Notes under the pieces: generated by a model
What the model was told of the DNA's origin: nothing
The model's input: the letters and a program-made list of their open reading frames with translations, nothing else
Database searches by the model: none
Assembly (NCBI GenBank): GCA_032433765.1
Contig: JAVIAB010000073.1
Span: forward strand, 71,251,959 to 71,315,958
Direction: 5' to 3'
From: Megaustenia siamemsis
Lineage: Eukaryota > Mollusca > Gastropoda > Stylommatophora > Ariophantidae
Length of the DNA: 64,000 bases
Shown: positions 1 to 64,000 of the stretch, piece by piece
Layout: each line of letters begins with the position of its first letter
How positions within the stretch are numbered: position 1 is the first letter of the stretch
Program-made: the position numbers and the translations under genes

Positions 1-448
1 TTTATGATATGTTATGTTATGTTATGTTGTTATGGTATGTTATGTTATGTTATGTTATGTTATGCTATGCTATGCTATGCTATGCTATGCTATGCTATGC
101 TATGTTATGTTATATTGTTATGTTATATTGTTATGTTATGTTATGTTATGTTATATGTTATGTTATGTTATGTTATGTTATGTTGTTATGTTATGTTATG
201 TTATGTTGTTATGGTATGTTATATTATGTTATGTGATATTTTATGTTATGTTATGCTATGATATGCTATGATATGCTATGCTATGATATGATATGATATG
301 ATATGCTATGCTATGTTATGTTATGCTATGTTATGTTATGTTATGTTATGTTATGTTATGTTATGTTATGTTATGTTATGTTATGTTATGTTATGTTATG
401 TTATGTTATGTTATGTTAGTTATGTTATGGTACGTATGTTATAATATG
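1..448. repeat. Pentanucleotide microsatellite (TATGT)n with TATGC variants
   Basis: Nearly pure 5-bp tandem repeat of TATGT/TATGC with occasional extra bases, running to the left edge of the window. Its apparent open frames in several phases come from the repeat lacking stop codons and are not genes. Confidence 0.95.
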
Positions 449-639
449 AACATCATTACATTCAGAGCGAATCCATTGGTGCTACGATTCTTTCCTTGAA
501 GTATCCAAAAAACTTCGAGAACTGACGTGTTAGAACTTCGTGGTACGGTCCGGAGCCTATAGGTGTAGGTAGATTTTGTTGATAAACTGCCTTGAACAGC
601 GGACATTTATGGCTTACTCTTCTCGATCTTTTCCAAGAT

Positions 640-746
640 CTCTATTCAACTTTTGAAAAGTCCCCACAGCCTGCGCTGGGGTTTGAACTCGGAATTTTCC
701 TGTATGAAGGTCGACGCTTTATCTCTAGACCACCGAGACATCCAGT
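640..746 (-). repeat. tRNA-derived SINE relic
   Basis: Read on the minus strand, the block contains a box-A-like stretch (GGTGGTCTAGAGATAAAGC) followed about 35 bases later by a box-B-like stretch (GAGTTCAAACC). This is the internal Pol III promoter layout of a tRNA head. It does not fold as a clean tRNA, so a SINE head or tRNA pseudogene is more likely than a working tRNA. Confidence 0.4.
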
Positions 747-907
747 CTCCAGGAAAAACTTTCTAGAATCTTGTGAGAAGTCGCAAAAAATTTGGCCATA
801 AGCTGAGAGAAAACGTTGAACTTGAAAGGGGACGGTTTTACCATTTTACTTTTCATCTCTCCGTCCACCTCTCCCTATACTTTATCATCAGACATGTAGT
901 AAAAGAA

Positions 908-1092
908 AGTAAAGTACCCCCGCCACGCCAAGTGGCGTATAGGGATTATGGTGTTAGTGACCATAAATTTACAGACTTTCGGCTCATGATTTTTGGGGTA
1001 ATGTGGTCGGTATTACGCCCGTGCCGCTTCACTTTCCCAGAAAAAAAAATCCGGTACCCATTAAAGGCTGGGTGAACCCGGAGGCCGTCGGT
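908..1092 (-). repeat. SINE-1 copy lacking its tRNA-like head
   Basis: Shares its body with the copies at 4526-4781, 30119-30365 and 62070-62215 (for example TTTTTGGGGTAATGTGGTCG and CACGCCAAGTGGCGTATAGG). It stops at the CCGTCGGT point, so both Pol III boxes are missing. Confidence 0.8.
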
Positions 1093-1604
1093 CATAGATA
1101 ATTGTGCTTCACCGTTTGTTGTCGTTGTCCTTGTATTCTGAAGAAAGCCACAGGCCGAAACGTCAGTATTGTGTTGTGTTCCTTCCTTGTAAAGCTGTCA
1201 CCATACCTTGGAGTGTTTATCACATCCTACTACTGACTCCGTTGAAGATGGCAGTTTAGTTATTATTCAAGAATTTAGATTAACGATTCGTTTAGAAAAC
1301 ATCACAGAGCTGAAGGATTCTGAAAATCAAAATAAGATTTAATAGGAATAGCTTCAAAAGTTGGACTTAAACTCCAAATAATTAGTTTGGACCTGGATGA
1401 AGTGAAGGGTTGGACTGGGATATTCGGTGAGTTCCGAGAAGCCCCGGTGAATCAAAACAGCCAGAGTTATCTCAGAGTGGAGTGTGTGCTCTGGATTAAG
1501 AATAAAGCGAAACACACGTCACTGGTTACAAAGTAACCTATGGGTGAAGACAAATATTGAACACCGTGTTATTGATTTTAAGTTGGCAGTATTCCTACCT
1601 ATGA
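1093..1604. other. No gene recognised
   Basis: No coding frame or RNA gene that I can support. A short stem-loop-like motif at 1138-1166 is discussed among the rejected items. Confidence 0.5.
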
Positions 1605-1790
1605 GCGTCGATAGTGACCTAGCTTCCTGATCAGAAGAGTACAGGTTCAGTTCCCACAAGTGGCGATTTTTATCAGACGAACAAAGCTCCGGGTGTCACC
1701 CAGCCTCTAAAAATAGGTACCAGACTACATATTTTCTGGGAAGAAAAGACAGCATTGCATGACACCAACCACATCACCCCAAAATATGCC
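1605..1790 (+). repeat. Diverged SINE-1 relative
   Basis: Plus-strand block with a degraded tRNA-like head (CAGGTTCAGTTCCCAC as box B) followed by GTCACCCAGCC, TTTTCTGGGAAG and CCACATCACCCCAAAA. The order matches the SINE-1 body seen at 30119-30365, with many substitutions. Confidence 0.5.
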
Positions 1791-2003
1791 GTTGTCATTG
1801 AAATATATATTTCCGATATGTCTAACAAAGATTGTAGGAAACCTTAGATTTTGCTTTAGTATTCCTATCTACAGTATAATGATTAAGTAACTGATAATCG
1901 TTAAGAGCATGCAATCATTGTAGCAGTGTAAAAAAACAGCCGTCTCTTTTGAGACATACACCACAAAACATCAGTGTTTCACTATTTGTATACTTGAGTG
2001 TAA

Positions 2004-2680
2004 GTAATGGTAACAAAAAAGAAAAATACATCACCTCAGTGCAAAGTAAAGACCAGTGGAACAATATTAAAACAGGTAAATGAATTTAAATATTTGGGAA
2101 CAATGTTAACCTCAGACGGAAGATGTACAAAAGAGATGAGATGCAGAATGGTTCTGGCAAAAGCAGCTTTCCAAAAAAATGAGGAAGATACTATGTGATC
2201 CGTTTTTGACAATAGAAACAAGAAAATGAGTTCTTAAATGTTACGTAGAGCCAGTCTTAACATATGGATGTGAATCATGTACAACAGGACAAAAGACAAG
2301 AAAATCACTGGAGTCTGTAGAAATATGATTTTACAGAAGAATGTTGAGAATACCATGGACAGCTAAGAAGAGTAATGAAAACATTCTGAAAGAGGTCAGA
2401 GCAAAAGAGAGTTAATTTCCAATATTAGGAAGAAACAATCATCATTTTTTTTTTTGGCCATGTAATGAGAAGAGAACAACTGGAAATATTGTAACAACTG
2501 GAAAAAAAAATTAGGTACGAAGAGATAGAGGGAAGCAAAGAGATAAAATACCAGACAGCTTAAGAGAATGGCTTGGCAGAAGGTCAACAACAGAAATTAT
2601 AAATAACTGTCGAGATAGAAAGTTGTGGAGAGACATGATCACCTACTCCAGCAGGCCGGTACTTGATGATGATGATATTT
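2004..2680 (+). mobile_element. LINE family F2, 3' fragment (reverse transcriptase C-terminus)
   Basis: Conceptual translation, with several frameshifts and stops, matches the region after the RT domain of the better copy at 32618-34094: FKYLGTMLTSDGRCTKE, then a VPWTAKKS-like stretch, then a GHVMRRE-like stretch. The fragment ends in the family's 3' end, GGTACTTGATGATGATGATA, a short ATG-repeat tail. It is inactive because of the stops and the loss of the endonuclease and RT core. Confidence 0.8.
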
Positions 2681-3020
2681 GAGTGATGAAACCTATGGAA
2701 GCTCATTAACGAGGGAAATTGTCATACGTTTATGCATGTAAGTCGCCGCAGCACGTGAACGAATGGAGAAGGAAGTCCATAGCCGGAGTGACTTCTGGGA
2801 CATATTTTTGGTTGAACTGGATCAAGCGCACATAAATTCAAGTTTAGTCTATTGCAGCCACTGAAAGCTCGGAGATGAAAAACCGCCGGCAAGTGATAAT
2901 AGTGAACGAGACGGTCTTAATTCGTCGATGAAATACAGTGAGTTTCACTCTTCTATGCACACACACACACACCAAAAAAAAACGGATGACGGAAAGTTAT
3001 TTCTCTTGTGTACATATGTC
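2681..3020. other. No gene recognised
   Basis: Unique-looking DNA with a short (CA)n tract near 2960. No frame longer than background and no recognisable motif. Confidence 0.5.
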
Positions 3021-3391
3021 TTGTAATCATGAAGATACAGACTTTCATTAATTGGAAATGGCAGGACAAAATTACTAACATAGAATTATGGAAATGTAAC
3101 AGTCAAATACCAGTTGATAAAGAGATACAGTGAAGACGATGGCCCTGGATAGGGCACACAGGGAAGCCAACTGAGAGTATTACCCATCAGGTCCTTTTTT
3201 GGAATCCCCAGGAGAAAAGACAAAGAGGAAGACAAAAGAATTCTTGGAGAGGATAGATAGAAGCAGAGTTGAAGATGATGAGGAAGGCATGGAATGATCT
3301 TAAAAGAATGGCAAAAAACAGAATGACTTGGAAAGTGTTTGTTGAAGACCTATGCTCCACTGGGAGTTTAAAAAGGTAGAAGAAGAAGACA
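3021..3391 (+). mobile_element. LINE family F1, 3' end fragment
   Basis: Matches the last ~370 bp of the F1 element at 35190-35560 nearly base for base (GAAGATACAGACTTTCATTA, TTTTTTGGAATCCCCAGGAG, TATGCTCCACTGGGAG), ending in the AGAAGAAGA tail. It is 5'-truncated and codes for nothing intact. Confidence 0.85.
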
Positions 3392-3853
3392 TGTGTATTG
3401 TGGGGGCGACCATCTTTATGCTGTTCCTATGGCGGCGTGTTCCTTGACAGCGCTATACTGCCAACGGTGTTATTTTCTTTCTATTTTTGATAACAATGCT
3501 GCCGTTTCCATGAAAATGTCATTCAGATTGTTATCACCCTATTAAGATTTCTTTATGACTGACTCTCGTATATCCAGGACGGTAATAATTTACAATTACA
3601 GTTGACAGACATCGTAGAAATGTTAACTGCTAACAGCAAACATACGATCTTAGTGACAGATTGATATATGTTAAGTAATTAAATTTATCAGGTAAATCCT
3701 ACATTAAGAAGGCTTGTGGGTGGGGACTTGAACTTTAAGGAGGTCTAAATTTCCCTCAAGGTGAAGTCATCTAAATTTATATCTAATTCTGCTAGTGTTT
3801 CAGCTTTAAAATCTATTAAATTATGGGGTAGTGGACGGTGAAGAATTTCTTTG

Positions 3854-3856
<3 letters not shown>
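3392..3856. other. No gene recognised
   Basis: No supported coding frame, RNA or repeat family identified by eye. Confidence 0.5.

Positions 3857-3911
<55 letters not shown>
3857..3911. repeat. (TA)n dinucleotide microsatellite
   Basis: Pure alternating AT for about 55 bp. Apparent open frames across it (YIYIYI on both strands) are artefacts of the repeat. Confidence 0.97.
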
Positions 3912-3919
<8 letters not shown>

Positions 3920-4525
3920 CCATTAATATTATTTATTACCATATCTGGGGAATTAAGTTGGACCCTGGGAAATGAGGCTGGGCGTTGGAAAATGAGTTTG
4001 GACACGGAATTCAGCTCGGACCCGGGTAAATCAACTCAGACCTTTCTGGTTAGTAGCGAGCCACCCAAGCTTTTAACATTTTAGTCAAGAGCAGACAACT
4101 TGCGTTAGTTCCAAGGACATTTGGCAAGATATGTGTCACAGTACATTTTTCTTCTCTCCTTGACCACAGACCGCTAAAGCAGTCAATTCTGCTCTCCACT
4201 TTGTGATGTCATATAGTGTCACTTTGTGCGCTTCGTGGCCATCCTCACAAGGTGCCCTGTGTCTTGCCCATACTATCAAACTTTGCTTCCACTGTCCTCC
4301 ACCACATTTTTATTAGCTTACTTATCTTTCGCCCCCCCCCCCTTTTTTTTCCAAGAGTCAAATGCATGGCAGTTCTTGTGACTGTTTCTAGATCTCCTCC
4401 GAGCACGTGACCTATCTAACTCCAACTTCTTCTTCTTGTCCCTGTGTGCATCGTCGTTTGGTTCGCTATTTCAACAGTTCTTGTGGCTGCTGATTTTGTT
4501 TAACCAGAATATTTTGAGCATGTAA
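3912..4525. other. No gene recognised
   Basis: Contains a GGACCCTGGGAAATGAGG-type short irregular repeat around 3960-4030 and a pyrimidine-rich stretch near 4330. No supported gene. Confidence 0.5.
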
Positions 4526-4781
4526 GTAAAAAGTAAAGTACCCCCGTCACGCCAAGTGGCGTATAGGGAAAATGTGGTGTTAGTGACCATAAATTTTACA
4601 GACCTTCAGCACATGATTTTTGGGGTAATGTGGTCGGTATTACGCCCGTGCTGCTTTACTTTCCCAGAAAAAAATCCGGTACCCATTTAAGGCTGGGTGA
4701 ACCGGAAGCCGTCGGTTGGGATCGAACCCTACCCTTGTCCTTTGTATTCCAGTTCACTAACCACTGAGCTATCGCGGCTCC
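4526..4781 (-). repeat. SINE-1, full-length tRNA-derived copy
   Basis: On the minus strand the copy begins GGAGCCGCGATAGCTCAGTG (box A, TAGCTCAGTGGTTAG) and has box B GGGTTCGATCCC about 45 bases later. An unrelated body follows, ending near GGGGTACTTTACTTTTTAC. The tRNA-like head plus unique body is the standard SINE structure. It is the best full-length copy and defines the family. Confidence 0.88.
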
Positions 4782-5344
4782 CTATTTTGTGCATAGTTGT
4801 ATTAAATGATGTTATCCTTTACTTTCATCTTTTCTGTGGTTCACATTCAGATTAATAAAGACGAACTGAAAGCACACAATTCTTATATTTCCTTAGTTTA
4901 ATTTTTACGTTGTACTGAGTTGACCCCCAAACATGGAAGGACTAAAGATAGACAGTTCTTATTTAGTCTTGTTGATATCTTCATTGTCCGTAGCTTGTGT
5001 TAAAATGTTTCCTTTGTATGTGAGTGTACTCATTGCTGCAAGCTCATGGTTTTTATTTTTGATTTGTGTTGGATTCTTTAATTTAGTGGCACAGCTTCTG
5101 CATTTTGTATCTTTCTGTTTAAAACAACTTTTTTTGGTTCATAAAAGCAACTTTTCTGGGCTCCCCACACATCCTTGTTGAATATGTTGATTTGAATGGA
5201 CTCATAATGAATTGTCATCGATGTTCGAGTCCTCCTGTACTGAAACAGTATGCACCATATTCTATCGTGAACACTTTAACAGTCTTTCTCATTACCCAGT
5301 CCGGAACAGTCAAAGAGAGTTAGGATAACAAGGTGTACCGCTAG
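4782..5344. other. No gene recognised
   Basis: A hydrophobic open frame at 4933-5181 (82 codons) has no recognisable domain and no conserved context. I do not call it a gene. Confidence 0.45.
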
Positions 5345-5350
5345 TTATTG

Positions 5351-5408
<58 letters not shown>

Positions 5409-5745
5409 AGTACCGTGCCTGCTGGCGTAGGTGATCATGTCTCTCCACAAATTTATGTCTCAATAGTTATTTATAATTTCCGTTGTTCTGCCAAGCCATT
5501 CTCTTAAGCTGTCTGGTATCTTTTCTCTTTGCTTCCCTCTATATCTTCGTCCTTCAATTTTCCCAGTTGTCACAATATATTCCAGCTGTTCCCTTCTCAT
5601 TACATGGCCAAAAACTGATGATTGTTTCTTCCTAATTTTAGAAATTAGCTGTCTCTTTGCTTTGGCCTCTTTCATAACGTTTTCATTACTCTTCTTAACT
5701 GTCCATGGTATTCTCAATATTCTTCTGTAAAATCCAGTGATTTTC
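5351..5745 (-). mobile_element. LINE family F2, 3' end with expanded ATG tail
   Basis: On the minus strand, 5460-5717 reads as an open F2 C-terminal segment (VFGHVMRREQLEYIVTTGK, GRRYRGKQREK). It is followed by the F2 3' end and then about 58 bp of pure (ATG)n at 5351-5408. The microsatellite sits exactly where F2 tails lie, so it is an expanded LINE tail and not an independent repeat. Confidence 0.82.
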
Positions 5746-5929
5746 TTGTCTGATTACAGTAGAAGCACAAACTAAATAATCACGGAAAGATCAGATTATA
5801 TTGCAAGATTAAATAATGTTCAGACGCCTCGTTAAGGCTGTGTCGATTCTTTTGTTAATACTTGTATTTCTCGTTCAGTTAAATGTTGCAAACTCCCCCA
5901 TGGTCTGTGCTGACTTATTAATATTTTAT

Positions 5930-6525
5930 TAAAACAGGTAAATGAATTTAAATATTTGGGAACTTTGTAAACCTCAGACGGAAGATGTACAAAAGAGGTG
6001 AGATGCAGAATTGCTCAGACAAAAGCAGCTTTCCAAAAAATGAGGAAGATACTATGAAATCCATTTTGACAATAGAAAGAAGAAAAAAAGTTCTTAAATG
6101 TTATAGAGTTAGTGTTAACATATGGATGTAAATCATGGACAATAGGACAAACAAACAAGAAAATCACTGGAGTCTGTAGAAATGTAGTTTTACAAAAGAA
6201 TGTTGAGAATACCATGGACAGTTAAGAAGAGTAATGAAAACATTCTGAAAGAGGTCAGAGCAAAAAGAGAGTTAATTTCCGATATTAGGAAGGAACAATT
6301 ATCATTTTTTGGCCATGTAATGAGAAGAGAACAACTAGAGTATATTGTAACAACTGGGAAAATTGAGGGATGAAGGATAGAGGAAAGCAAAGAGAAAAAA
6401 TACCAGACAGCTTAAGAGAATGGCTTGGCAGAAGGTCAACAACAGAAATGATAATAACTGTCGAGATCTAAAATTGTGGAGAGACATGATCACCTACGCC
6501 AGTAGGCACGGTACTTGGTGATGAT
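5930..6525 (+). mobile_element. LINE family F2, 3' fragment
   Basis: A second plus-strand copy of the same C-terminal region as 2004-2680 (KQVNEFKYLGT, then GHVMRREQLEYIVTT, then GGTACTTGGTGATGA). It has internal stops and frameshifts. Confidence 0.8.
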
Positions 6526-6879
6526 TTATCTTGTGGTTGACTTGTACATCCGCTGTCACAAGAATTTATTTCGGGCACATGGACCAGGACGTAAAACGTC
6601 TAGTGTGACAGGCAGTATCTCTCGACTTTGATAAATGATTCAAGCAAAACTTTCTATTTGTTGTAAGTCCGACCAAAGAGAGATGCATGTCGGTCAATTC
6701 TCAGTACAGGTACACGCTAGTTTATATTTCTGGTCTCAGCTCGAATTATCGAAGACATCAGTGGAAATATTCTAAATTGCCTGGAAAATTTAGAAGAAAA
6801 AAAATTCTTCTCCATTTGGTTCTTATATTCTGTTGTTTGTACCGTGGGGTGTCACAGAAGGTAGATACCTATAGCTTAC
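6526..6879. other. No gene recognised
   Basis: A 79-codon frame runs out of this stretch into the minisatellite that follows. Nothing supports it as a gene. Confidence 0.45.
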
Positions 6880-8030
6880 TGGATTATCTCAGCTGTATAG
6901 TTTACTGGCTGATCAAAGTTGTATAGTTTACTGGATAATCTCAGCTGTATAGTTTACTGGATGATCAAAGTTGTATAGTTTACTGGATAATCTCAGCTGT
7001 ATAGTTTACTGGCTGATCAAAGTTGTATAGTTTACTGGATGTTCAAAGTTGAATAGTTTACTGGATGATCAAAAGTGCATAGTTTACTGGATGATCAAAA
7101 GTTGAATAGTTTACTGGATGATCAAAGCTGTATAGATTACTGGATGATCAAAAGTGTATAGTTTACTGGATGATCAAAGTTGAATAGTTTACTGTTTGAT
7201 CTCAGCTGTATAGTTTACTGGATGATCTCAGCTGTATAGTTTACTGTTTGATCTCAGCTGTATAGTTTACTGGATGATCTTAGCTGTATAGTTTACTGGA
7301 TGATCTCAGCTGTATAGTTTACTGTTTGATCTCAGCTGTATAGTTTACTGGATGATCTTAGCTGTATAGTTTACTGGATGATCAAAGCTGTATAGTTTAC
7401 TGGATGATCAAAAGTATATAGTTTACTGGATGATCTTAGCTGTATAGCTTACTGGATGATCGTAGCTGTAAATCTTACTGGATGATCTTAGCTGTATAGC
7501 TTACTGGATGATCTTAGCTGTATAGCTTACTGGATGATCGTAGCTGTATAGCTTATTGGATGATCCTAGCTGTATAGCTTACAGGATGATCTAGCTGTAT
7601 AGTTACTGGATGATCCCAGCTGTATAGCTTACTGGATGATCCTAGCTGTATAGTTACTGGATGATCATAGCTGTATAGCTTACTGGATATCCTAGCTGTA
7701 TAGTTTACTGGATGATCCTATCATAGCTTACTGGATGATCCTAGCCGTATAGTTTACTGGATGATCCTAGCTGTATAGCTTACTGAGATGATCCTAGCTG
7801 TATAGTTTACTGTGATATAGCTCTAGCTGTATTGATCTACTAGCTGATATATCTGGATGATCCAGCTGTATAGTTTACTGGATGATCCTAGCTGTATAGC
7901 TTACTGGATGATCCTAGCTATATAGTTTACTCGATGATATAGCTGTATAGTTTACTCGATGATATTAGCTGTATAGCTTACTGGATGATCTGGCGGCATA
8001 GCTTACTGGATGATCCCAGTTGTGTAGCTT
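6880..8030. repeat. 25-bp minisatellite, about 1.15 kb
   Basis: About 45 tandem copies of a unit close to GTATAGTTTACTGGATGATC plus five bases. Unit variants cluster: CAAAGTT types lie at the left, CTCAGCT types in the middle, and CCTAGCT with GCTTACT types at the right. The gradient suggests local expansion of successive variants. All reading frames have stops. Confidence 0.95.
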
Positions 8031-8159
8031 AAGCTGTCTTTTGGGGTTTCTTTAATGACATTGAATTCGTTTATTCAGTTTTCCTGATTAGCCATTTTGC
8101 CTTTAGCCTGAGGTTTATGTCAGTTCTTGTTGCCGGTTGGTTGTGCTGCATTGTTCAGG

Positions 8160-8870
8160 TAAAATGTTCAATAAACTATTTAAATCGCTGATGATCATAA
8201 ACAAAGAAAATACTCAAAACCCACAAGTGGATATCAAAATTGAAGAAATAGACCTGGAGACAGTTCAGAACTACAACTACCTTGGACATACTATAACCAG
8301 TGATGGAAAATGTACAACTGAAATAAACAAAAGAATAGGAATGCCAAAAAGTAATTTTAATGTCATGAAGAACATACTAACATCAAAACAAATAACACCA
8401 GGGCTAAAACTAAGAATAGCAAAATGTTATGTCTTCTCAACATTCCTATATGGTGCAGAAAATGGACATTAGACAAGAAAACAGAACAGAGAGTTGAAGC
8501 CTTTGAAATGTGGATATATAGACAAAATAGGTAGAATTGGGTGGAAGGAAAAGAAAACACACGATGATGTCTTAAAACATTTAAAAATGAAAAGAGAGCT
8601 ACTTAACACAATTCAAACAAGACAAATGCGATTTTTGGGGCCATGTTAAAAGACACAACAGCCTACTAAAAGTAATCCTGGAGGGAAAAATACAAGGTAA
8701 AAGAGGCAGAGGCAGACCAAGACTAGCATGACAAGTAACATCAAAAGATGAACAAACCAGCCTATGACAACCTGCACCATCAAGGCAAGAGTCAGAGCAG
8801 AATGGCGCTCCATGGTAGCCACCTTCGTTACGGAGATGGCACTCAATGATGATGATGATGATCAATATAA
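8160..8870 (+). mobile_element. LINE 3' fragment, separate subfamily
   Basis: Translation at 8200-8470 gives an RT C-terminal segment (YNYLGHTITSDGKCTTE, then LRIAKCYVFSTFLYGAE), comparable to the FKYLGT/LTSDGRCTKE block of F2 but clearly diverged. A frameshifted GHVKRHNSL/GKRGRGRPR-like stretch follows, then ATGATGATGATGATC at the 3' end. Inactive fragment. Confidence 0.7.
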
Positions 8871-9574
8871 TATTCATTTACTGAAGTATACAAATTGATT
8901 TTTCCTCCCATTTTAATGTTTCCCCATATCTCTACGGAATTACTAGACGAAAGTGAGAGCCAGCACTTTATGATTAGCTGTCAATTATTTTGTTCATTAC
9001 TTGTGCAGCCTCATCATGTTACTTTGCCATACTTACTTGTCTTGTTTATTCCTCATTCTCAATCAATGGTAAAGAAACAAATTCGATGTTTCTGTTATGG
9101 CAGACGAGATTTAAATAAGCATGATTTTGAAACAGTGTATAGAGGGGGTATGGTTGAAACAGACTATAGCAATAGTGAGTTTGAAACAGGAGATAGCAGC
9201 GACAGGAAATTAGTGAGAGAAGGGCAAGATTTAAACAAAGGGGGATAATTAGGAAGGAGGGCTGATAGGTGTTCAAGTGCTCGAGAAAATAGTGAACACG
9301 AGTCAGTCAGAGAGAGATGAGAAAATCTCGTGAAATTAAGGGAATGCGCATGTGGCTAGTAAGTTGTCAGGAGTGCGCAAGACAAGGGTAGTCTGAGAGA
9401 GTTGGTCGAGACGGTAGGTAGACAGTGAGCCTTCTGGTTCATAGGAACTAGTCATAAAATTTGTGTGATAGTACAAGTAGTGTGTAGCCTAAGTAAGTGT
9501 AACGAAATAGTAATTCTTAGGGTAGACAGCCCAGTGAATTGGCTACCAGAAGTGCACGAAATATAAGCAGTGTA
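8871..9574. other. No gene recognised
   Basis: A 117-codon frame at 8895-9248 has low complexity and no recognisable domain. From about 9290 the sequence becomes the purine-rich flank of the tandem array that follows. Confidence 0.4.
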
Positions 9575-10170
9575 AATGAGCTTTTACAAGTACAAGAAAT
9601 GCTAGATCCAGAGCATTCAGTGACGTTAGACAGTGAGATCAACACTCACGTCAGCTACATGTGTTCTTATTAGCTGAGCTTCACAAGTACAAGAAATGCT
9701 AGAGCCAGAGCGTTTCAGTGATGTTAGACAGTGAGATCAATACTCACGTCAGCTAATGTGTTCTTAGTGGCTGAGCTTTTGCAAGTACAAGAAATGCTAG
9801 ATTCAGAGCATTCAGTGATGCTAGACAGTGGGATCACTAATCACGTCTGCTAAATGTGCTATTATTGGCTGAGCTTTGTAAACTACAAGGAAGGTGAGAG
9901 CAACATCGTTTCTTGATATAATTATACATTGAGCTCACCACTCAAGTTAGCCAAATGTGTGTTATGTACTGAACTTTGTAAACTACAAGGAAGGTGAGAG
10001 CAAGAGCGTTTATTTGATCTAATTATACATTGAGCTCACCACTCAAGTTAGCCAAATGTGTGTTATGTACTGAACTTTGTAAACTACAGGAAGGTGAGAG
10101 CAAGAGCGTTTATTTGATCTAATTACACATCGAGTTCACTATGCAAGTCAGCCACGGGTGTGTTATTAAT
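9575..10170. repeat. Tandem array, ~98-bp unit, about six copies
   Basis: Unit starts recur near 9578, 9675, 9772, 9870, 9969 and 10070. Each begins with GAGCTTT/GAACTTTGT, has ACAAGAAATGCTAGA or ACAAGGAAGGTGAGAGCAA next, and ends with CACTCA(A/C)GT(T/C)AGC. The first three and last three copies form two subtypes. Not coding. Confidence 0.85.
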
Positions 10171-11816
10171 TGAACTGTTAAAATTGTCCATTGATGTGTG
10201 GCACGGGGAACGCGCCACTCAATTCCGGCAGTTGTTGTGGTCAGCTGAACTTTGTTATTGGTTCTGGAACGTGAACGAAAGTGTTGCACTGTTATGGTGT
10301 ATGATAAGCCACACGTGAACTGTTGGTGTGTCATGTCGTAATGTGTTCTGCCGTCGTGTATGTGAAGTCGTGTGGAAGTCAATGTCAATGTGTTCCCTCG
10401 AAACTCGAGGGCATGTACTATGAATGAAATAAGGCTGAACATTTATGTTATCAAACAGTTGTGTTGAGTCTATCGAATCAGTCCAGCTGTAGCCTTGTCT
10501 GGCGGCGAACTAACTGACGGGGTCAGAGCGGTAACCACAAAATACAGCGCGAAGTACAAAAGAACCACAGAGATCACGGGGTTACATCAAGACGACACGA
10601 TCAGCGATTACGGATTTCAATCAATTCAAAAGGGGGCATAATAATCCCCCTCTACAATTTGAGTTGAGTTGACGTAATGCCACGAGTTGATGCGGGCAGG
10701 ATACCCTTTGACTAACTGAAGTGGCGGGTCAGAATGGCTTTCTTGACATTCCGGCTCTTATTGGAGAGGTTGGAGTTCGTCTATCCCAGGCTATGCTGGG
10801 AAACTACTAGTCCAGCCAAGAGGTACTGCAATACTGGGTCTTCTATATCAGTAACAGTGAACACAGCGATCCTAGCTTCTGTTAGCCAGTCTGTTTTGAC
10901 GCAGACTGTTACCAGGGGAGACCACGAGGAGGTAGAACTACTAGGTCTTGGTCGCCTGAAGGTGCTCCGACCCTGCTATTGCGACCGCAGATCGCAGGCG
11001 CTTATCCCCCCCCCCTTCCCTTTCTCTAAATAAGCATGAAACCTTGATAAACTGTTCAGGTATATATAGTGTTGAGGTCACGCAGAGATTAGTGTGAAAG
11101 TTTGGAGACAAGCTGGCTGGCCTCATGGAATCGAGAAGACTGGTATGCACACAGGTAACGACGTCTGAATGGTCCTCGACGATTGTAAAGAGCTACATCT
11201 ATCAGTCTTGAAATTGCAACAATCTGGAATGCAATGACGAACACGTAGGCATGGCAATCTGCAAGGCCGAGCTCGGCGTGTGCACAAAATGTAGTTAGTG
11301 AGATATAGTGTATCAAATCTTGGGGTTTAGAGCGTTAAACACTGTACTAAGAGAGTGGAAATTAATAGGTTAACAGGGGAGTGACCGAAACGTAAAGCTA
11401 TCCAGCCACGCTGAGCACTGGTCAGTTTGAAGAACGCCTTGTGATCGTATGTTAGGTTCGTCACGTGATCAAACTCGACGGAACAGGGTAGGGTCATGAA
11501 TTAATCAGTTCTCGCTGGTATCTCGGGTCGACGTGAAATAAGGTTTAGATCAGAAATTTGCGCCAGCAAGACGGACACCACCAGGAGAGAATGGCCAGAA
11601 TTAGTGAAGAAGATAAGCTAGAAGAGAAGTAGAAAGTATTTGTTACTGGATTTCTCGTTTAATTTCTGAACTTATATTTGTGCTTTTGCGAGGGCGATCC
11701 TGGGTTAAGTCTTACATGTTTTAAGATTCACATTTGTTCATAGAAAAGCCAAAAAAAATTAAAAGGAAACGCGCAGGAAGCGCCGAAAACGATGGATTAA
11801 AGAACGAGTTTGATAA
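10171..11816. other. No gene recognised; possible unclassified retroelement leader
   Basis: No supportable gene. A purine tract (CAAAAGGGGGCATA near 10627) and the flanking tandem array could belong to the non-coding ends of an LTR element. I found no matching LTR pair, primer-binding site or protease/RT frame, so this stays a guess. Confidence 0.3.
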
Positions 11817-11983
11817 GAGAGGAGAAAAGAAATATAGAGAAGAGAAGAGAAGAGAAGAGAAGAGAAGAGAAGAGAAGAGAAGAGAAGAGAAGAAGAGAAA
11901 GAGAAGAGAAGAGAAGAGAAGAGAAGAGAAGAGAAGAGAAGAGAAGAGAAGAGAAGAGAAGAGAAGAGAAGGAGAAGAGAAGA
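11817..11983. repeat. (GAGAA)n purine-rich microsatellite, first block
   Basis: GAGAA/AGAAG repeat. Long open frames on both strands (KREEKRREE on plus, SSLLFSSLL on minus) are by-products of the 5-bp unit. Confidence 0.95.
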
Positions 11984-12140
11984 GACGGGAAAGGAAGGAA
12001 AAGGCAAGAGCGAAGGGTAGAGAAGAGAAGAGAGATAGAAGGACGGACGCATAGAACACGATTAGATGCATAAATGGAGACGAAGGCGCGCCTCCCAGCA
12101 CCAGAGCTGGAAGTTGTTAGCGACCACAGCTGATGGCTTG
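11984..12140. repeat. Segmental duplication, first copy (pairs with 12994-13150)
   Basis: About 157 bp, from AGACGGGAAAGGAAGGAA to GCTGATGGCTTGC, repeated almost exactly at 12994-13150. Both copies follow a (GAGAA)n block directly, so the microsatellite and this flank were duplicated as one unit. Confidence 0.9.
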
Positions 12141-12400
12141 CGCCAGGATCGGTGAACCAAAACCATCCAGACCCTGCTCCACCTCTCCGCGGTGCCTCCA
12201 GTAACAGACTAACCTGTCTAGTCTGGCCAAGCGAGCAGGAATCTAAGAGGGAAGACAACCCGGCACTCAAAAATGTCGTGCTGAATTCGGATATGTTGGG
12301 ACGAAAGGCGCAAATATAACAGTTTGCTGCAAACCACAACACAATGCAGACACGCCCACTTAACGTCCTTTAAGGACGGATGACGAAGAGAAATTCTACA
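12090..12400 (+). repeat. Dispersed repeat R2 (about 320 bp)
   Basis: Starts near CCAGAGCTGGAAGTTGT and runs through GTCTAGTCTGGCCAAGCGAG and AAACCACAACACAATGCAGA to CTTAACGTCCTTTAAGG. The same block recurs at 24900-25085, 26495-26660, 36155-36480, 60600-60955 and 62940-63285. No coding frame, no obvious Pol III boxes, no clear inverted ends. Class unknown. Confidence 0.85.
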
Positions 12401-12569
12401 GTCTACGAAATTCTAGAATACTTTTTAGGATTGCTATGTACTCTCAATGCGAATGGAATTCTTATGCGAATGACTTAAAATATCCAGACAGTTTCACGGT
12501 AAAACTTAATGGTTCTGCCTCATGTAACAATGTATCAAGGTTTGTAGTTAGTCCGCACGAGAATGATGC

Positions 12570-12993
12570 CACATAGAAGAGAGAGAGAGAAGAGAAGAGA
12601 AGAGAAGAGAGAGAAGAGAAAGAGAAGAGAAGAGAAAAGAGAAGAGAAGAGAAGAGAAGAGAAGAGAAGAGAAGAGAGAAAGAGAAGAGAAGAGAAGAGA
12701 AGAGAAGAGAAGAGAAGAGAAGAGAAGAGAAAGGAAGAGAAGAGAGAGAAGAGAAGAGAAGAGAAGAGAAGAGAGAGAAGAGAAGAGAAGAGAAGAGAAG
12801 AGAAGAGAAGAGAAGAGAAAGAGAAGAGAAGAGAAGAGAAGAGAAGAGAAGAGAAAGAGAAGAGAAGAGAAGAGAAGAGAAGAGGAAGAGAAGAGAAGAG
12901 AAGAGAGAGAAGAAGAGAAGAGAAGAGAAGAGAAGAGAAGAGAAGAGAAGAGAAGAGAAGAGAAGAGAAGAGAAGAGAAGGAGAAGGAGAAGA
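12570..12993. repeat. (GAGAA)n purine-rich microsatellite, second block
   Basis: About 420 bp of GAGAA repeat with irregular GAGAG and GGAAG interruptions; same class as 11817-11983 but longer. Confidence 0.95.
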
Positions 12994-13150
12994 GACGGGA
13001 AAGGAAGGAAAGGCAAGAGCGAAGGGTAGAGAAGAGAAGAGAGATAGAAGGACGGACGCATAGAACACGATTAGATGCATAAATGGAGACGAAGGCGCGC
13101 CTCCCAGCACCAGAGCTGGAAGTTGTTAGCGACCACAGCTGATGGCTTGC
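12994..13150. repeat. Segmental duplication, second copy
   Basis: Pairs with 11984-12140. It breaks off at GATGGCTTGC and is then joined to ATAAGAATTCCATTCGCATT. That is the inverted copy of the sequence at about 12427-12463, an inverted repeat bracketing the second GA block. Confidence 0.88.
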
Positions 13151-13189
13151 ATAAGAATTCCATTCGCATTTGAGAGTACATAGTCACAT

Positions 13190-14589
13190 CTCACATCTTT
13201 GTGTGTCCGTGTCTGTGTTAGTCACCTTTAGTGACTCGGGCAGATGGTGCTCGTAAACCTGGGAGGGCCTACCATCTAAGGGCAGAATCCCCTTACAGAA
13301 AAGATCATCTGCTGCCTTGCAGGAAGATTGGGACAATCAAAGGCTAGGGAAAGCAAACCCGAATAAAATGCTGGCTGAAATCGGATGCACTGGGCCACTG
13401 GCGCAGAACACAGTGCAACGTATTAACGGGTGTTCAGTCAGAGTGGATCTGACAGACTCTAATTGTGATGTTCTGTCTGTGGGGGCGATCAACACACTTA
13501 GCCTGACAGCTGACTTCATATGAGAGTCTGGAATCCTTACTCTGATTGAGTCCTGAACGCAGAGAGAGAGAGAGAGAGAGAGAATACTTTTTAGTCATCA
13601 GGCGAACGCAAGCAAGCAAGCAGATGCATAAACAGACAAATGGACAAGTAGACAAACCAACATACAGAAGGACAGACAAATAATTTTTGTTTTTATCTTC
13701 AGCGAGTGAAGCTTCACCCTTTGTGTGCTTTGACAAACACAGCACATGAAAGTATAGCAGCCAGCGACTCATGCTGTTAACACGCTCGCCCTTTAATGTT
13801 GATGAGAAAGGCGCACGTTGTCACCGTTTACTGTTAAAGTGGGTTCGGAAAAGGACACGCATGTGTGTGAGAACAATGATGTGTTGACGTTTGGCCCACT
13901 TCAGAATAGCGTGCTAAGCAGAGCTAATTATTGCTAGGCTATTTGTGTGCGGGGTGGTTTTAACGCTCTATTTAGAACTTGTTGTATGTCTTCTTATTAA
14001 TATTTAACCCACATGATTCCTGCACTGTTTTTTTTTTCAAAATATATTTACTTCGATGCTTGGTGTAGTTTGTGCATGTATGTCAGAACTTTGCGTCTCT
14101 CTGAAAGTCTGAATCATGATGGAAAACTTTCAATTGAGTACGTAGCAGGACACCTGACCATCAGAAGACCCTTCGAATAAGCGGTTCTGGGGTCTTGACA
14201 TTTTAAAGAGGGCAAAAGGGGTGGGAAAGGAGGGAGGGGGGTTTGATTCGTCTAGTTCATGATTCTCACGCGTCGACTTCCTGCTGTGTTCTTAGTCTGA
14301 AGACTGGCAACGTAGTCCTGAATTTGTTGTCAGGCTACAGTACATAATGGTTACAATTGTATTCTGTATAAAACGCTTTGACTGGGTCTACTGTCAACAT
14401 CTAGGCACGAATACCTGTTATACACTACTTTACTAGAAAACAGAGGAGATAATTAACAATAAATGAATATTATTATGGATGGAAACTTCCGAGGTGATAG
14501 ATCAGCGAATCATTTCAAGGGAAGAGGTATGTTTACAACACTGGGAACAAAATCATAAGTAATCTAGAACATAAAAAAAACAAAGAATA
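13190..14589. other. No gene recognised; LINE 5'-leader-like stretch and (GA)n
   Basis: 13300-13345 (CTGCCTTGCAGGAAGATTGG, AAAGGCTAGGGAAAGC) resembles 32685-32720 inside the F2 LINE copy and may be an F2 leader piece. A pure (GA)n tract lies at 13561-13582, followed by the R2-like end AGTCATCAGGCGAACGCAAG. The rest shows no gene. Confidence 0.4.
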
Positions 14590-14690
14590 ATAGATTGTCC
14601 GAAGCAGGATCGAACCTGTACTCCTTGGCACAGCGCCTTGCCACTAGAACCAAACGCTAGAGCACACAGCCAACTCAGCTATCTAAGAAT
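14590..14690 (-). repeat. tRNA-like SINE head or tRNA pseudogene
   Basis: On the minus strand: ATAGCTGAGTTGGCTGTGTG (box A), a long middle, then CAGGTTCGATCCTG (box B with a T-arm-like stem) and GCTTCGGACA. The spacing is too long for an ordinary tRNA and the acceptor ends do not pair well, so a SINE head is more likely. Confidence 0.5.
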
Positions 14691-14817
14691 ATAGCTATCA
14701 TTAGCGGTGTCTTTGAAGCATATGTACTCATGACTACAGCATAGGGTTACGAACACATCTCCAGACAAAAATTGTATATCACTAGAAAGCACTGGATGTT
14801 GATTTCATCGCGATAGT

Positions 14818-15240
14818 TTTTCTTCTTCTTCCTTTCATCTCCCTGTGGAGCATAGGTCTTCAACAAACACTTTCCAAGTCGTTCTGTCTCTTGCCATTCA
14901 TTTAAGGTCATTCCATGTCTTTCCCATCATCCTCATCTCTGCTTCTGTCTGTCTTCTCCAAGAATTTACTTGGTCTTCCTCTTTGTTTTTTCCCCTGGGG
15001 ATTCCAAAAAAGGGCCTGTTGTGTAATACGCTCAGTTGGCTTCCGTAGTGTGTGTCCTATCTAGCGCCATCGTCTTCACTATATCTCTTTATCCACTGGT
15101 ATTTGACTGGTACATTTCCATAATTCTATGTTAGTACTTTTGTCCTGCCATTTCCATCCTTTTATTCTGCGTAAGCATCAATTAATGAAAGTCTGTATCT
15201 TCATGATTGTCAATTTTGTTGTTCTCTATGTTTCACAGCC
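14818..15240 (-). mobile_element. LINE family F1, 3' end fragment
   Basis: Minus-strand copy of the F1 3' region: the TTCTTCTTC tail at the left, CTGTGGAGCATAGG, TCCAAAAAAGGGCCTG, and TAATGAAAGTCTGTATCTTC at the right. Same region as 3021-3391 and 35190-35560. 5'-truncated. Confidence 0.85.
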
Positions 15241-15789
15241 ATATAATAATCGTGATGGTTAGGATCCCTAAATGGTTGATACCTCGGGGTCGTACTTAAA
15301 TGCTCAACAGTCAAGTTAAATGTGCGCAAACGTCCACCCATGAACATGAATTTTATTACCCTGTTAAGCTGTAGCTGTGATTACAGAGTGGAAGACAAGA
15401 TGGGAGTGTGGGGTAGAAGTTGAGGAAAGAGAGAGAAAGGTGAACTAAAATAGAATCATTGAGTCCATGGGGAAATGTGATTAGTAGTAAAGAGAGTAGA
15501 GACATCGTGCAGCACGGGGAGAATAAGACGCAGTTAGGAGTGAGGCAGAAATGTAAGACGGGGTATGATTGATTGGAAGGGGAGAAGTTCGAGAAAAGGA
15601 TAAGTTAGTATGGTCATTCGAGATAGAACGATGGCTCGGTGCGGACAGTTGTGGTATTGGCAACTGGTACCGTGAGCATGATTAGTTGGTCACATCTGGA
15701 TGGTAGAGTCAATTGTGTGTGCGGCAGTTGCGCAGAAGTAACCTTATTCCCGGAGAGTGCTATGTAGAGTTGTGTGTAGACTAGAGAGA
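15241..15789. other. No gene recognised
   Basis: Nothing coding. Sequence composition merges into the tandem array that follows. Confidence 0.45.
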
Positions 15790-16290
15790 CTAAGTATGAT
15801 GTTAACGTATAGTTGTGCAGTGTAGCAGCAACGACTAAATTAGGGACAGTGAAAGAGATAGTTTCACATAGTTCATGCTTAAGACTAAGATGATATTAAA
15901 TTATAGTTGTGCAGTGTAGCAGCAACGACTAAATTAGGGACAGTGAAAGAGATAGTTTCACAGAGTTCTTGCTTAAGACTAAGATGATGTTAAATTATAG
16001 TTGTGCAGTGTAGCAGCAACGAACAATTTAGGGACAGTGAATGAGATAGTTTCACAGAGTTCATGCTTAAGACTAAGTCTGATATCAACGTAGAGTTGTG
16101 CAGTGTAGCGGCAACGAACAATTTAGGGACATTGAACGAGATAGTTTCACAGAGTTTATGCTTAAGAAGAAATCTGAAAGCAGAAAACAGTTGTGCAGTG
16201 TGGCAACAACGACCGATCTAGGAATTGTGAGCGAAATAGTGGCTCAGAGTCATGCTCCATACGAAGTTGGATATGATAGTGCAGTGTGCA
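15790..16290. repeat. Tandem array, ~95-bp unit, about five copies
   Basis: TAGTTGTGCAGTGTAGC recurs near 15809, 15902, 15997, 16093 and 16190. Each copy continues ACAGTGAAAGAGATAGTTTC and TTCATGCTTAAGAC. The last copy is diverged. Not coding. Confidence 0.88.
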
Positions 16291-17589
16291 ATTCATCTGC
16301 ATGAACACTTGAGGTGACGGTAAGCGAGACAGAATCGCAGCGTCATGTTCGCCCCTGAGGGGATATGTTTAGGAGATATGAATCTCCGGTGTAGACGAGT
16401 TGTGTGAGATAGCTATCGCCAACTTAGTGCGAAGCCAGGAGGATACTATTCTGAAATAGTGGTGAAATTCAGAGACAACAATTGTTCAGATTAAGGTAGG
16501 TGAGACAGCCATCACCTCCTTCAGGTTCAATACCGTGGGTGCACTTCCCGGCACACACAGCCAACATTGGGAGAGTCGTCAGTCCAGAGCAGTTGCTGAT
16601 AACTAGCGGGACGAACCCGCGCATTGTCTTGAAAAGGACCCAACGGTGGGGAGTCGGTCCATAATAAGGTCACCAGGTGTCTGGTGGCTTGGAAAGAGTG
16701 GTGCAGTTGCAATACTACCATTCTTAGACAACACAGGGTGACGCCTTGTGGTTACCAGGCAAGGTGTGCAAGGTCGATAACTTACATACTGTCACTGTGA
16801 TTGTCTAACTTGTGAGGGAGGTTAACTTTCAGTCATTAAACCTCGAGTGTGTGTTTACAAGGTGTTCCCTGAGTGCTTCGTAGAATACGATCTGCACTTG
16901 TCTGTGCCTAGCGAAGAACGACGACTGGGAAGGGCCACCACGCCAGGCCCAAGGGAACACGACGGTCGCAACAACGAAGCAGCGCAGAGTACCAGGGTAT
17001 ACGATTACTACAGACGGACACGTGTGTGTCCGGGCTACAGAATCTCGAGTCCAATCCAGCACACTCGGTCCAGAGCTGATCCGGGGCCAGGCCGAGCTGT
17101 TCCCGTGCAAGACACCTCCAGGCCATCTAAGTGCCTGTAACGCATCACAAGGCGTTGAGGTCAAACGCCAAGTCGTCCAATTAACGGGTTCACCTCGTCA
17201 TAAGTGTTCTGTTATAAAGTGTTCAATAAGAGGAAAGAACCCCCCGGTTATAAAGCCTTGCAAACGCGTCACGAGTGGTAACTCCTGGTCACTTCCTACT
17301 GATAATATATTTTGCTAAAATATATTTCTTGTATGCAAGTCACATCAATTTGGTCTCCACACAGTGGGAGTATCATGCGAATTTTTTGCGACTCAATCAG
17401 CATTATAAAAATGTAAAGTTAGTGTTTGGCCAATAATTATTTAGAGTTACTACAACTCATGAATATATATATATATATTAATCAAGTTTGTAGTTAGTTC
17501 GCACTAGATTGATGTCTTTAGCTCTGGGGCTGGTCTGATTAACAAGTTACGGATCGAAGGGGCGATAGTTGCAAATATCTGCTCCATTT
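16291..17589. other. No gene recognised
   Basis: GC-richer stretch with overlapping open frames around 16830-17320 on both strands, none with a recognisable domain. A short (TA)n lies near 17463. TTTGTAGTTAGTTCGCACTA near 17488 echoes TTTGTAGTTAGTCCGCACGA at 12541, so a shared repeat boundary is likely. Confidence 0.4.
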
Positions 17590-18545
17590 ACATTGGCGGG
17601 GAACGGAATGTGGCTCTCAAACAGAACACAAACCAGACCGACACATTTAATGCTTGTTATACAGGAGACGGATGTAGACCAGAGGCCGCAGTTAATGGCA
17701 AAACAAAGACCAATCTCTATGACAATGACGGCACACACACACACAATTGAGAAGTGGAACCAATTCTGTTTACTGGTATCTGAACTTTGCCACGCCCCAG
17801 AAGACTCACACCATTCGAATTTATCATCGAGCTAGCACTATGATTCGGATAAAGAATGCCACTCTAAAGGATTTCTCTGACAGTGGCGGTGTAGTGTTCC
17901 AGTATAATGATATATCATACCCAAATATTTCTGTGAACACTATTGTAGTCACCACACAAGCGTCAATGGCACACATTAAGTTTGAGTTCTCACCAACCAT
18001 TTCGTAGGCCGACAGTGCACTGACGGTGTGTGAGGTGCAAACATTTACAGACACTTATTGTCTGGACGGGCATTCTTGGTCGTTTTGTGCAGTGTGTAGT
18101 GGGTGTTGCAAAGGCTGCAACGTCATCATCGGTACGTGTCACGGCAATTGTTCACATGGGATCTATGGACACGACTGCTCTGGGTCTTGTCTTAGTGTCT
18201 GTCCTTTATGTGAGGAAAAATCAGGAAAATGCCTACAATGTAAACATCCTGGTTACACCTGTAATGACACTTGTCCCGATGGTAATTTTGGGCTACAGTG
18301 CACAGACGTGTTCTGAGGGCTGTGACACCATATGTGATCCGGAAAGTACAGACTGTTCGTGCAAGGAAACGTACTACGAGTCAGACTGCACTCTCAAATG
18401 TCCGGACAACTGTTTCAATGACATCTGTGAACAGTCAACCGGGAACTGTACATGCAAGGGAACGTTCTACGGGTCAGGCTGCACTCTCAAATCTCCGGAC
18501 AACTGTTTGAACGAAACCTGTGAACATTTAATCGGGGCCTGCGTC
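17590..18545 (+). pseudogene. Fucolectin-like plus EGF-like repeat receptor fragment, frameshifted
   Basis: The first part translates as NVALKQNTNQTDTFNACYTG ... EAAVNGKTKTNLYDND, the usual start of a fucolectin (F5/8C-like) domain. A frameshift near 17757 follows, then YWYLNFATPQKTHTIRIYHR and KNATLKDFSDSG. After an in-frame stop at 18005-18007 comes ALTVCEVQTF, the normal end of that domain. Next come cysteine-rich EGF-like units (CKHPGYTCNDTC, CPDNCFNDICEQ) with another frameshift near 18310. Proteins with this order are common in molluscs as scavenger/MEGF-type surface receptors. The stop and frame changes, with no plausible introns at those points, argue for a pseudogene or a degraded exon cluster. 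Confidence 0.72.
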
Positions 18546-18639
18546 TCGTATGTCGATGATTCCCGCGTTAAGAAGAGTCTGCCGACTACAACAAACCCAA
18601 GCATATGGATACCTTAATGTGTTTCTGTGCTGGACATGG

Positions 18640-19010
18640 TTCATTTCTTGGTGTTTTTCCGTGAAGCCATGGCTCATATCTTAATGTGTTTCTGTGCAAG
18701 CCATGGCTCATATCTTAGCTTGTGTGTGTGTGCTGGCCATGGCTCATATCTTGGTGTGTGTCATGTTAGTCATATCTCATATCTTGGTGTGTCCGTGTTA
18801 ATCATGTCTCATTTCTTTATGTGTGTATGTGTTTAGTCATATCTCATATCTTAGTGTGTATCTGTGTTAGTCATGTGTCATATCTTTGTGTGTGCATGTT
18901 TGGGTTAGTGCTATCTCATATCTTTGTGTGCATGTTTATGTTAGTCATATCTCATATCTTTGTGTGTGCATGTTTGTGTCTGTCACATCTCATATCCTTG
19001 TGTCTTCCGA
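18640..19010. repeat. Minisatellite, ~38-bp TCATATCTTGGTGTGTG unit
   Basis: Repeats of TCATATCTTNGTGTGT followed by GTTAGTCAT-type sequence with variable unit length. Frames across it (CVCMFGLV-like) are repeat artefacts. Confidence 0.85.
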
Positions 19011-19029
19011 CATAGCGCTTGTTTCTAGC

Positions 19030-19800
19030 GTCTTCCGTATTGACCTGATCTTCACGCAGTCTAGAGATGATTGTAGATTCGTGATAATTGACTGAATCAT
19101 CTCTAGTTATGTAGACCATAACATCGTCAGCATTAGACAGTGTCCTCCCTAGACTCGTAATCGGCTTACCTGTTATTTTTAAAGTGTAGACGTTGAAAAG
19201 CACTGGAGATAGAGGCAAACCACATGGTAGGCCGGGATGTATGTTGTGGGTTCGGAAGTTCATGTTCCGCACTTGAAAACTACCTTCCGCTGAAAGAAAA
19301 GCCGCTGTTATCCAGTTAAAGAGGACTAGATTGATACGAAGCTCTTACAGCTGAGTCATCAAGAAATCAAAGGGTACTATGTTCTCATGATCGATGTCAG
19401 CAGCTAATGTCTCAACACCCAAATGAAAAAAAAACAGCCACATTACCCCAGGTCTCTGTAACGGAAAGGTAGCCGCCGAGCGTGGGTAGAAAAAGATGTC
19501 CATGTTCCAGGTGACAGACAATCTTCCTAGCAACTATCTTTTCCATCACCTTTGCTCACCGTGTTCTGCATGGGAATAATGCAATAATCCTGAATTTTCG
19601 TGCGATCTTCCCAGGTTTTGGCGTGGGTATCAAATGGCTATGCACCCAATCTTTCCAAATAGTTGAACTTTCTATGCTGCTATTGTAGATGTCTTCCAGT
19701 TCCTTCAGCTCTTTATCAGATAAATTTTTATATCATCGTACCGGATACCATCTGGACCTGGTGCACTGTTTTTAAAGCTACGTAAAGCTCCCCTGGTATT
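19030..19800 (-). mobile_element. LINE family F5 (Jockey-like), reverse transcriptase fragment
   Basis: Minus-strand translation with frameshifts shows DWVHSHLIPTPKPGK (RT motif 1 region), then GLPCGLPLSPVLFNVYT (normally GLPQGSPLSP), then NADDVMVY (the YADD active site, first residue changed). These are RT motifs in the right order. The matching endonuclease part may be 23711-24560 on the same strand, separated by later insertions. Not functional. Confidence 0.7.
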
Positions 19801-19802
19801 GT

Positions 19803-21003
19803 CCACTCTCACCAGCAGCTCATCGTCCCGATCCTCACACATTTCATCGTCCATGTCCCAATCCCCACACAGCTCATCGCCCATATCCCAATCTCCACAC
19901 AGCTCATCGCCCATATCCCAATCTCCACACATCTCATCATCCATTCCAAAACCCCCAAACAGTTCATCGTCAATACCCCAAACCTCACACAGATCATCGT
20001 CCATGCCCCAAACCCCACACAGTTCATCGTTCGTACCCCAAACCCCACACAGTTCATCGTCCATGCCCCAATCCCCACACAGTTCATTGTCCATGCCCCA
20101 ATCTCCACACAGTTCATTGTCCATGCCCCAATCCCCAATCCCCACACAGTTCATCGTCCATGCCCCGATCCCCACACAGTTCATCATCCATGCCCCAATC
20201 CCCACACAGCTCATTGTCTATGCCCCAATCCCCACACAGCTCATTGTCTATGCCCCAATCCCCACACAGCTCATTGTCTATGCCCCAATCTCCACACTGC
20301 TCATCGTTCATGTCCCGATCCCCACACTGCTCATCGTCCATGCCCCTATCCCCACAACAGCTCATCGTCCATGTCCTGATCCCCACACAGCTCATCGTCC
20401 ATGTCCTGATCTCCACACAGTTCATCGTTCATGTCCCGATGCCCACACAGCTCATCATCGATGCCCACACAGCTCATCATCCATGCCCCTATCCCCACAC
20501 AGCTCATCGTCCATGTCCCGATCCCCACACAGCTCATCGCCCATGCCCCAATCCTCACACAGCTCATCGTCAATACCCCAATCCCTACACAGTTCATCGT
20601 CCATTCCCCAATCCTCATACAGCTCATCGTCCATGCCCCTATCACCACACAGCTCATCGTCCATTCCCCAATCCCCACACAGCTCATCGCCCATGCCCCT
20701 AATACCCACACAGCTCATCGTCCATGCCCCTATCCCCACACAGCTCATCGTCCATGCCCTATCCCCACACAGCTCATCGTCCATGCCCCTATCCCCACAC
20801 AGCTCATCGTCAATACCCAATCCCCACACAGCTCATCGTTTATGCCCCTATTCCCACACAGCTCATCGTCCATATCCCGATCTCCACACAACTCATCGTC
20901 CCTGTCCCAAACCCCACACAGTTCATCGTCCATATCCCGATCTCCACACAACTCATCGTCCCTGTCCCAAACCCCACACAGTTCATCGTTCATGTCCCAA
21001 TCC
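19803..21003. repeat. 30-bp minisatellite (CCCCAATCCCCACACAGCTC type), about 40 units
   Basis: The 30-bp unit equals ten codons, so frames stay open for long distances on both strands (SSSMPQSPHS on plus, MDDELCGDWG on minus). A 456-codon frame at 19799-21169 is mostly this repeat, with its end reading out of frame into a LINE. I find no start context or flanking exon that would make it a protein gene. Confidence 0.9.
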
Positions 21004-21290
21004 TCAAAGAGGCCAACACAATAAGGGAGTTCTTAAAAAACATCAGAAAGAAGCAATCAACATTTTTCGGGCACATCATGAGAAGAGTAAAATTGGAATA
21101 CTTGGTTACAACTGGCAAAATAAAGGGAAAGAGAGATCGCGGACGACAAAGAGAGAAAATACTAGATAGCTTGGGGTCATGGCAAAGAAAACAGTCAACA
21201 ACAGAACTGATACGATGCACTGTAGATAGAAGATTGTGGAGGGACATGATCACCTACGCCAACCGGTATGGCACATGATGATGATGATAA
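21004..21290 (+). mobile_element. LINE family F2 relative, 3' end
   Basis: KEANTIREF-like start, FGHIMRRVKLEYLVTTGKIK, GRQREKILDSL, then ATGATGATGATAAG at the end. Same subfamily as 23395-23710 and 39469-40667. It directly abuts the 30-bp minisatellite. Confidence 0.82.
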
Positions 21291-22090
21291 GACGGTTCAA
21301 TGCAAGATCGAGTAGATCTTGATTTCATTGTTAAGCCCATAATTGGACCCTTTCTTATATTGTACTTAGAGTTTCTGTTGGTCTTGTTTGTGTTCTTTTG
21401 CCACCAAAGATTTCCCATATAGTCATGATGCTAGTCTCTGCTCGTCCATTCGTTATCCAATAATAGATCCAAGGATTATATAGCCTTGAGACAAAAACGG
21501 GACGGACGGGGGTTGTGTAATATTTTTTTTATTAATGAAAAAGCAAAACGACTTTTAAAAAGTGTACTTACGTTAACATATTGAACGTAATATTATTTTT
21601 CAATGACAGAACCTATACACAATTTTAGTTAGAGCGTTTGACTGATTGACTGAACTTCAAAATCAAATGTAAGTCTTAACACAAAATAAAAAATTGTTTC
21701 GGAGTTTTCATTAGGGATTTTAAATATAAAGTGAAGTAATCTTAAAATTCAAATCAGAAAGGGAAGTAATCAGAGTTATTTTTAATAAAGTAATATAAAG
21801 GGAGACAATAAATATTTGGCTGCATATTGATTAAGCAATGCTAACAAGGGGGTTAACCCAATTGAGTTTATTTTAAAATAAAAAAAATAACATTGTGGTA
21901 ACTAAAAATATATATAACATCTTGATTTTTATTTTAGAAAATAAAGATTTGGATTACTTATAGATCTTTTCTAAAGCACGTTATTACTATTAAAATGCAT
22001 AATTTATATTTAATAATATTTATAATTAAAACACAATAAAAGTCTTGCTGTATCAGACGAGTGGGCCCAAATTGCCTGGCTAACTGGGAC
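21291..22090. other. AT-rich intergenic stretch upstream of U1
   Basis: No gene. The last ~60 bp before the U1 start should hold its proximal sequence element. I cannot name that element because invertebrate PSEs are poorly conserved. Confidence 0.45.
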
Positions 22091-22253
22091 ATACTTACCT
22101 GGCACGGAAGAAACCTTGATCATGAAGGAGGTACTTCCAGGGTGAGGCCCTTCCATTGCACTTCGTTTGGGTTGACCCCTGCGATCACCCCAAATGTGGG
22201 TGACTCGAGTGCGTAATTTTTTCGTAGGGGGACTGCGTTCGCGCTATCCCCTG
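22091..22253 (+). ncRNA. U1 spliceosomal snRNA
   Basis: Starts ATACTTACCTGGCACGG, the U1 5' end whose ACTTACCTG pairs with 5' splice sites. Continues with TGATCATGAAGGAGG (stem-loop I), CCATTGCACTTCG (stem-loop II loop, the U1A-binding ATTGCAC), CTGACCCCTGCGAT-like TTGACCCCTGCGATC, and CCCCAAATGTGGG (stem-loop III). The Sm site is TAATTTTTTCG and the last stem is GACTGCGTTCGCGC. Length is 163 nt against about 164 in vertebrates. All functional elements are intact, so this is either a working gene or a very young copy. It should be transcribed by Pol II with a 3' box just downstream. No tandem U1 repeat unit is visible nearby. Confidence 0.95.
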
Positions 22254-22451
22254 GTCAAATCAAATGTCAAGAATGGATCATCTGCTTTATTATTTTATGT
22301 TGAGAATATTTACCGTTCTTTCTGAAACTAGTCATTAATATTTTTCTTTGTGGGCTCTCTTTCAATCACATTTTGGTTTTTCTATTTCACCACATAGCCT
22401 AGATTATTTTATATGTTCTGGATTAAAGCTCAGACATGCAAGTATATATCT

Positions 22452-22740
22452 ATTGTCCTTTCGAGCCGTAGCCGGCCCATAGGGCATAGACCCAGATACT
22501 CTTTCTCTTATCTAAATGTCTATTTCTAGCAGCTTTCAATCCTTATAAAGATATTTTATCAAATCTCGCCATTTGTCTCTGTTCTGTGCAAGCAACACCT
22601 TCTCAGTGAGGGAGCCGATTCCTGCTGCTCTTGCCTCTCTGATCAATGTTCTTCTCAGTGTCTCTCTGGGTCGGCCTCTTTCCTCTTACCTGTTGTTTCC
22701 CACATGAGTGCTTTCTTTGTTACTCGGTTATTATGCAAGT
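22452..22740 (-). mobile_element. LINE family F3, 3' end fragment
   Basis: Minus-strand 3' end: the junction TATCTATTGTCCTTTCGAGC, then GTAGCCGGCCCATAGGGC, then a coding relic (GRPRETLRRTLIREARAAG-like). The same end occurs at 31398-31869 and as a scrap at 29036-29080. Tail is (TAGA)n. Confidence 0.82.
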
Positions 22741-22849
22741 ATACCACATTGGTAAAGACCTATACAAACAGAAGTATTATGTAGTGTAAGTGTAGTTATT
22801 TTGTGACAAATATGTAAACTTTAGAGTCAATGCAGTAGGCGGGTCAACC

Positions 22850-23265
22850 TGACTTAAAGTGTCCAGCTTCTTCTCCTTTCCTTCCTCATCTGCTTTTCAG
22901 CGTCGAGGGGAGATATAATTTGTGGTCTTTTGCTCTTCTGTTCGCCTCTGCTGCTGTTATGTTCCCTAGTGCTTCTAATATTCCATCGACCCATCTTTTT
23001 CGTGGGCGACCCTTGGATCTGATGTTCTCACAACGTTTGTTGAAGGCTCGTTGTGTCGTGTTTTGTTCTTTCTGCCTTGTTACGTGGCCAAACCATTTTT
23101 CTGTTGTTTCCTTATATATTCTATGGCGGGGGCTATTCCTAGCTTTTTTCTCAATTCTTCTTTTCTGATCTTAGCTCTCAGACTGTTTCATGTCATTCGT
23201 CTAACACATTTCATTTCATCTCTATAGAGGTTACTTTTCCTATTGTTCTTGCATCTAGGGTCCCG
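22850..23265 (-). mobile_element. LINE C-terminal relic, unassigned family
   Basis: Minus-strand translation with stops gives a post-RT segment (ARIRKEELRKKLGIAP-like, KNGLVT-like). The same kind of relic, more decayed, is seen at 43100-43330 and 60240-60545. Confidence 0.5.
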
Positions 23266-23272
23266 GTCTGGT

Positions 23273-23385
23273 ATTGGTAGCCCCGATCCCCACACAACTC
23301 ATCGTTCATGTCCCGATCTCCACACAGTTCATCGTCCATGTCCCAATCCTCACACAACTCATCGTCCATATCCCGATCTCCACAG
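23273..23385. repeat. 30-bp minisatellite, second short locus
   Basis: About four units of the same CATGTCCCGATCTCCACACA sequence as 19803-21003. It again lies directly 5' of an F2-relative LINE end, so array and LINE fragment probably moved or were duplicated together. Confidence 0.85.
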
Positions 23386-23394
23386 TTTTGAAAT

Positions 23395-23710
23395 TGCTTC
23401 TCTGTCTCACGACCAATGAGGAAGGTATCAAAGAGGCCAACACAAAAAGACAGCTCCTAAAAAACATCAGAAAGAAACAATCAACATTGTTGAGGCACAT
23501 AATGAGAAGAGGAAAATTGGAATACTTGGTTACAACTGGCAAAATAAAAGGAAAGAGATATCGCGGACGACAAAGAGAGAAAATACTGGATAGCTTGGTG
23601 TCATTTCATGGAAAACAGTCAACAACAGAACTGATACGATGCACTGTAGATAGAATATTGTGGAAGGATATGATCGCCTACGCCAACTGGTATGGTACAT
23701 GATGATGATT
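23395..23710 (+). mobile_element. LINE family F2 relative, 3' end
   Basis: Open translation KEANTKRQLLKNIRKKQ, RHIMRRGKLEYLVTTGKIK, GRQREKILDSL, ending GGTATGGTACATGATGATGA. Nearly identical to 21004-21290. Confidence 0.83.
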
Positions 23711-24560
23711 CTTGTTCTGACTTTCTGTACCAGAATGCTGCAAAGACGGTGGTCGATGTCGTAATACCCGAGGACACTCCATTTGCACACTGTAGAGATT
23801 TTGGAGATGGGGGACACAAGTGTCAGATCAATAACACTGCCCTCATCGCCCGGTCGATTCCCAGTTATGAAGACACCGACACTATTGATGCAAACCAGAT
23901 GGGTAGTATCATGAACGGACTCAAGTTCTTCACCTTGTCTGTTGTGAGATATAACTCCCCTGGGAACTGCTCTTGGCGTTGAAGTCACCACCGACAATTA
24001 CTGCCGTCTCTTGATCCAGAATTTCATCAAGACACCGCCTTTTCCGGTAGTCTACTGCAGCATTGCAGGCATTGATTTTCAAAAAAACTGGCTCTAAGAC
24101 AAGATTCTAAAGGCCTGCAGTTGCAAAACGTCGTGGTCCCATCTGAACATATCCATTTCTGATGAGTCAATGTTGTCACGTACGAGAATAGCCAGACAAA
24201 ATGTGTCACCCTTTGCAGAAAGCTGTCCGTACAGAATGAGAAAACCTTCCCCCAGATTTGTCTCTTGCAGAGAAATTATGTCAGCCGAGTAGACCAAGCT
24301 TTCAAGGATAGACTCACGTTGTCGCGCGCTTCCAAAATTCCAATATAAAATGCGAAGATTTGTTTGGCCAAACGAACGTACTTAATGCGTGTTCGACGAG
24401 CTTCTCCGCGTTTACCCTGTCTTTTCCTTCTGCCTCCTTTAGGCTGACTTGTTGTCTTCTGTGCCAAATGCTCAATTTGATTCGTCATGGCGACAATGGA
24501 GTGTGTAGAAAACAACACAGTATTGTACAAACTGATGAGGATTTCAGCTCAGATGCGTGT
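23711..24560 (-). mobile_element. LINE family F5 (Jockey-like), endonuclease fragment
   Basis: Minus-strand frames show SADIISLQETNLGEGF (the catalytic Glu block of APE-type endonucleases), LAILVRDNIDS, then NRQGEELESVHDTTHLVCIN and VIDLTLVSP (the region before the SDH motif). Upstream lies a basic linker (GGRRKRQGKRGEARRTRIKY). Frameshifts break it. It probably belongs with the RT relic at 19030-19800. Confidence 0.68.
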
Positions 24561-24899
24561 TCTCAATAGCACTGGCGAAGACCCCAACAATGGAACTTTC
24601 GATCTAATCGGCATAAAGTTAAAGAGAAGGGGACATCTTTACTATGTATTGTGACATGAGAGTATGCAAAAAAAAAAAACATGGGAAAATATATAGACGG
24701 AGACAGATAGTTTAAAATGATAGTTTGGTAGAAAGTCAGCACAAGGCATAAACAACTTTTAACTTTAGAGATAGCTGCAGAAAGACGCCTACGCCAGCAG
24801 GAACTGATGATTTCCTAGGTAACCAGACTCAATTCGACAACAATATGGTGGTTGGTTGGTTGCGTTGGCCCGATGACTAAAGTATTCTAGTGTATCGTG
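24561..24899. other. No gene recognised
   Basis: Nothing supportable. A degraded F2-like end (CCTACGCCAGCAGGAACTGATG) lies near 24788. Confidence 0.4.
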
Positions 24900-25085
24900 G
24901 TAGATCAGAATATTCCTCTTCATCATCCGCCCTTACAAGGACGTAGTGAACGTGTCTGCGTTATGTTGTGGTTTGCAGTATAACTGTTATATTTGCGCCT
25001 TTCGGCACAACACATCCGATTTCAGCACGACATTTTTGAGTACCGGGTTGTCTTCCGTCTTCGATCCCTGCACGCTTGAAACGAT
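24900..25085 (-). repeat. Dispersed repeat R2, partial copy
   Basis: Minus-strand R2 end: CCGCCCTTACAAGGACGTAG, TTGTGGTTTGCAGTATAACT, GACATTTTTGAGTACCGGGT. It lacks the GCTGGAAGTTGT end. Confidence 0.8.
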
Positions 25086-26494
25086 AACATCTAGGGAGGA
25101 AATATGGCTCTTTATAAATAATTATAATAGTTCACAAAGTCCTCAAGATATTATATGATAAAACTATCTTTACGACACATAGCACCATTGCTGGTGTCTG
25201 TCGGGGGGCAACGATAGAACCCGAGGGATAAAGGCCGCTTGGTCAAGCAGTCGCCACGACGCGTGAGACTCAGGATTTTTATTTCTTATTATTATATGAT
25301 AGGTGTAACAGAATAAAGCAACTGATACGTAACATAATATATTATCTGGACAGTTATTTTCTTAAATAATTTGTGTTTGTGTGAGCATGAGTCGTGAGCG
25401 AGAGAGAACTATTATTCAATATTCAACAATTCCGTTGTAAAGATGGTGGGATCTAGGTCACGTTCTCTTGATCGCTGCAGTAAGTGCAATCGGAATCTGA
25501 TTAATTTCGGTTCTCCGTTGTACTTTTCTGCGTTAAAGTAAAAGTGATGATCTTCTTATTACATCTGCGCCGCTAAAGCGATGTTGTACGCCGGCAACAG
25601 TCCCTTTTTGACAAATCAAGTGTTGTGAATGCGACCTTCCAACGTCTAGACTTGATCTGCGCTTTACGTCACATTGGTGCTGTTCATGGCCGTTGTTGGA
25701 ATTCCTTGACGCAAGTTATTTCCATGTTACTAATCAATGTAAATTACTTCGTCATCCGCAGTTTTATCTCTTTACGAAATTTGCACAGTGTTTTGTTCGT
25801 CTTAGGCTGCTTTTACTAGAGTAATCAGAAATCGAAAGGGAGCGAAATTGTGTGTGCGACTTTTTGTGTGTGCGACGTCATCATAATGGTTCATCGTATA
25901 TCCCTAGACTCAAGACCGGCCGTGCGCTAATATTAAGGTCTGTTGTTTGGTGTGCAACGGGGATAATCTGACGACTAACTGTGTGGCTATATGTTCGGAA
26001 ATGGAGTCAACAACGATGGTCTAACATCATCAAGACTCTACATTTTTTTAAAATATGACGATCATCATTTTCAAGAGGACATGAACTCCCGGTATATGTT
26101 GTATAGGCGGCGGGAACAATTGAAGGCTATGCATGAAAAGTGTTCCTTGTTGCAGTTTCCTCATATTCCAAGTCCGGCTTGTTGCAGGAGCTACTGAGTT
26201 AAGTGCTCTGTGCACACCGTGAGCTGTGTGTCTCATCCGTTTTGATCATGTTTCGATATTCCAATTGTTTACGATGAATGATGATATCGTATGACAGGGA
26301 ACCGTTGGCTGTGTTCACTTTCTGCGCGGTTTCGCCTTATGTCTTTTGGCGTGTGCTGAGACTGCTATGATGGGGACTAGAGGTACCTTTCTTTGTTTGG
26401 GAGATGAGATTCGGATGATTACGCTGGCACGGGCGGTTGAGCAATTATGGATTTTAATTGGTTTTCAGTGATACCGGGGCCTTCCATAACCAAA
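25086..26494. other. No gene recognised; short repeat pair
   Basis: 25150-25270 (AAACTATCTTTACGACACAT ... GGGATAAAGGCCGCTTGG) is a diverged copy of 40795-40900, a short dispersed repeat. No supported gene in the rest. Confidence 0.45.
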
Positions 26495-26660
26495 TAACGC
26501 TTGGCCGGACTAGACAAGTTAGTCTTTTACTGGAGGCACCACAGAGAGGTGGAGCAGGGTCTGGATGGTTTTGGTTCACCGATCCTGGCGCAAGCCATCA
26601 GCTGTGGGTCGCCGACAACTTCCAGCCTTCGCCTCCGCAACAATATAGGCGAACGATAGA
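26495..26660 (-). repeat. Dispersed repeat R2, partial copy
   Basis: Contains CTTGGCCGGACTAGACAAGT, GGTGGAGCAGGGTCTGGATG and GCCATCAGCTGTGGGTCGCC, the other end of R2 on the minus strand. Confidence 0.82.
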
Positions 26661-27246
26661 AGTACGTGGTTTCTATAAGTTTTTGAGAAGTAAAGATTAA
26701 TCGATAACTTCCTATTGAAATTGATAAAACGCAAACGCCAACGCTAACGCTTTGAAATAGGTAGGCTTGACCTGTTCTGTCTTTCAAATCTAGAGATGTC
26801 TTGTTTTTATTTTATTGTCTGTGTTACTTTAATTGTTGGAAACAAGAACATTAAGATAAGATAAATCAAAAGCAATAACTGTGTGAAAAGAATCACCGTC
26901 TTCGTTGCCTTGGTCACGAATAACGAACCGGCGAACCGAACACTACCTACTCAGCCGAGCCTACTGAGTGATGATTGTGATACATACTGAGCTTGGAGTT
27001 TCTCAGTTTTCAAAGACGTACCGTACCCACCACAGTAAACGTTTAAAAGAGTGGTTACATTCACATACACTATGATACACTCACTCAGTACAGACTCATT
27101 CTCAGAGTTCAGTTAATGTTTTACTGGAAACTTTATTACTTTATACTTTATAACTTTATTGCAGTAAGTACAGTCGTGTACTGTATGTAGTAAGTAGTAT
27201 AAAAAAGTTAACTATAGAGTAGAGTTATAGAGAGTAATCCAGTAAT
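26661..27246. other. No gene recognised
   Basis: Short irregular repeats of CAGT/ACTTTA type near 27090-27250. No gene. Confidence 0.45.
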
Positions 27247-27254
27247 AAGTATAG

Positions 27255-27665
27255 GGTAATTTCCTAGTTTGATCAGATATAGTATTTCAGTTTGGAAGAG
27301 TGATGTCCCCTAAAATATGTCTGCCAAAATACAGTGGTTCTACGCATTCTTGGCGTTGGGTCATTACGCCGATTGGTAATCAACCCGGTCAACCGCACAA
27401 TTCCCTTCGATCAGAAGATCATAATTAGGCCGAGTGGCGTCGTTTTTGTCACGCGTTATAATATATTTATAAATATTTAACACTAAAGCTAAACCTAACC
27501 CCTGGACCCAACGCCCAATCAACAGATACTCCGAAATGATTACATGCCAGCGTAATGACCCCAACGCCAAGAATGCGTAGAACCACTGTATTTTGGCAGA
27601 CATATTTTAGGGGACATCACTCTTCCAAACTGAAATACTATATCTGATCAAACTAGGAAATTACC
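27255..27665. mobile_element. hAT-like MITE with ~112-bp terminal inverted repeats
   Basis: A 411-bp element. The left end GGTAATTTCCTAGTTTGATC matches the reverse complement of the right end, and the match continues for about 112 bp through GGAAGAGTGATGTCCCC and TCTACGCATTCTTGGCGTTG with one 1-bp indel. The 8-bp sequence AAGTATAG flanks both sides (27247-27254, 27666-27673). An 8-bp duplication is typical of hAT elements. There is no transposase. The near-perfect arms indicate a young insertion. Confidence 0.9.
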
Positions 27666-27673
27666 AAGTATAG

Positions 27674-29729
27674 TATTATAGTTATATTAGTATCTATAGG
27701 CACTGACAACAGTGATTGGTCACCATTGGTGAAGAATGATTTGAATGAAGAATTTGAGCGATTAGTGACTAGAATTGGATGACTAGTATTCCACCAGTGA
27801 CCAGTCATCCTCGGACGACATGCAACCAGTAGTCCACAATTACAAAGTAAAAAATACTAATACTGTATCAAAACTTTTACGATTACGACTATTATGATGA
27901 CTATATCACGACTATAACAATATAAGAAAATTGATTAAACAATTTTTTGTTGTTAACAAAATCACAGTATGCTGAATAGTTATGATGTGAATATAATAAT
28001 AAGTATGATTTTATGCTATTTACAATCCTCAGACAATCAAAATAAATCCCCGAAACTGTAGGACTTGCTCCATTCTCTGTTCTCATGACTCTGTTATCAC
28101 TGTAGCCAACTTAACTAACTTTAGCAGAGTACATTTTTTTTTCCATATACACAATTCAATATATATTGTTCAATATATATGTGACTTCCTTTAAAAAAAC
28201 GAATTATTGATTAATACTATGATAATAGTAAATTAGTTGTAGATGATGAGGTGGCATTACTATCGTTGTTAGTTCCCTCAAAGCAGTATTCTACTGATAT
28301 CTGATATTGAATTTTTCATTGTATCATCATAAATATCAAATTAATTATGTCATATTGTTGGAATGTTGGCACACTTCACTTCTGAGAATTTTTCCTTGCA
28401 TAGTGTGTTACCATGGTGTCCTTTTAATTTCTTGTTTTATTTTATTCATATGAATTGCTTTTGTCTTTGTGATTCAGTTTTATAATTGACTTTTTATAAT
28501 GAAGATTACACCTATAGTCTTCTTAGTAATAATTTATCAACAGTTGCCACAGCTTGCACTTTGAGGATGGGAGTTTTATGCCACAATTGTCATTAAATAG
28601 AAATCAAAGGACAAACAGGTTTATACAAAGGGCTGCTTTATGGTAAAGGAGGACAATACATGACATAGCCCATATTGCCAGCTGCATTGTACCACAGCCC
28701 AGGATAACTTTATTCCCATGTTGTAAATTTAGGTAGAATAAAGTGTATCCATCATCTTTTTCTTTTCTTTGGCACTACGACACATTTAACAATCATATGT
28801 TGGTGTTAATATTTTCATATGACAATTGGGACGTTCTGGAAATGATGTGTCATATTATGAGTACCCTACTTTCATAAGTGAATTCTCAGTTCATCCATCT
28901 TCAGAGGCTGTGAACCCTGAAGTTATATTGGTAAAAAAAAAAAAAAAGAGCTCATTACATCTGGGAGTAAAGCTTCGGACCAAAGTACACTAATCTATTT
29001 GCCACATCTTTACATAAAATAAATATATATCTTCTATCTATTGTCCTTTCGAGCCGAAGACGGCACATAGGGCAGAACCACAATCTCAAAGACAGAAACC
29101 TTGCATGCTAAAATGGCACATATTGCAGACATCGCTGCTTCTAAAATCTATGGCTCTGTTTCCATAACAATACTTTTTAACAATGACAGCTTGTCAAGCC
29201 ATCGATCAACCTCAGTCGCCTCTTATGACATGCCTGGAAGGTCACAGTGTCACTATTCTTTACTTCCCTCATAATGAGGCCCCGGTAACATATGGCATAA
29301 ATATATATCACGAGAAGTTAATTCTTTTTTGTTGCTTTTAGTTCTGGTGTTTACTCTACGACTACTCTTCTTTATCTTCTACCCTTAAAAGGATGTTAAG
29401 AGTTAATTAATTTTCCTGCCATTTCATCATAGCTGTAGCAACATGTAGTAGCAAAATTATAACGTTATCTGTATACTTGAGGACATAACTTTCACCTTTG
29501 GTGAGTTGTCACCAATACTATAATAACGTACATGGGTACATCTTTTCAGCCTTGTAACACCAACAAAAATGGAAGTAAACCTAGCATATCTTGAATTTGA
29601 GTCCCAAGGGCAGTCAGTCATTGTATTCAATCCTGTGATGAACCTGACTCCAAACATTTCTTTTAGACTACCAAACAATTGCTGTAATAATCTATGACAG
29701 TAAAATACTACTTTTACAAATCATTATGA
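27674..29729. other. AT-rich intergenic stretch with small repeat scraps
   Basis: No supportable gene. 29036-29080 is the F3 LINE tail (TATTGTCCTTTCGAGCCG). The frame at 29457-29678 (minus) may be a worn RT relic, but I cannot place a motif. Confidence 0.45.
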
Positions 29730-30118
29730 AGAGGGGCTGCATGTAGATCAGGCAAGTTTTAGACATAGCAGAGGTACCTGGGAACACATGATAAGCTTCT
29801 TTGAAAAGCGTTGGGAGTCTAAATCTAGAACTGCATGCATGTTCCACAGATTACAAGATTTTTTACTTTGTACTACATCAGAAATTTGGAAAGTCGTGAA
29901 AGACATGGCTTTTCCAACAAAACTAATAAATTTTACCTCTAAAGTAGTAGTAGTAGTAGTAAATACCTCTAAAGTATTGTGTAAGATTATCATAAACAGA
30001 GTCAAAGATGCTATAAACACTGTTATGCCTGAAGAACAAGCAGGATTTCACGAAAGGAAAATGCTGTCTTGATCATATTTACACCATAACAATTATATTA
30101 GAGGAACATATAGAAAAG
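29730..30118 (+). mobile_element. Old LINE (F4), 5' segment, interrupted at 30118
   Basis: Degraded RT translation: SKVLCKIIINRVKDAINTVM then PEEQAGFHERK, i.e. the NYRGISLLS...GKVLCRIIINR...EEQAGFRKGRS region of many LINEs. It is cut at GAACATATAGAAAAG by the element at 30119-35568 and resumes at 35584. Confidence 0.72.
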
Positions 30119-30365
30119 GAGCCGCAATAGCTCAGTGGTTAGTGAACTGGACTACAAAGGACAAGAGGTAGGGTTCGATCTCAACCGACGGCTTCCGGTT
30201 CACCCAGCCTTTAATGGGTATCAGATTTTTTTTCTGGGAAAGTAAAGCGGCACGGGCATAATACCGACCACATTACCCCAAAAATCATGTGCTGAAGGTC
30301 TGTAAAATTTATGGTCACTAACACCATATTCCCTATACGCCAATTGGCGTGACAGGGGTACTTTC
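30119..30365 (+). repeat. SINE-1 sequence forming the 5' end of the F1 element
   Basis: GAGCCGCAATAGCTCAGTGG (box A) and GGGTTCGATCTC (box B) are followed by the SINE-1 body (TTCACCCAGCC, TTTTTTTCTGGGAAAGTAAA, CATTACCCCAAAAATCATG) to GACAGGGGTACTTTCC. The orientation is the same as the LINE. No separate target duplication flanks it. It could act as a Pol III or mixed promoter for the LINE; that is inference. Confidence 0.85.
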
Positions 30366-30515
30366 CGCCCGTGCGCTGCTGGGACCTGAAAGGGGAGTAA
30401 AGAATAGCGGCGCTGTACCCTACCAGGCATGTTCGCAAGAGGCGAGAAAGGAGGGTTGGGCATAGGACTGGCTATCCCATAGTGTAAAAAAATAAGCCGA
30501 AAAAACTTCACAAAC

Positions 30516-31397
30516 ATGGACAAGTCAAAGAGAGAAAAAGTAAATCCGCCATCCAGGAAAGATAAGGGCTCTCTGTCTAAGAGACGTATGATGCAAGCCG
30601 GAGAAAGCCGTAAGGAGTCCGGGTTGCCGATTCACCCTTTGTCTACCAGGAAATCCTCCAGAATTGGCACCTGGAATGTACGTACCCTAAACGAACAGGG
30701 AAAAGCTGCACAGGTAGCAGCAGAAATGACAAACTACAAGATAGATATTCTGGGAATGTGTGAAACAAGATGGCTAGGAACGGAAAAAATAAAAGTAAAT
30801 ACAGGAGAGATGATTTTTTCATCAGGACACCAGGAACCTGGAGCACAACATAGTGAAGGGGTAGCTATAATGCTATCAAAGAATGCACAGAAGACACTAA
30901 TAGAATGGGAAGCAGTAGGACCAAGACTAATGAGAGCAACATTTAAAACAACCAAAAACAAAATAAAATTACACATTATCCAATGCTATGCACCAACCAA
31001 CGATAAGGAAGATTTAGTTAAAGATGATTTCTATAAACAGCTACAATGTCAGATGGATGCGAGACGAGCCAAGGATATTATAATCTTGATAAGAGACCTA
31101 AATGCTAAAGTAGGATCAGACAACAGAGGCTTTGAAGAGATTATGGGAAAACATGGACTTGGAGATATAAACGAGAATGGAGAGATATTTGTGAATTTCT
31201 GCGCCCTTAATCAAGTGAGCCTAGGAGGAACAATATTCCAACATAAAAGGATACACAAAACTACATGGGTGTCACCAGATCATAGAACGGAAAATCAAAT
31301 TGATCACATATATATTAATAATAAGTTTAAGTCATCCTTACAGGATGTAAAAGTATATAGAGGGGCAGATATAGCTTCTGATCATCATCTTCTGATA
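30516..31397 (+). pseudogene. F1 LINE APE-type endonuclease, interrupted
   Basis: Open for about 294 codons. After a basic N-terminus it shows the APE/EEP motifs in order: RIGTWNVRTLNEQGK (catalytic Asn), ILGMCETRW (catalytic Glu), IQCYAPTND, RDLNAKVGSD (usually GDFNAKVG; Gly replaced by Arg), NQIDHIY and ASDHHLLI (the terminal SDH). The enzyme nicks target DNA for target-primed reverse transcription. The frame is broken right after SDHHLL by the F3 insertion at 31398. The host frame resumes at 31881 (KLKIKLKRYTTTNKGRKYFN). The endonuclease domain itself looks nearly intact, so the element was probably active not long before it was disrupted. It resembles CFDP2/RTE-like endonucleases, but I do not assign a clade. 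Confidence 0.85.
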
Positions 31398-31869
31398 TCT
31401 ATCTATCTATTGACCTTTCGAGCCGTAACCGGCCCATAGGGCGTAGACCAAGATACACCTTCTCCTATATGAATTTTTGTTCTAGCAGTTTTCTTTTAAA
31501 GATATTTTATTAAATCTCGCCATCTGTCTCTGTTCTGTGCAAACAGTTCTATCTCATTGAGGGAGCCGATTCCTGCTGCTCTTGCCTCTCTCATCAATGT
31601 TCTTCTCAGTGTCTCCCTGGGTCTTCCTCTTTTTCTTTTACCTGTTGTTTCCCATATGAGGGCTTGCTTTGCTATTCGATTATTATCTCTTCTCATCACA
31701 TGTCCAACGTATGACCATCGTCTTTTCTTTATTACTGAAGATATTAGTGGTTGATTGGCGATTTCTCTAATTTCCTCGTTTGTTTTGAATTCGTTCCATT
31801 CTATACCAAGTATTTTCCTTAGACATTTATTTTCGAATGCGTTCAACTTTGTTTCTATATCTCTTGCCT
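31398..31869 (-). mobile_element. LINE family F3 copy nested in F1
   Basis: 5'-truncated minus-strand copy. Its open segment (31846 down to 31496) reads NAFENKCLRKILGIEWNEFK, VGHVMRRDNNRIAKQAL, GRPRETLRRTLMREARAAG, the post-RT C-terminus. The 3' tail TAGATAGATAGATATC lies at the left. It is flanked by the 11-bp duplication ATCTTCTGATA (31387-31397, 31870-31880). Another tail copy is at 22452. Confidence 0.88.
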
Positions 31870-31880
31870 ATCTTCTGATA

Positions 31881-32606
31881 GCCAAACTTAAAATTAAACT
31901 AAAAAGGTATACTACAACGAATAAGGGTAGAAAGTATTTCAATGTAGCGTTTCTTAAAGAACAAGGAATTAAAGATAAATTCGCAGTCACTATATCAAAC
32001 AAATACCAAGTCCTCCAACTATAAAATACAATAAATATAGAAGATCATTGGAAACAGGTAAAAGATATATGGAAAGAGACATGCGAAGAAACACTGGGGA
32101 AAAGAGAACGCCAGAAAAAAGCATGGATGACAGCTGAGACCCTGGATAAAATTAAAGAAAGAAAGAACAAGAAATAAATAGAACAAGACATATATAAAAG
32201 CAAAACGAGAAGTAATAAAGCCAAGACACAGGAAGCTTACACAGAGGTGAACAAAGAAGTGAGAAGATGCATTAAAAGGGACAAGAGGAAATATATAGAT
32301 GAACTAGCTAAAGAGGTAGAAGAAGCAGCAAATAAAGGAAATATGAAAGAATTGTACAACAGCATAAAGAAATTAAGTGGAAAATACAAACAGATCAATG
32401 CCTTTATTAAAGATAAGAAAGGAAATCTGCTTAGTAATGTAAGGGAACAAATGGAGAGATGGAAAGAGCACTTTGAAGAACTTTTGAATATACCCAGCTC
32501 AAATAATTCTCCAGATATACTACCAGCAGAAGAAGAGTTACACGTTAACTGTGGAAAACCAAGCAAAGAAGAAATAATGAAAGCCATCAAACTATTAACA
32601 AATGGT
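31881..32606 (+). pseudogene. F1 LINE linker between endonuclease and RT
   Basis: Continuation of the F1 coding region after the F3 insertion: KGRKYFNVAFLKEQGIKDKF, then a Lys/Glu-rich linker (NKEVRRCIKRDKRKYIDELA, MKELYNSIKKLSGKYKQ), then EQMERWKEHFEELLN, a stretch that precedes the RT in many LINEs. Stops occur near 32022 and 32176. It is cut by the F2 insertion within TNGKATG. Confidence 0.8.
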
Positions 32607-32617
32607 AAAGCCACAGG

Positions 32618-34094
32618 TAGGTCAGGTCAGGTAATTTTACCTGCTACTGTATGCAGTAAACAGTACAATCTGTGGCTGCCCTGCTGCCTTGCAGGTAAGC
32701 TTGGGAGAGCAAAAGGCTAAGGGAGAGTATCCCGAAGTAAAACAACCCCACTGCCTTGTGGGTGAGACTTTTTAGTCAAAGGCTAGCACAGCCAACCGTA
32801 AACAAACCGACGGAAGGCAACAGAAAACCACCGTTGAAATTTCTTTGTACAATCATGAATCGCCACAATCATGTGAAGAGTGCGAAACAAAATCAGTCCA
32901 GAAATGATCGATGAACAGTGTGGTTTTGTTAGAGATAAAGGAACAAGCAATGCCATTTATATTATAAGATCTTTAGTAGAAAGAGCCATAGAGGTGAAAA
33001 CAGATCTATACTTATGTTTCATTTGATTACACCAAGGCATTTGACAAAGTAAAGCACCAAGAAATAATCAAAATTTTAGAAAGCATAAATGTAGACAGCA
33101 AAGATCTAAGAATAATAAAGAATATGTACTGGCAACAAACAGCGGCCATAAGAACTGGAAACCAATTGGGAATGTTTCAACAAATAAAACAGGGTGTTAG
33201 ACAAGGTTGTGTGCTGTCACCAGATTTGTTTAATATTTATAGTGAGATTATTTTAAGATCCATAAGGGACATGGATGGAATAACAATTGGGGGTCATAAT
33301 ATAAATAATCTAAGGTATGCTGATGATACAGTCTTAATCGCTAAGAGTGAAAATGAGTCACAAGAAATGTTGGACATTATAGTGAAATAAAGCAAAAATA
33401 AAGGACTCAGCCTTAATAGCAAAAAGACAGAAGTAATGGTAACAACCAAGAAAAAGACATCACCTTAGTGCAAAATAAAGACAAGTGGAACAATATTAAA
33501 ACAGGTAAATGAATTTAAATATTTGGGAACTTTGTTAACCTCAGACGGAAGATGTACAAAAGAGGTGAGATGCAGAATGGCTCAGGCAAAAGCAGCTTTC
33601 CAAAAAATGAGGAAGATACTATGCAATCCATTTTTGACAATAGAAACAAGAAAAAGAGTTCTTAAATTTTATGTAGAGCCAGTCTTAACATATGGATGTG
33701 AATCATGGACAATAGAACAACAGACAAGAAAATCACTGGAGTCTGTAGAAATGTGGTTTTACAGAAGAATCTTGAGAGTACCATGGACAGCTAAGAAGAG
33801 TAATGAAGATGTTCTGAGAGAGGTCAATGCAAAAAGAGAGTTAATTTCCAATATTAGGAAGAAACAATCATCATTTTTTGGCCATGTAATGAGAAGAGAA
33901 CAACTGGAATATATTGTAACAACTGGAAACATTGAGGGACGAAGAGATAGAGGGAAGCAAAGAGAAAAAATAACAGACAACTTAAGAGAATGGCTTGGCA
34001 AAAGACCAACAACAGAAATGATAAATAGCTGCAGAGATCGAAAGTTGTGGAGAGACATGATCACCTACGCCAGTAGGTCCGGTACTTGATGATG
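32618..34094 (+). mobile_element. LINE family F2 copy nested in F1
   Basis: Carries an RT with a frameshift near 33020 and a stop near 33388: [15 protein letters not shown] (motif A), [18 protein letters not shown], and [14 protein letters not shown] (YADD). An open C-terminal segment follows (33523-34089; FYVEPVLTYGCESWT, GHVMRREQLEYIVTT), with the 3' end GGTACTTGATGATG. An 11-bp duplication, AAAGCCACAGG, flanks it (32607-32617, 34095-34105). The 5' ~280 bp looks like leader sequence joined directly to the RT, so most of the upstream coding region is missing. Confidence 0.87.
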
Positions 34095-35085
34095 AAAGCC
34101 ACAGGACCAGGTGAAATTCCTTCGGAAGCCATCAAAGCAGATATTAACACCTCTACCAAGATGTTACATAATCTATTAGATAAAATTTGGGAGTGGGAAG
34201 AAATACCTAAAGACTGGAAAGAAGGTTATATGATCAAACTACCAAAGAAAGGAAGTTTACAGGAGTGCACAAATTATAGGGGAATTATGCTACTATCAGA
34301 GCCAGGAAAAATATTAAGCAGAATCATTCTGGAGAGACTAAAAGAGGCCATAGAGAAACATTTGGGAGATGAACTAGCAGGTTTTAGGAAGAACAGATCA
34401 TGTGCTAATCAAATAACTACTCTATGTATAATAGTTGAACAAAGTTTAGAACTAAAATCCCCATTTTATATTGGCTTCATAGATTATGAAAAGGCATTTG
34501 ATAGTTTAGACAGAAGAATGCTTTGGAAGTTGCTGAGTCATTACGGAATCCCCATAAAGTTTATTAACCTGATAAAAACAATGAATGAAGGAACGAAATG
34601 TAGTATGGTACATAAATGACAGCTTACAGAAGCATTTGAAATAAGAACAGGAGTAAAGCAGGGATGCCTTCTGTCTCCATTACTCTTTCTACTGGCCATA
34701 GATTGGATTATGAAAATAACTCAAAACAACAGAAATGGGATCCAGTGGTCACTGACCAAACAACTTGATGATTTAGACTTTGCTAATGACATAGCTCTCC
34801 TATCATACAGCCATCAACAGATGCAGGATAAAATGAGCATACTTGATGAGAGATCACAACAGCTAGGACTGAAGATTAATAGAGATAAGACCAACATTAT
34901 GAGAATTAATACAGTTGGCAATAACCAAATAAAACTAGGAGAAATACCTCTACTAGACATACAATCTTACGTATATCTGGGCAGTAATGTAGATAAAGAG
35001 GGAGGAACAGAAAATGATACCAAAATAAGGGTATCAAAAGCAAGAGGAGCTTTCATTGCACTGGGAAACATATGGAAATAAAAAA
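34095..35085 (+). pseudogene. F1 LINE reverse transcriptase, interrupted and stop-containing
   Basis: Resumes from the cut point with KATGPGEIPSEAIK, then EGYMIKLPKKGSLQECTNYR, DELAGFRKNRSCANQITTL and FIDYEKAFDSLDRRML (motif A Asp). A stop lies at 34617-34619, after which TGVKQGCLLSPLLF, LDFANDIALLS (normally A-D-D; the first Asp is Asn) and QSYVYLGSNVDKEGG follow. The order matches RT motifs A to E. The Asp-to-Asn change and the stop make it inactive. Confidence 0.85.
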
Positions 35086-35189
35086 AAATTAGGTTAAATA
35101 CAAAAACAAAAATTTTCAACTCAAATGTTAAGTCGATCCTATTATATGGCTGTGAAACATGGAGAACAACAAAATTGACAATCACGAAG

Positions 35190-35568
35190 GTACAGACTTT
35201 CATTAATGGATGCTTACGCAGAATAAAAGGGTGGAAATGGCAGGACAAAAGCACTAACATAGAACTATGGAAATGTACCAGTCAAGTACCAGTGGATAAA
35301 GAGATACAGCAAAGATGATGGCGCTGGATAGGACACACACCACGGAAGCCAACTGAGAGTATTACACAACAGGCCCTTTTTTGGAATCCTCAGGGGAAAA
35401 GACAAAGAGGAAGACCAAGGAATTCTTGGAGAAGACAGATCGAAGCAGAGATGAAGATGATGGGGAAGACATGGAATGATCTTAAAAGAATGGCAAAAAA
35501 CATAACGACTTGGAAAGTGTTTGTTGAAGTCCTATGCTCCACTGGAAGCTAAAAAGGTAGAAGAAGAA
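35190..35568 (+). mobile_element. F1 LINE 3' region and (GAA)n tail
   Basis: The reference copy of the 3' end found also at 3021-3391 and (minus) 14818-15240. It ends AAAAAGGTAGAAGAAGAAG, next to the 15-bp target duplication. Confidence 0.85.
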
Positions 35569-35583
35569 GAACATATAGAAAAG

Positions 35584-37440
35584 CAGAAACTATTTGCTTT
35601 AAAGTTTATTAATTACAAAAGGCTATCAACAACATACATGGAGACTCATTGTGGAATATACTGAGATAATATGGAATACCACCAAAAATCATCAGAGATC
35701 TGTATGATAACTTTTCTTGTACAGTTCACATAGAGGCAGGACTGAGTGAATGGCTCCTGATTGAAACAAGAGTGAAACAAGCATCTTATCTCCCTTGTTA
35801 TTTAGAATGTCATTGGCTTCATAATGCAGAAATATTGTGCAGGCAACAAAAACTACTGGATACATACTTTGATCTTGATTAAATGCCTTAATTTTGTGCA
35901 CAAGATAGTTCTCTTCAGTAGCAAGTGTGAACCGGATACAAGAAAAACAAATGCCCTGTCATCAATGGCTGTCATCAATTAGCATTTGAGATCAACGAAT
36001 AAAAAAACAATAAAATGTAATACAAAAAATCATATTCATCCAGAACAAAAAGTATACCTAGAAGGAAAATTAATAAAAGAAGTAGATCTATTTGTATGTC
36101 TTGGGAGCAGCATAGATGAATAAGGAGAAACAAAGAAATTATAATCAGAATGGCAAAGGCGCCTGACAGCAACAAAACTGGAAGTTGTCAGCGACCCACA
36201 GCTGATGGCTTGCGCCTGGATCGATGAACCAGAACCTTCTGCTCCACCTCTTTGTGGTGCCTCCAGAAACAGACTAACCTGTCTAGTCTGGCCAAGCAAG
36301 TAGGGATCAAAAGAGAAGACAACCCAGTACTCAAAAGTAACATGCTGAAGTTGGATGTGTTGGGCCGAAAGGTGCAAATGTCAGTTTTACTGCAAACCAC
36401 AACACAATGTATACATGCCACTTAACATCTTTTTAAGGGTGGATGGTGAAGAGATGTATTCCTTTAGTCATCAGGTGAATGCAGTCAAGCAAGGCTGCAA
36501 TGAATTTCAGAAACCTTGATAAATTATGGAAGTTAGAATTACAAAGCACAAAAACAAAGCTCCGGATTCACAAATCAAATGTGTTATCTCCTTTACTTAT
36601 GCACACAAAAGCTGGGAAACAACTAAAAAAAAAAAGAAAAGAAATTAGATGCATTCAGAAACAAATGTCTCAAGAAGATATTTTGATTACTAGAAATTAA
36701 TTCAAGACCAGTGCAGAAGTAAGAGGAATGGCCATGCCCAGCAATATCTATAATCAAGAAAAAAAAGTTGAGCATATGTCAGCCTTTTGATGAAAAGAGA
36801 CAACAAGGAAATTTCAAAACAAACCCTCAAATGTGAAACAGTATGTAAAGGAAAAAGAGAAATACTTAGGAAAACAATAAGAACATTGAGGTGAAAAGCG
36901 GCAACAGTGGACATCAGCTTCCTTGTTGAGATTAAGAGGCTCACCCAGAACAGGTACACGTGGTGAGATACAATGCAGGTTTAGTGCAAAGATTGACACT
37001 TAATACCACACATTGGCAATAGCAATTAAATACAATAAAGTAACATGTTGCACAGTACCAACAAAGCTGTAGAAATGAAATTACTGAGGACATATATTGT
37101 GTCAGTAGCAACATATGGTTGCGAATCATGGACAATCTCCTAAACAACAATGACGTTGATGACTGATCAACAATGATGAGAACTGGCTTATAAAGATCTT
37201 ACAGAAGAAATTACATTATTACAGTCACATCAAAAGACATAAAGGGCTAGAACATATGGAAGGCATAGTTCCAGGGAGACAAGACAGGTAAAGACCAAGA
37301 AAAAGGTGGTTTTAAGACATCTGAGAGACCTTTGACTTGACAATAGAGGAAGTGGTAGATCTAGCTAGAGACAGAGATTTCTTCAGGTTAGCTACGATGA
37401 GTGCAACATTTTGCAAAGAACATGAAACCAGATGATGATC
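35584..37440 (+). mobile_element. Old LINE (F4), 3' segment
   Basis: Resumes the interrupted reading (EHIEK is encoded in the target duplication): FINYKKAINNIHGDSLWNIL, then YGIPPKIIRDLYDNFSC, then decayed VKQ, SWTIS and HIKRHKGLEHMEG-type stretches. Many stops. Interrupted by an R2 repeat at 36155-36480. Confidence 0.65.
36155..36480 (+). repeat. Dispersed repeat R2, near full-length copy
   Basis: AACTGGAAGTTGTCAGCGAC through TAACCTGTCTAGTCTGGCCA and AACCACAACACAATGTATAC to TTAGTCATCAGGTGAATGC. It gives the R2 boundaries, inserted in the old F4 LINE. Confidence 0.85.
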
Positions 37441-38664
37441 CAGCTGGAAGCAGGTAGCAAACATTTGCTTTAACCCTAGATTACTATACCATAGTATTTA
37501 CAGCATCAAAATACAAATTCTTCCAAATTTGACAGTTTGCCATGGTCAGACATTTTCCCCCTCCGTGCACCTTCCTAATTACTACTTCCAGTGACCACAG
37601 TGTGTTTAATTTGTTTATATTGATGTAGAATTTTTGTTGTTTTTTTTTCATTTCGTGAGATACGATCATATAATGTGAAGAAAAAAAATTAGTTGTTTTT
37701 CTTTTTTTTTTGGGTGTGACCAGGGAAATTTACTTGGGCGTCAGCTGACATCAATCCTTTGTGACTTGGGAAACATAGCAAATAACGCAAGGAGGTAGCT
37801 GAACATACTTACTACGACCATACTGAGAGACATTGTAACATGTCTGGTCCATGCTGTCAAATTTCATGTCATAAATCAACCTGAGCCAGGAAGTCCAAGT
37901 AAATGATTCGCAAATGTCCCAGTGTATCACCTAGTGGAAACATACAGCTGTGTGTCAAAAGTTTAAAGAAAGTATTTTTAGAGCTCCTGATGTCTAATGT
38001 TACATTTAAGTGGTAGTAATTTTTACTACGCTATCGTAAATACGTCAGTCACAGATAAATATTGTAATCTAGGTTAAACAATGAACTCAGTTTGAGAAAA
38101 GTTGCCCACAGTTTTAGACACACAGAAAGTAAACTCTGACTCCTTACACTAAATCCATTGTGTCTTCAAGACTGACAGGATCTTTTTATTACTATTATAG
38201 CAGAAGTATTTATCTAAATTAGGAAAATCTGGCGCACAAATTGTAACACATGGAAAACAACAATAGAAAATGTTGCAGCAGCATTCAAGGAAGAGATGAT
38301 GTTACAATCAGAAAACAAACGATGCAAGAGATTGGAGATCACGCAACACAAATGCTCCTTGTTCATTCTGTGGTTGGATTTGTCTATCCAATATTGACAG
38401 ATTCAGCCATGAGAAAAGCTGCTCTGTATAGTAGGAATGTTTAAATGTTTTATTTTTACATAATGGATATGTAAAATGAATAAAAATAAGACATTTACAT
38501 TATCTTATTACATCAGAAGATATAGCAATTTGTGAACAAAATTATCATCATTGTTGAAATAACTGTGATCATTTAAAGAATCTTTTTAAATTACTGTTAG
38601 CTTTATTGTTACATTTCATAACATTTTTTTTGGTTTCAATGTAAACAAATTTTTTTACTTTTAG
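37441..38664. other. Non-coding, upstream of the host gene exon
   Basis: AT-rich. No supported gene. If the exon at 38665 is not the first, this is intron; its acceptor is the T-rich AATTTTTTTACTTTTAG at 38648-38664. Confidence 0.5.
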
Positions 38665-39395
38665 CTGGCACAAAATGTCGGATGATATCGAATTGGAGGG
38701 TGAGCTGGAAGGTGATATAGATGTAGATTGGGCAACACCAGTCAGGGACGGTGGTGACAGGAGACCTAGGAAACAAAATCGGGGGGGTCGACAACGATCT
38801 GACAAGTCATCTAGTAGTAAAGATAAGACTGAGAAAGCTGGTGACAAATCTGATCTCAACAATGCAAAGGAAGACAAAGTTAGCTCAACAAAAACCAGAC
38901 CAGCCCAAAGCAGAGGCTCTCAATCATCTGCAAAGTCAACAGATACAAAATCAGATCTCTCAAAAAAAATGTCAAATAAAAATTCATCTGATGTTGGTGA
39001 TATTGCTGGTTTGATTGGTAGTCTTGACTCCAACAGGAAAAAAAATGTTGAGACAGTGCCAAAGATTCAAAAAGATGACAGGAAAACTGATTCTGCTGTT
39101 AAGACACCCTCTAAGTCAGCGGAACTGTCGGAACTGGCAACACGTAAACGTACGTCAACTGCTGATGGAGACGTGGATTGTAGTAAATCTAAGAAGAGCT
39201 GTAATGGAGATGGCAGTAAAGATGAATCTCCAAGAATTGTTGAAGACAAGGATGACACGATTGTAGTGAAACAAGAAGATCAAAAAGATGTAAAGAAAAT
39301 TATGCCCTGTCCAGAGGAAGAGTGCAGAAACATTGATACTGACCTTGTTGAGGAAATGATTGAGAGTGCCAAAAAGGACATAAAGCCAAAAAATG
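38665..39395 (+). CDS. Host gene, exon A (start codon at 38675), Ser/Lys-rich acidic N-terminus
   Basis: The ATG at 38675 opens a 240-codon frame: MSDDIELEGELEGDIDVDWA, then basic and Ser/Lys-rich low-complexity sequence (NRGGRQRSDKSSSSKDKTEK), a KRTSTADGDVD stretch, and DTDLVEEMIESAKKDIKPKN. The exon is bracketed by a good acceptor (T-rich tract then TTTTAG at 38664) and the donor G|GTGAGT at 39395/39396, phase 1. Joining to 59859 gives GCT (Ala) and keeps the frame. Past the donor the reading runs into intron and a LINE, which supports the splice call. The composition suggests a disordered nuclear or chromatin-linked protein. I recognise no domain and do not name it. Confidence 0.75.
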
Positions 39396-39468
39396 GTGAG
39401 TTACCTTTAAATAACATGTTTGTTTTGGCTGCTCATGGTGATACTTTCTTTGTGGGGTTGGCTGTGCT

Positions 39469-40667
39469 CATCATCATCATGTGCCTTACCGGTTGGCGTG
39501 AGTGATCATGTCCCCCCACAATCTTCTATCTACAGTGCATCGTATTCTGTTCTGTTGTTGACTGTTTTCCATGACATGACACCAAGCTATCCAGTATTTT
39601 CTCTCTTTGTCGTCTGCGATCTCTCTTTACTTTTATTTTGCCAGTTGTAACCTAGTATTCCAACTTTCCTCTGCTCATGATGTGCCCAAGAAATGTTCAT
39701 TGCTTCTTTCTGATGTTTTTTAAGAGCTCCCTTTTTGTGTTGGCCTCTTTGAGAACTTCCTCATTGGTCTTTTTCGCTGTCCAGGGAACTTTCAACATTC
39801 TTCTGAGAAATCCCATCCCTGTGGCCTCTAATTGTCTTTTCATTTGCTTGTCTACTGTCCATGATTCGCTTCCATAGGTCAGAATTGGTTCTATATAGCA
39901 CAGATGAACTCTCTTTCTCATTTTTATTGACATAGATTTGTTGCATAAGATATTTTTCATTTTCTGAAATGCTATTTTGGCCTCAGCTATTCTGCTTTTT
40001 ATTTCTGTGGTGCATCTCCCATCTGATGTTATTATTGTGCCCAAGTATTTGAAACGTTGCACTTGTTTCAGATTTGTCTCGTTTATTTTTATGCTGCATG
40101 ATGGTGGTGATTGTTTCTTCGATATATCCATTACTTCTGTTTTCTTACTATTCAGACTGAGACCTTTCTTGTTGCTTTCTTTTACTATTATGTCTATCAT
40201 TTCTTGTAGTTCATTCTCTGTCTCTGCTATTAAGACTGTGTCATCCGCATATCGCAAATTATTTATGTTGTGACCGTTGACTTCAATTCCTTTTTTGTCT
40301 ACTATTGATCTCATAATATATTCGCTGTAAAGTGAAAACAAATCCGGTGACGGAACACAGCCTTGTCTGACTCCTTGCTTTATATATTGGAATTGTCCTG
40401 TTTGGTTGTTAATTCGTATAGCTGCTGTTTGTTGCCAGTACATGTTTTTTATGATTCGCAGATCCTTGCCATCAATCTTTAATTTCTCCAGCATATTGAT
40501 TATTTCCACATGCTTTACTTTGTCAAATGCTTTCGTGTAGTCTATAAAGCACATATATAGATCTTTCTTTACCTCTATAGATCTTTCTATCAATGTTCTT
40601 AAGATGTATATTGCATTATTGGTGCCCTTTCCTTCCACAAATCCACATTGTTCCTCACTTATTTAAA
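39469..40667 (-). mobile_element. LINE (F2 relative), 5'-truncated, with 313-codon open RT
   Basis: Minus strand. A 5' truncation point is followed by [36 protein letters not shown] (motif A), [32 protein letters not shown] (YADD intact), KYLGTIITSDGRCTTE and VPWTAKKTNEEVLKEA. The frame breaks near 39697 and the copy ends with the ATGATGATGATG tail at 39469. The 11-bp duplication TTGGCTGTGCT flanks it (39458-39468, 40668-40678). It sits about 70 bp inside the intron that follows exon A. Young, dead-on-arrival insertion. Confidence 0.9.
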
Positions 40668-40901
40668 TTGGCTGTGCTAGACTTTGATATTAGTTACAAA
40701 AGGAAACAGGTTACACTGACCTGCTGGCATTATGTTCTCAGTCCTTCAAAACACAAACAATTGAGATATAATTATTGATGGTACCTTTTTAAAAAAAAAC
40801 TATCTTTATATCATTATCCCATTACTGGGGTGTGCAGAGGTGACATATAGGACCAGATAATAAAGGCTGCTTGTCCTGACCAGGAGCCACAATATCTGTT
40901 A

Positions 40902-43015
40902 TAGCTTGTTTCATAACTCGTGCCCAACTTTTAAAATCGATAGCTCTTTAACCGCTTGTTGTAAGTTGTTCAAAATTTGCATGTAAAGTTATAATGATTA
41001 GAACCCAACAGGGAATTAATTTCATTAAAAAAAACATTTGGTTATTATTGTTGCTTATTTTATTTATATAAATTTATAACGACCCATTGATGTAGTCAAA
41101 ACTTAATGTTTACAGTATTTTAAGTTAAAAATAGCGAGTAAAAATCCATACACGGTAAAATTGACGTGTTTGCACGCTTTTACCGTGGTTTTTTGACACA
41201 ATTAGACACTTGTAAAAAACACGAGAAATTGTGTGTTCCATTTCCGTTCCTTCATAGGTGGAGACGTGGAGCGATAACATTTATCATGAGTCTTAAAATG
41301 AAATTCTGCAGTTTACAAAACATCGCAATAAAAATGTATGACTATTTTTGCAAAGAGGCTAAACAAGTAAGATTATTTCATTCTTTAGAAAACCCTGAGA
41401 ATAGGACAAGACACATTTTGGATTTATCTAAACGGTCATTTAATCGCTGGATTCAAATCACGTGACCGTCAATGTTCAAAATATACAAAATCACAAGGAA
41501 GAGAAAAAATGTTGGATAATTTCGACAGTGAACTTATTAGAAGTGAAATTCGCAAAATGTTGGGTATGAATGAAACTGTTACAATAAGAAAATTAAAAGT
41601 ATCGCTGAAAAAAGAACAACAGTATTGAAATATCAAAGTCTACATTATGGAGGAATGTGAGAGCTGCAGGCTTTACATTCAGAAAGTATTCCAATGGACG
41701 AAACATCATCTGTGAGAAGCCACATATAGTAGTCATGAGAAGCAAGTACTTACGTGAAGTAAAAGAGGTGCGCAAGCAAGGTTATGATATTGTGTACTTG
41801 CATGAAACATGGATCAATGCTCACCACACTAACCAAAGGGAATGGCAGTCATCAGATGGAAAGATTAAGAGATTAATACCTAGCAGCAAAGGACAGCGCT
41901 TGATAATTTCTCATGCAGGTAGTCGACAACATGGACTAATACAGAATGCAGAGCTCATTTTTCTTTCAAAATCCATAGACAATCAGGATTATCACTCTGA
42001 GATGAATGGTCACATATTTAGACATTGGATTGAAAATTCTGTTCTCCCATCACTAGATCGACCATCTTGCCTAATAATGGACAATGCGGCATTCCACAAC
42101 ATTGTTGCACTTGAAGATAAAGTCCCGACGTCATCCAGTACAAAAGATGCTATTAAGATATGGCTCACTAAGGAGCACATACAATTTAATAACATGTACT
42201 TAAAACCTGAATTACTATCTCTAGTAAAGCAAAAACAAAGGACAAAGATTTTTCAAATAGATAAGATTATCCAAGAGCACGGTCATATAAGTTTGAGGCT
42301 GCCACCTTACCATGCTCATTTAAATCCAATAGAACTAATCTGGGCAAAATTAAAAGGACAAGTTGCAGATGAAAATACAACATTCAAAATATGCGATGTA
42401 AAGACTCTTGCTAATCTCACTTTATTAAATATAGACAAAGATTATTGGGCTAAATGTGAAGACCACGTCTTAAAATAGGAAGAGGAATATTGGAAAAATG
42501 ATGGTTTGTGGAATGTTCAACCCCAAACAGTTATTAATCTTTGAGACTCGTCTGATTCAGAATGAAAGTATATAGCCCCCACAATGTTGGCCCCTATATT
42601 ACCTTAAATTAGTTCAACAAACGGTCCTTATCAGGACCACACAACTATGAAAATTGGACATACAGGTATACCTTGATATTATCGTCCGCCCTCAAACTGA
42701 GAAGACAATAATTCTCCTGGTGTTTTGTCTTATTAGGTTATTTCCCCATTACGGCCACGCCTTTACCTAGTGAAAATTAATCATAGACCAGCAACTACGG
42801 TAATTTCTATTATTTAGGGGTTCACAATTTACAATTTTGACAAACATCAAAGAAATTCGCCGCTTTAAGAAAACTGCAGCTGCAAGATATTTGTTAAATA
42901 TACATTTAAAGGGTCTTTTGCATTCTAATAACATTTGGAAAATTTCAACAGTTTTTAACAAATGGTTACTGAGTAATAGCGTTTTGAAGTTGGGCACGTG
43001 ATTTGAAACGCGCTA
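40902..43015 (+). mobile_element. Tc1/IS630-like DNA transposon, inactive
   Basis: The ends form imperfect terminal inverted repeats (TAGCTTGTTTCATAACTCGT at left; the reverse complement of the right end starts TAGCGCGTTTCAAATCACGT, and both share GTGCCCAACTT). TA dinucleotides flank them (40900-40901, 43016-43017), as expected for Tc1-like insertion. About 2.1 kb long with one degraded transposase gene. Confidence 0.8.
41286..42478 (+). pseudogene. DDE_3-type (IS630/Tc1) transposase, broken
   Basis: An N-terminal helix-turn-helix piece (41286-41464: LQNIAIKMYDYFCKEAKQVR, RTRHILDLSKRSFNRW) is followed after a stop by DNFDSELIRSEIRKMLGM. A frame change then leads to the main frame from about 41635: SKSTLWRNVRAAGFTFRK, YDIVYLHETWINAHHTNQ, CLIMDNAAFHN (second catalytic Asp) and LPPYHAHLNPIELIWAKLK (terminal Glu block). 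The first catalytic position normally reads YLDETW; here it is YLHETW, an Asp-to-His change that removes the metal ligand. With the frameshifts it cannot transpose. A cut-and-paste transposase relic. Confidence 0.85.
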
Positions 43016-43850
43016 TAATTGTTGATAAAGGACATTCCCAGTTCTTTTTACTGAACTTCTTCCTTCTTTATCAATTCCATTTATCTCTCAGATATCAGAT
43101 ATTTACAACTTAGAAGTTCTGTTGTCAAGATTTATCTTTTCTTTTAACCCTAAAGAGCTCTTTTTTCCCCCTTTCTCATTCACTTTTCAGCATTTACTGT
43201 TTTTAGCTCTCTGGTTGGCTTCTTTGTCTGTAACTTTTCTGAATGTTTCTAGTATTCAAACTATCCATCTTTTCAAGGGTACTCTCTCACACAGTTGTTC
43301 ATCATTGATATTTAGTTGATTTACTCATTTCTCATGGAGATAAAATATACATCCTCCTATTATACATTCAAAGTAACCATAAATAATTGTTACTCAAAAT
43401 TGTAAAAAACATTTTGCAGTTAAAAAGCCTAAATATTAAATGCCCCAAAACTCTCAGATTTGCTAATCTTCTACTGTTTTGTTACATGCATTAACTGCTA
43501 ACATAGATAAAAGATAAATATTAGCTTTAACTAAAAATGTTACGTTTTGTCTGTGGTATCACACATTGAAACCACTTTCATAAAATATTAATTTTAAGAA
43601 TGTGGAGAATGTACTAGGCTCAAGACTACCCCATCCATAAATATTACACAATTTCAACAATTATAACTAAATTGCCATTTTGAGGTGAAAACAAACAACA
43701 GCGCTCAGTATGTTGTTTTCATAGATTACTTTTATTTTTAGAGGTGATTCTCTCATTTGCTAGTCAGTTGAATGCTAGACCGTAATTGTTTTTTCTTTCC
43801 TGGTGGTGAATGTCTTTTGCTCTCAAATAATAATTTTTGCTTATAATATT
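43016..43850. other. Intronic DNA with LINE relic
   Basis: 43100-43330 is a worn minus-strand LINE C-terminal relic like that at 22850-23265. The rest is AT-rich and empty up to the Polinton target duplication. Confidence 0.45.
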
Positions 43851-43856
43851 TTTTGT
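43851..43856. other. Target site duplication, left copy (TTTTGT)
   Basis: TTTTGT immediately precedes AGTAGTTAATCC. The same six bases occur at 59642-59647, right after AACTAC. If the element is taken as fully symmetric (ending AACTACT), the duplication is 5 bp (TTTGT). Polintons are known for 6-bp duplications. Confidence 0.85.
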
Positions 43857-44139
43857 AGTAGTTAATCCGGTATGAAAATGATACCACCCCCCTGATCTCA
43901 CCATCCCTGAAGCAAATAAAAACCCCAGTCCCCTCGAGTTTGGGGTGGACCTAAAATCTACCTTTTTTCGATCGTTTTGATATCGGATGGTGTCCAGAAA
44001 CCACTACCCCCTGATCTCAACATCCCTGAAGCAAATTAAGTTTGGGTTACCAAACTCGAGGGGGGCTGGGGGGTTTTAATTTGCTTCAGGGATGGTGAGC
44101 TCAGGGGGGTAGTATCATTTTCATACCGGATTAACTACT
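43857..44139. repeat. Left terminal foldback repeat (283 bp)
   Basis: Starts AGTAGTTAATCCGGTATGAA and ends TTCATACCGGATTAACTACT, so it is itself an imperfect inverted repeat of about 85 bp per side. A ~30-bp motif (CATCCCTGAAGCAAAT) occurs three times: plus near 43902 and 44020, minus near 44090. Runs of C and G and CTCGAG are prominent. It matches 59359-59642 in inverted orientation. It probably includes the element's replication/integration end. Confidence 0.88.
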
Positions 44140-44182
44140 CAGGAAAAAACAGTTAGAGAGTGTAGCTCTATAGATATATGAT

Positions 44183-44461
44183 ATGGCGCCAGGCAAAAAT
44201 CATTGTGCGTGGCTAGTGTGGGGATCTACTACAACCTGTGGGAAGACGTGCAGGGGTTCGTACTGCTGGATTCATAATGATAGAATACGGAAAGGTGGTG
44301 GAACAACACCATGTATTGGCTGCGGCGTGGGCGTCTCAAACAAGCTTAGTCTCTGTGTAAGATGTGGGTACCATAACGCACACACCAGAGAAAGCAAGGC
44401 ACGCACGAGAGCCTTTCACAAGGAGTTTACACGCCTAGCGCGGATCGAAATTTCCTATTAG
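44183..44461 (+). CDS. Small Cys-rich putative zinc-binding protein (92 aa), left arm
   Basis: First gene inside the terminus, 33 bp upstream of the polymerase and in the same direction. It contains CGKTCRGSYCWIH, TTPCIGCGVGVSNK and LCVRCGYH: paired cysteines (CxxxC, CxxC, CxxC) plus histidines, enough for one or two zinc sites. The C-terminus is basic with many Arg and Lys. No catalytic motif. A DNA-binding or regulatory role is a guess. The identical copy on the right arm, kept open, supports it as a real gene. I do not recognise the family. Confidence 0.75.
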   Translation: MAPGKNHCAWLVWGSTTTCGKTCRGSYCWIHNDRIRKGGGTTPCIGCGVGVSNKLSLCVRCGYHNAHTRESKARTRAFHKEFTRLARIEISY

Positions 44462-44494
44462 AGAAATGAGGGCTAATGGCTATAGACATACAAC

Positions 44495-47400
44495 ATGCCT
44501 ACTGTTAAGCAGTTGCGAATAGAAGCAAAGAGTTACGGGTTAGAAGGCTACTCAAAAATGCGGAAACCTGAATTGACACAATTAATCACAGAGGCCCGAC
44601 AACAAGTCCAACGTGAGCGCATAGCTCGTGGAGTAAAAAGTGGAAACTTAACTAGACGATACCCTGCCATGTTTAGTCTTAACTATGATGATCCTCAGAG
44701 ACCGGAAAAGCTGCGTCATGAACTAAAGATGTTTGATGATGAGATAACTGCTACATTGCGAGCTCGTAAATATGAGCAAGCTGTCAAGAAAAATCCAAAA
44801 CTTCGACTGCCAGCTCTGAGAAAGTGGATCGCAAGAATGAGCTTGCAATGGAAAGCCCGGCAGGTCTTAGGGCCCCTTCATCGCGGAGGAGAGCCCCCGG
44901 CTCGCAAGATCGCAAGGGAGGGTGAGAGAATACTTCAGGAGCTCATCCCGATAGACGGGGAATCGCGAGGAAGACGGGTCATCATCTGGAAATTCTTCCG
45001 AGGTCTATCGAGGTTCGTTGAAAATGGTAACACCCCTGTCGATCGTGTGATGGAGAGGGTAGCTGAACTGCAGACAGCTTTCTATCTCAGATATAGCTAC
45101 ACAATTCAGATCCGTCACATCGAGACTGGTAAAATCATACTTTTCCACCCAAATGAACTTGGCAGTCGACGTGGCAGTAACCTATTGACCACACAGGCCG
45201 CAGCTCGTCAGTGGTTAGAGGAACAGGAAGAAAAGCGTTTTGAGAATGAAAAGAAGCCCAATACAAAATGGATTTTCCTACGTTGGGTACAGGTCGAGAT
45301 CAAGGCTATTCTGACCAATGAACTGCTGGTAGGAAACGGTCGATTACCAGACTGGCTGCGAAACAAGAAAGGGCTCGTTGCGCTGGACGGCTACAACGAT
45401 AATTTCTGTTTCTTCCGGTGCCTAGCTGTTCATCGAGGATCCAGATCAGACCGTTGTACTGAGAAAGCGCACGAACTAGCCAGATCTTTCTTTGGGGCAA
45501 ATGTTGACCTTACTAAAACACCAAAGCTACCGTTCGCAGACTTTAAATTGGCCGAGGAGCATTTTCGTCTGGGCATACGAGTTAACCTGCCGAGTGAGGA
45601 TGGCATCTGGAGGCTTATAAGACAACCGGCACACTATTCTGAAATAGGCATCGAACCAATAACGCTTTCTATCTACAACGAACATGCTTCGCTGATCACG
45701 GACATCAAGAAACTAACCAACACCTATGCTTGCGGACACTGTAATCAGCGGTGCACGCAGTCAACTAGCCTGCAGCGACACGTCACTCGTTGTCAAAAGG
45801 GGGAAACCGAAGTCATTTGTAAGGGTGAGAAAGTGATACGCCCCCAATCTGCCTATGAAAAAGCCTTCGATCCTAAGTCAAGTGCCAGTCTCGCCTCGAT
45901 ACAGTGGATCGAGCACGAAGCACAAGCCCGAGGGTTACACATTCACCATGCTCACTGTGGTCACGGTGGGGAGCGGGAGATCGCAGGTGCTCCTGTAGAC
46001 GGGTATGAGCCAATCACGAGGACAGTGTTTCAATTCCACGGTTGTTATTTCCACGGATGCCCTGTCCACTGTAAGCAGGACGAAACTAGAAAAATAATCA
46101 AAAAGACACGACAGGGAATAAAGGAGGAGGCCGTCTATGTTCGAGATATACTCAAGAAGACCCGTCAGCAAGAACGAAAAATCGTAAACGCTGGGTACAA
46201 CTTGGTGGTCGTGTGGGAATGTCGAAAGCCTCCGCGTTTAAATATCCCAATGCCTGCAGAAAGAACTGTTACATATCAACATTTTATCTTTTATGACTTC
46301 GAAGCTTTACTCGACAAAACGCAGAGAAATGAACCCACCCTCGACCTCACATATGAAAACGAACACACACCGATCTCAGTGTCGATAGGGGATACTCTAG
46401 ACCGTCAACCAACACATATTTGTGACGCCGACCCAAAAGCTTTGACAAACAAATTCAGGCTAGAACTCCAGCGCCGAGCTGCAATCTTAAGGGCTGAGGT
46501 CGAGACCCAGTTTCTACCAGACGACATCACTTTACTGTCTCAGAAGCAACAAAATAAGATACGAGATTGGTGCTCGCAGGTCCCGGTATTAGGTTTCAAC
46601 TCGGGCAAATACGATCTGAACCTCATCAAGCAATACTTTGTAGAAGAGCTCGCCGACACCTGTAAAAAAGTCTTTGTAGCTAGTAAAGGCACAAAAATAA
46701 TGTTCCTAGTAACACCCGAGTTCAAATTCTTGGATATCATCAACTATTTAGGCCCTGGTGCCTCCTACGACAACTGGATCAAAGCCTACGGGTGTCAGCA
46801 GACAAAGTCGTGGTTCCCATACGAATGGTTTGACAGTCCGGATAAACTTGCGTATCCAGGCCTTCCAGACTACCCTGCATGGTTCTCTCGGTTGAAAAAT
46901 GCGTACCCCCTGTCTAAGACAGAATGGGGTGACTGTCAATGTATCTTCAGAGAGAAAGGAATGACAACTTTCGCAGATTGGCTACGTTACTACAACGACC
47001 TCGACGTAGGTCCTGGCATTGAAGCGGCTGAGAAGATGAGAACCTACTACGGCGAAAAAGGCATCGATATATTTAAAGACGCTGTTTCACTGCCAGGGGT
47101 GTCCCTACAGTATCTATTAAGGGGTACACCAGAAGGGTCCTTCTATGCTCCAGGTAAAAAGGCATACACGTATTTGAAAGCTGCAGTAACTGGAGGTCCC
47201 TCGATAGTCTTCACCCGTTATCACGAAGCGGGGGTCACACGAATCCGCTCGCATCAAAATCCTAAAGCAAAACGCTGTAAGCGGGCAGTTGGATATGACG
47301 CAAACGCCCTATATCTTTCTACAATGCTTCAGGACATGCCAGCTGGTAAAGAGAAGGTAATCGAGCTTAAAGAGCCTGAGGTTGATGCGCCCAGGGTACG

Positions 47401-48544
47401 TGATCTAGTCTTAAGCGGTCGATTGTTTGGTTTCGTCAGGTGCAAGCTTTCCGTACCGCGAACACTATGGAAGAAATTCGAGGAAATGCCACCGATATTT
47501 ATAAACCGTGAAGTTCCAGAAGCTGCCGTGCCTCAAGAAATGAAGGATTATTTGAAGCAGACAGATCGAAAACGTTCTTCCACAAAGAAACTGCTGGGTG
47601 TCCTTGAGGCCGATGACATTCTGGTATACACACCGCTGCTAAAGTGGTACTTGCAGCATGGACTAGAGCTCCAAGCCGTTTATACAATAATTCACTATAA
47701 GCCAGAAAAATGCTTGGCTTGGTTCGTCAAGGAAGTCACTGAGGCACGCCGACTGGGTGATGTTGACAAAGAGAAGGCACTCCTAGCCGAAATACACAAA
47801 CTGATAGGAAACTCAAGCTACGGAAAACTAATCGAAGCCTTGGAGCGACACACCAAAGTCTGCTACACAAAAGACGAGGAAACCGTGGACCGTGCACTAC
47901 GTTCAGCCTGGTTCGATGATCTCACCGAAATAGGTGATGCCTACGAAATAAAAAGCCGCAAGCCTCGGGTATGTATATACAGACCATTCCAAGTCGGAAT
48001 CGCGGTGTATCAGTTGGCAAAACTTCGCATACTTGAATTCTATTACGACTTCCTGGATCGGTTCGTCGACCGTCAAGACTTTGAGCTCATTCAAATGGAC
48101 ACCGATTCACTATACTTCGCTCTGAGCACCACCACACTAGAGGCTGCAGTTCGGCCAGAGCTCAAAGAAGAGTTTGCTAAGTGCAAAAAAGACTGGCTTT
48201 CTTGGGATACCTGGAGCGGCCGAACTCCGGGCCTGTTCAAGCTCGAATTCTCAGGGCATCGAGCTATTGCTCTGTGCTCGAAATGTTATTTCGTCGATGG
48301 TAAGAAAAAGAGCAAACACTCGTGTAAGGGGATGTCGGCGAGGCTTAATAACCTGACATGGGAACGGTACAAGTTGGCTCTCTACGGTTTCAAAGACCGT
48401 GCTGTGAACCGCGGCTTTCGTATGCATAACGGGCAGATGACCACCTACCACCAAGAAAAGCTCGGGCTCAGTGCATACTACGACAAGCGACGGGTCTTGC
48501 CTGATGGGATCCACACGGAACCCATTGAGTACACCGCTGCCTAG
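44495..48544 (+). CDS. Protein-primed family B DNA polymerase (pPolB), left arm, 1349 aa
   Basis: Copies the element's linear DNA from a protein primer. N-terminus: a SAP-like helix pair (1-33; GLEGYSKMRKPEL); an OTU-like block at 298-313 (DGYNDNFCFFRCLAVH); a C2HC finger with C413, C416, H429 and C433; FHGCYFHGC at 514-522, typical of Polinton polymerases. Exonuclease: D601 and E603 (YDFEALL), N702 and D707 (FNSGKYD), Y833 and D837 (YNDLDV). Polymerase: motif A D935 (GYDANALYL), motif B K1102-G1110 (KLIGNSSYG), motif C D1202 and D1204 (DTDS). All catalytic residues are present. It ends in TAG at 48542-48544, sharing CTAG with the convergent neighbour. It differs from the right-arm copy at residues 364 (N/Y), 986 (S/A) and 1209 (A/V). 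Confidence 0.96.
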   Translation: MPTVKQLRIEAKSYGLEGYSKMRKPELTQLITEARQQVQRERIARGVKSGNLTRRYPAMFSLNYDDPQRPEKLRHELKMFDDEITATLRARKYEQAVKKNPKLRLPALRKWIARMSLQWKARQVLGPLHRGGEPPARKIAREGERILQELIPIDGESRGRRVIIWKFFRGLSRFVENGNTPVDRVMERVAELQTAFYLRYSYTIQIRHIETGKIILFHPNELGSRRGSNLLTTQAAARQWLEEQEEKRFENEKKPNTKWIFLRWVQVEIKAILTNELLVGNGRLPDWLRNKKGLVALDGYNDNFCFFRCLAVHRGSRSDRCTEKAHELARSFFGANVDLTKTPKLPFADFKLAEEHFRLGIRVNLPSEDGIWRLIRQPAHYSEIGIEPITLSIYNEHASLITDIKKLTNTYACGHCNQRCTQSTSLQRHVTRCQKGETEVICKGEKVIRPQSAYEKAFDPKSSASLASIQWIEHEAQARGLHIHHAHCGHGGEREIAGAPVDGYEPITRTVFQFHGCYFHGCPVHCKQDETRKIIKKTRQGIKEEAVYVRDILKKTRQQERKIVNAGYNLVVVWECRKPPRLNIPMPAERTVTYQHFIFYDFEALLDKTQRNEPTLDLTYENEHTPISVSIGDTLDRQPTHICDADPKALTNKFRLELQRRAAILRAEVETQFLPDDITLLSQKQQNKIRDWCSQVPVLGFNSGKYDLNLIKQYFVEELADTCKKVFVASKGTKIMFLVTPEFKFLDIINYLGPGASYDNWIKAYGCQQTKSWFPYEWFDSPDKLAYPGLPDYPAWFSRLKNAYPLSKTEWGDCQCIFREKGMTTFADWLRYYNDLDVGPGIEAAEKMRTYYGEKGIDIFKDAVSLPGVSLQYLLRGTPEGSFYAPGKKAYTYLKAAVTGGPSIVFTRYHEAGVTRIRSHQNPKAKRCKRAVGYDANALYLSTMLQDMPAGKEKVIELKEPEVDAPRVRDLVLSGRLFGFVRCKLSVPRTLWKKFEEMPPIFINREVPEAAVPQEMKDYLKQTDRKRSSTKKLLGVLEADDILVYTPLLKWYLQHGLELQAVYTIIHYKPEKCLAWFVKEVTEARRLGDVDKEKALLAEIHKLIGNSSYGKLIEALERHTKVCYTKDEETVDRALRSAWFDDLTEIGDAYEIKSRKPRVCIYRPFQVGIAVYQLAKLRILEFYYDFLDRFVDRQDFELIQMDTDSLYFALSTTTLEAAVRPELKEEFAKCKKDWLSWDTWSGRTPGLFKLEFSGHRAIALCSKCYFVDGKKKSKHSCKGMSARLNNLTWERYKLALYGFKDRAVNRGFRMHNGQMTTYHQEKLGLSAYYDKRRVLPDGIHTEPIEYTAA

Positions 48545-49212
48545 TCAGTAGCGTATATATGCTTACCTTGGAACACTATAACATCCCCCACGCCGTCTCT
48601 CTCGAGATCCCTTTCACGTATACCCGTAAATGTATAATCTTGGGGACTAGAGGCGAGAACTATACTCTGAATGACCACCCAAAAGCGCATGTTTGAGGTA
48701 CCAATTTTAACGACGTCCCCCTGCGACAAGCCCATAAGGGCCTCGTTAGTCGGAGGTGGTGAACCGGGGCACTGTTGATGCTGAGCTTGATGCTGAGCTT
48801 CTACTAGGACTAAAGGCATAGATGGATTATCATGACGCGCCATGGGTTCAAATGATTGAGAGTATTCGTCCTCTGGACGGGTAAAAGCCTCGCGCAGCGC
48901 CTCCGGACGGGTAAAAGCCTCGCGCAGCGAAGGGTATATATCATATACATGCATGCCTCGAAAATCTATAACGTCCCCGAGACGAGCACTAGAACTTACT
49001 AAGTTATTATCAAGCACACCAGTTAATCTAATATCAGAAGCATTCCAGTCCTGTGGGTACTCTACAGTTTGAATCACTACCCAAAATCGCTCCTCCCCAT
49101 TACAAACTTTTACGATGTCCCCTGATTTCAATCGCTGAAGCTCTTCATCGGGTGGGGCCCAAAATGTGCCTGGGTGTCGACGATGCATTTCTTGGGCATC
49201 TATTAGGAACAT
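48541..49212 (-). CDS. Two-domain DUF2314-like protein with tandem mini-repeats (223 aa), left arm
   Basis: Two related ~60-residue domains: 28-92 (GDIVKVCNGEERFWVVI, ending GDVIDFRGMHVYD) and 161-223 (GDVVKIGTSNMRFWVVI, ending GDVIVFQGKHIYATD). The GDxVK, RFWV(V)I and GDxIxF signature resembles DUF2314-type small beta domains; this is by eye. Between them, residues 95-114 come from two tandem 30-bp mini-repeats (SLREAFTRPE, ALREAFTRPE), then a Gln/His-rich linker. It is convergent with the polymerase (stops overlap by 4 bp) and lies 42 bp downstream of the integrase in the same direction. Function unknown. Confidence 0.82.
   Translation of the reverse strand: MFLIDAQEMHRRHPGTFWAPPDEELQRLKSGDIVKVCNGEERFWVVIQTVEYPQDWNASDIRLTGVLDNNLVSSSARLGDVIDFRGMHVYDIYPSLREAFTRPEALREAFTRPEDEYSQSFEPMARHDNPSMPLVLVEAQHQAQHQQCPGSPPPTNEALMGLSQGDVVKIGTSNMRFWVVIQSIVLASSPQDYTFTGIRERDLERDGVGDVIVFQGKHIYATD
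48870..48899 (-). repeat. 30-bp mini-repeat, copy 1 (in the 223-aa gene)
   Basis: Minus-strand GCGCGAGGCTTTTACCCGTC core, with one base differing from the consensus (CCAGAGG end instead of CCGGAGG). It encodes ALREAFTRPE and is in exact tandem with copy 2. Confidence 0.93.
48900..48929 (-). repeat. 30-bp mini-repeat, copy 2 (in the 223-aa gene)
   Basis: Consensus sequence, encoding SLREAFTRPE. Tandem with copy 1 at exactly 30-bp spacing. Confidence 0.95.
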
Positions 49213-49254
49213 TGTTTCTGATGACGCCGTTAGATTACATGAGTCTCCTTGGGT

Positions 49255-50319
49255 TCAATTGATTGCAAGAATCTTACCTGGAGGAAGCTCTGTCCCCTCA
49301 GGAACAAGCATCAACTCTTCACGCACAAACCCACGCTGTGGACCATCTTCCAAATAGTACACAGCAGGCTGGCCATTCTGCCGCAATACATTTCGGATCG
49401 AATGCAGGGTCACAGACCACACGGGGTCAGTAGCACGTTTTCGACCACCCTCGAGCTCGCCAGGCTGGTACAAATACCGAACCATTGCATCAGACGGGAT
49501 CAGCGGCTCCTCGAGCCCTACAGGGCGTCCTGGAACGACAGATGAGGGTTGCGCAGTCACTCTCTGAAGTTTAATGGCATCCACAGGCTTCTTACCTGTC
49601 AGCCGAGTCGGCTCATTGTTTAAAGCCGCAACAACCGCAGGGAGTCGAGCCACCCATTCTGCAGACCGCTCAGAAGACCCACGGGCAGCAAGCAATAGCT
49701 CCTGAGCATACTGGTGACCAAAAAGCCGCTCGGCCAGAGTCCGGTTAAAACGTTCTACTATACCTTGGTCTCTATGGAGGTCCACACGCCCACGCCGTAT
49801 TTCAGTCCCATGTTTTGCCATAAGTGTTGATACCGAGCCCATGAATTCTCTTCCCGGGTCGACCTGAAGAAGCTTTGGAAAAACTAGAGGGCCCCGTTTA
49901 TAAATCCTCTCAAGGGCGTCTGCAACCTCTTGTGAATCTTTTGTAGCCAAGGGCTCTGCCTCTTTGTACCGGGAGGCTATATCGACGAGGGTCAAGGCGT
50001 ATTTGTACGTGCGTCGTTTCACACGATCATGCGGCAGATATAATAAATCCCCTTGATGAACTTCGTTTGGCGCAGTCACGTTAAAATGTGGCCGTGGTAT
50101 TCGTCGAGGAGCAGGCAAATAGAGCTGCCATATGTCTTGTTTCGAGAGCCAGTCCCGAGCATCCTTTTTGCTAACTCGGGCTGCCGCAGCAAGCTTCGGG
50201 ATGGCCGCCAGCCCACGCCAATAGCCTTGAGGACTGTAGTAGAATTTCTCCATGATTGCTGACGTGCCGTCGGAGTCCTCCGGACGGGTAAAAGCCTCGC
50301 GCAGCGACTTCTCTGCCAT
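49255..50319 (-). CDS. Polinton integrase (rve family), left arm, 354 aa
   Basis: Joins element ends to host DNA. The N-terminal helical region has the Polinton pattern YYSPQGYWRGL (27-37), KKDARDWLSKQ. Catalytic triad: D91 (HQGDLLYLPHD), D154 (LQVDPGREFMG) and E189 (HRDQGIVERFNRTL), with 34 residues between the last two, as in retroviral-type integrases. The C-terminus (VWSVTLHSIRNVL, VYYLEDGPQRGFVREEL) looks like the SH3/chromo-type DNA-binding part. Residues 5-14 (SLREAFTRPE) come from a mini-repeat; Met23 is a plausible original start, but the upstream Met is in frame and kept in both arms. Identical in both arms. The next gene in the same direction starts 42 bp downstream. Confidence 0.96.
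   Translation of the reverse strand: MAEKSLREAFTRPEDSDGTSAIMEKFYYSPQGYWRGLAAIPKLAAAARVSKKDARDWLSKQDIWQLYLPAPRRIPRPHFNVTAPNEVHQGDLLYLPHDRVKRRTYKYALTLVDIASRYKEAEPLATKDSQEVADALERIYKRGPLVFPKLLQVDPGREFMGSVSTLMAKHGTEIRRGRVDLHRDQGIVERFNRTLAERLFGHQYAQELLLAARGSSERSAEWVARLPAVVAALNNEPTRLTGKKPVDAIKLQRVTAQPSSVVPGRPVGLEEPLIPSDAMVRYLYQPGELEGGRKRATDPVWSVTLHSIRNVLRQNGQPAVYYLEDGPQRGFVREELMLVPEGTELPPGKILAIN
50277..50306 (-). repeat. 30-bp mini-repeat, copy 3 (N-terminus of integrase)
   Basis: Consensus copy encoding SLREAFTRPE. The right flank (in coding sense) ACTCCGACGGCACGT matches the flank of copy 5, so those two share a longer unit. Confidence 0.95.
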
Positions 50320-50351
50320 AGAAAACTTCTTCAGTTTAGGAATATTTTCTA

Positions 50352-50924
50352 CTACCTCCTTCGCGACTTTTTTTTAAGGCCCATCCCGAAGCGTGATTTC
50401 GCAGCCATAATCGCAGAAACCGTCTTAGCATCACGCTTTTCCCAGTCTGGAGCATCTGATAGTGCAATCTGCGATGCGGTAGCTGCCAGTACATCATCCG
50501 CATGATTCCGTCCGGGGGTATCTTTATGGGCTGCGTAGGCAACGTCGTGGTTTAGACAGGCACGATCAAGACTATTCACACCCCTATAGCCCTGAGAGAG
50601 GCGTTTGGCAATCTTGGTAAACGGCCCGCAATATGAGTATTTTCCAGTGTTTTGAAAAGTTCCACCCGGGACATCTTCAGATGGGACCCCTTTGGGGAGA
50701 CGCATATGCATCTCGGGCAGAGGTAGGGCATTCATGGCACTGTTAAGAAGACCAGCACCTTCGCTGCGCGAGGCTTTTACCCGTCCGGAGGACGCAGGGA
50801 GAATTTGGCTCTTTCTAGCACCGCACACCGTGCAAACACCTCTCTTAGCTGGTCGGTTGTTCTTTAGAGTTATAGTCTCCTCATTTAAAGTGGGAGTGTG
50901 TTGTTTACAGCGAAGGCAGTACAT
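50352..50924 (-). CDS. Zinc ribbon-phospholipase A2 fusion (190 aa), left arm
   Basis: Residues 1-40 form a zinc ribbon (C3, C6, C31, C34: MYCLRCKQHT ... VCTVCGARK) like DUF5679. A linker follows, containing an antisense mini-repeat (SSGRVKASRSE, 45-55). Residues 96-150 are a parvovirus-type PLA2: YCGPF calcium-loop motif (98-102), DRACLNHDVAYAAH with the catalytic H126-D127 pair, and HADD at 141-144. The C-terminus is basic (LKKKSRRR). In parvoviruses this enzyme breaches the endosome during entry; a similar role in a virus-like Polinton is inference. It starts 20 bp from the divergent ATPase gene. It is intact here, while the right-arm copy is frameshifted. Confidence 0.88.
   Translation of the reverse strand: MYCLRCKQHTPTLNEETITLKNNRPAKRGVCTVCGARKSQILPASSGRVKASRSEGAGLLNSAMNALPLPEMHMRLPKGVPSEDVPGGTFQNTGKYSYCGPFTKIAKRLSQGYRGVNSLDRACLNHDVAYAAHKDTPGRNHADDVLAATASQIALSDAPDWEKRDAKTVSAIMAAKSRFGMGLKKKSRRR
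50762..50791 (+). repeat. 30-bp mini-repeat, copy 4 (antisense in the PLA2 gene)
   Basis: Lies in the opposite orientation to its host gene, so it is read as SSGRVKASRSE. The flank AGCACCTT before it matches the flank of copy 5. Confidence 0.95.
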
Positions 50925-50944
50925 CTCTCCCTAAATATAGAAGT
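50925..50944. promoter_or_regulatory. Short divergent intergenic gap, PLA2 and ATPase genes
   Basis: Only 20 bp separate the two divergent start codons (CTCCCTAAATATAGAAGT). It contains TAAATATA, a possible TATA-like element, but promoters for one or both genes may reach into the coding sequence. The same gap is at 52555-52574. Confidence 0.4.
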
Positions 50945-51709
50945 ATGGAAATCTTAAATTTAGATCTTGATGAATCGAATCCACACGAGCCACAACATAA
51001 TTGGCTGCTTCCTAGTAGCATCCGTTGTGTAATCTGCGGCCCCTCCGGGTGTGGGAAGACTAACCTGATGCTTAATCTCCTCCTAAGAAAGGGTTTCCTT
51101 AAATACCATAGACTGCATATATACTCAAAATCCCTTAGACAAGAGAAATACCAGTGGCTGCAGGACTGGGCGGATGCCATTAAAGCAGTCACTGGGAAAG
51201 AGGTAGCCTCGTTTCACAGCATATCAGATGATATCATCCCAGTAGAGAGTCTGAACAAAAACGAACGTAGCATTATGGTATTTGATGACGTTATGTTGGA
51301 AAAACAAACCCCCATCGAGAAATACTTCAGCCAAGGCCGTCACGGTGGTGCGGACTCATTCTATCTAACGCAGAATTATTTCAGGATTCCCAAACAAACG
51401 ATTCGAGATAATTGTAACATGCTTATCATATTTAATCAAGACACGAAAAACTTGCGCGCCATACATGACACCTATGTTTGTGGTGACATGCCTTTCGAAG
51501 AATTTCGAAACTTCTTTAGTGCGTGCACGTCAAGCCACGTGCCGTCGGTGTCCTCCGGACGGGTAAAAGCCTCGCGCAGCGAAGGTGCTGGCAAGCGCTC
51601 TATTGCGGCTGTGACTTTTCCTATCTCCGCTGCTTGGTGTGAGGTGATTGGTTTGAAAAGTTTGGCTGCCTCTTCCTGCAGAGACGACTCCCCTAGTGTT
51701 TCTGTTTGA
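50945..51709 (+). pseudogene. Packaging ATPase, left arm, C-terminus replaced at the palindrome junction
   Basis: Residues 1-195 equal the right-arm ATPase: Walker A GPSGCGKT (32-39), Walker B IMVFDD (110-115), and YLTQNYFRIPKQTIRDN with the expected Arg residues. At 51529/51530 the sequence leaves the arm. The frame then continues for 59 codons in antisense of another gene, including a mini-repeat read as SSGRVKASRSEG, before a stop. The native tail is lost, so this is a chimera made by the rearrangement. It may still bind ATP, but I treat it as broken. Confidence 0.88.
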
Positions 51710-51774
51710 AGGCGTTGCCGAGCCTGGTCCCTGAGTGCTAGGTAGTTCCGGACGAGGGCTGTACGATCGCGCAT
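51530..51774 (-). pseudogene. 5' stump of an unidentified Polinton gene, cut by the palindrome junction
   Basis: From ATG at 51774: MRDRTALVRNYLALRDQARQ, then SLQEEAAKLFKPITSHQAA, then a mini-repeat (SLREAFTRPE) and DTDGTWLD, about 81 codons before the junction. An in-frame ATG also exists at 51813. It lies downstream of the right-arm ATPase and in the same direction, as the next gene of the original element would. The predicted N-terminus is helical and charged. The family is unknown; a virion-associated protein is possible. Its 3' part is missing. Confidence 0.65.
51552..51581 (-). repeat. 30-bp mini-repeat, copy 5 (in the truncated gene)
   Basis: Consensus copy in sense, encoding SLREAFTRPE. 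Flanks match copy 4 on one side (AGCACCTT) and copy 3 on the other (ACACCGACGGCACGT), giving the longest unit, about 50 bp. It is in the spacer, so there is only one copy in the element. Confidence 0.95.
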
Positions 51775-51784
51775 GTCGGTTACT

Positions 51785-51866
51785 TTGCGCCACATCCTTA
51801 CTTCGCGCCACATCCTTACTTCAAATAGATGTCATCCCTACTTTAAATAGATTTCATCCCTACTTT
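51785..51866. repeat. Short tandem repeats before the truncated gene
   Basis: Two 18-bp units (CTTNGCGCCACATCCTTA) are followed by 22-bp units (CTTTAAATAGATNTCATCCC + TA) repeated about 2.5 times. They sit between the end of the right-arm ATPase and the start of the truncated gene. TTTAAATAG recurs as a TATA-like core, so a promoter is plausible. Confidence 0.8.
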
Positions 51867-52554
51867 AAATAGATGCCTTCGGTATGTAGAATCGATCAAA
51901 TCCGCATCGATACCGACCATCATAGGCCCGGCTGGTCAGATCGATACAACAGAACCCGTACGGCTCGCGCGTGCACGCACTAAAGAAGTTTCGAAATTCT
52001 TCGAAAGGCATGTCACCACACACATAGGTGTCATGTATGGCGCGCAAGTTTTTCGTGTCTTGATTAAATATGATAAGCATGTTACAATTATCTCGAATCG
52101 TTTGTTTGGGAATCCTGAAATAATTCTGCGTTAGATAGAATGAGTCCGCACCACCGTGACGGCCTTGGCTGAAGTATTTCTCGATGGGGGTTTGTTTTTC
52201 CAACATAACGTCATCAAATACCATAATGCTACGTTCGTTTTTGTTCAGACTCTCTACTGGGATGATATCATCTGATATGCTGTGAAACGAGGCTACCTCT
52301 TTCCCAGTGACTGCTTTAATGGCATCCGCCCAGTCCTGCAGCCACTGGTATTTCTCTTGTCTAAGGGATTTTGAGTATATATGCAGTCTATGGTATTTAA
52401 GGAAACCCTTTCTTAGGAGGAGATTAAGCATCAGGTTAGTCTTCCCACACCCGGAGGGGCCGCAGATTACACAACGGATGCTACTAGGAAGCAGCCAATT
52501 ATGTTGTGGCTCGTGTGGATTCGATTCATCAAGATCTAAATTTAAGATTTCCAT
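51865..52554 (-). CDS. A32/FtsK-like genome-packaging ATPase, right arm, complete (229 aa)
   Basis: Would pump element DNA into a capsid. Walker A GPSGCGKT (32-39), Walker B IMVFDD (110-115; D114, D115), then DSFYLTQNYFRIPKQTIRDN, the motif that follows Walker B in Polinton and poxvirus A32-type ATPases. After the shared first 195 residues it has its own tail: REPYGFCCIDL, then RCGFDRFYIPKASI. This length is normal for the family. It starts 20 bp from the divergent zinc ribbon-PLA2 copy. Of the two ATPase copies, this is the unbroken one, and its sequence runs on into the spacer. The right arm plus spacer is therefore the collinear ancestral segment. Confidence 0.93.
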   Translation of the reverse strand: MEILNLDLDESNPHEPQHNWLLPSSIRCVICGPSGCGKTNLMLNLLLRKGFLKYHRLHIYSKSLRQEKYQWLQDWADAIKAVTGKEVASFHSISDDIIPVESLNKNERSIMVFDDVMLEKQTPIEKYFSQGRHGGADSFYLTQNYFRIPKQTIRDNCNMLIIFNQDTKNLRAIHDTYVCGDMPFEEFRNFFSACTREPYGFCCIDLTSRAYDGRYRCGFDRFYIPKASI

Positions 52555-52574
52555 ACTTCTATATTTAGGGAGAG

Positions 52575-53146
52575 ATGTACTGCCTTCGCTGTAAACAACA
52601 CACTCCCACTTTAAATGAGGAGACTATAACTCTAAAGAACAACCGACCAGCTAAGAGAGGTGTTTGCACGGTGTGCGGTGCTAGAAAGAGCCAAATTCTC
52701 CCTGCGTCCTCCGGACGGGTAAAAGCCTCGCGCAGCGAAGGTGCTGGTCTTCTTAACAGTGCCATGAATGCCCTACCTCTGCCCGAGATGCATATGCGTC
52801 TCCCAAAGGGGTCCCATCTGAAGATGTCCCGGGTGGAACTTTTCAAAACACTGGAAAATACTCATATTGCGGGTCGTTTACCAAGATTGCCAAACGCCTC
52901 TCTCAGGGCTATAGGGGTGTGAATAGTCTTGATCGTGCCTGTCTAAACCACGACGTTGCCTACGCAGCCCATAAAGATACCCCCGGACGGAATCATGCGG
53001 ATGATGTACTGGCAGCTACCGCATCGCAGATTGCACTATCAGATGCTCCAGACTGGGAAAAGCGTGATGCTAAGACGGTTTCTGCGATTATGGCTGCGAA
53101 ATCACGCTTCGGGATGGGCCTTAAAAAAAAGTCGCGAAGGAGGTAG
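52575..53146 (+). pseudogene. Zinc ribbon-PLA2 gene, right arm, frameshifted
   Basis: Same gene as 50352-50924. One C is missing in the run at about 52803 (CTCCCAAAGG against CTCCCCAAAGG in the left arm), shifting the frame after residue ~78. Out-of-frame residues then run to a stop at 52922. The catalytic half (NSLDRACLNHDVAYAAH) is open again from 52919 but in another frame. The zinc ribbon half is intact. With one good copy on the left arm, the element still encodes the enzyme. Confidence 0.9.
52708..52737 (-). repeat. 30-bp mini-repeat, copy 6 (right-arm partner of copy 4)
   Basis: Identical consensus, antisense to its host gene. Confidence 0.95.
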
Positions 53147-53178
53147 TAGAAAATATTCCTAAACTGAAGAAGTTTTCT

Positions 53179-54243
53179 ATGGCAGAGAAGTCGCTGCGCG
53201 AGGCTTTTACCCGTCCGGAGGACTCCGACGGCACGTCAGCAATCATGGAGAAATTCTACTACAGTCCTCAAGGCTATTGGCGTGGGCTGGCGGCCATCCC
53301 GAAGCTTGCTGCGGCAGCCCGAGTTAGCAAAAAGGATGCTCGGGACTGGCTCTCGAAACAAGACATATGGCAGCTCTATTTGCCTGCTCCTCGACGAATA
53401 CCACGGCCACATTTTAACGTGACTGCGCCAAACGAAGTTCATCAAGGGGATTTATTATATCTGCCGCATGATCGTGTGAAACGACGCACGTACAAATACG
53501 CCTTGACCCTCGTCGATATAGCCTCCCGGTACAAAGAGGCAGAGCCCTTGGCTACAAAAGATTCACAAGAGGTTGCAGACGCCCTTGAGAGGATTTATAA
53601 ACGGGGCCCTCTAGTTTTTCCAAAGCTTCTTCAGGTCGACCCGGGAAGAGAATTCATGGGCTCGGTATCAACACTTATGGCAAAACATGGGACTGAAATA
53701 CGGCGTGGGCGTGTGGACCTCCATAGAGACCAAGGTATAGTAGAACGTTTTAACCGGACTCTGGCCGAGCGGCTTTTTGGTCACCAGTATGCTCAGGAGC
53801 TATTGCTTGCTGCCCGTGGGTCTTCTGAGCGGTCTGCAGAATGGGTGGCTCGACTCCCTGCGGTTGTTGCGGCTTTAAACAATGAGCCGACTCGGCTGAC
53901 AGGTAAGAAGCCTGTGGATGCCATTAAACTTCAGAGAGTGACTGCGCAACCCTCATCTGTCGTTCCAGGACGCCCTGTAGGGCTCGAGGAGCCGCTGATC
54001 CCGTCTGATGCAATGGTTCGGTATTTGTACCAGCCTGGCGAGCTCGAGGGTGGTCGAAAACGTGCTACTGACCCCGTGTGGTCTGTGACCCTGCATTCGA
54101 TCCGAAATGTATTGCGGCAGAATGGCCAGCCTGCTGTGTACTATTTGGAAGATGGTCCACAGCGTGGGTTTGTGCGTGAAGAGTTGATGCTTGTTCCTGA
54201 GGGGACAGAGCTTCCTCCAGGTAAGATTCTTGCAATCAATTGA
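53179..54243 (+). CDS. Polinton integrase, right arm, 354 aa
   Basis: Residue for residue the same as 49255-50319, with D91, D154 and E189 intact. The preceding ORF ends 32 bp upstream and the 223-aa gene starts 42 bp downstream, as in the left arm. Two identical integrase genes mean either a very recent origin of the palindrome or conversion between arms. Confidence 0.96.
   Translation: MAEKSLREAFTRPEDSDGTSAIMEKFYYSPQGYWRGLAAIPKLAAAARVSKKDARDWLSKQDIWQLYLPAPRRIPRPHFNVTAPNEVHQGDLLYLPHDRVKRRTYKYALTLVDIASRYKEAEPLATKDSQEVADALERIYKRGPLVFPKLLQVDPGREFMGSVSTLMAKHGTEIRRGRVDLHRDQGIVERFNRTLAERLFGHQYAQELLLAARGSSERSAEWVARLPAVVAALNNEPTRLTGKKPVDAIKLQRVTAQPSSVVPGRPVGLEEPLIPSDAMVRYLYQPGELEGGRKRATDPVWSVTLHSIRNVLRQNGQPAVYYLEDGPQRGFVREELMLVPEGTELPPGKILAIN
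53192..53221 (+). repeat. 30-bp mini-repeat, copy 7 (right-arm partner of copy 3)
   Basis: Identical consensus at integrase residues 5-14. Confidence 0.95.
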
Positions 54244-54285
54244 ACCCAAGGAGACTCATGTAATCTAACGGCGTCATCAGAAACA

Positions 54286-54957
54286 ATGTTCCTAATAGAT
54301 GCCCAAGAAATGCATCGTCGACACCCAGGCACATTTTGGGCCCCACCCGATGAAGAGCTTCAGCGATTGAAATCAGGGGACATCGTAAAAGTTTGTAATG
54401 GGGAGGAGCGATTTTGGGTAGTGATTCAAACTGTAGAGTACCCACAGGACTGGAATGCTTCTGATATTAGATTAACTGGTGTGCTTGATAATAACTTAGT
54501 AAGTTCTAGTGCTCGTCTCGGGGACGTTATAGATTTTCGAGGCATGCATGTATATGATATATACCCTTCGCTGCGCGAGGCTTTTACCCGTCCGGAGGCG
54601 CTGCGCGAGGCTTTTACCCGTCCGGAGGACGAATACTCTCAATCATTTGAACCCATGGCGCGTCATGATAATCCATCTATGCCTTTAGTCCTAGTAGAAG
54701 CTCAGCATCAAGCTCAGCATCAACAGTGCCCCGGTTCACCACCTCCGACTAACGAGGCCCTTATGGGCTTGTCGCAGGGGGACGTCGTTAAAATTGGTAC
54801 CTCAAACATGCGCTTTTGGGTGGTCATTCAGAGTATAGTTCTCGCCTCTAGTCCCCAAGATTATACATTTACGGGTATACGTGAAAGGGATCTCGAGAGA
54901 GACGGCGTGGGGGATGTTATAGTGTTCCAAGGTAAGCATATATACGCTACTGACTAG
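54286..54957 (+). CDS. Two-domain DUF2314-like protein (223 aa), right arm
   Basis: Same protein as 48541-49212, both domains and both mini-repeats intact. It ends within the CTAG shared with the convergent polymerase stop (54954-54957). The only nucleotide difference I noticed is the silent one in a mini-repeat (position 48875 on the left). Confidence 0.82.
   Translation: MFLIDAQEMHRRHPGTFWAPPDEELQRLKSGDIVKVCNGEERFWVVIQTVEYPQDWNASDIRLTGVLDNNLVSSSARLGDVIDFRGMHVYDIYPSLREAFTRPEALREAFTRPEDEYSQSFEPMARHDNPSMPLVLVEAQHQAQHQQCPGSPPPTNEALMGLSQGDVVKIGTSNMRFWVVIQSIVLASSPQDYTFTGIRERDLERDGVGDVIVFQGKHIYATD
54569..54598 (+). repeat. 30-bp mini-repeat, copy 8 (right-arm partner of copy 2)
   Basis: Consensus, first of the tandem pair in coding order. 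Confidence 0.95.
54599..54628 (+). repeat. 30-bp mini-repeat, copy 9 (right-arm partner of copy 1)
   Basis: Consensus here; the left-arm partner carries one silent change. Confidence 0.95.
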
Positions 54958-57900
54958 GCAGCGGTGTACTCAATGGGTTCCGTGTGGATCCCATCAGGCA
55001 AGACCCGTCGCTTGTCGTAGTATGCACTGAGCCCGAGCTTTTCTTGGTGGTAGGTGGTCATCTGCCCGTTATGCATACGAAAGCCGCGGTTCACAGCACG
55101 GTCTTTGAAACCGTAGAGAGCCAACTTGTACCGTTCCCATGTCAGGTTATTAAGCCTCGCCGACATCCCCTTACACGAGTGTTTGCTCTTTTTCTTACCA
55201 TCGACGAAATAACATTTCGAGCACAGAGCAATAGCTCGATGCCCTGAGAATTCGAGCTTGAACAGGCCCGGAGTTCGGCCGCTCCAGGTATCCCAAGAAA
55301 GCCAGTCTTTTTTGCACTTAGCAAACTCTTCTTTGAGCTCTGGCCGAACTGCAGCCTCTAGTGTGGTGGTGCTCAGAACGAAGTATAGTGAATCGGTGTC
55401 CATTTGAATGAGCTCAAAGTCTTGACGGTCGACGAACCGATCCAGGAAGTCGTAATAGAATTCAAGTATGCGAAGTTTTGCCAACTGATACACCGCGATT
55501 CCGACTTGGAATGGTCTGTATATACATACCCGAGGCTTGCGGCTTTTTATTTCGTAGGCATCACCTATTTCGGTGAGATCATCGAACCAGGCTGAACGTA
55601 GTGCACGGTCCACGGTTTCCTCGTCTTTTGTGTAGCAGACTTTGGTGTGTCGCTCCAAGGCTTCGATTAGTTTTCCGTAGCTTGAGTTTCCTATCAGTTT
55701 GTGTATTTCGGCTAGGAGTGCCTTCTCTTTGTCAACATCACCCAGTCGGCGTGCCTCAGTGACTTCCTTGACGAACCAAGCCAAGCATTTTTCTGGCTTA
55801 TAGTGAATTATTGTATAAACGGCTTGGAGCTCTAGTCCATGCTGCAAGTACCACTTTAGCAGCGGTGTGTATACCAGAATGTCATCGGCCTCAAGGACAC
55901 CCAGCAGTTTCTTTGTGGAAGAACGTTTTCGATCTGTCTGCTTCAAATAATCCTTCATTTCTTGAGGCACGGCAGCTTCTGGAACTTCACGGTTTATAAA
56001 TATCGGTGGCATTTCCTCGAATTTCTTCCATAGTGTTCGCGGTACGGCAAGCTTGCACCTGACGAAACCAAACAATCGACCGCTTAAGACTAGATCACGT
56101 ACCCTGGGCGCATCAACCTCAGGCTCTTTAAGCTCGATTACCTTCTCTTTACCAGCTGGCATGTCCTGAAGCATTGTAGAAAGATATAGGGCGTTTGCGT
56201 CATATCCAACTGCCCGCTTACAGCGTTTTGCTTTAGGATTTTGATGCGAGCGGATTCGTGTGACCCCCGCTTCGTGATAACGGGTGAAGACTATCGAGGG
56301 ACCTCCAGTTACTGCAGCTTTCAAATACGTGTATGCCTTTTTACCTGGAGCATAGAAGGACCCTTCTGGTGTACCCCTTAATAGATACTGTAGGGACACC
56401 CCTGGCAGTGAAACAGCGTCTTTAAATATATCGATGCCTTTTTCGCCGTAGTAGGTTCTCATCTTCTCAGCCGCTTCAATGCCAGGACCTACGTCGAGGT
56501 CGTTGTAGTAACGTAGCCAATCTGCGAAAGTTGTCATTCCTTTCTCTCTGAAGATACATTGACAGTCACCCCATTCTGTCTTAGACAGGGGGTACGCATT
56601 TTTCAACCGAGAGAACCATGCAGGGTAGTCTGGAAGGCCTGGATACGCAAGTTTATCCGGACTGTCAAACCATTCGTATGGGAACCACGACTTTGTCTGC
56701 TGACACCCGTAGGCTTTGATCCAGTTGTCGTAGGAGGCACCAGGGCCTAAATAGTTGATGATATCCAAGAATTTGAACTCGGGTGTTACTAGGAACATTA
56801 TTTTTGTGCCTTTACTAGCTACAAAGACTTTTTTACAGGTGTCGGCGAGCTCTTCTACAAAGTATTGCTTGATGAGGTTCAGATCGTATTTGCCCGAGTT
56901 GAAACCTAATACCGGGACCTGCGAGCACCAATCTCGTATCTTATTTTGTTGCTTCTGAGACAGTAAAGTGATGTCGTCTGGTAGAAACTGGGTCTCGACC
57001 TCAGCCCTTAAGATTGCAGCTCGGCGCTGGAGTTCTAGCCTGAATTTGTTTGTCAAAGCTTTTGGGTCGGCGTCACAAATATGTGTTGGTTGACGGTCTA
57101 GAGTATCCCCTATCGACACTGAGATCGGTGTGTGTTCGTTTTCATATGTGAGGTCGAGGGTGGGTTCATTTCTCTGCGTTTTGTCGAGTAAAGCTTCGAA
57201 GTCATAAAAGATAAAATGTTGATATGTAACAGTTCTTTCTGCAGGCATTGGGATATTTAAACGCGGAGGCTTTCGACATTCCCACACGACCACCAAGTTG
57301 TACCCAGCGTTTACGATTTTTCGTTCTTGCTGACGGGTCTTCTTGAGTATATCTCGAACATAGACGGCCTCCTCCTTTATTCCCTGTCGTGTCTTTTTGA
57401 TTATTTTTCTAGTTTCGTCCTGCTTACAGTGGACAGGGCATCCGTGGAAATAACAACCGTGGAATTGAAACACTGTCCTCGTGATTGGCTCATACCCGTC
57501 TACAGGAGCACCTGCGATCTCCCGCTCCCCACCGTGACCACAGTGAGCATGGTGAATGTGTAACCCTCGGGCTTGTGCTTCGTGCTCGATCCACTGTATC
57601 GAGGCGAGACTGGCACTTGACTTAGGATCGAAGGCTTTTTCATAGGCAGATTGGGGGCGTATCACTTTCTCACCCTTACAAATGACTTCGGTTTCCCCCT
57701 TTTGACAACGAGTGACGTGTCGCTGCAGGCTAGTTGACTGCGTGCACCGCTGATTACAGTGTCCGCAAGCATAGGTGTTGGTTAGTTTCTTGATGTCCGT
57801 GATCAGCGAAGCATGTTCGTTGTAGATAGAAAGCGTTATTGGTTCGATGCCTATTTCAGAATAGTGTGCCGGTTGTCTTATAAGCCTCCAGATGCCATCC

Positions 57901-59003
57901 TCACTCGGCAGGTAAACTCGTATGCCCAGACGAAAATGCTCCTCGGCCAATTTAAAGTCTGCGAACGGTAGCTTTGGTGTTTTAGTAAGGTCAACATTTG
58001 CCCCAAAGAAAGATCTGGCTAGTTCGTGCGCTTTCTCAGTACAACGGTCTGATCTGGATCCTCGATGAACAGCTAGGCACCGGAAGAAACAGAAATTATC
58101 GTTGTAGCCGTCCAGCGCAACGAGCCCTTTCTTGTTTCGCAGCCAGTCTGGTAATCGACCGTTTCCTACCAGCAGTTCATTGGTCAGAATAGCCTTGATC
58201 TCGACCTGTACCCAACGTAGGAAAATCCATTTTGTATTGGGCTTCTTTTCATTCTCAAAACGCTTTTCTTCCTGTTCCTCTAACCACTGACGAGCTGCGG
58301 CCTGTGTGGTCAATAGGTTACTGCCACGTCGACTGCCAAGTTCATTTGGGTGGAAAAGTATGATTTTACCAGTCTCGATGTGACGGATCTGAATTGTGTA
58401 GCTATATCTGAGATAGAAAGCTGTCTGCAGTTCAGCTACCCTCTCCATCACACGATCGACAGGGGTGTTACCATTTTCAACGAACCTCGATAGACCTCGG
58501 AAGAATTTCCAGATGATGACCCGTCTTCCTCGCGATTCCCCGTCTATCGGGATGAGCTCCTGAAGTATTCTCTCACCCTCCCTTGCGATCTTGCGAGCCG
58601 GGGGCTCTCCTCCGCGATGAAGGGGCCCTAAGACCTGCCGGGCTTTCCATTGCAAGCTCATTCTTGCGATCCACTTTCTCAGAGCTGGCAGTCGAAGTTT
58701 TGGATTTTTCTTGACAGCTTGCTCATATTTACGAGCTCGCAATGTAGCAGTTATCTCATCATCAAACATCTTTAGTTCATGACGCAGCTTTTCCGGTCTC
58801 TGAGGATCATCATAGTTAAGACTAAACATGGCAGGGTATCGTCTAGTTAAGTTTCCACTTTTTACTCCACGAGCTATGCGCTCACGTTGGACTTGTTGTC
58901 GGGCCTCTGTGATTAATTGTGTCAATTCAGGTTTCCGCATTTTTGAGTAGCCTTCTAACCCGTAACTCTTTGCTTCTATTCGCAACTGCTTAACAGTAGG
59001 CAT
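54954..59003 (-). CDS. Protein-primed family B DNA polymerase, right arm, 1349 aa
   Basis: Same architecture and catalytic residues as the left-arm copy (exonuclease D601/E603, N702/D707, D837; polymerase D935, K1102, D1202/D1204). Three amino-acid differences are seen: Y364, A986 and V1209. None falls on a catalytic residue, though 1209 is close after DTDS. Both copies are fully open over 4 kb, so the palindrome is young or under selection. Confidence 0.96.
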   Translation of the reverse strand: MPTVKQLRIEAKSYGLEGYSKMRKPELTQLITEARQQVQRERIARGVKSGNLTRRYPAMFSLNYDDPQRPEKLRHELKMFDDEITATLRARKYEQAVKKNPKLRLPALRKWIARMSLQWKARQVLGPLHRGGEPPARKIAREGERILQELIPIDGESRGRRVIIWKFFRGLSRFVENGNTPVDRVMERVAELQTAFYLRYSYTIQIRHIETGKIILFHPNELGSRRGSNLLTTQAAARQWLEEQEEKRFENEKKPNTKWIFLRWVQVEIKAILTNELLVGNGRLPDWLRNKKGLVALDGYNDNFCFFRCLAVHRGSRSDRCTEKAHELARSFFGANVDLTKTPKLPFADFKLAEEHFRLGIRVYLPSEDGIWRLIRQPAHYSEIGIEPITLSIYNEHASLITDIKKLTNTYACGHCNQRCTQSTSLQRHVTRCQKGETEVICKGEKVIRPQSAYEKAFDPKSSASLASIQWIEHEAQARGLHIHHAHCGHGGEREIAGAPVDGYEPITRTVFQFHGCYFHGCPVHCKQDETRKIIKKTRQGIKEEAVYVRDILKKTRQQERKIVNAGYNLVVVWECRKPPRLNIPMPAERTVTYQHFIFYDFEALLDKTQRNEPTLDLTYENEHTPISVSIGDTLDRQPTHICDADPKALTNKFRLELQRRAAILRAEVETQFLPDDITLLSQKQQNKIRDWCSQVPVLGFNSGKYDLNLIKQYFVEELADTCKKVFVASKGTKIMFLVTPEFKFLDIINYLGPGASYDNWIKAYGCQQTKSWFPYEWFDSPDKLAYPGLPDYPAWFSRLKNAYPLSKTEWGDCQCIFREKGMTTFADWLRYYNDLDVGPGIEAAEKMRTYYGEKGIDIFKDAVSLPGVSLQYLLRGTPEGSFYAPGKKAYTYLKAAVTGGPSIVFTRYHEAGVTRIRSHQNPKAKRCKRAVGYDANALYLSTMLQDMPAGKEKVIELKEPEVDAPRVRDLVLSGRLFGFVRCKLAVPRTLWKKFEEMPPIFINREVPEAAVPQEMKDYLKQTDRKRSSTKKLLGVLEADDILVYTPLLKWYLQHGLELQAVYTIIHYKPEKCLAWFVKEVTEARRLGDVDKEKALLAEIHKLIGNSSYGKLIEALERHTKVCYTKDEETVDRALRSAWFDDLTEIGDAYEIKSRKPRVCIYRPFQVGIAVYQLAKLRILEFYYDFLDRFVDRQDFELIQMDTDSLYFVLSTTTLEAAVRPELKEEFAKCKKDWLSWDTWSGRTPGLFKLEFSGHRAIALCSKCYFVDGKKKSKHSCKGMSARLNNLTWERYKLALYGFKDRAVNRGFRMHNGQMTTYHQEKLGLSAYYDKRRVLPDGIHTEPIEYTAA

Positions 59004-59036
59004 GTTGTATGTCTATAGCCATTAGCCCTCATTTCT

Positions 59037-59315
59037 CTAATAGGAAATTTCGATCCGCGCTAGGCGTGTAAACTCCTTGTGAAAGGCTCTCGTGCGTGCC
59101 TTGCTTTCTCTGGTGTGTGCGTTATGGTACCCACATCTTACACAGAGACTAAGCTTGTTTGAGACGCCCACGCCGCAGCCAATACATGGTGTTGTTCCAC
59201 CACCTTTCCGTATTCTATCATTATGAATCCAGCAGTACGAACCCCTGCACGTCTTCCCACAGGTTGTAGTAGATCCCCACACTAGCCACGCACAATGATT
59301 TTTGCCTGGCGCCAT
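59037..59315 (-). CDS. Small Cys-rich putative zinc-binding protein (92 aa), right arm
   Basis: Identical to 44183-44461: cysteine pairs in CGKTCRGSYCWIH, PCIGCG and CVRCG. 33 bp upstream of the polymerase start. Confidence 0.75.
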   Translation of the reverse strand: MAPGKNHCAWLVWGSTTTCGKTCRGSYCWIHNDRIRKGGGTTPCIGCGVGVSNKLSLCVRCGYHNAHTRESKARTRAFHKEFTRLARIEISY

Positions 59316-59358
59316 ATCATATATCTATAGAGCTACACTCTCTAACTGTTTTTTCCTG

Positions 59359-59642
59359 AGTAGTTAATCCGGTATGAAAATGATACTACCCCCCTGAGCT
59401 CACCATCCCTGAAGCAAATTAAAACCCCCCAGCCCCCCTCGAGTTTGGTAACCCAAACTTAATTTGCTTCAGGGATGTTGAGATCAGGGGGTAGTGGTTT
59501 CTGGACACCATCCGATATCAAAACGATCGAAAAAAGGTAGATTTTAGGTCCACCCCAAACTCGAGGGGGCTGGGGGTTTTTATTTGCTTCAGGGATGGTG
59601 AGATCAGGGGGGTGGTATCATTTTCATACCGGATTAACTACT
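59359..59642. repeat. Right terminal foldback repeat
   Basis: Inverted match to 43857-44139, ending ATACCGGATTAACTACT. Compared with the left copy it has one extra C and a C/T difference near the C-rich run at 59571. Confidence 0.88.
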
Positions 59643-59647
59643 TTTGT
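59642..59647. other. Target site duplication, right copy (TTTTGT)
   Basis: Matches 43851-43856. The first T may belong to the element end, giving 5-6 bp. Confidence 0.83.
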
Positions 59648-59858
59648 TGTTCACATGTAGTTGTGTTGGAGAGTGTAAAGGGGTAATTGGTCTCACTTTT
59701 TAATGTTATTTTCATGTGTTTCAATCGTGTGCTTTTAATCCTTATGTACTTTGTATTGAATTCACAGAATCATATTTGTGTTTCAGTTTTACTGTAGATT
59801 TCAGTATAATTTGTTTCCTTGGGTAGCTGATGTTCTTGTTTCTAAAATTATACTTCAG

Positions 59859-59991
59859 CTGAATACACAGTGAGGTTTTCCCCAGTAGAGCTTGCCGACC
59901 TAGCAGAAGTGTCTGTGCAGAAACTTGTCACATCACAACCAAGTTTGGCATTTTACTTTAAACGTCAAGGAAAATTCAAGAAGAAAAAAGG
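59859..59991 (+). CDS. Host gene, exon B
   Basis: Acceptor ATACTTCAG at 59850-59858, donor GG|GTAAAT at 59991/59992. In the phase set by exon A it reads AEYTVRFSPVELADLAEVSV, QKLVTSQPSLAFYFKRQGKF, KKKKG with no stop. The exon is 133 bp. It ends in phase 2, which fits exon C. The intron upstream is 20.5 kb because of the LINE, Tc1-like and Polinton insertions. No domain recognised. Confidence 0.78.
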
Positions 59992-60239
59992 GTAAATTGT
60001 CTCCACATATTGAGTGATACATTTTGAATATTAATATGAACATATTTTAGTAGACTTAAAATTTATGTCATTTATATTGATTTTATTATATATATGAATT
60101 TGTAAGGTCTTCAAACAAATGAAAGCTTTGGGAGTCTATATTTTGTCTGAACTAAGAACTGTTACAGAGGGCCATTTTTTTTTCCTAACTCTGTAATGGA
60201 TAGCAGCATATGCAAAAGTCTCAAACATTCAAATGTTTA

Positions 60240-60545
60240 CCTAAATTATGTTTTGAAATTGATGCTGTTTCTTTTATTTTTAAACGTTATTTTCTTTGTG
60301 GACTTTTATTTGCCTCCTCTGTCACTTTTATTCCAAATGTGCTCAATGGACTGCCCTTAAGGAGTCTTTGGGGTACTACTAAGAGACTTTATCAGTCTTC
60401 TCCATGTGTCTCTATCTTCATTCTTTCTATGGCATTCTGCAGAGTCGAGGTCTGTCCATTCTTTGATGTTATCTTCCCATCACTTTTTCTGTCTACTTCT
60501 CTTTCTCCCGCCTTTCACAGTTCTGCGCAAAAAGGTCTTTGCTAG
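60240..60545 (-). mobile_element. Worn LINE C-terminal relic
   Basis: Minus-strand pattern similar to 22850-23265 and 43100-43330, but with many stops. Only the general post-RT layout is left. Confidence 0.4.
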
Positions 60546-60599
60546 GTAATATGATCAAGACATGTAGTCAGACTATTTCATCACAATAGTTGTTTGCTT

Positions 60600-60955
60600 G
60601 TGTTCACCCAATGACTAAAGGATTATACCTTTTCACATTCCACCCTTAAAAGGACATTAAGTGGGCGTGTCTGCGTCGTGTTGTGGTTTGCAGTTAATCT
60701 GTGATATTTGCACCTTTAGGCCCAATGCATCCGACTTCAACGTGACATTTTTGAGTGCAGGGCTATTTTCTCTCCTCTGTCCCTAATCACTTGGCCAGAC
60801 TAGACAGGTTAGTCTGTTACTGTAGCATCACGGAGAGGTGGAGCAGAGTCTAGATGATTCTGGTTTCCCCGATCCTGGTGCAAGCCATGAGCTGATGGGT
60901 CGCTGACATCTTCTAGCTCTGCTGCTGTGCGATGCCTTTGCCTCCTTCAGAATAG
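60600..60955 (-). repeat. Dispersed repeat R2, near full-length copy
   Basis: CATTCCACCCTTAAAAGGAC, TTGTGGTTTGCAGTTAATCT, CTTGGCCAGACTAGACAGGT, AAGCCATGAGCTGATGGGTC: the whole R2 order on the minus strand. Confidence 0.85.
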
Positions 60956-61614
60956 TCATAAGATCATCTTATACTCAGATTGCTTGTATCCTTTTGTAAA
61001 CGTTTTCATTCATGATGATCTAAATAAGATATGCCCAAAACCTTACGATAACATTTCATCTCTATAGCTGGTATTTTCTTCTGTAGCTCCGCTGTAAAGA
61101 TACATGTTTCAAAAGCATAAACAAATAATGTAAATAAACAGAATATGCAGCAGTCTGATTTTTTTAGCCCAAGAGTGATGCTTTTAATCTTTCCAAATAG
61201 ATTTTAGACTTGCAAGGGATGCTGTAGATGTCAGTTTCAATCAATATCACGTTGTTTCAAAGTGCATGGGCCATAAATGAATGCTAAGTTATCTAAGACC
61301 TAGAGTTCTGATTTTTAAATTGCAAGATTGGGTAGATTTGTATCTTGTAATAAAAGCACACACATTAACCTGGCAAGTGGGTTTGTTGATTTTATACTCC
61401 TCCTGTTTTTTTTTTATTTGCCATAATCTTTGGTTATATTTGTGTATCACTAATTGCAATAGGGTGGTCATGTTCTCATGTTCATTAAGAATTCTGTATT
61501 ATTTGTTGTTATTTTGTCCACCTTCACATGCCTTTGTTATTGTTGCTGACCATTTGACATAAGAATATTTAGTTATTACATTCTTGGTTATGTGCTATTT
61601 AATTTAAAATAGTT

Positions 61615-61810
61615 ATGGAGGGGGATTCCCTCCCAAGCTTCAGGACATATGAGGAATATGGTGTTAGTGCCCATATTTTGTCAATGATTAAAGGCACATG
61701 AATGGGTAATATAGTTGGTATCCTGCTAGACTATCTTACTTCTCCAGAAAAATCCTGCACCCATTTAAGACTGGATAAACATAGGAACTGTCAGTCAGGA
61801 TTGAACTCAG
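61615..61810 (-). repeat. Diverged SINE-1 copy
   Basis: GGAATATGGTGTTAGTGCCC, CTTCTCCAGAAAAATCC, CACCCATTTAAGACTGG and CAGGATTGAACTCAG keep the SINE-1 order with heavy divergence. Confidence 0.65.
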
Positions 61811-62069
61811 AATTTGAAATAGCACATATTTTATACTGGTTATGTAAAGTAGTGCTTCATAGCCTGCCATAGCATATACAGTATTGAAATTGTATGAGGG
61901 CTTTGATGTAATGTTAATACATCCACTTTTTGTTTCTGTATTCAATAATTGCTATTAAGTAAAATATAAGAAGAGAAACAGTGTGAGACATTGCTTTCTT
62001 CTCAAAGAGTTCACTAGTCCTAACAAGACTCAGTGAAGACACAGTTATAATTGTATATTGAAAAAAAAA

Positions 62070-62215
62070 ATAGTAAAGGACCCTGTCATGCCATGTATAG
62101 GGAATACAGTGTTAGTGCCCATATTTTTTTTATAGACCACCGGCACATTTATTGGGGGTTTATGTGACCAGTATTACATCAGTGCCGCTTTACTTTCCCA
62201 GAAAAAAATCTTAAT
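62070..62215 (-). repeat. SINE-1 copy, partial (head missing)
   Basis: AGTAAAGGACCCTGTCATGC, ATAGGGAATACAGTGTTAGT and GCCGCTTTACTTTCCCAG match the SINE-1 body; the tRNA-like head is absent. Confidence 0.72.
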
Positions 62216-62488
62216 CTGTATATAAATGAATGAAATTAATAACATTATAGTCACTTGTATACATTAAGTTTTTTTAAATTTTTGTTCTCTTAATTAGAGA
62301 ATTTAAATTCTGAGCATGATAACATTTTATGAGAAAATTGATGCTCTTATTAATGCTCCCTTAAAGAGCATGAATCACTTCAAACATACAACTCACACAA
62401 AAGACAGTATAATCCAATCAAAATTAGTGTCTCAGGTAAAAACCAAGACAGCTACATGCTAAATTAACTAGCTTATAATTTGCTGTTG

Positions 62489-62489
<1 letters not shown>

Positions 62490-62564
<75 letters not shown>
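62490..62564. repeat. (TA)n dinucleotide microsatellite
   Basis: About 75 bp of pure alternating AT. Confidence 0.97.
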
Positions 62565-62568
<4 letters not shown>

Positions 62569-62701
62569 ACCCCATTTTATGTAACATCAATGTAAGTTTT
62601 TTTTATTCAAATTTTTTTTTTTTTGCATGCACACAATCTATGAAACGCATTTGATAATATGCTATAACTTAGAAATAATGTTATTTTTTGTCAAATTGAA
62701 G

Positions 62702-62835
62702 GTATGCTGAGGTGTATCTTTCACAAATGCAAGAAGCGAGGACTTTTATTCAAAAACTTCTTCAAGTCAAGTTGGTGGAGCAGTGCATAGAAGTTACCTT
62801 GACCATATCACGGTCAAAGAAAGACAGTGAAGTGT
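62702..62835 (+). CDS. Host gene, exon C
   Basis: The acceptor TCAAATTGAAG ends at 62701 and the donor T|GTAAGT lies at 62835/62836. With GG carried from exon B the first codon is GGG. The exon then reads YAEVYLSQMQEARTFIQKLL, QVKLVEQCIEVTLTISRSKK, DSEV without a stop, and ends in phase 1. This segment looks helical (amphipathic Leu/Gln/Glu). Matching phases on both sides are the main support. The gene continues beyond this exon, but I found no further exon before the window ends. Confidence 0.76.
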
Positions 62836-62939
62836 GTAAGTAGTTGGTTACATTTTGGTGGTCAAGTTCAGTGAAATGTTTTAACCAAATTATTTAGAAA
62901 TACTTTGTCATCAGTCAAACATAATTTAGAGGTGAAGGC

Positions 62940-63285
62940 ATGCCCAGAGCACCAGAGCTGGAAGTTGTCAGTGACCCACAGCTGATGGCTTGCGCCAGAA
63001 TCAGTAAACCAGAACCATCCAGACCCTGCTCCACCTCTCCATGATGCCTCTAGTAACAGGCTAACTTGTCTAGTCTGGCCAAGCGAGTAGAGATTGAAGA
63101 GGGGAGACAACCCGGTATTAAAAAATGTCATGCTGAAGTCGGATGTGTTGGGCCGAAAGGTGCAAATATCACAGTTATACTGCAAACCACAATGAGGACA
63201 CGCCCACTTAACATCCTTTTAAGGTCAGATGATGAAGCAGTATACTCCTTTAGTCATCGGGAGAACGCAAGCAAGCAAACATAAT
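62940..63285 (+). repeat. Dispersed repeat R2, full-length copy
   Basis: CACCAGAGCTGGAAGTTGTC to CATCGGGAGAACGCAAGCAA. It carries all the internal blocks of the family and confirms its ends. Confidence 0.87.
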
Positions 63286-63464
63286 TTTATCAGGTTGAAT
63301 AATCTTTCTTTTTCTTATCATCCCCATGTTTATAACAACTGAAAATTGTGTTTCCTAACAGGACTTTAATTAATTAATCTTTTTTTTTTTTCATAATCAA
63401 GGGCTTACCCTTGATAACCAAACATTTTTAAACTTTAAAATATTTAAACAAGTACAGTTGTCAT

Positions 63465-63595
63465 TTAATAACTTCCTGCTCTCAGACACACACAGCTCTC
63501 ATTTTGTTATTTCCTGCATTCAGACACACAGAGCTCTCATTTAGTAACTTCCTGCATTCAAATACATAGAGCTCTCATTTAATAACTTTCTGCTT
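63465..63595. repeat. Tandem repeat, ~43-bp unit, three copies
   Basis: AGCTCTCATTTNNTNACTTNCTGC with CAGACACACAGAGC in between, repeated three times. Not coding. Confidence 0.8.
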
Positions 63596-64000
63596 TGTTT
63601 GAATTGCATTCGGAAGCTTTATATCTCTCTTGAAGACCAAAGAGACTGAATTTTGCATAAATATCACTTTTTCCTATTTTTCACACTGGCAGCCATGTGC
63701 TCAGGTGTCCCCCGCCATACAGGCAGATATTCTACGACTTCAGAAGTACTCTCATATCTGTATCATTGAGAGTTTTAACGTTTTGAATAGATTTTTCGTA
63801 TTAATTTTGTCAGGGCAGCTGGCCATTTTTTGGCTTAATTTTTCTACTTCGAACTGCCAAGGGTTCTTTAACATGTGCAGAATACACACAGGACTTTCTG
63901 TTTTTCTGAGAGATCTAGACATCGGATCTCACTAACCAGAGACCAGGGGAGGATAAAGACATGGATTATATTTTATTTATTATATTTTTATTTTTTTTTA
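63596..64000. other. No gene recognised
   Basis: A 101-codon frame at 63630-63935 has no recognisable domain. The right end is T/A-rich. Confidence 0.4.

Follow-up and report, generated by a model that had tools for sequence, protein, structure and literature searches.

Layout and Gene Content of the Element

Within the window—the whole stretch of 64,000 nucleotides that was analyzed—lies a Polinton/Maverick element in the form of a palindrome, whose features are collected in Table 1. The palindrome is a genuine feature of the assembled sequence. An earlier, sequence-only reading had claimed inverted arms of exactly 7,673 bp, with a few substitutions and two 1-bp indels between them, along with a palindrome that ended exactly at AGTAGTT; the comparison of the arms bore out both statements, with 9 differences in all, of which 7 were substitutions and 2 were one-base indels.

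Table 1. Features of the palindromic element and its borders (positions in the window).
Feature	Position	Strand	Remarks
Whole palindromic element	43857..59642	.	15,786 bp; ends AGTAGTT/AACTACT, the same as in ordinary copies
Target duplication, left side	43851..43856	+	TTTTGT
Left arm	43857..51529	+	7,673 bp
Left terminal hairpin (fold-back)	43857..44139	+	Within TIR
Cysteine-rich ORF	44183..44461	+	92 aa; 37% identity across 75 residues with the correspondingly placed L001 ORF
DNA polymerase B, left copy	44495..48544	+	1,349 aa
223-aa ORF, left copy	48541..49212	-	No assigned function
rve integrase, left copy	49255..50319	-	D91, D154, E189; D154-E189 spacing 35 residues
DUF5679 + PLA2-like protein, left copy	50352..50924	-	190 aa
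Packaging ATPase, left copy	50945..51529	+	Interrupted at the joint
Filler TCAAGCC	51530..51536	+	7 bp, at the joint; similar to neighbouring sequence of ordinary copies in inverted form
Single-copy centre	51530..51969	-	440 bp: end of right-arm ATPase gene, intergenic DNA, start of next gene, joint
Start of gene after ATPase	51537..51813	-	Broken at the joint; a 152-aa ORF in ordinary copy L010
Packaging ATPase, right copy	51865..52554	-	Pox_A32-like; complete, 229 aa
Right arm	51970..59642	-	7,673 bp; left arm repeated in inverted orientation
PLA2-like ORF, right copy	52575..52922	+	115 aa; shortened by a 1-bp frameshift
Integrase, right copy	53179..54243	+
223-aa ORF, right copy	54286..54957	+
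DNA polymerase B, right copy	54954..59003	-	1,349 aa
Right terminal hairpin	59359..59642	-
Target duplication, right side	59643..59648	+	TTTGTT; direct match of 5 bp (TTTGT), or of 6 bp minus one T

The family-B DNA polymerase was recognized by a match to PF03175 (E 1.6e-13), the rve integrase by one to PF00665 (E 2.2e-10), and the FtsK/A32-type packaging ATPase—complete in only the right copy—by one to Pox_A32 (PF04665; E 7e-9). In an alignment of 18 sequences the integrase residues D91, D154, and E189 were invariant, in agreement with a DD35E catalytic triad. The assignment of a polymerase, an integrase, a PLA2-like gene, and an ATPase to each arm, as previously proposed, holds with two corrections: the left ATPase is cut by the joint—the native part of that ORF stops there and the frame continues into the centre—and the frameshift leaves the right PLA2-like ORF with 115 aa versus the 190 aa on the left. 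An adintovirus is defined by a polymerase with an OTU-like domain and an integrase with a chromodomain, according to the available text of PMC11071296; Pfam matches at E values of up to 0.1 included neither an OTU-like domain in the polymerase nor a chromodomain in the integrase.

Among the ORFs of at least 100 aa between positions 43000 and 60600, we found neither a capsid nor an adenain-type protease gene. The palindromic copy is a defective derivative of a member of the Polinton/Maverick group and not a complete member; with two polymerase and two integrase ORFs but neither capsid nor protease, it could spread at most with help from ordinary copies. The observed/expected CpG ratio, for its part, was 0.91 inside the element versus 0.58 in the flanks, which difference suggests a young insertion.

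Ordinary Copies in the Same Genome and the Origin of the Arms

The search of the genome for relatives that the sequence-only reading had recommended yielded numerous ordinary copies of this Polinton and, among the copies scored, no second palindromic one. Of the six further copies that were read, the five covered from end to end were single-copy elements of 17–18 kb with TIRs of about 660 bp, all five with the terminus repeated in inverted orientation at the far end and with perfect 6-bp target duplications; the sixth, read short of its end, was colinear with those five. In the ordinary copy that we analyzed gene by gene (L010/L011), the ATPase is followed by genes for a capsid protein (PF21738, E 5.2e-58) and an adenain-like protease (PF00770, E 9e-4, which value is below the curated cut-off). 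Pairs of polymerase genes on opposite strands within 20 kb occurred at none of the 38 other scored places (88 candidates, 40 scored), and the central joint was present in none of the 39 other scored copies (624 candidates).

The palindromic copy has its termini, polymerase B, rve integrase, PLA2-like protein, and packaging ATPase in common with these ordinary, adintovirus-like Polinton/Maverick copies, but differs from them in possessing two replication halves, an imperfect target duplication, and no capsid or protease ORF. Of one molecule, the half on the polymerase side, which runs from the terminus to slightly beyond the ATPase gene, is present twice in mirror image and replaces the capsid-side half, so that both ends of the element are the polymerase-side terminus. 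Each arm corresponds to one half of a normal element and not to a separate kind of Polinton, and the whole derives, as a single case, from an ordinary Polinton of ca. 17 kb by inverted duplication.

Over about 5.9 kb the two arms differed from each other at 5 of 5,925 sites (0.08%), whereas seven other copies each differed at 60–90 of about 5,925 sites (1.0–1.5%) and an eighth at 236 of 5,807; the arms were accordingly 12–18 times nearer to each other than to those seven copies, which disparity indicates that one molecule was copied onto itself.

When the sequence was compared piece by piece, single other copies rivaled the closeness of the other arm: in the ATPase/PLA2 piece L039 differed at 2 of 912 sites, the same as the left arm, and in the integrase piece L010 and L016 differed at 1 of 1,001 versus 0 for the other arm. 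This observation counts against the formation of the palindrome by snap-back, as considered below.

Termini, Flanks, and Centre

Polintons carry TIRs of hundreds of base pairs; in the palindromic element the whole arms take that role. The sequence-only reading had placed TTTTGT on both sides; the left six bases are as it gave them, but the right six are TTTGTT, and the duplication is imperfect. The available text of PMC10045372 gives 6 bp as the length of the Polinton target duplication. Since all five ordinary copies read to both ends had perfect 6-bp duplications, either the T run on the right lost one T here or the duplication is one of 5 bp (TTTGT). The imperfection of this 6-mer is a point against a snap-back genome that was subsequently integrated.

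The element is bounded by a near-perfect target duplication and by flanks that look unrelated, as had been proposed: five 12-mers recurred when 4 kb of the left flank were compared with 4 kb of the right flank in reverse complement, which figure is a raw, uncontrolled count. The 440-bp centre carries on the right arm just as the ordinary copies do, and contains the joint in addition.

Relatives Beyond the Genome

Among the genome contigs searched, 1 of 32 pattern matches was confirmed; that locus, L001, is a contig of 5.1 kb that belongs to a bacterial MAG and resembles the element in its gene order. The viral contigs gave some pattern matches with proteins or alignments, none of which was confirmed, and no match with DNA motifs. 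Homologues were found for the integrase (3,444 matches among 7,995 scored candidates) and the ATPase (114 of 176 candidates), and for the junction ORF in none of 10 candidates. Compared with solved structures, the integrase profile had no match and the polymerase a single one at chance level.

Formation of the Palindrome

The best reading, to which we assign a probability of roughly one half, is that of a snap-back defective genome that formed on a linear episome and then became integrated. The setting would be a linear extrachromosomal genome undergoing strand-displacement synthesis by the element's own polymerase. A strand end, lying a few hundred bases beyond the breakpoint of the left arm, would fold back or be captured onto the opposite strand, which event would leave the 440-base asymmetric loop and the 7-base templated filler. 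Each end of the product would be a replication terminus; the molecule would then be completed and inserted by the integrase in the manner of an asymmetric snapback genome. The head-to-head duplication of one terminus-bearing half with an asymmetric turn is what we found. The filler, for its part, has the look of end joining combined with fold-back synthesis no less than of clean snap-back priming, as far as such joints are described in the available text of PMC11724301, and the occurrence of one palindromic locus is as compatible with a rare accident of repair as with a defective genome that replicates.

Unlikely, but the foremost of the alternatives, is a gap repair after integration, in which a resident ordinary copy would have broken in its capsid half, and the right-flank end would have invaded the left inverted TIR, copied ca. 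8.1 kb inward to a point past the ATPase gene, and been joined to the broken left arm with the 7-bp filler. Such a repair would leave the two flanks, the two termini, and the target duplication in place, and TIRs of about 660 bp offer it ample homology. A templated filler at a single joint is characteristic of synthesis that is completed by end joining (PMC11724301, available text), and gap filling with template switching is described in TIR transposons (PMC8277862, available text). This process, however, requires a long tract of synthesis from an inverted donor. Moreover, a query with the left flank matched, beyond its first ~170 bases, only the palindromic locus, so that an ordinary-copy allele with the same left flank was absent among 40 scored places (4,349 candidates)—a weak argument, in that one haplotype was assembled. 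Nor does gap repair have a positive mark: both left/right differences near the ends of the TIRs are changes private to the left end, which are compatible with either end as the source of the right terminus and with an origin either before or after integration. Thus, from the sequence-only proposal that a head-to-head dimer of half an element had been made before integration and inserted as a unit, the head-to-head duplication of a Polinton half and the bounding of that unit by integrase-type ends and a near target duplication stand, whereas the timing before integration goes beyond what the ends and flanks show, since a gap repair that starts from the inverted TIR would leave both as they are.

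We consider improbable a head-to-head end joining before integration, by which two polymerase-side halves, with breaks some 440 bp from each other, would have been ligated and then integrated; this ligation would yield the same asymmetric centre, and the filler is compatible with it, but the 12- to 18-fold greater mutual closeness of the arms means that the halves would have had to be sister molecules of one parent. An assembly artifact, namely a chimeric or fold-back read built into the contig, is very improbable at the level of the assembled sequence, since the flanks differ between left and right and carry the (near) duplication, the centre is asymmetric and contains a filler, the arms have private differences, the 2.59-Gb assembly consists of 155 contigs including this one, and all five of the other copies read to both ends were assembled as ordinary elements.

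Known Systems and Significance

Adenovirus defective genomes with duplicated left ends share the plan proposed here, being linear and protein-primed, with one end doubled in inverted order; unlike the palindromic Polinton, those genomes are not known to undergo integrase-mediated integration.

According to the available text of PMC8235507, AAV populations contain symmetric and asymmetric snapback genomes of the same plan. In the asymmetric (self-complementary half) forms, as in the palindromic Polinton, one end plus half of the genome is doubled head-to-head, with a terminus at both ends and a single-stranded loop at the turn (PMC8235507); AAV, though, belongs to another virus group with another polymerase, and the palindromic Polinton is known here as an integrated copy only. 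The gap-repair derivatives of TIR DNA transposons resemble the present element in an internal rearrangement with the ends and target duplication kept, but capture other DNA, and a long mirror duplication is not described in the available part of that account (PMC8277862). Among the literature matches listed, a palindromic Polinton was not found in the titles and abstract openings.

If the palindrome formed before integration, the element would be the fossil of a Polinton replication intermediate and evidence that free linear replicating genomes make defective fold-back forms; the integrase would take any molecule with two proper ends, and the locus would offer a testable case for the passage from integrated viruses to capsid-less transposons. 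Along these lines we tentatively propose, as a possibility more doubtful than the snap-back origin itself, that Polintons in this host replicate as linear episomes yielding snapback half-genomes—which would have the integrase and a replication end on either side while lacking capsid genes—which molecules the integrase would accept as normal substrates, thus giving rise to chromosomal, self-made parasites of the full-length virus. The conserved terminal hairpins, whose arms covary, hint that the family may use fold-back synthesis in the course of its normal replication. If the palindrome formed after integration, the locus would constitute a clear case of TIR-primed repair making a long chromosomal palindrome from a virus-like element.

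A dispersed repeat of ~27–54 bp was considered as the cause of the turn and rejected, in that its pairing with an inverted partner predicts a turn at ~53,237 and not at 51,970. In a test picked post hoc, the joint lay 7 bp from one copy of this repeat, and 1.7% of the unit is equally near to an edge.

Arms, Ends, and Genes of the Palindromic Element

Comparison of the two arms of the palindromic Polinton/Maverick confirmed the inverted copies of exactly 7,673 bp described in the sequence-only reading, which differ by two one-base indels and seven substitutions, six of the latter lying within ORFs (four amino-acid-changing, two silent) and one being non-coding. The palindrome stops, as stated there, exactly at the AGTAGTT/AACTACT termini. 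The left flank (4 kb) and the reverse complement of the right flank (4 kb) have five 12-mers in common, an uncontrolled count, and as sequences the flanks look unrelated; the element shares no 16-mers with the remaining window, and its GC content is 48% versus 39% there. The flanking host DNA contains ORFs of reverse transcriptases and of a DDE_3 transposase, and the window also includes a U1 snRNA match.

The TTTTGT claimed for both sides stands on the left, the right end being followed by TTTGTT, which leaves a direct 5-base match, TTTGT, equalled in 0.3% of trials with shuffled local flanks. Because the family follows a 6-bp rule, the likelier reading would be a 6-bp duplication whose right-hand T run has become one T shorter.

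ORFs and domain matches bear out the genes attributed to each arm: a 1,349-aa polymerase B, a 223-aa ORF, an rve integrase, and a DUF5679+PLA2-like protein, whose ORF is shortened by a frameshift in the right arm. The A32-type ATPase, likewise assigned to each arm, is present in both but intact only on the right, the left copy being interrupted by the joint. A cysteine-rich 92-aa ORF adjoins the terminal inverted repeat (TIR; read in the left arm), and no capsid or protease ORF of at least 100 aa was found in the element. A Polinton-like integrase, a polymerase, and a similar cysteine-rich ORF occur in a bacterial MAG contig (JANQFH010000027.1), which locus is probably eukaryotic contamination.

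Positions of features in the window
Feature	Position	Strand or remark
Palindromic element	43857..59642	
Left arm	43857-51529	
Right arm	51970-59642	
Single-copy centre	51530..51969	
Joint, as placed by comparison	51530-51536	filler
Self-folding terminus	43857-44139	outermost 283 bp
Dispersed repeat	48873-48929, 50280-50306, 50762-50788, 51555-51581	plus mirror copies; both orientations
U1 snRNA match	22091-22253	148 bits
Reverse transcriptase/DDE_3 transposase ORFs	39697-40662 (-), 32998-33390 (+), 34077-34619 (+), 41609-42478 (+)	

Ordinary Copies in the Host Genome

The host genome (2.59 Gb, 155 contigs) was searched with a 2-kb terminal query (380 first-look candidates, 40 scored) and a 1-kb polymerase query (88 candidates, 40 scored), opposite-strand pairs being judged by eye in both results. 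The 40 scored polymerase places of the 88 comprised both arms and 38 others (99-100% identity), and none of these 38 had an opposite-strand partner within 20 kb; the proposed search for relatives thus returned ordinary copies and, among those 38 places, no second palindromic one.

Six other copies were retrieved as separate 10-kb stretches. In five the inverted terminus recurs 17.1-17.9 kb away, with TIRs of ~660 bp, perfect 6-bp duplications in all five (GATCGT, ACAGCA, TGCTTC, CACGTT, ACCTTG), and no second polymerase arm. The sixth, L013 (G000:C73:107597392-107607391), whose far end lies beyond the retrieved stretch, has a capsid half colinear with that of ordinary copies, with ~3.4 kb extra at about 4690-8070. 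In copy L010/L011, the one read gene by gene, three ORFs of 152, 221, and 258 aa come after the ATPase, the third matching DUF5901 weakly and below cut-off. A capsid protein of the double-jelly-roll type (5e-58) stands next, then an adenain-like protease whose match (9e-4) misses the family cut-off, and then more ORFs. This order indicates that each arm represents the half of a complete Polinton that carries the polymerase, which bears out the proposed head-to-head duplication of a half-element.

The Joint and Its Filler

A query spanning the centre (51330-51960; 624 candidates, 40 scored) matched the palindromic locus at full length and no other scored copy. In the other 39 the match starts at about 51537 (at 51532 in one, 51538 in another, and only at 51584 in three), and in two it stops short of the query end, at 51908 and 51956. 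An ATPase part adjoins the match in opposite orientation, the ordinary arrangement, in 38 of the 39, the remaining copy, that stopping at 51908, having none. These matches show that the right arm runs on naturally into the single-copy centre, which places the joint at the left edge of that centre.

The filler is TCAAGCC. Beside the joint point, the 13 ordinary copies listed carry GGCTTGT (10), GGCTTGA (2), or GGCATGT (1), and the filler is the exact inverse of GGCTTGA; a random 7-mer had its inverse within 20 bases of that point in 0.2% of trials (on the exact-match copy L012). For the common allele GGCTTGT the match is 6/7, and the evidence is correspondingly weaker.

Origin of the Palindrome

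The polymerase-side half is mirror-duplicated in place of the capsid side, with one joint and its filler, and the polymerase-side terminus is present at both ends. We infer that a fold-back on a linear episome would have produced a palindromic molecule that, once formed, was integrated. The filler is also compatible with end joining after fold-back synthesis (PMC11724301); and AAV particles contain an equivalent molecular plan, asymmetric loop included (PMC8235507), which plan is seen here only as an integrated sequence. Alternatively, the palindrome may have formed after integration, through repair primed from the inverted TIR, which would account for the ends and flanks as well as episomal fold-back does; in the TIR comparison both near-end differences are private to the left end, a pattern compatible with formation before or after integration. 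An assembly artefact is unlikely.

Over four coding pieces (~5.9 kb) the arms differ at 5/5,925 sites, while the right arm shows 60 to 90 differences per ~5,925 sites (1.0-1.5%) from seven other copies. The eighth, L061, nearest in the polymerase search, has 236/5,807, of which the integrase accounts for 156; a ninth stretch, L040, covering two of the four pieces (111/1,792), was left out of the comparison. In single pieces certain copies match the other arm for closeness—L039 in ATPase/PLA2 (2/912), L010 and L016 in the integrase (1/1,001 each)—so the copies appear to be mosaics. Over the whole unit, these sequence comparisons favour the arms being copies of one molecule, and a copy beyond those compared could be nearer overall; the mosaic pieces and L061 pull the odds on the mechanism in opposite directions. 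The polymerase of L039 is more distant, and divergent integrases lie beside closer neighbouring genes in L040 (G000:C123:67525000-67534999; 93/879 mismatches) and L061 (G000:C143:9885200-9892600; 156/881).

The CpG observed/expected ratio is 0.91 in the palindromic element, 0.58 in its flanks, and 0.94 in the ordinary stretch L010; TIR pairs of ordinary copies differ by 0, 1, 3, 6, and 2 substitutions per 625-639 bp, and those of the palindromic element by 1 per 639. The element looks young because of this high ratio and an arm divergence within the ordinary TIR-pair range.

We regard the element as a single capsid-less palindromic derivative of an ordinary, abundant, recently active Polinton family, and as moderately new; in keeping with the earlier impression that palindromic Polintons are undescribed, none of the papers listed by a literature search describes such a form in its title or the beginning of its abstract.

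Terminal Hairpins and a Dispersed Repeat

The self-folding terminus (DNA energy -96.8 kcal/mol, z -17.4) forms a parvovirus-like hairpin within the Polinton TIR, found also at the ends of other copies. Among 27 elements (the right end of the palindromic one and 26 other copies), 25 show the same state at positions 7-8 of both hairpin arms, three states being represented (13 TA, 8 TG, 4 AT), whereas at position 29 all 27 have C in the outer arm and T in the inner one. This fixed difference argues that the hairpin does not flip, unlike AAV ends, which do. An automatic count over the first 67 columns of 23 of the 27 elements gave 19 changes common to both arms, 27 outer-only, and 27 inner-only (23 of these at position 29), the other four elements being read separately; since the elements share ancestry, these are not independent events.

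A dispersed repeat of ~27-54 bp, with core CCGGACGGGTAAAAGCCTCGCGCAGCG, occupies nine places in the window. It was found in none of 234 homologous integrase/ATPase proteins, nor in viral_contigs. It lies in frame within several ORFs, reading LREAFTRPED or SGRVKASRSEG, and recurs in the protease-like ORF of L011; it resembles a very small insertion element belonging to this Polinton family.
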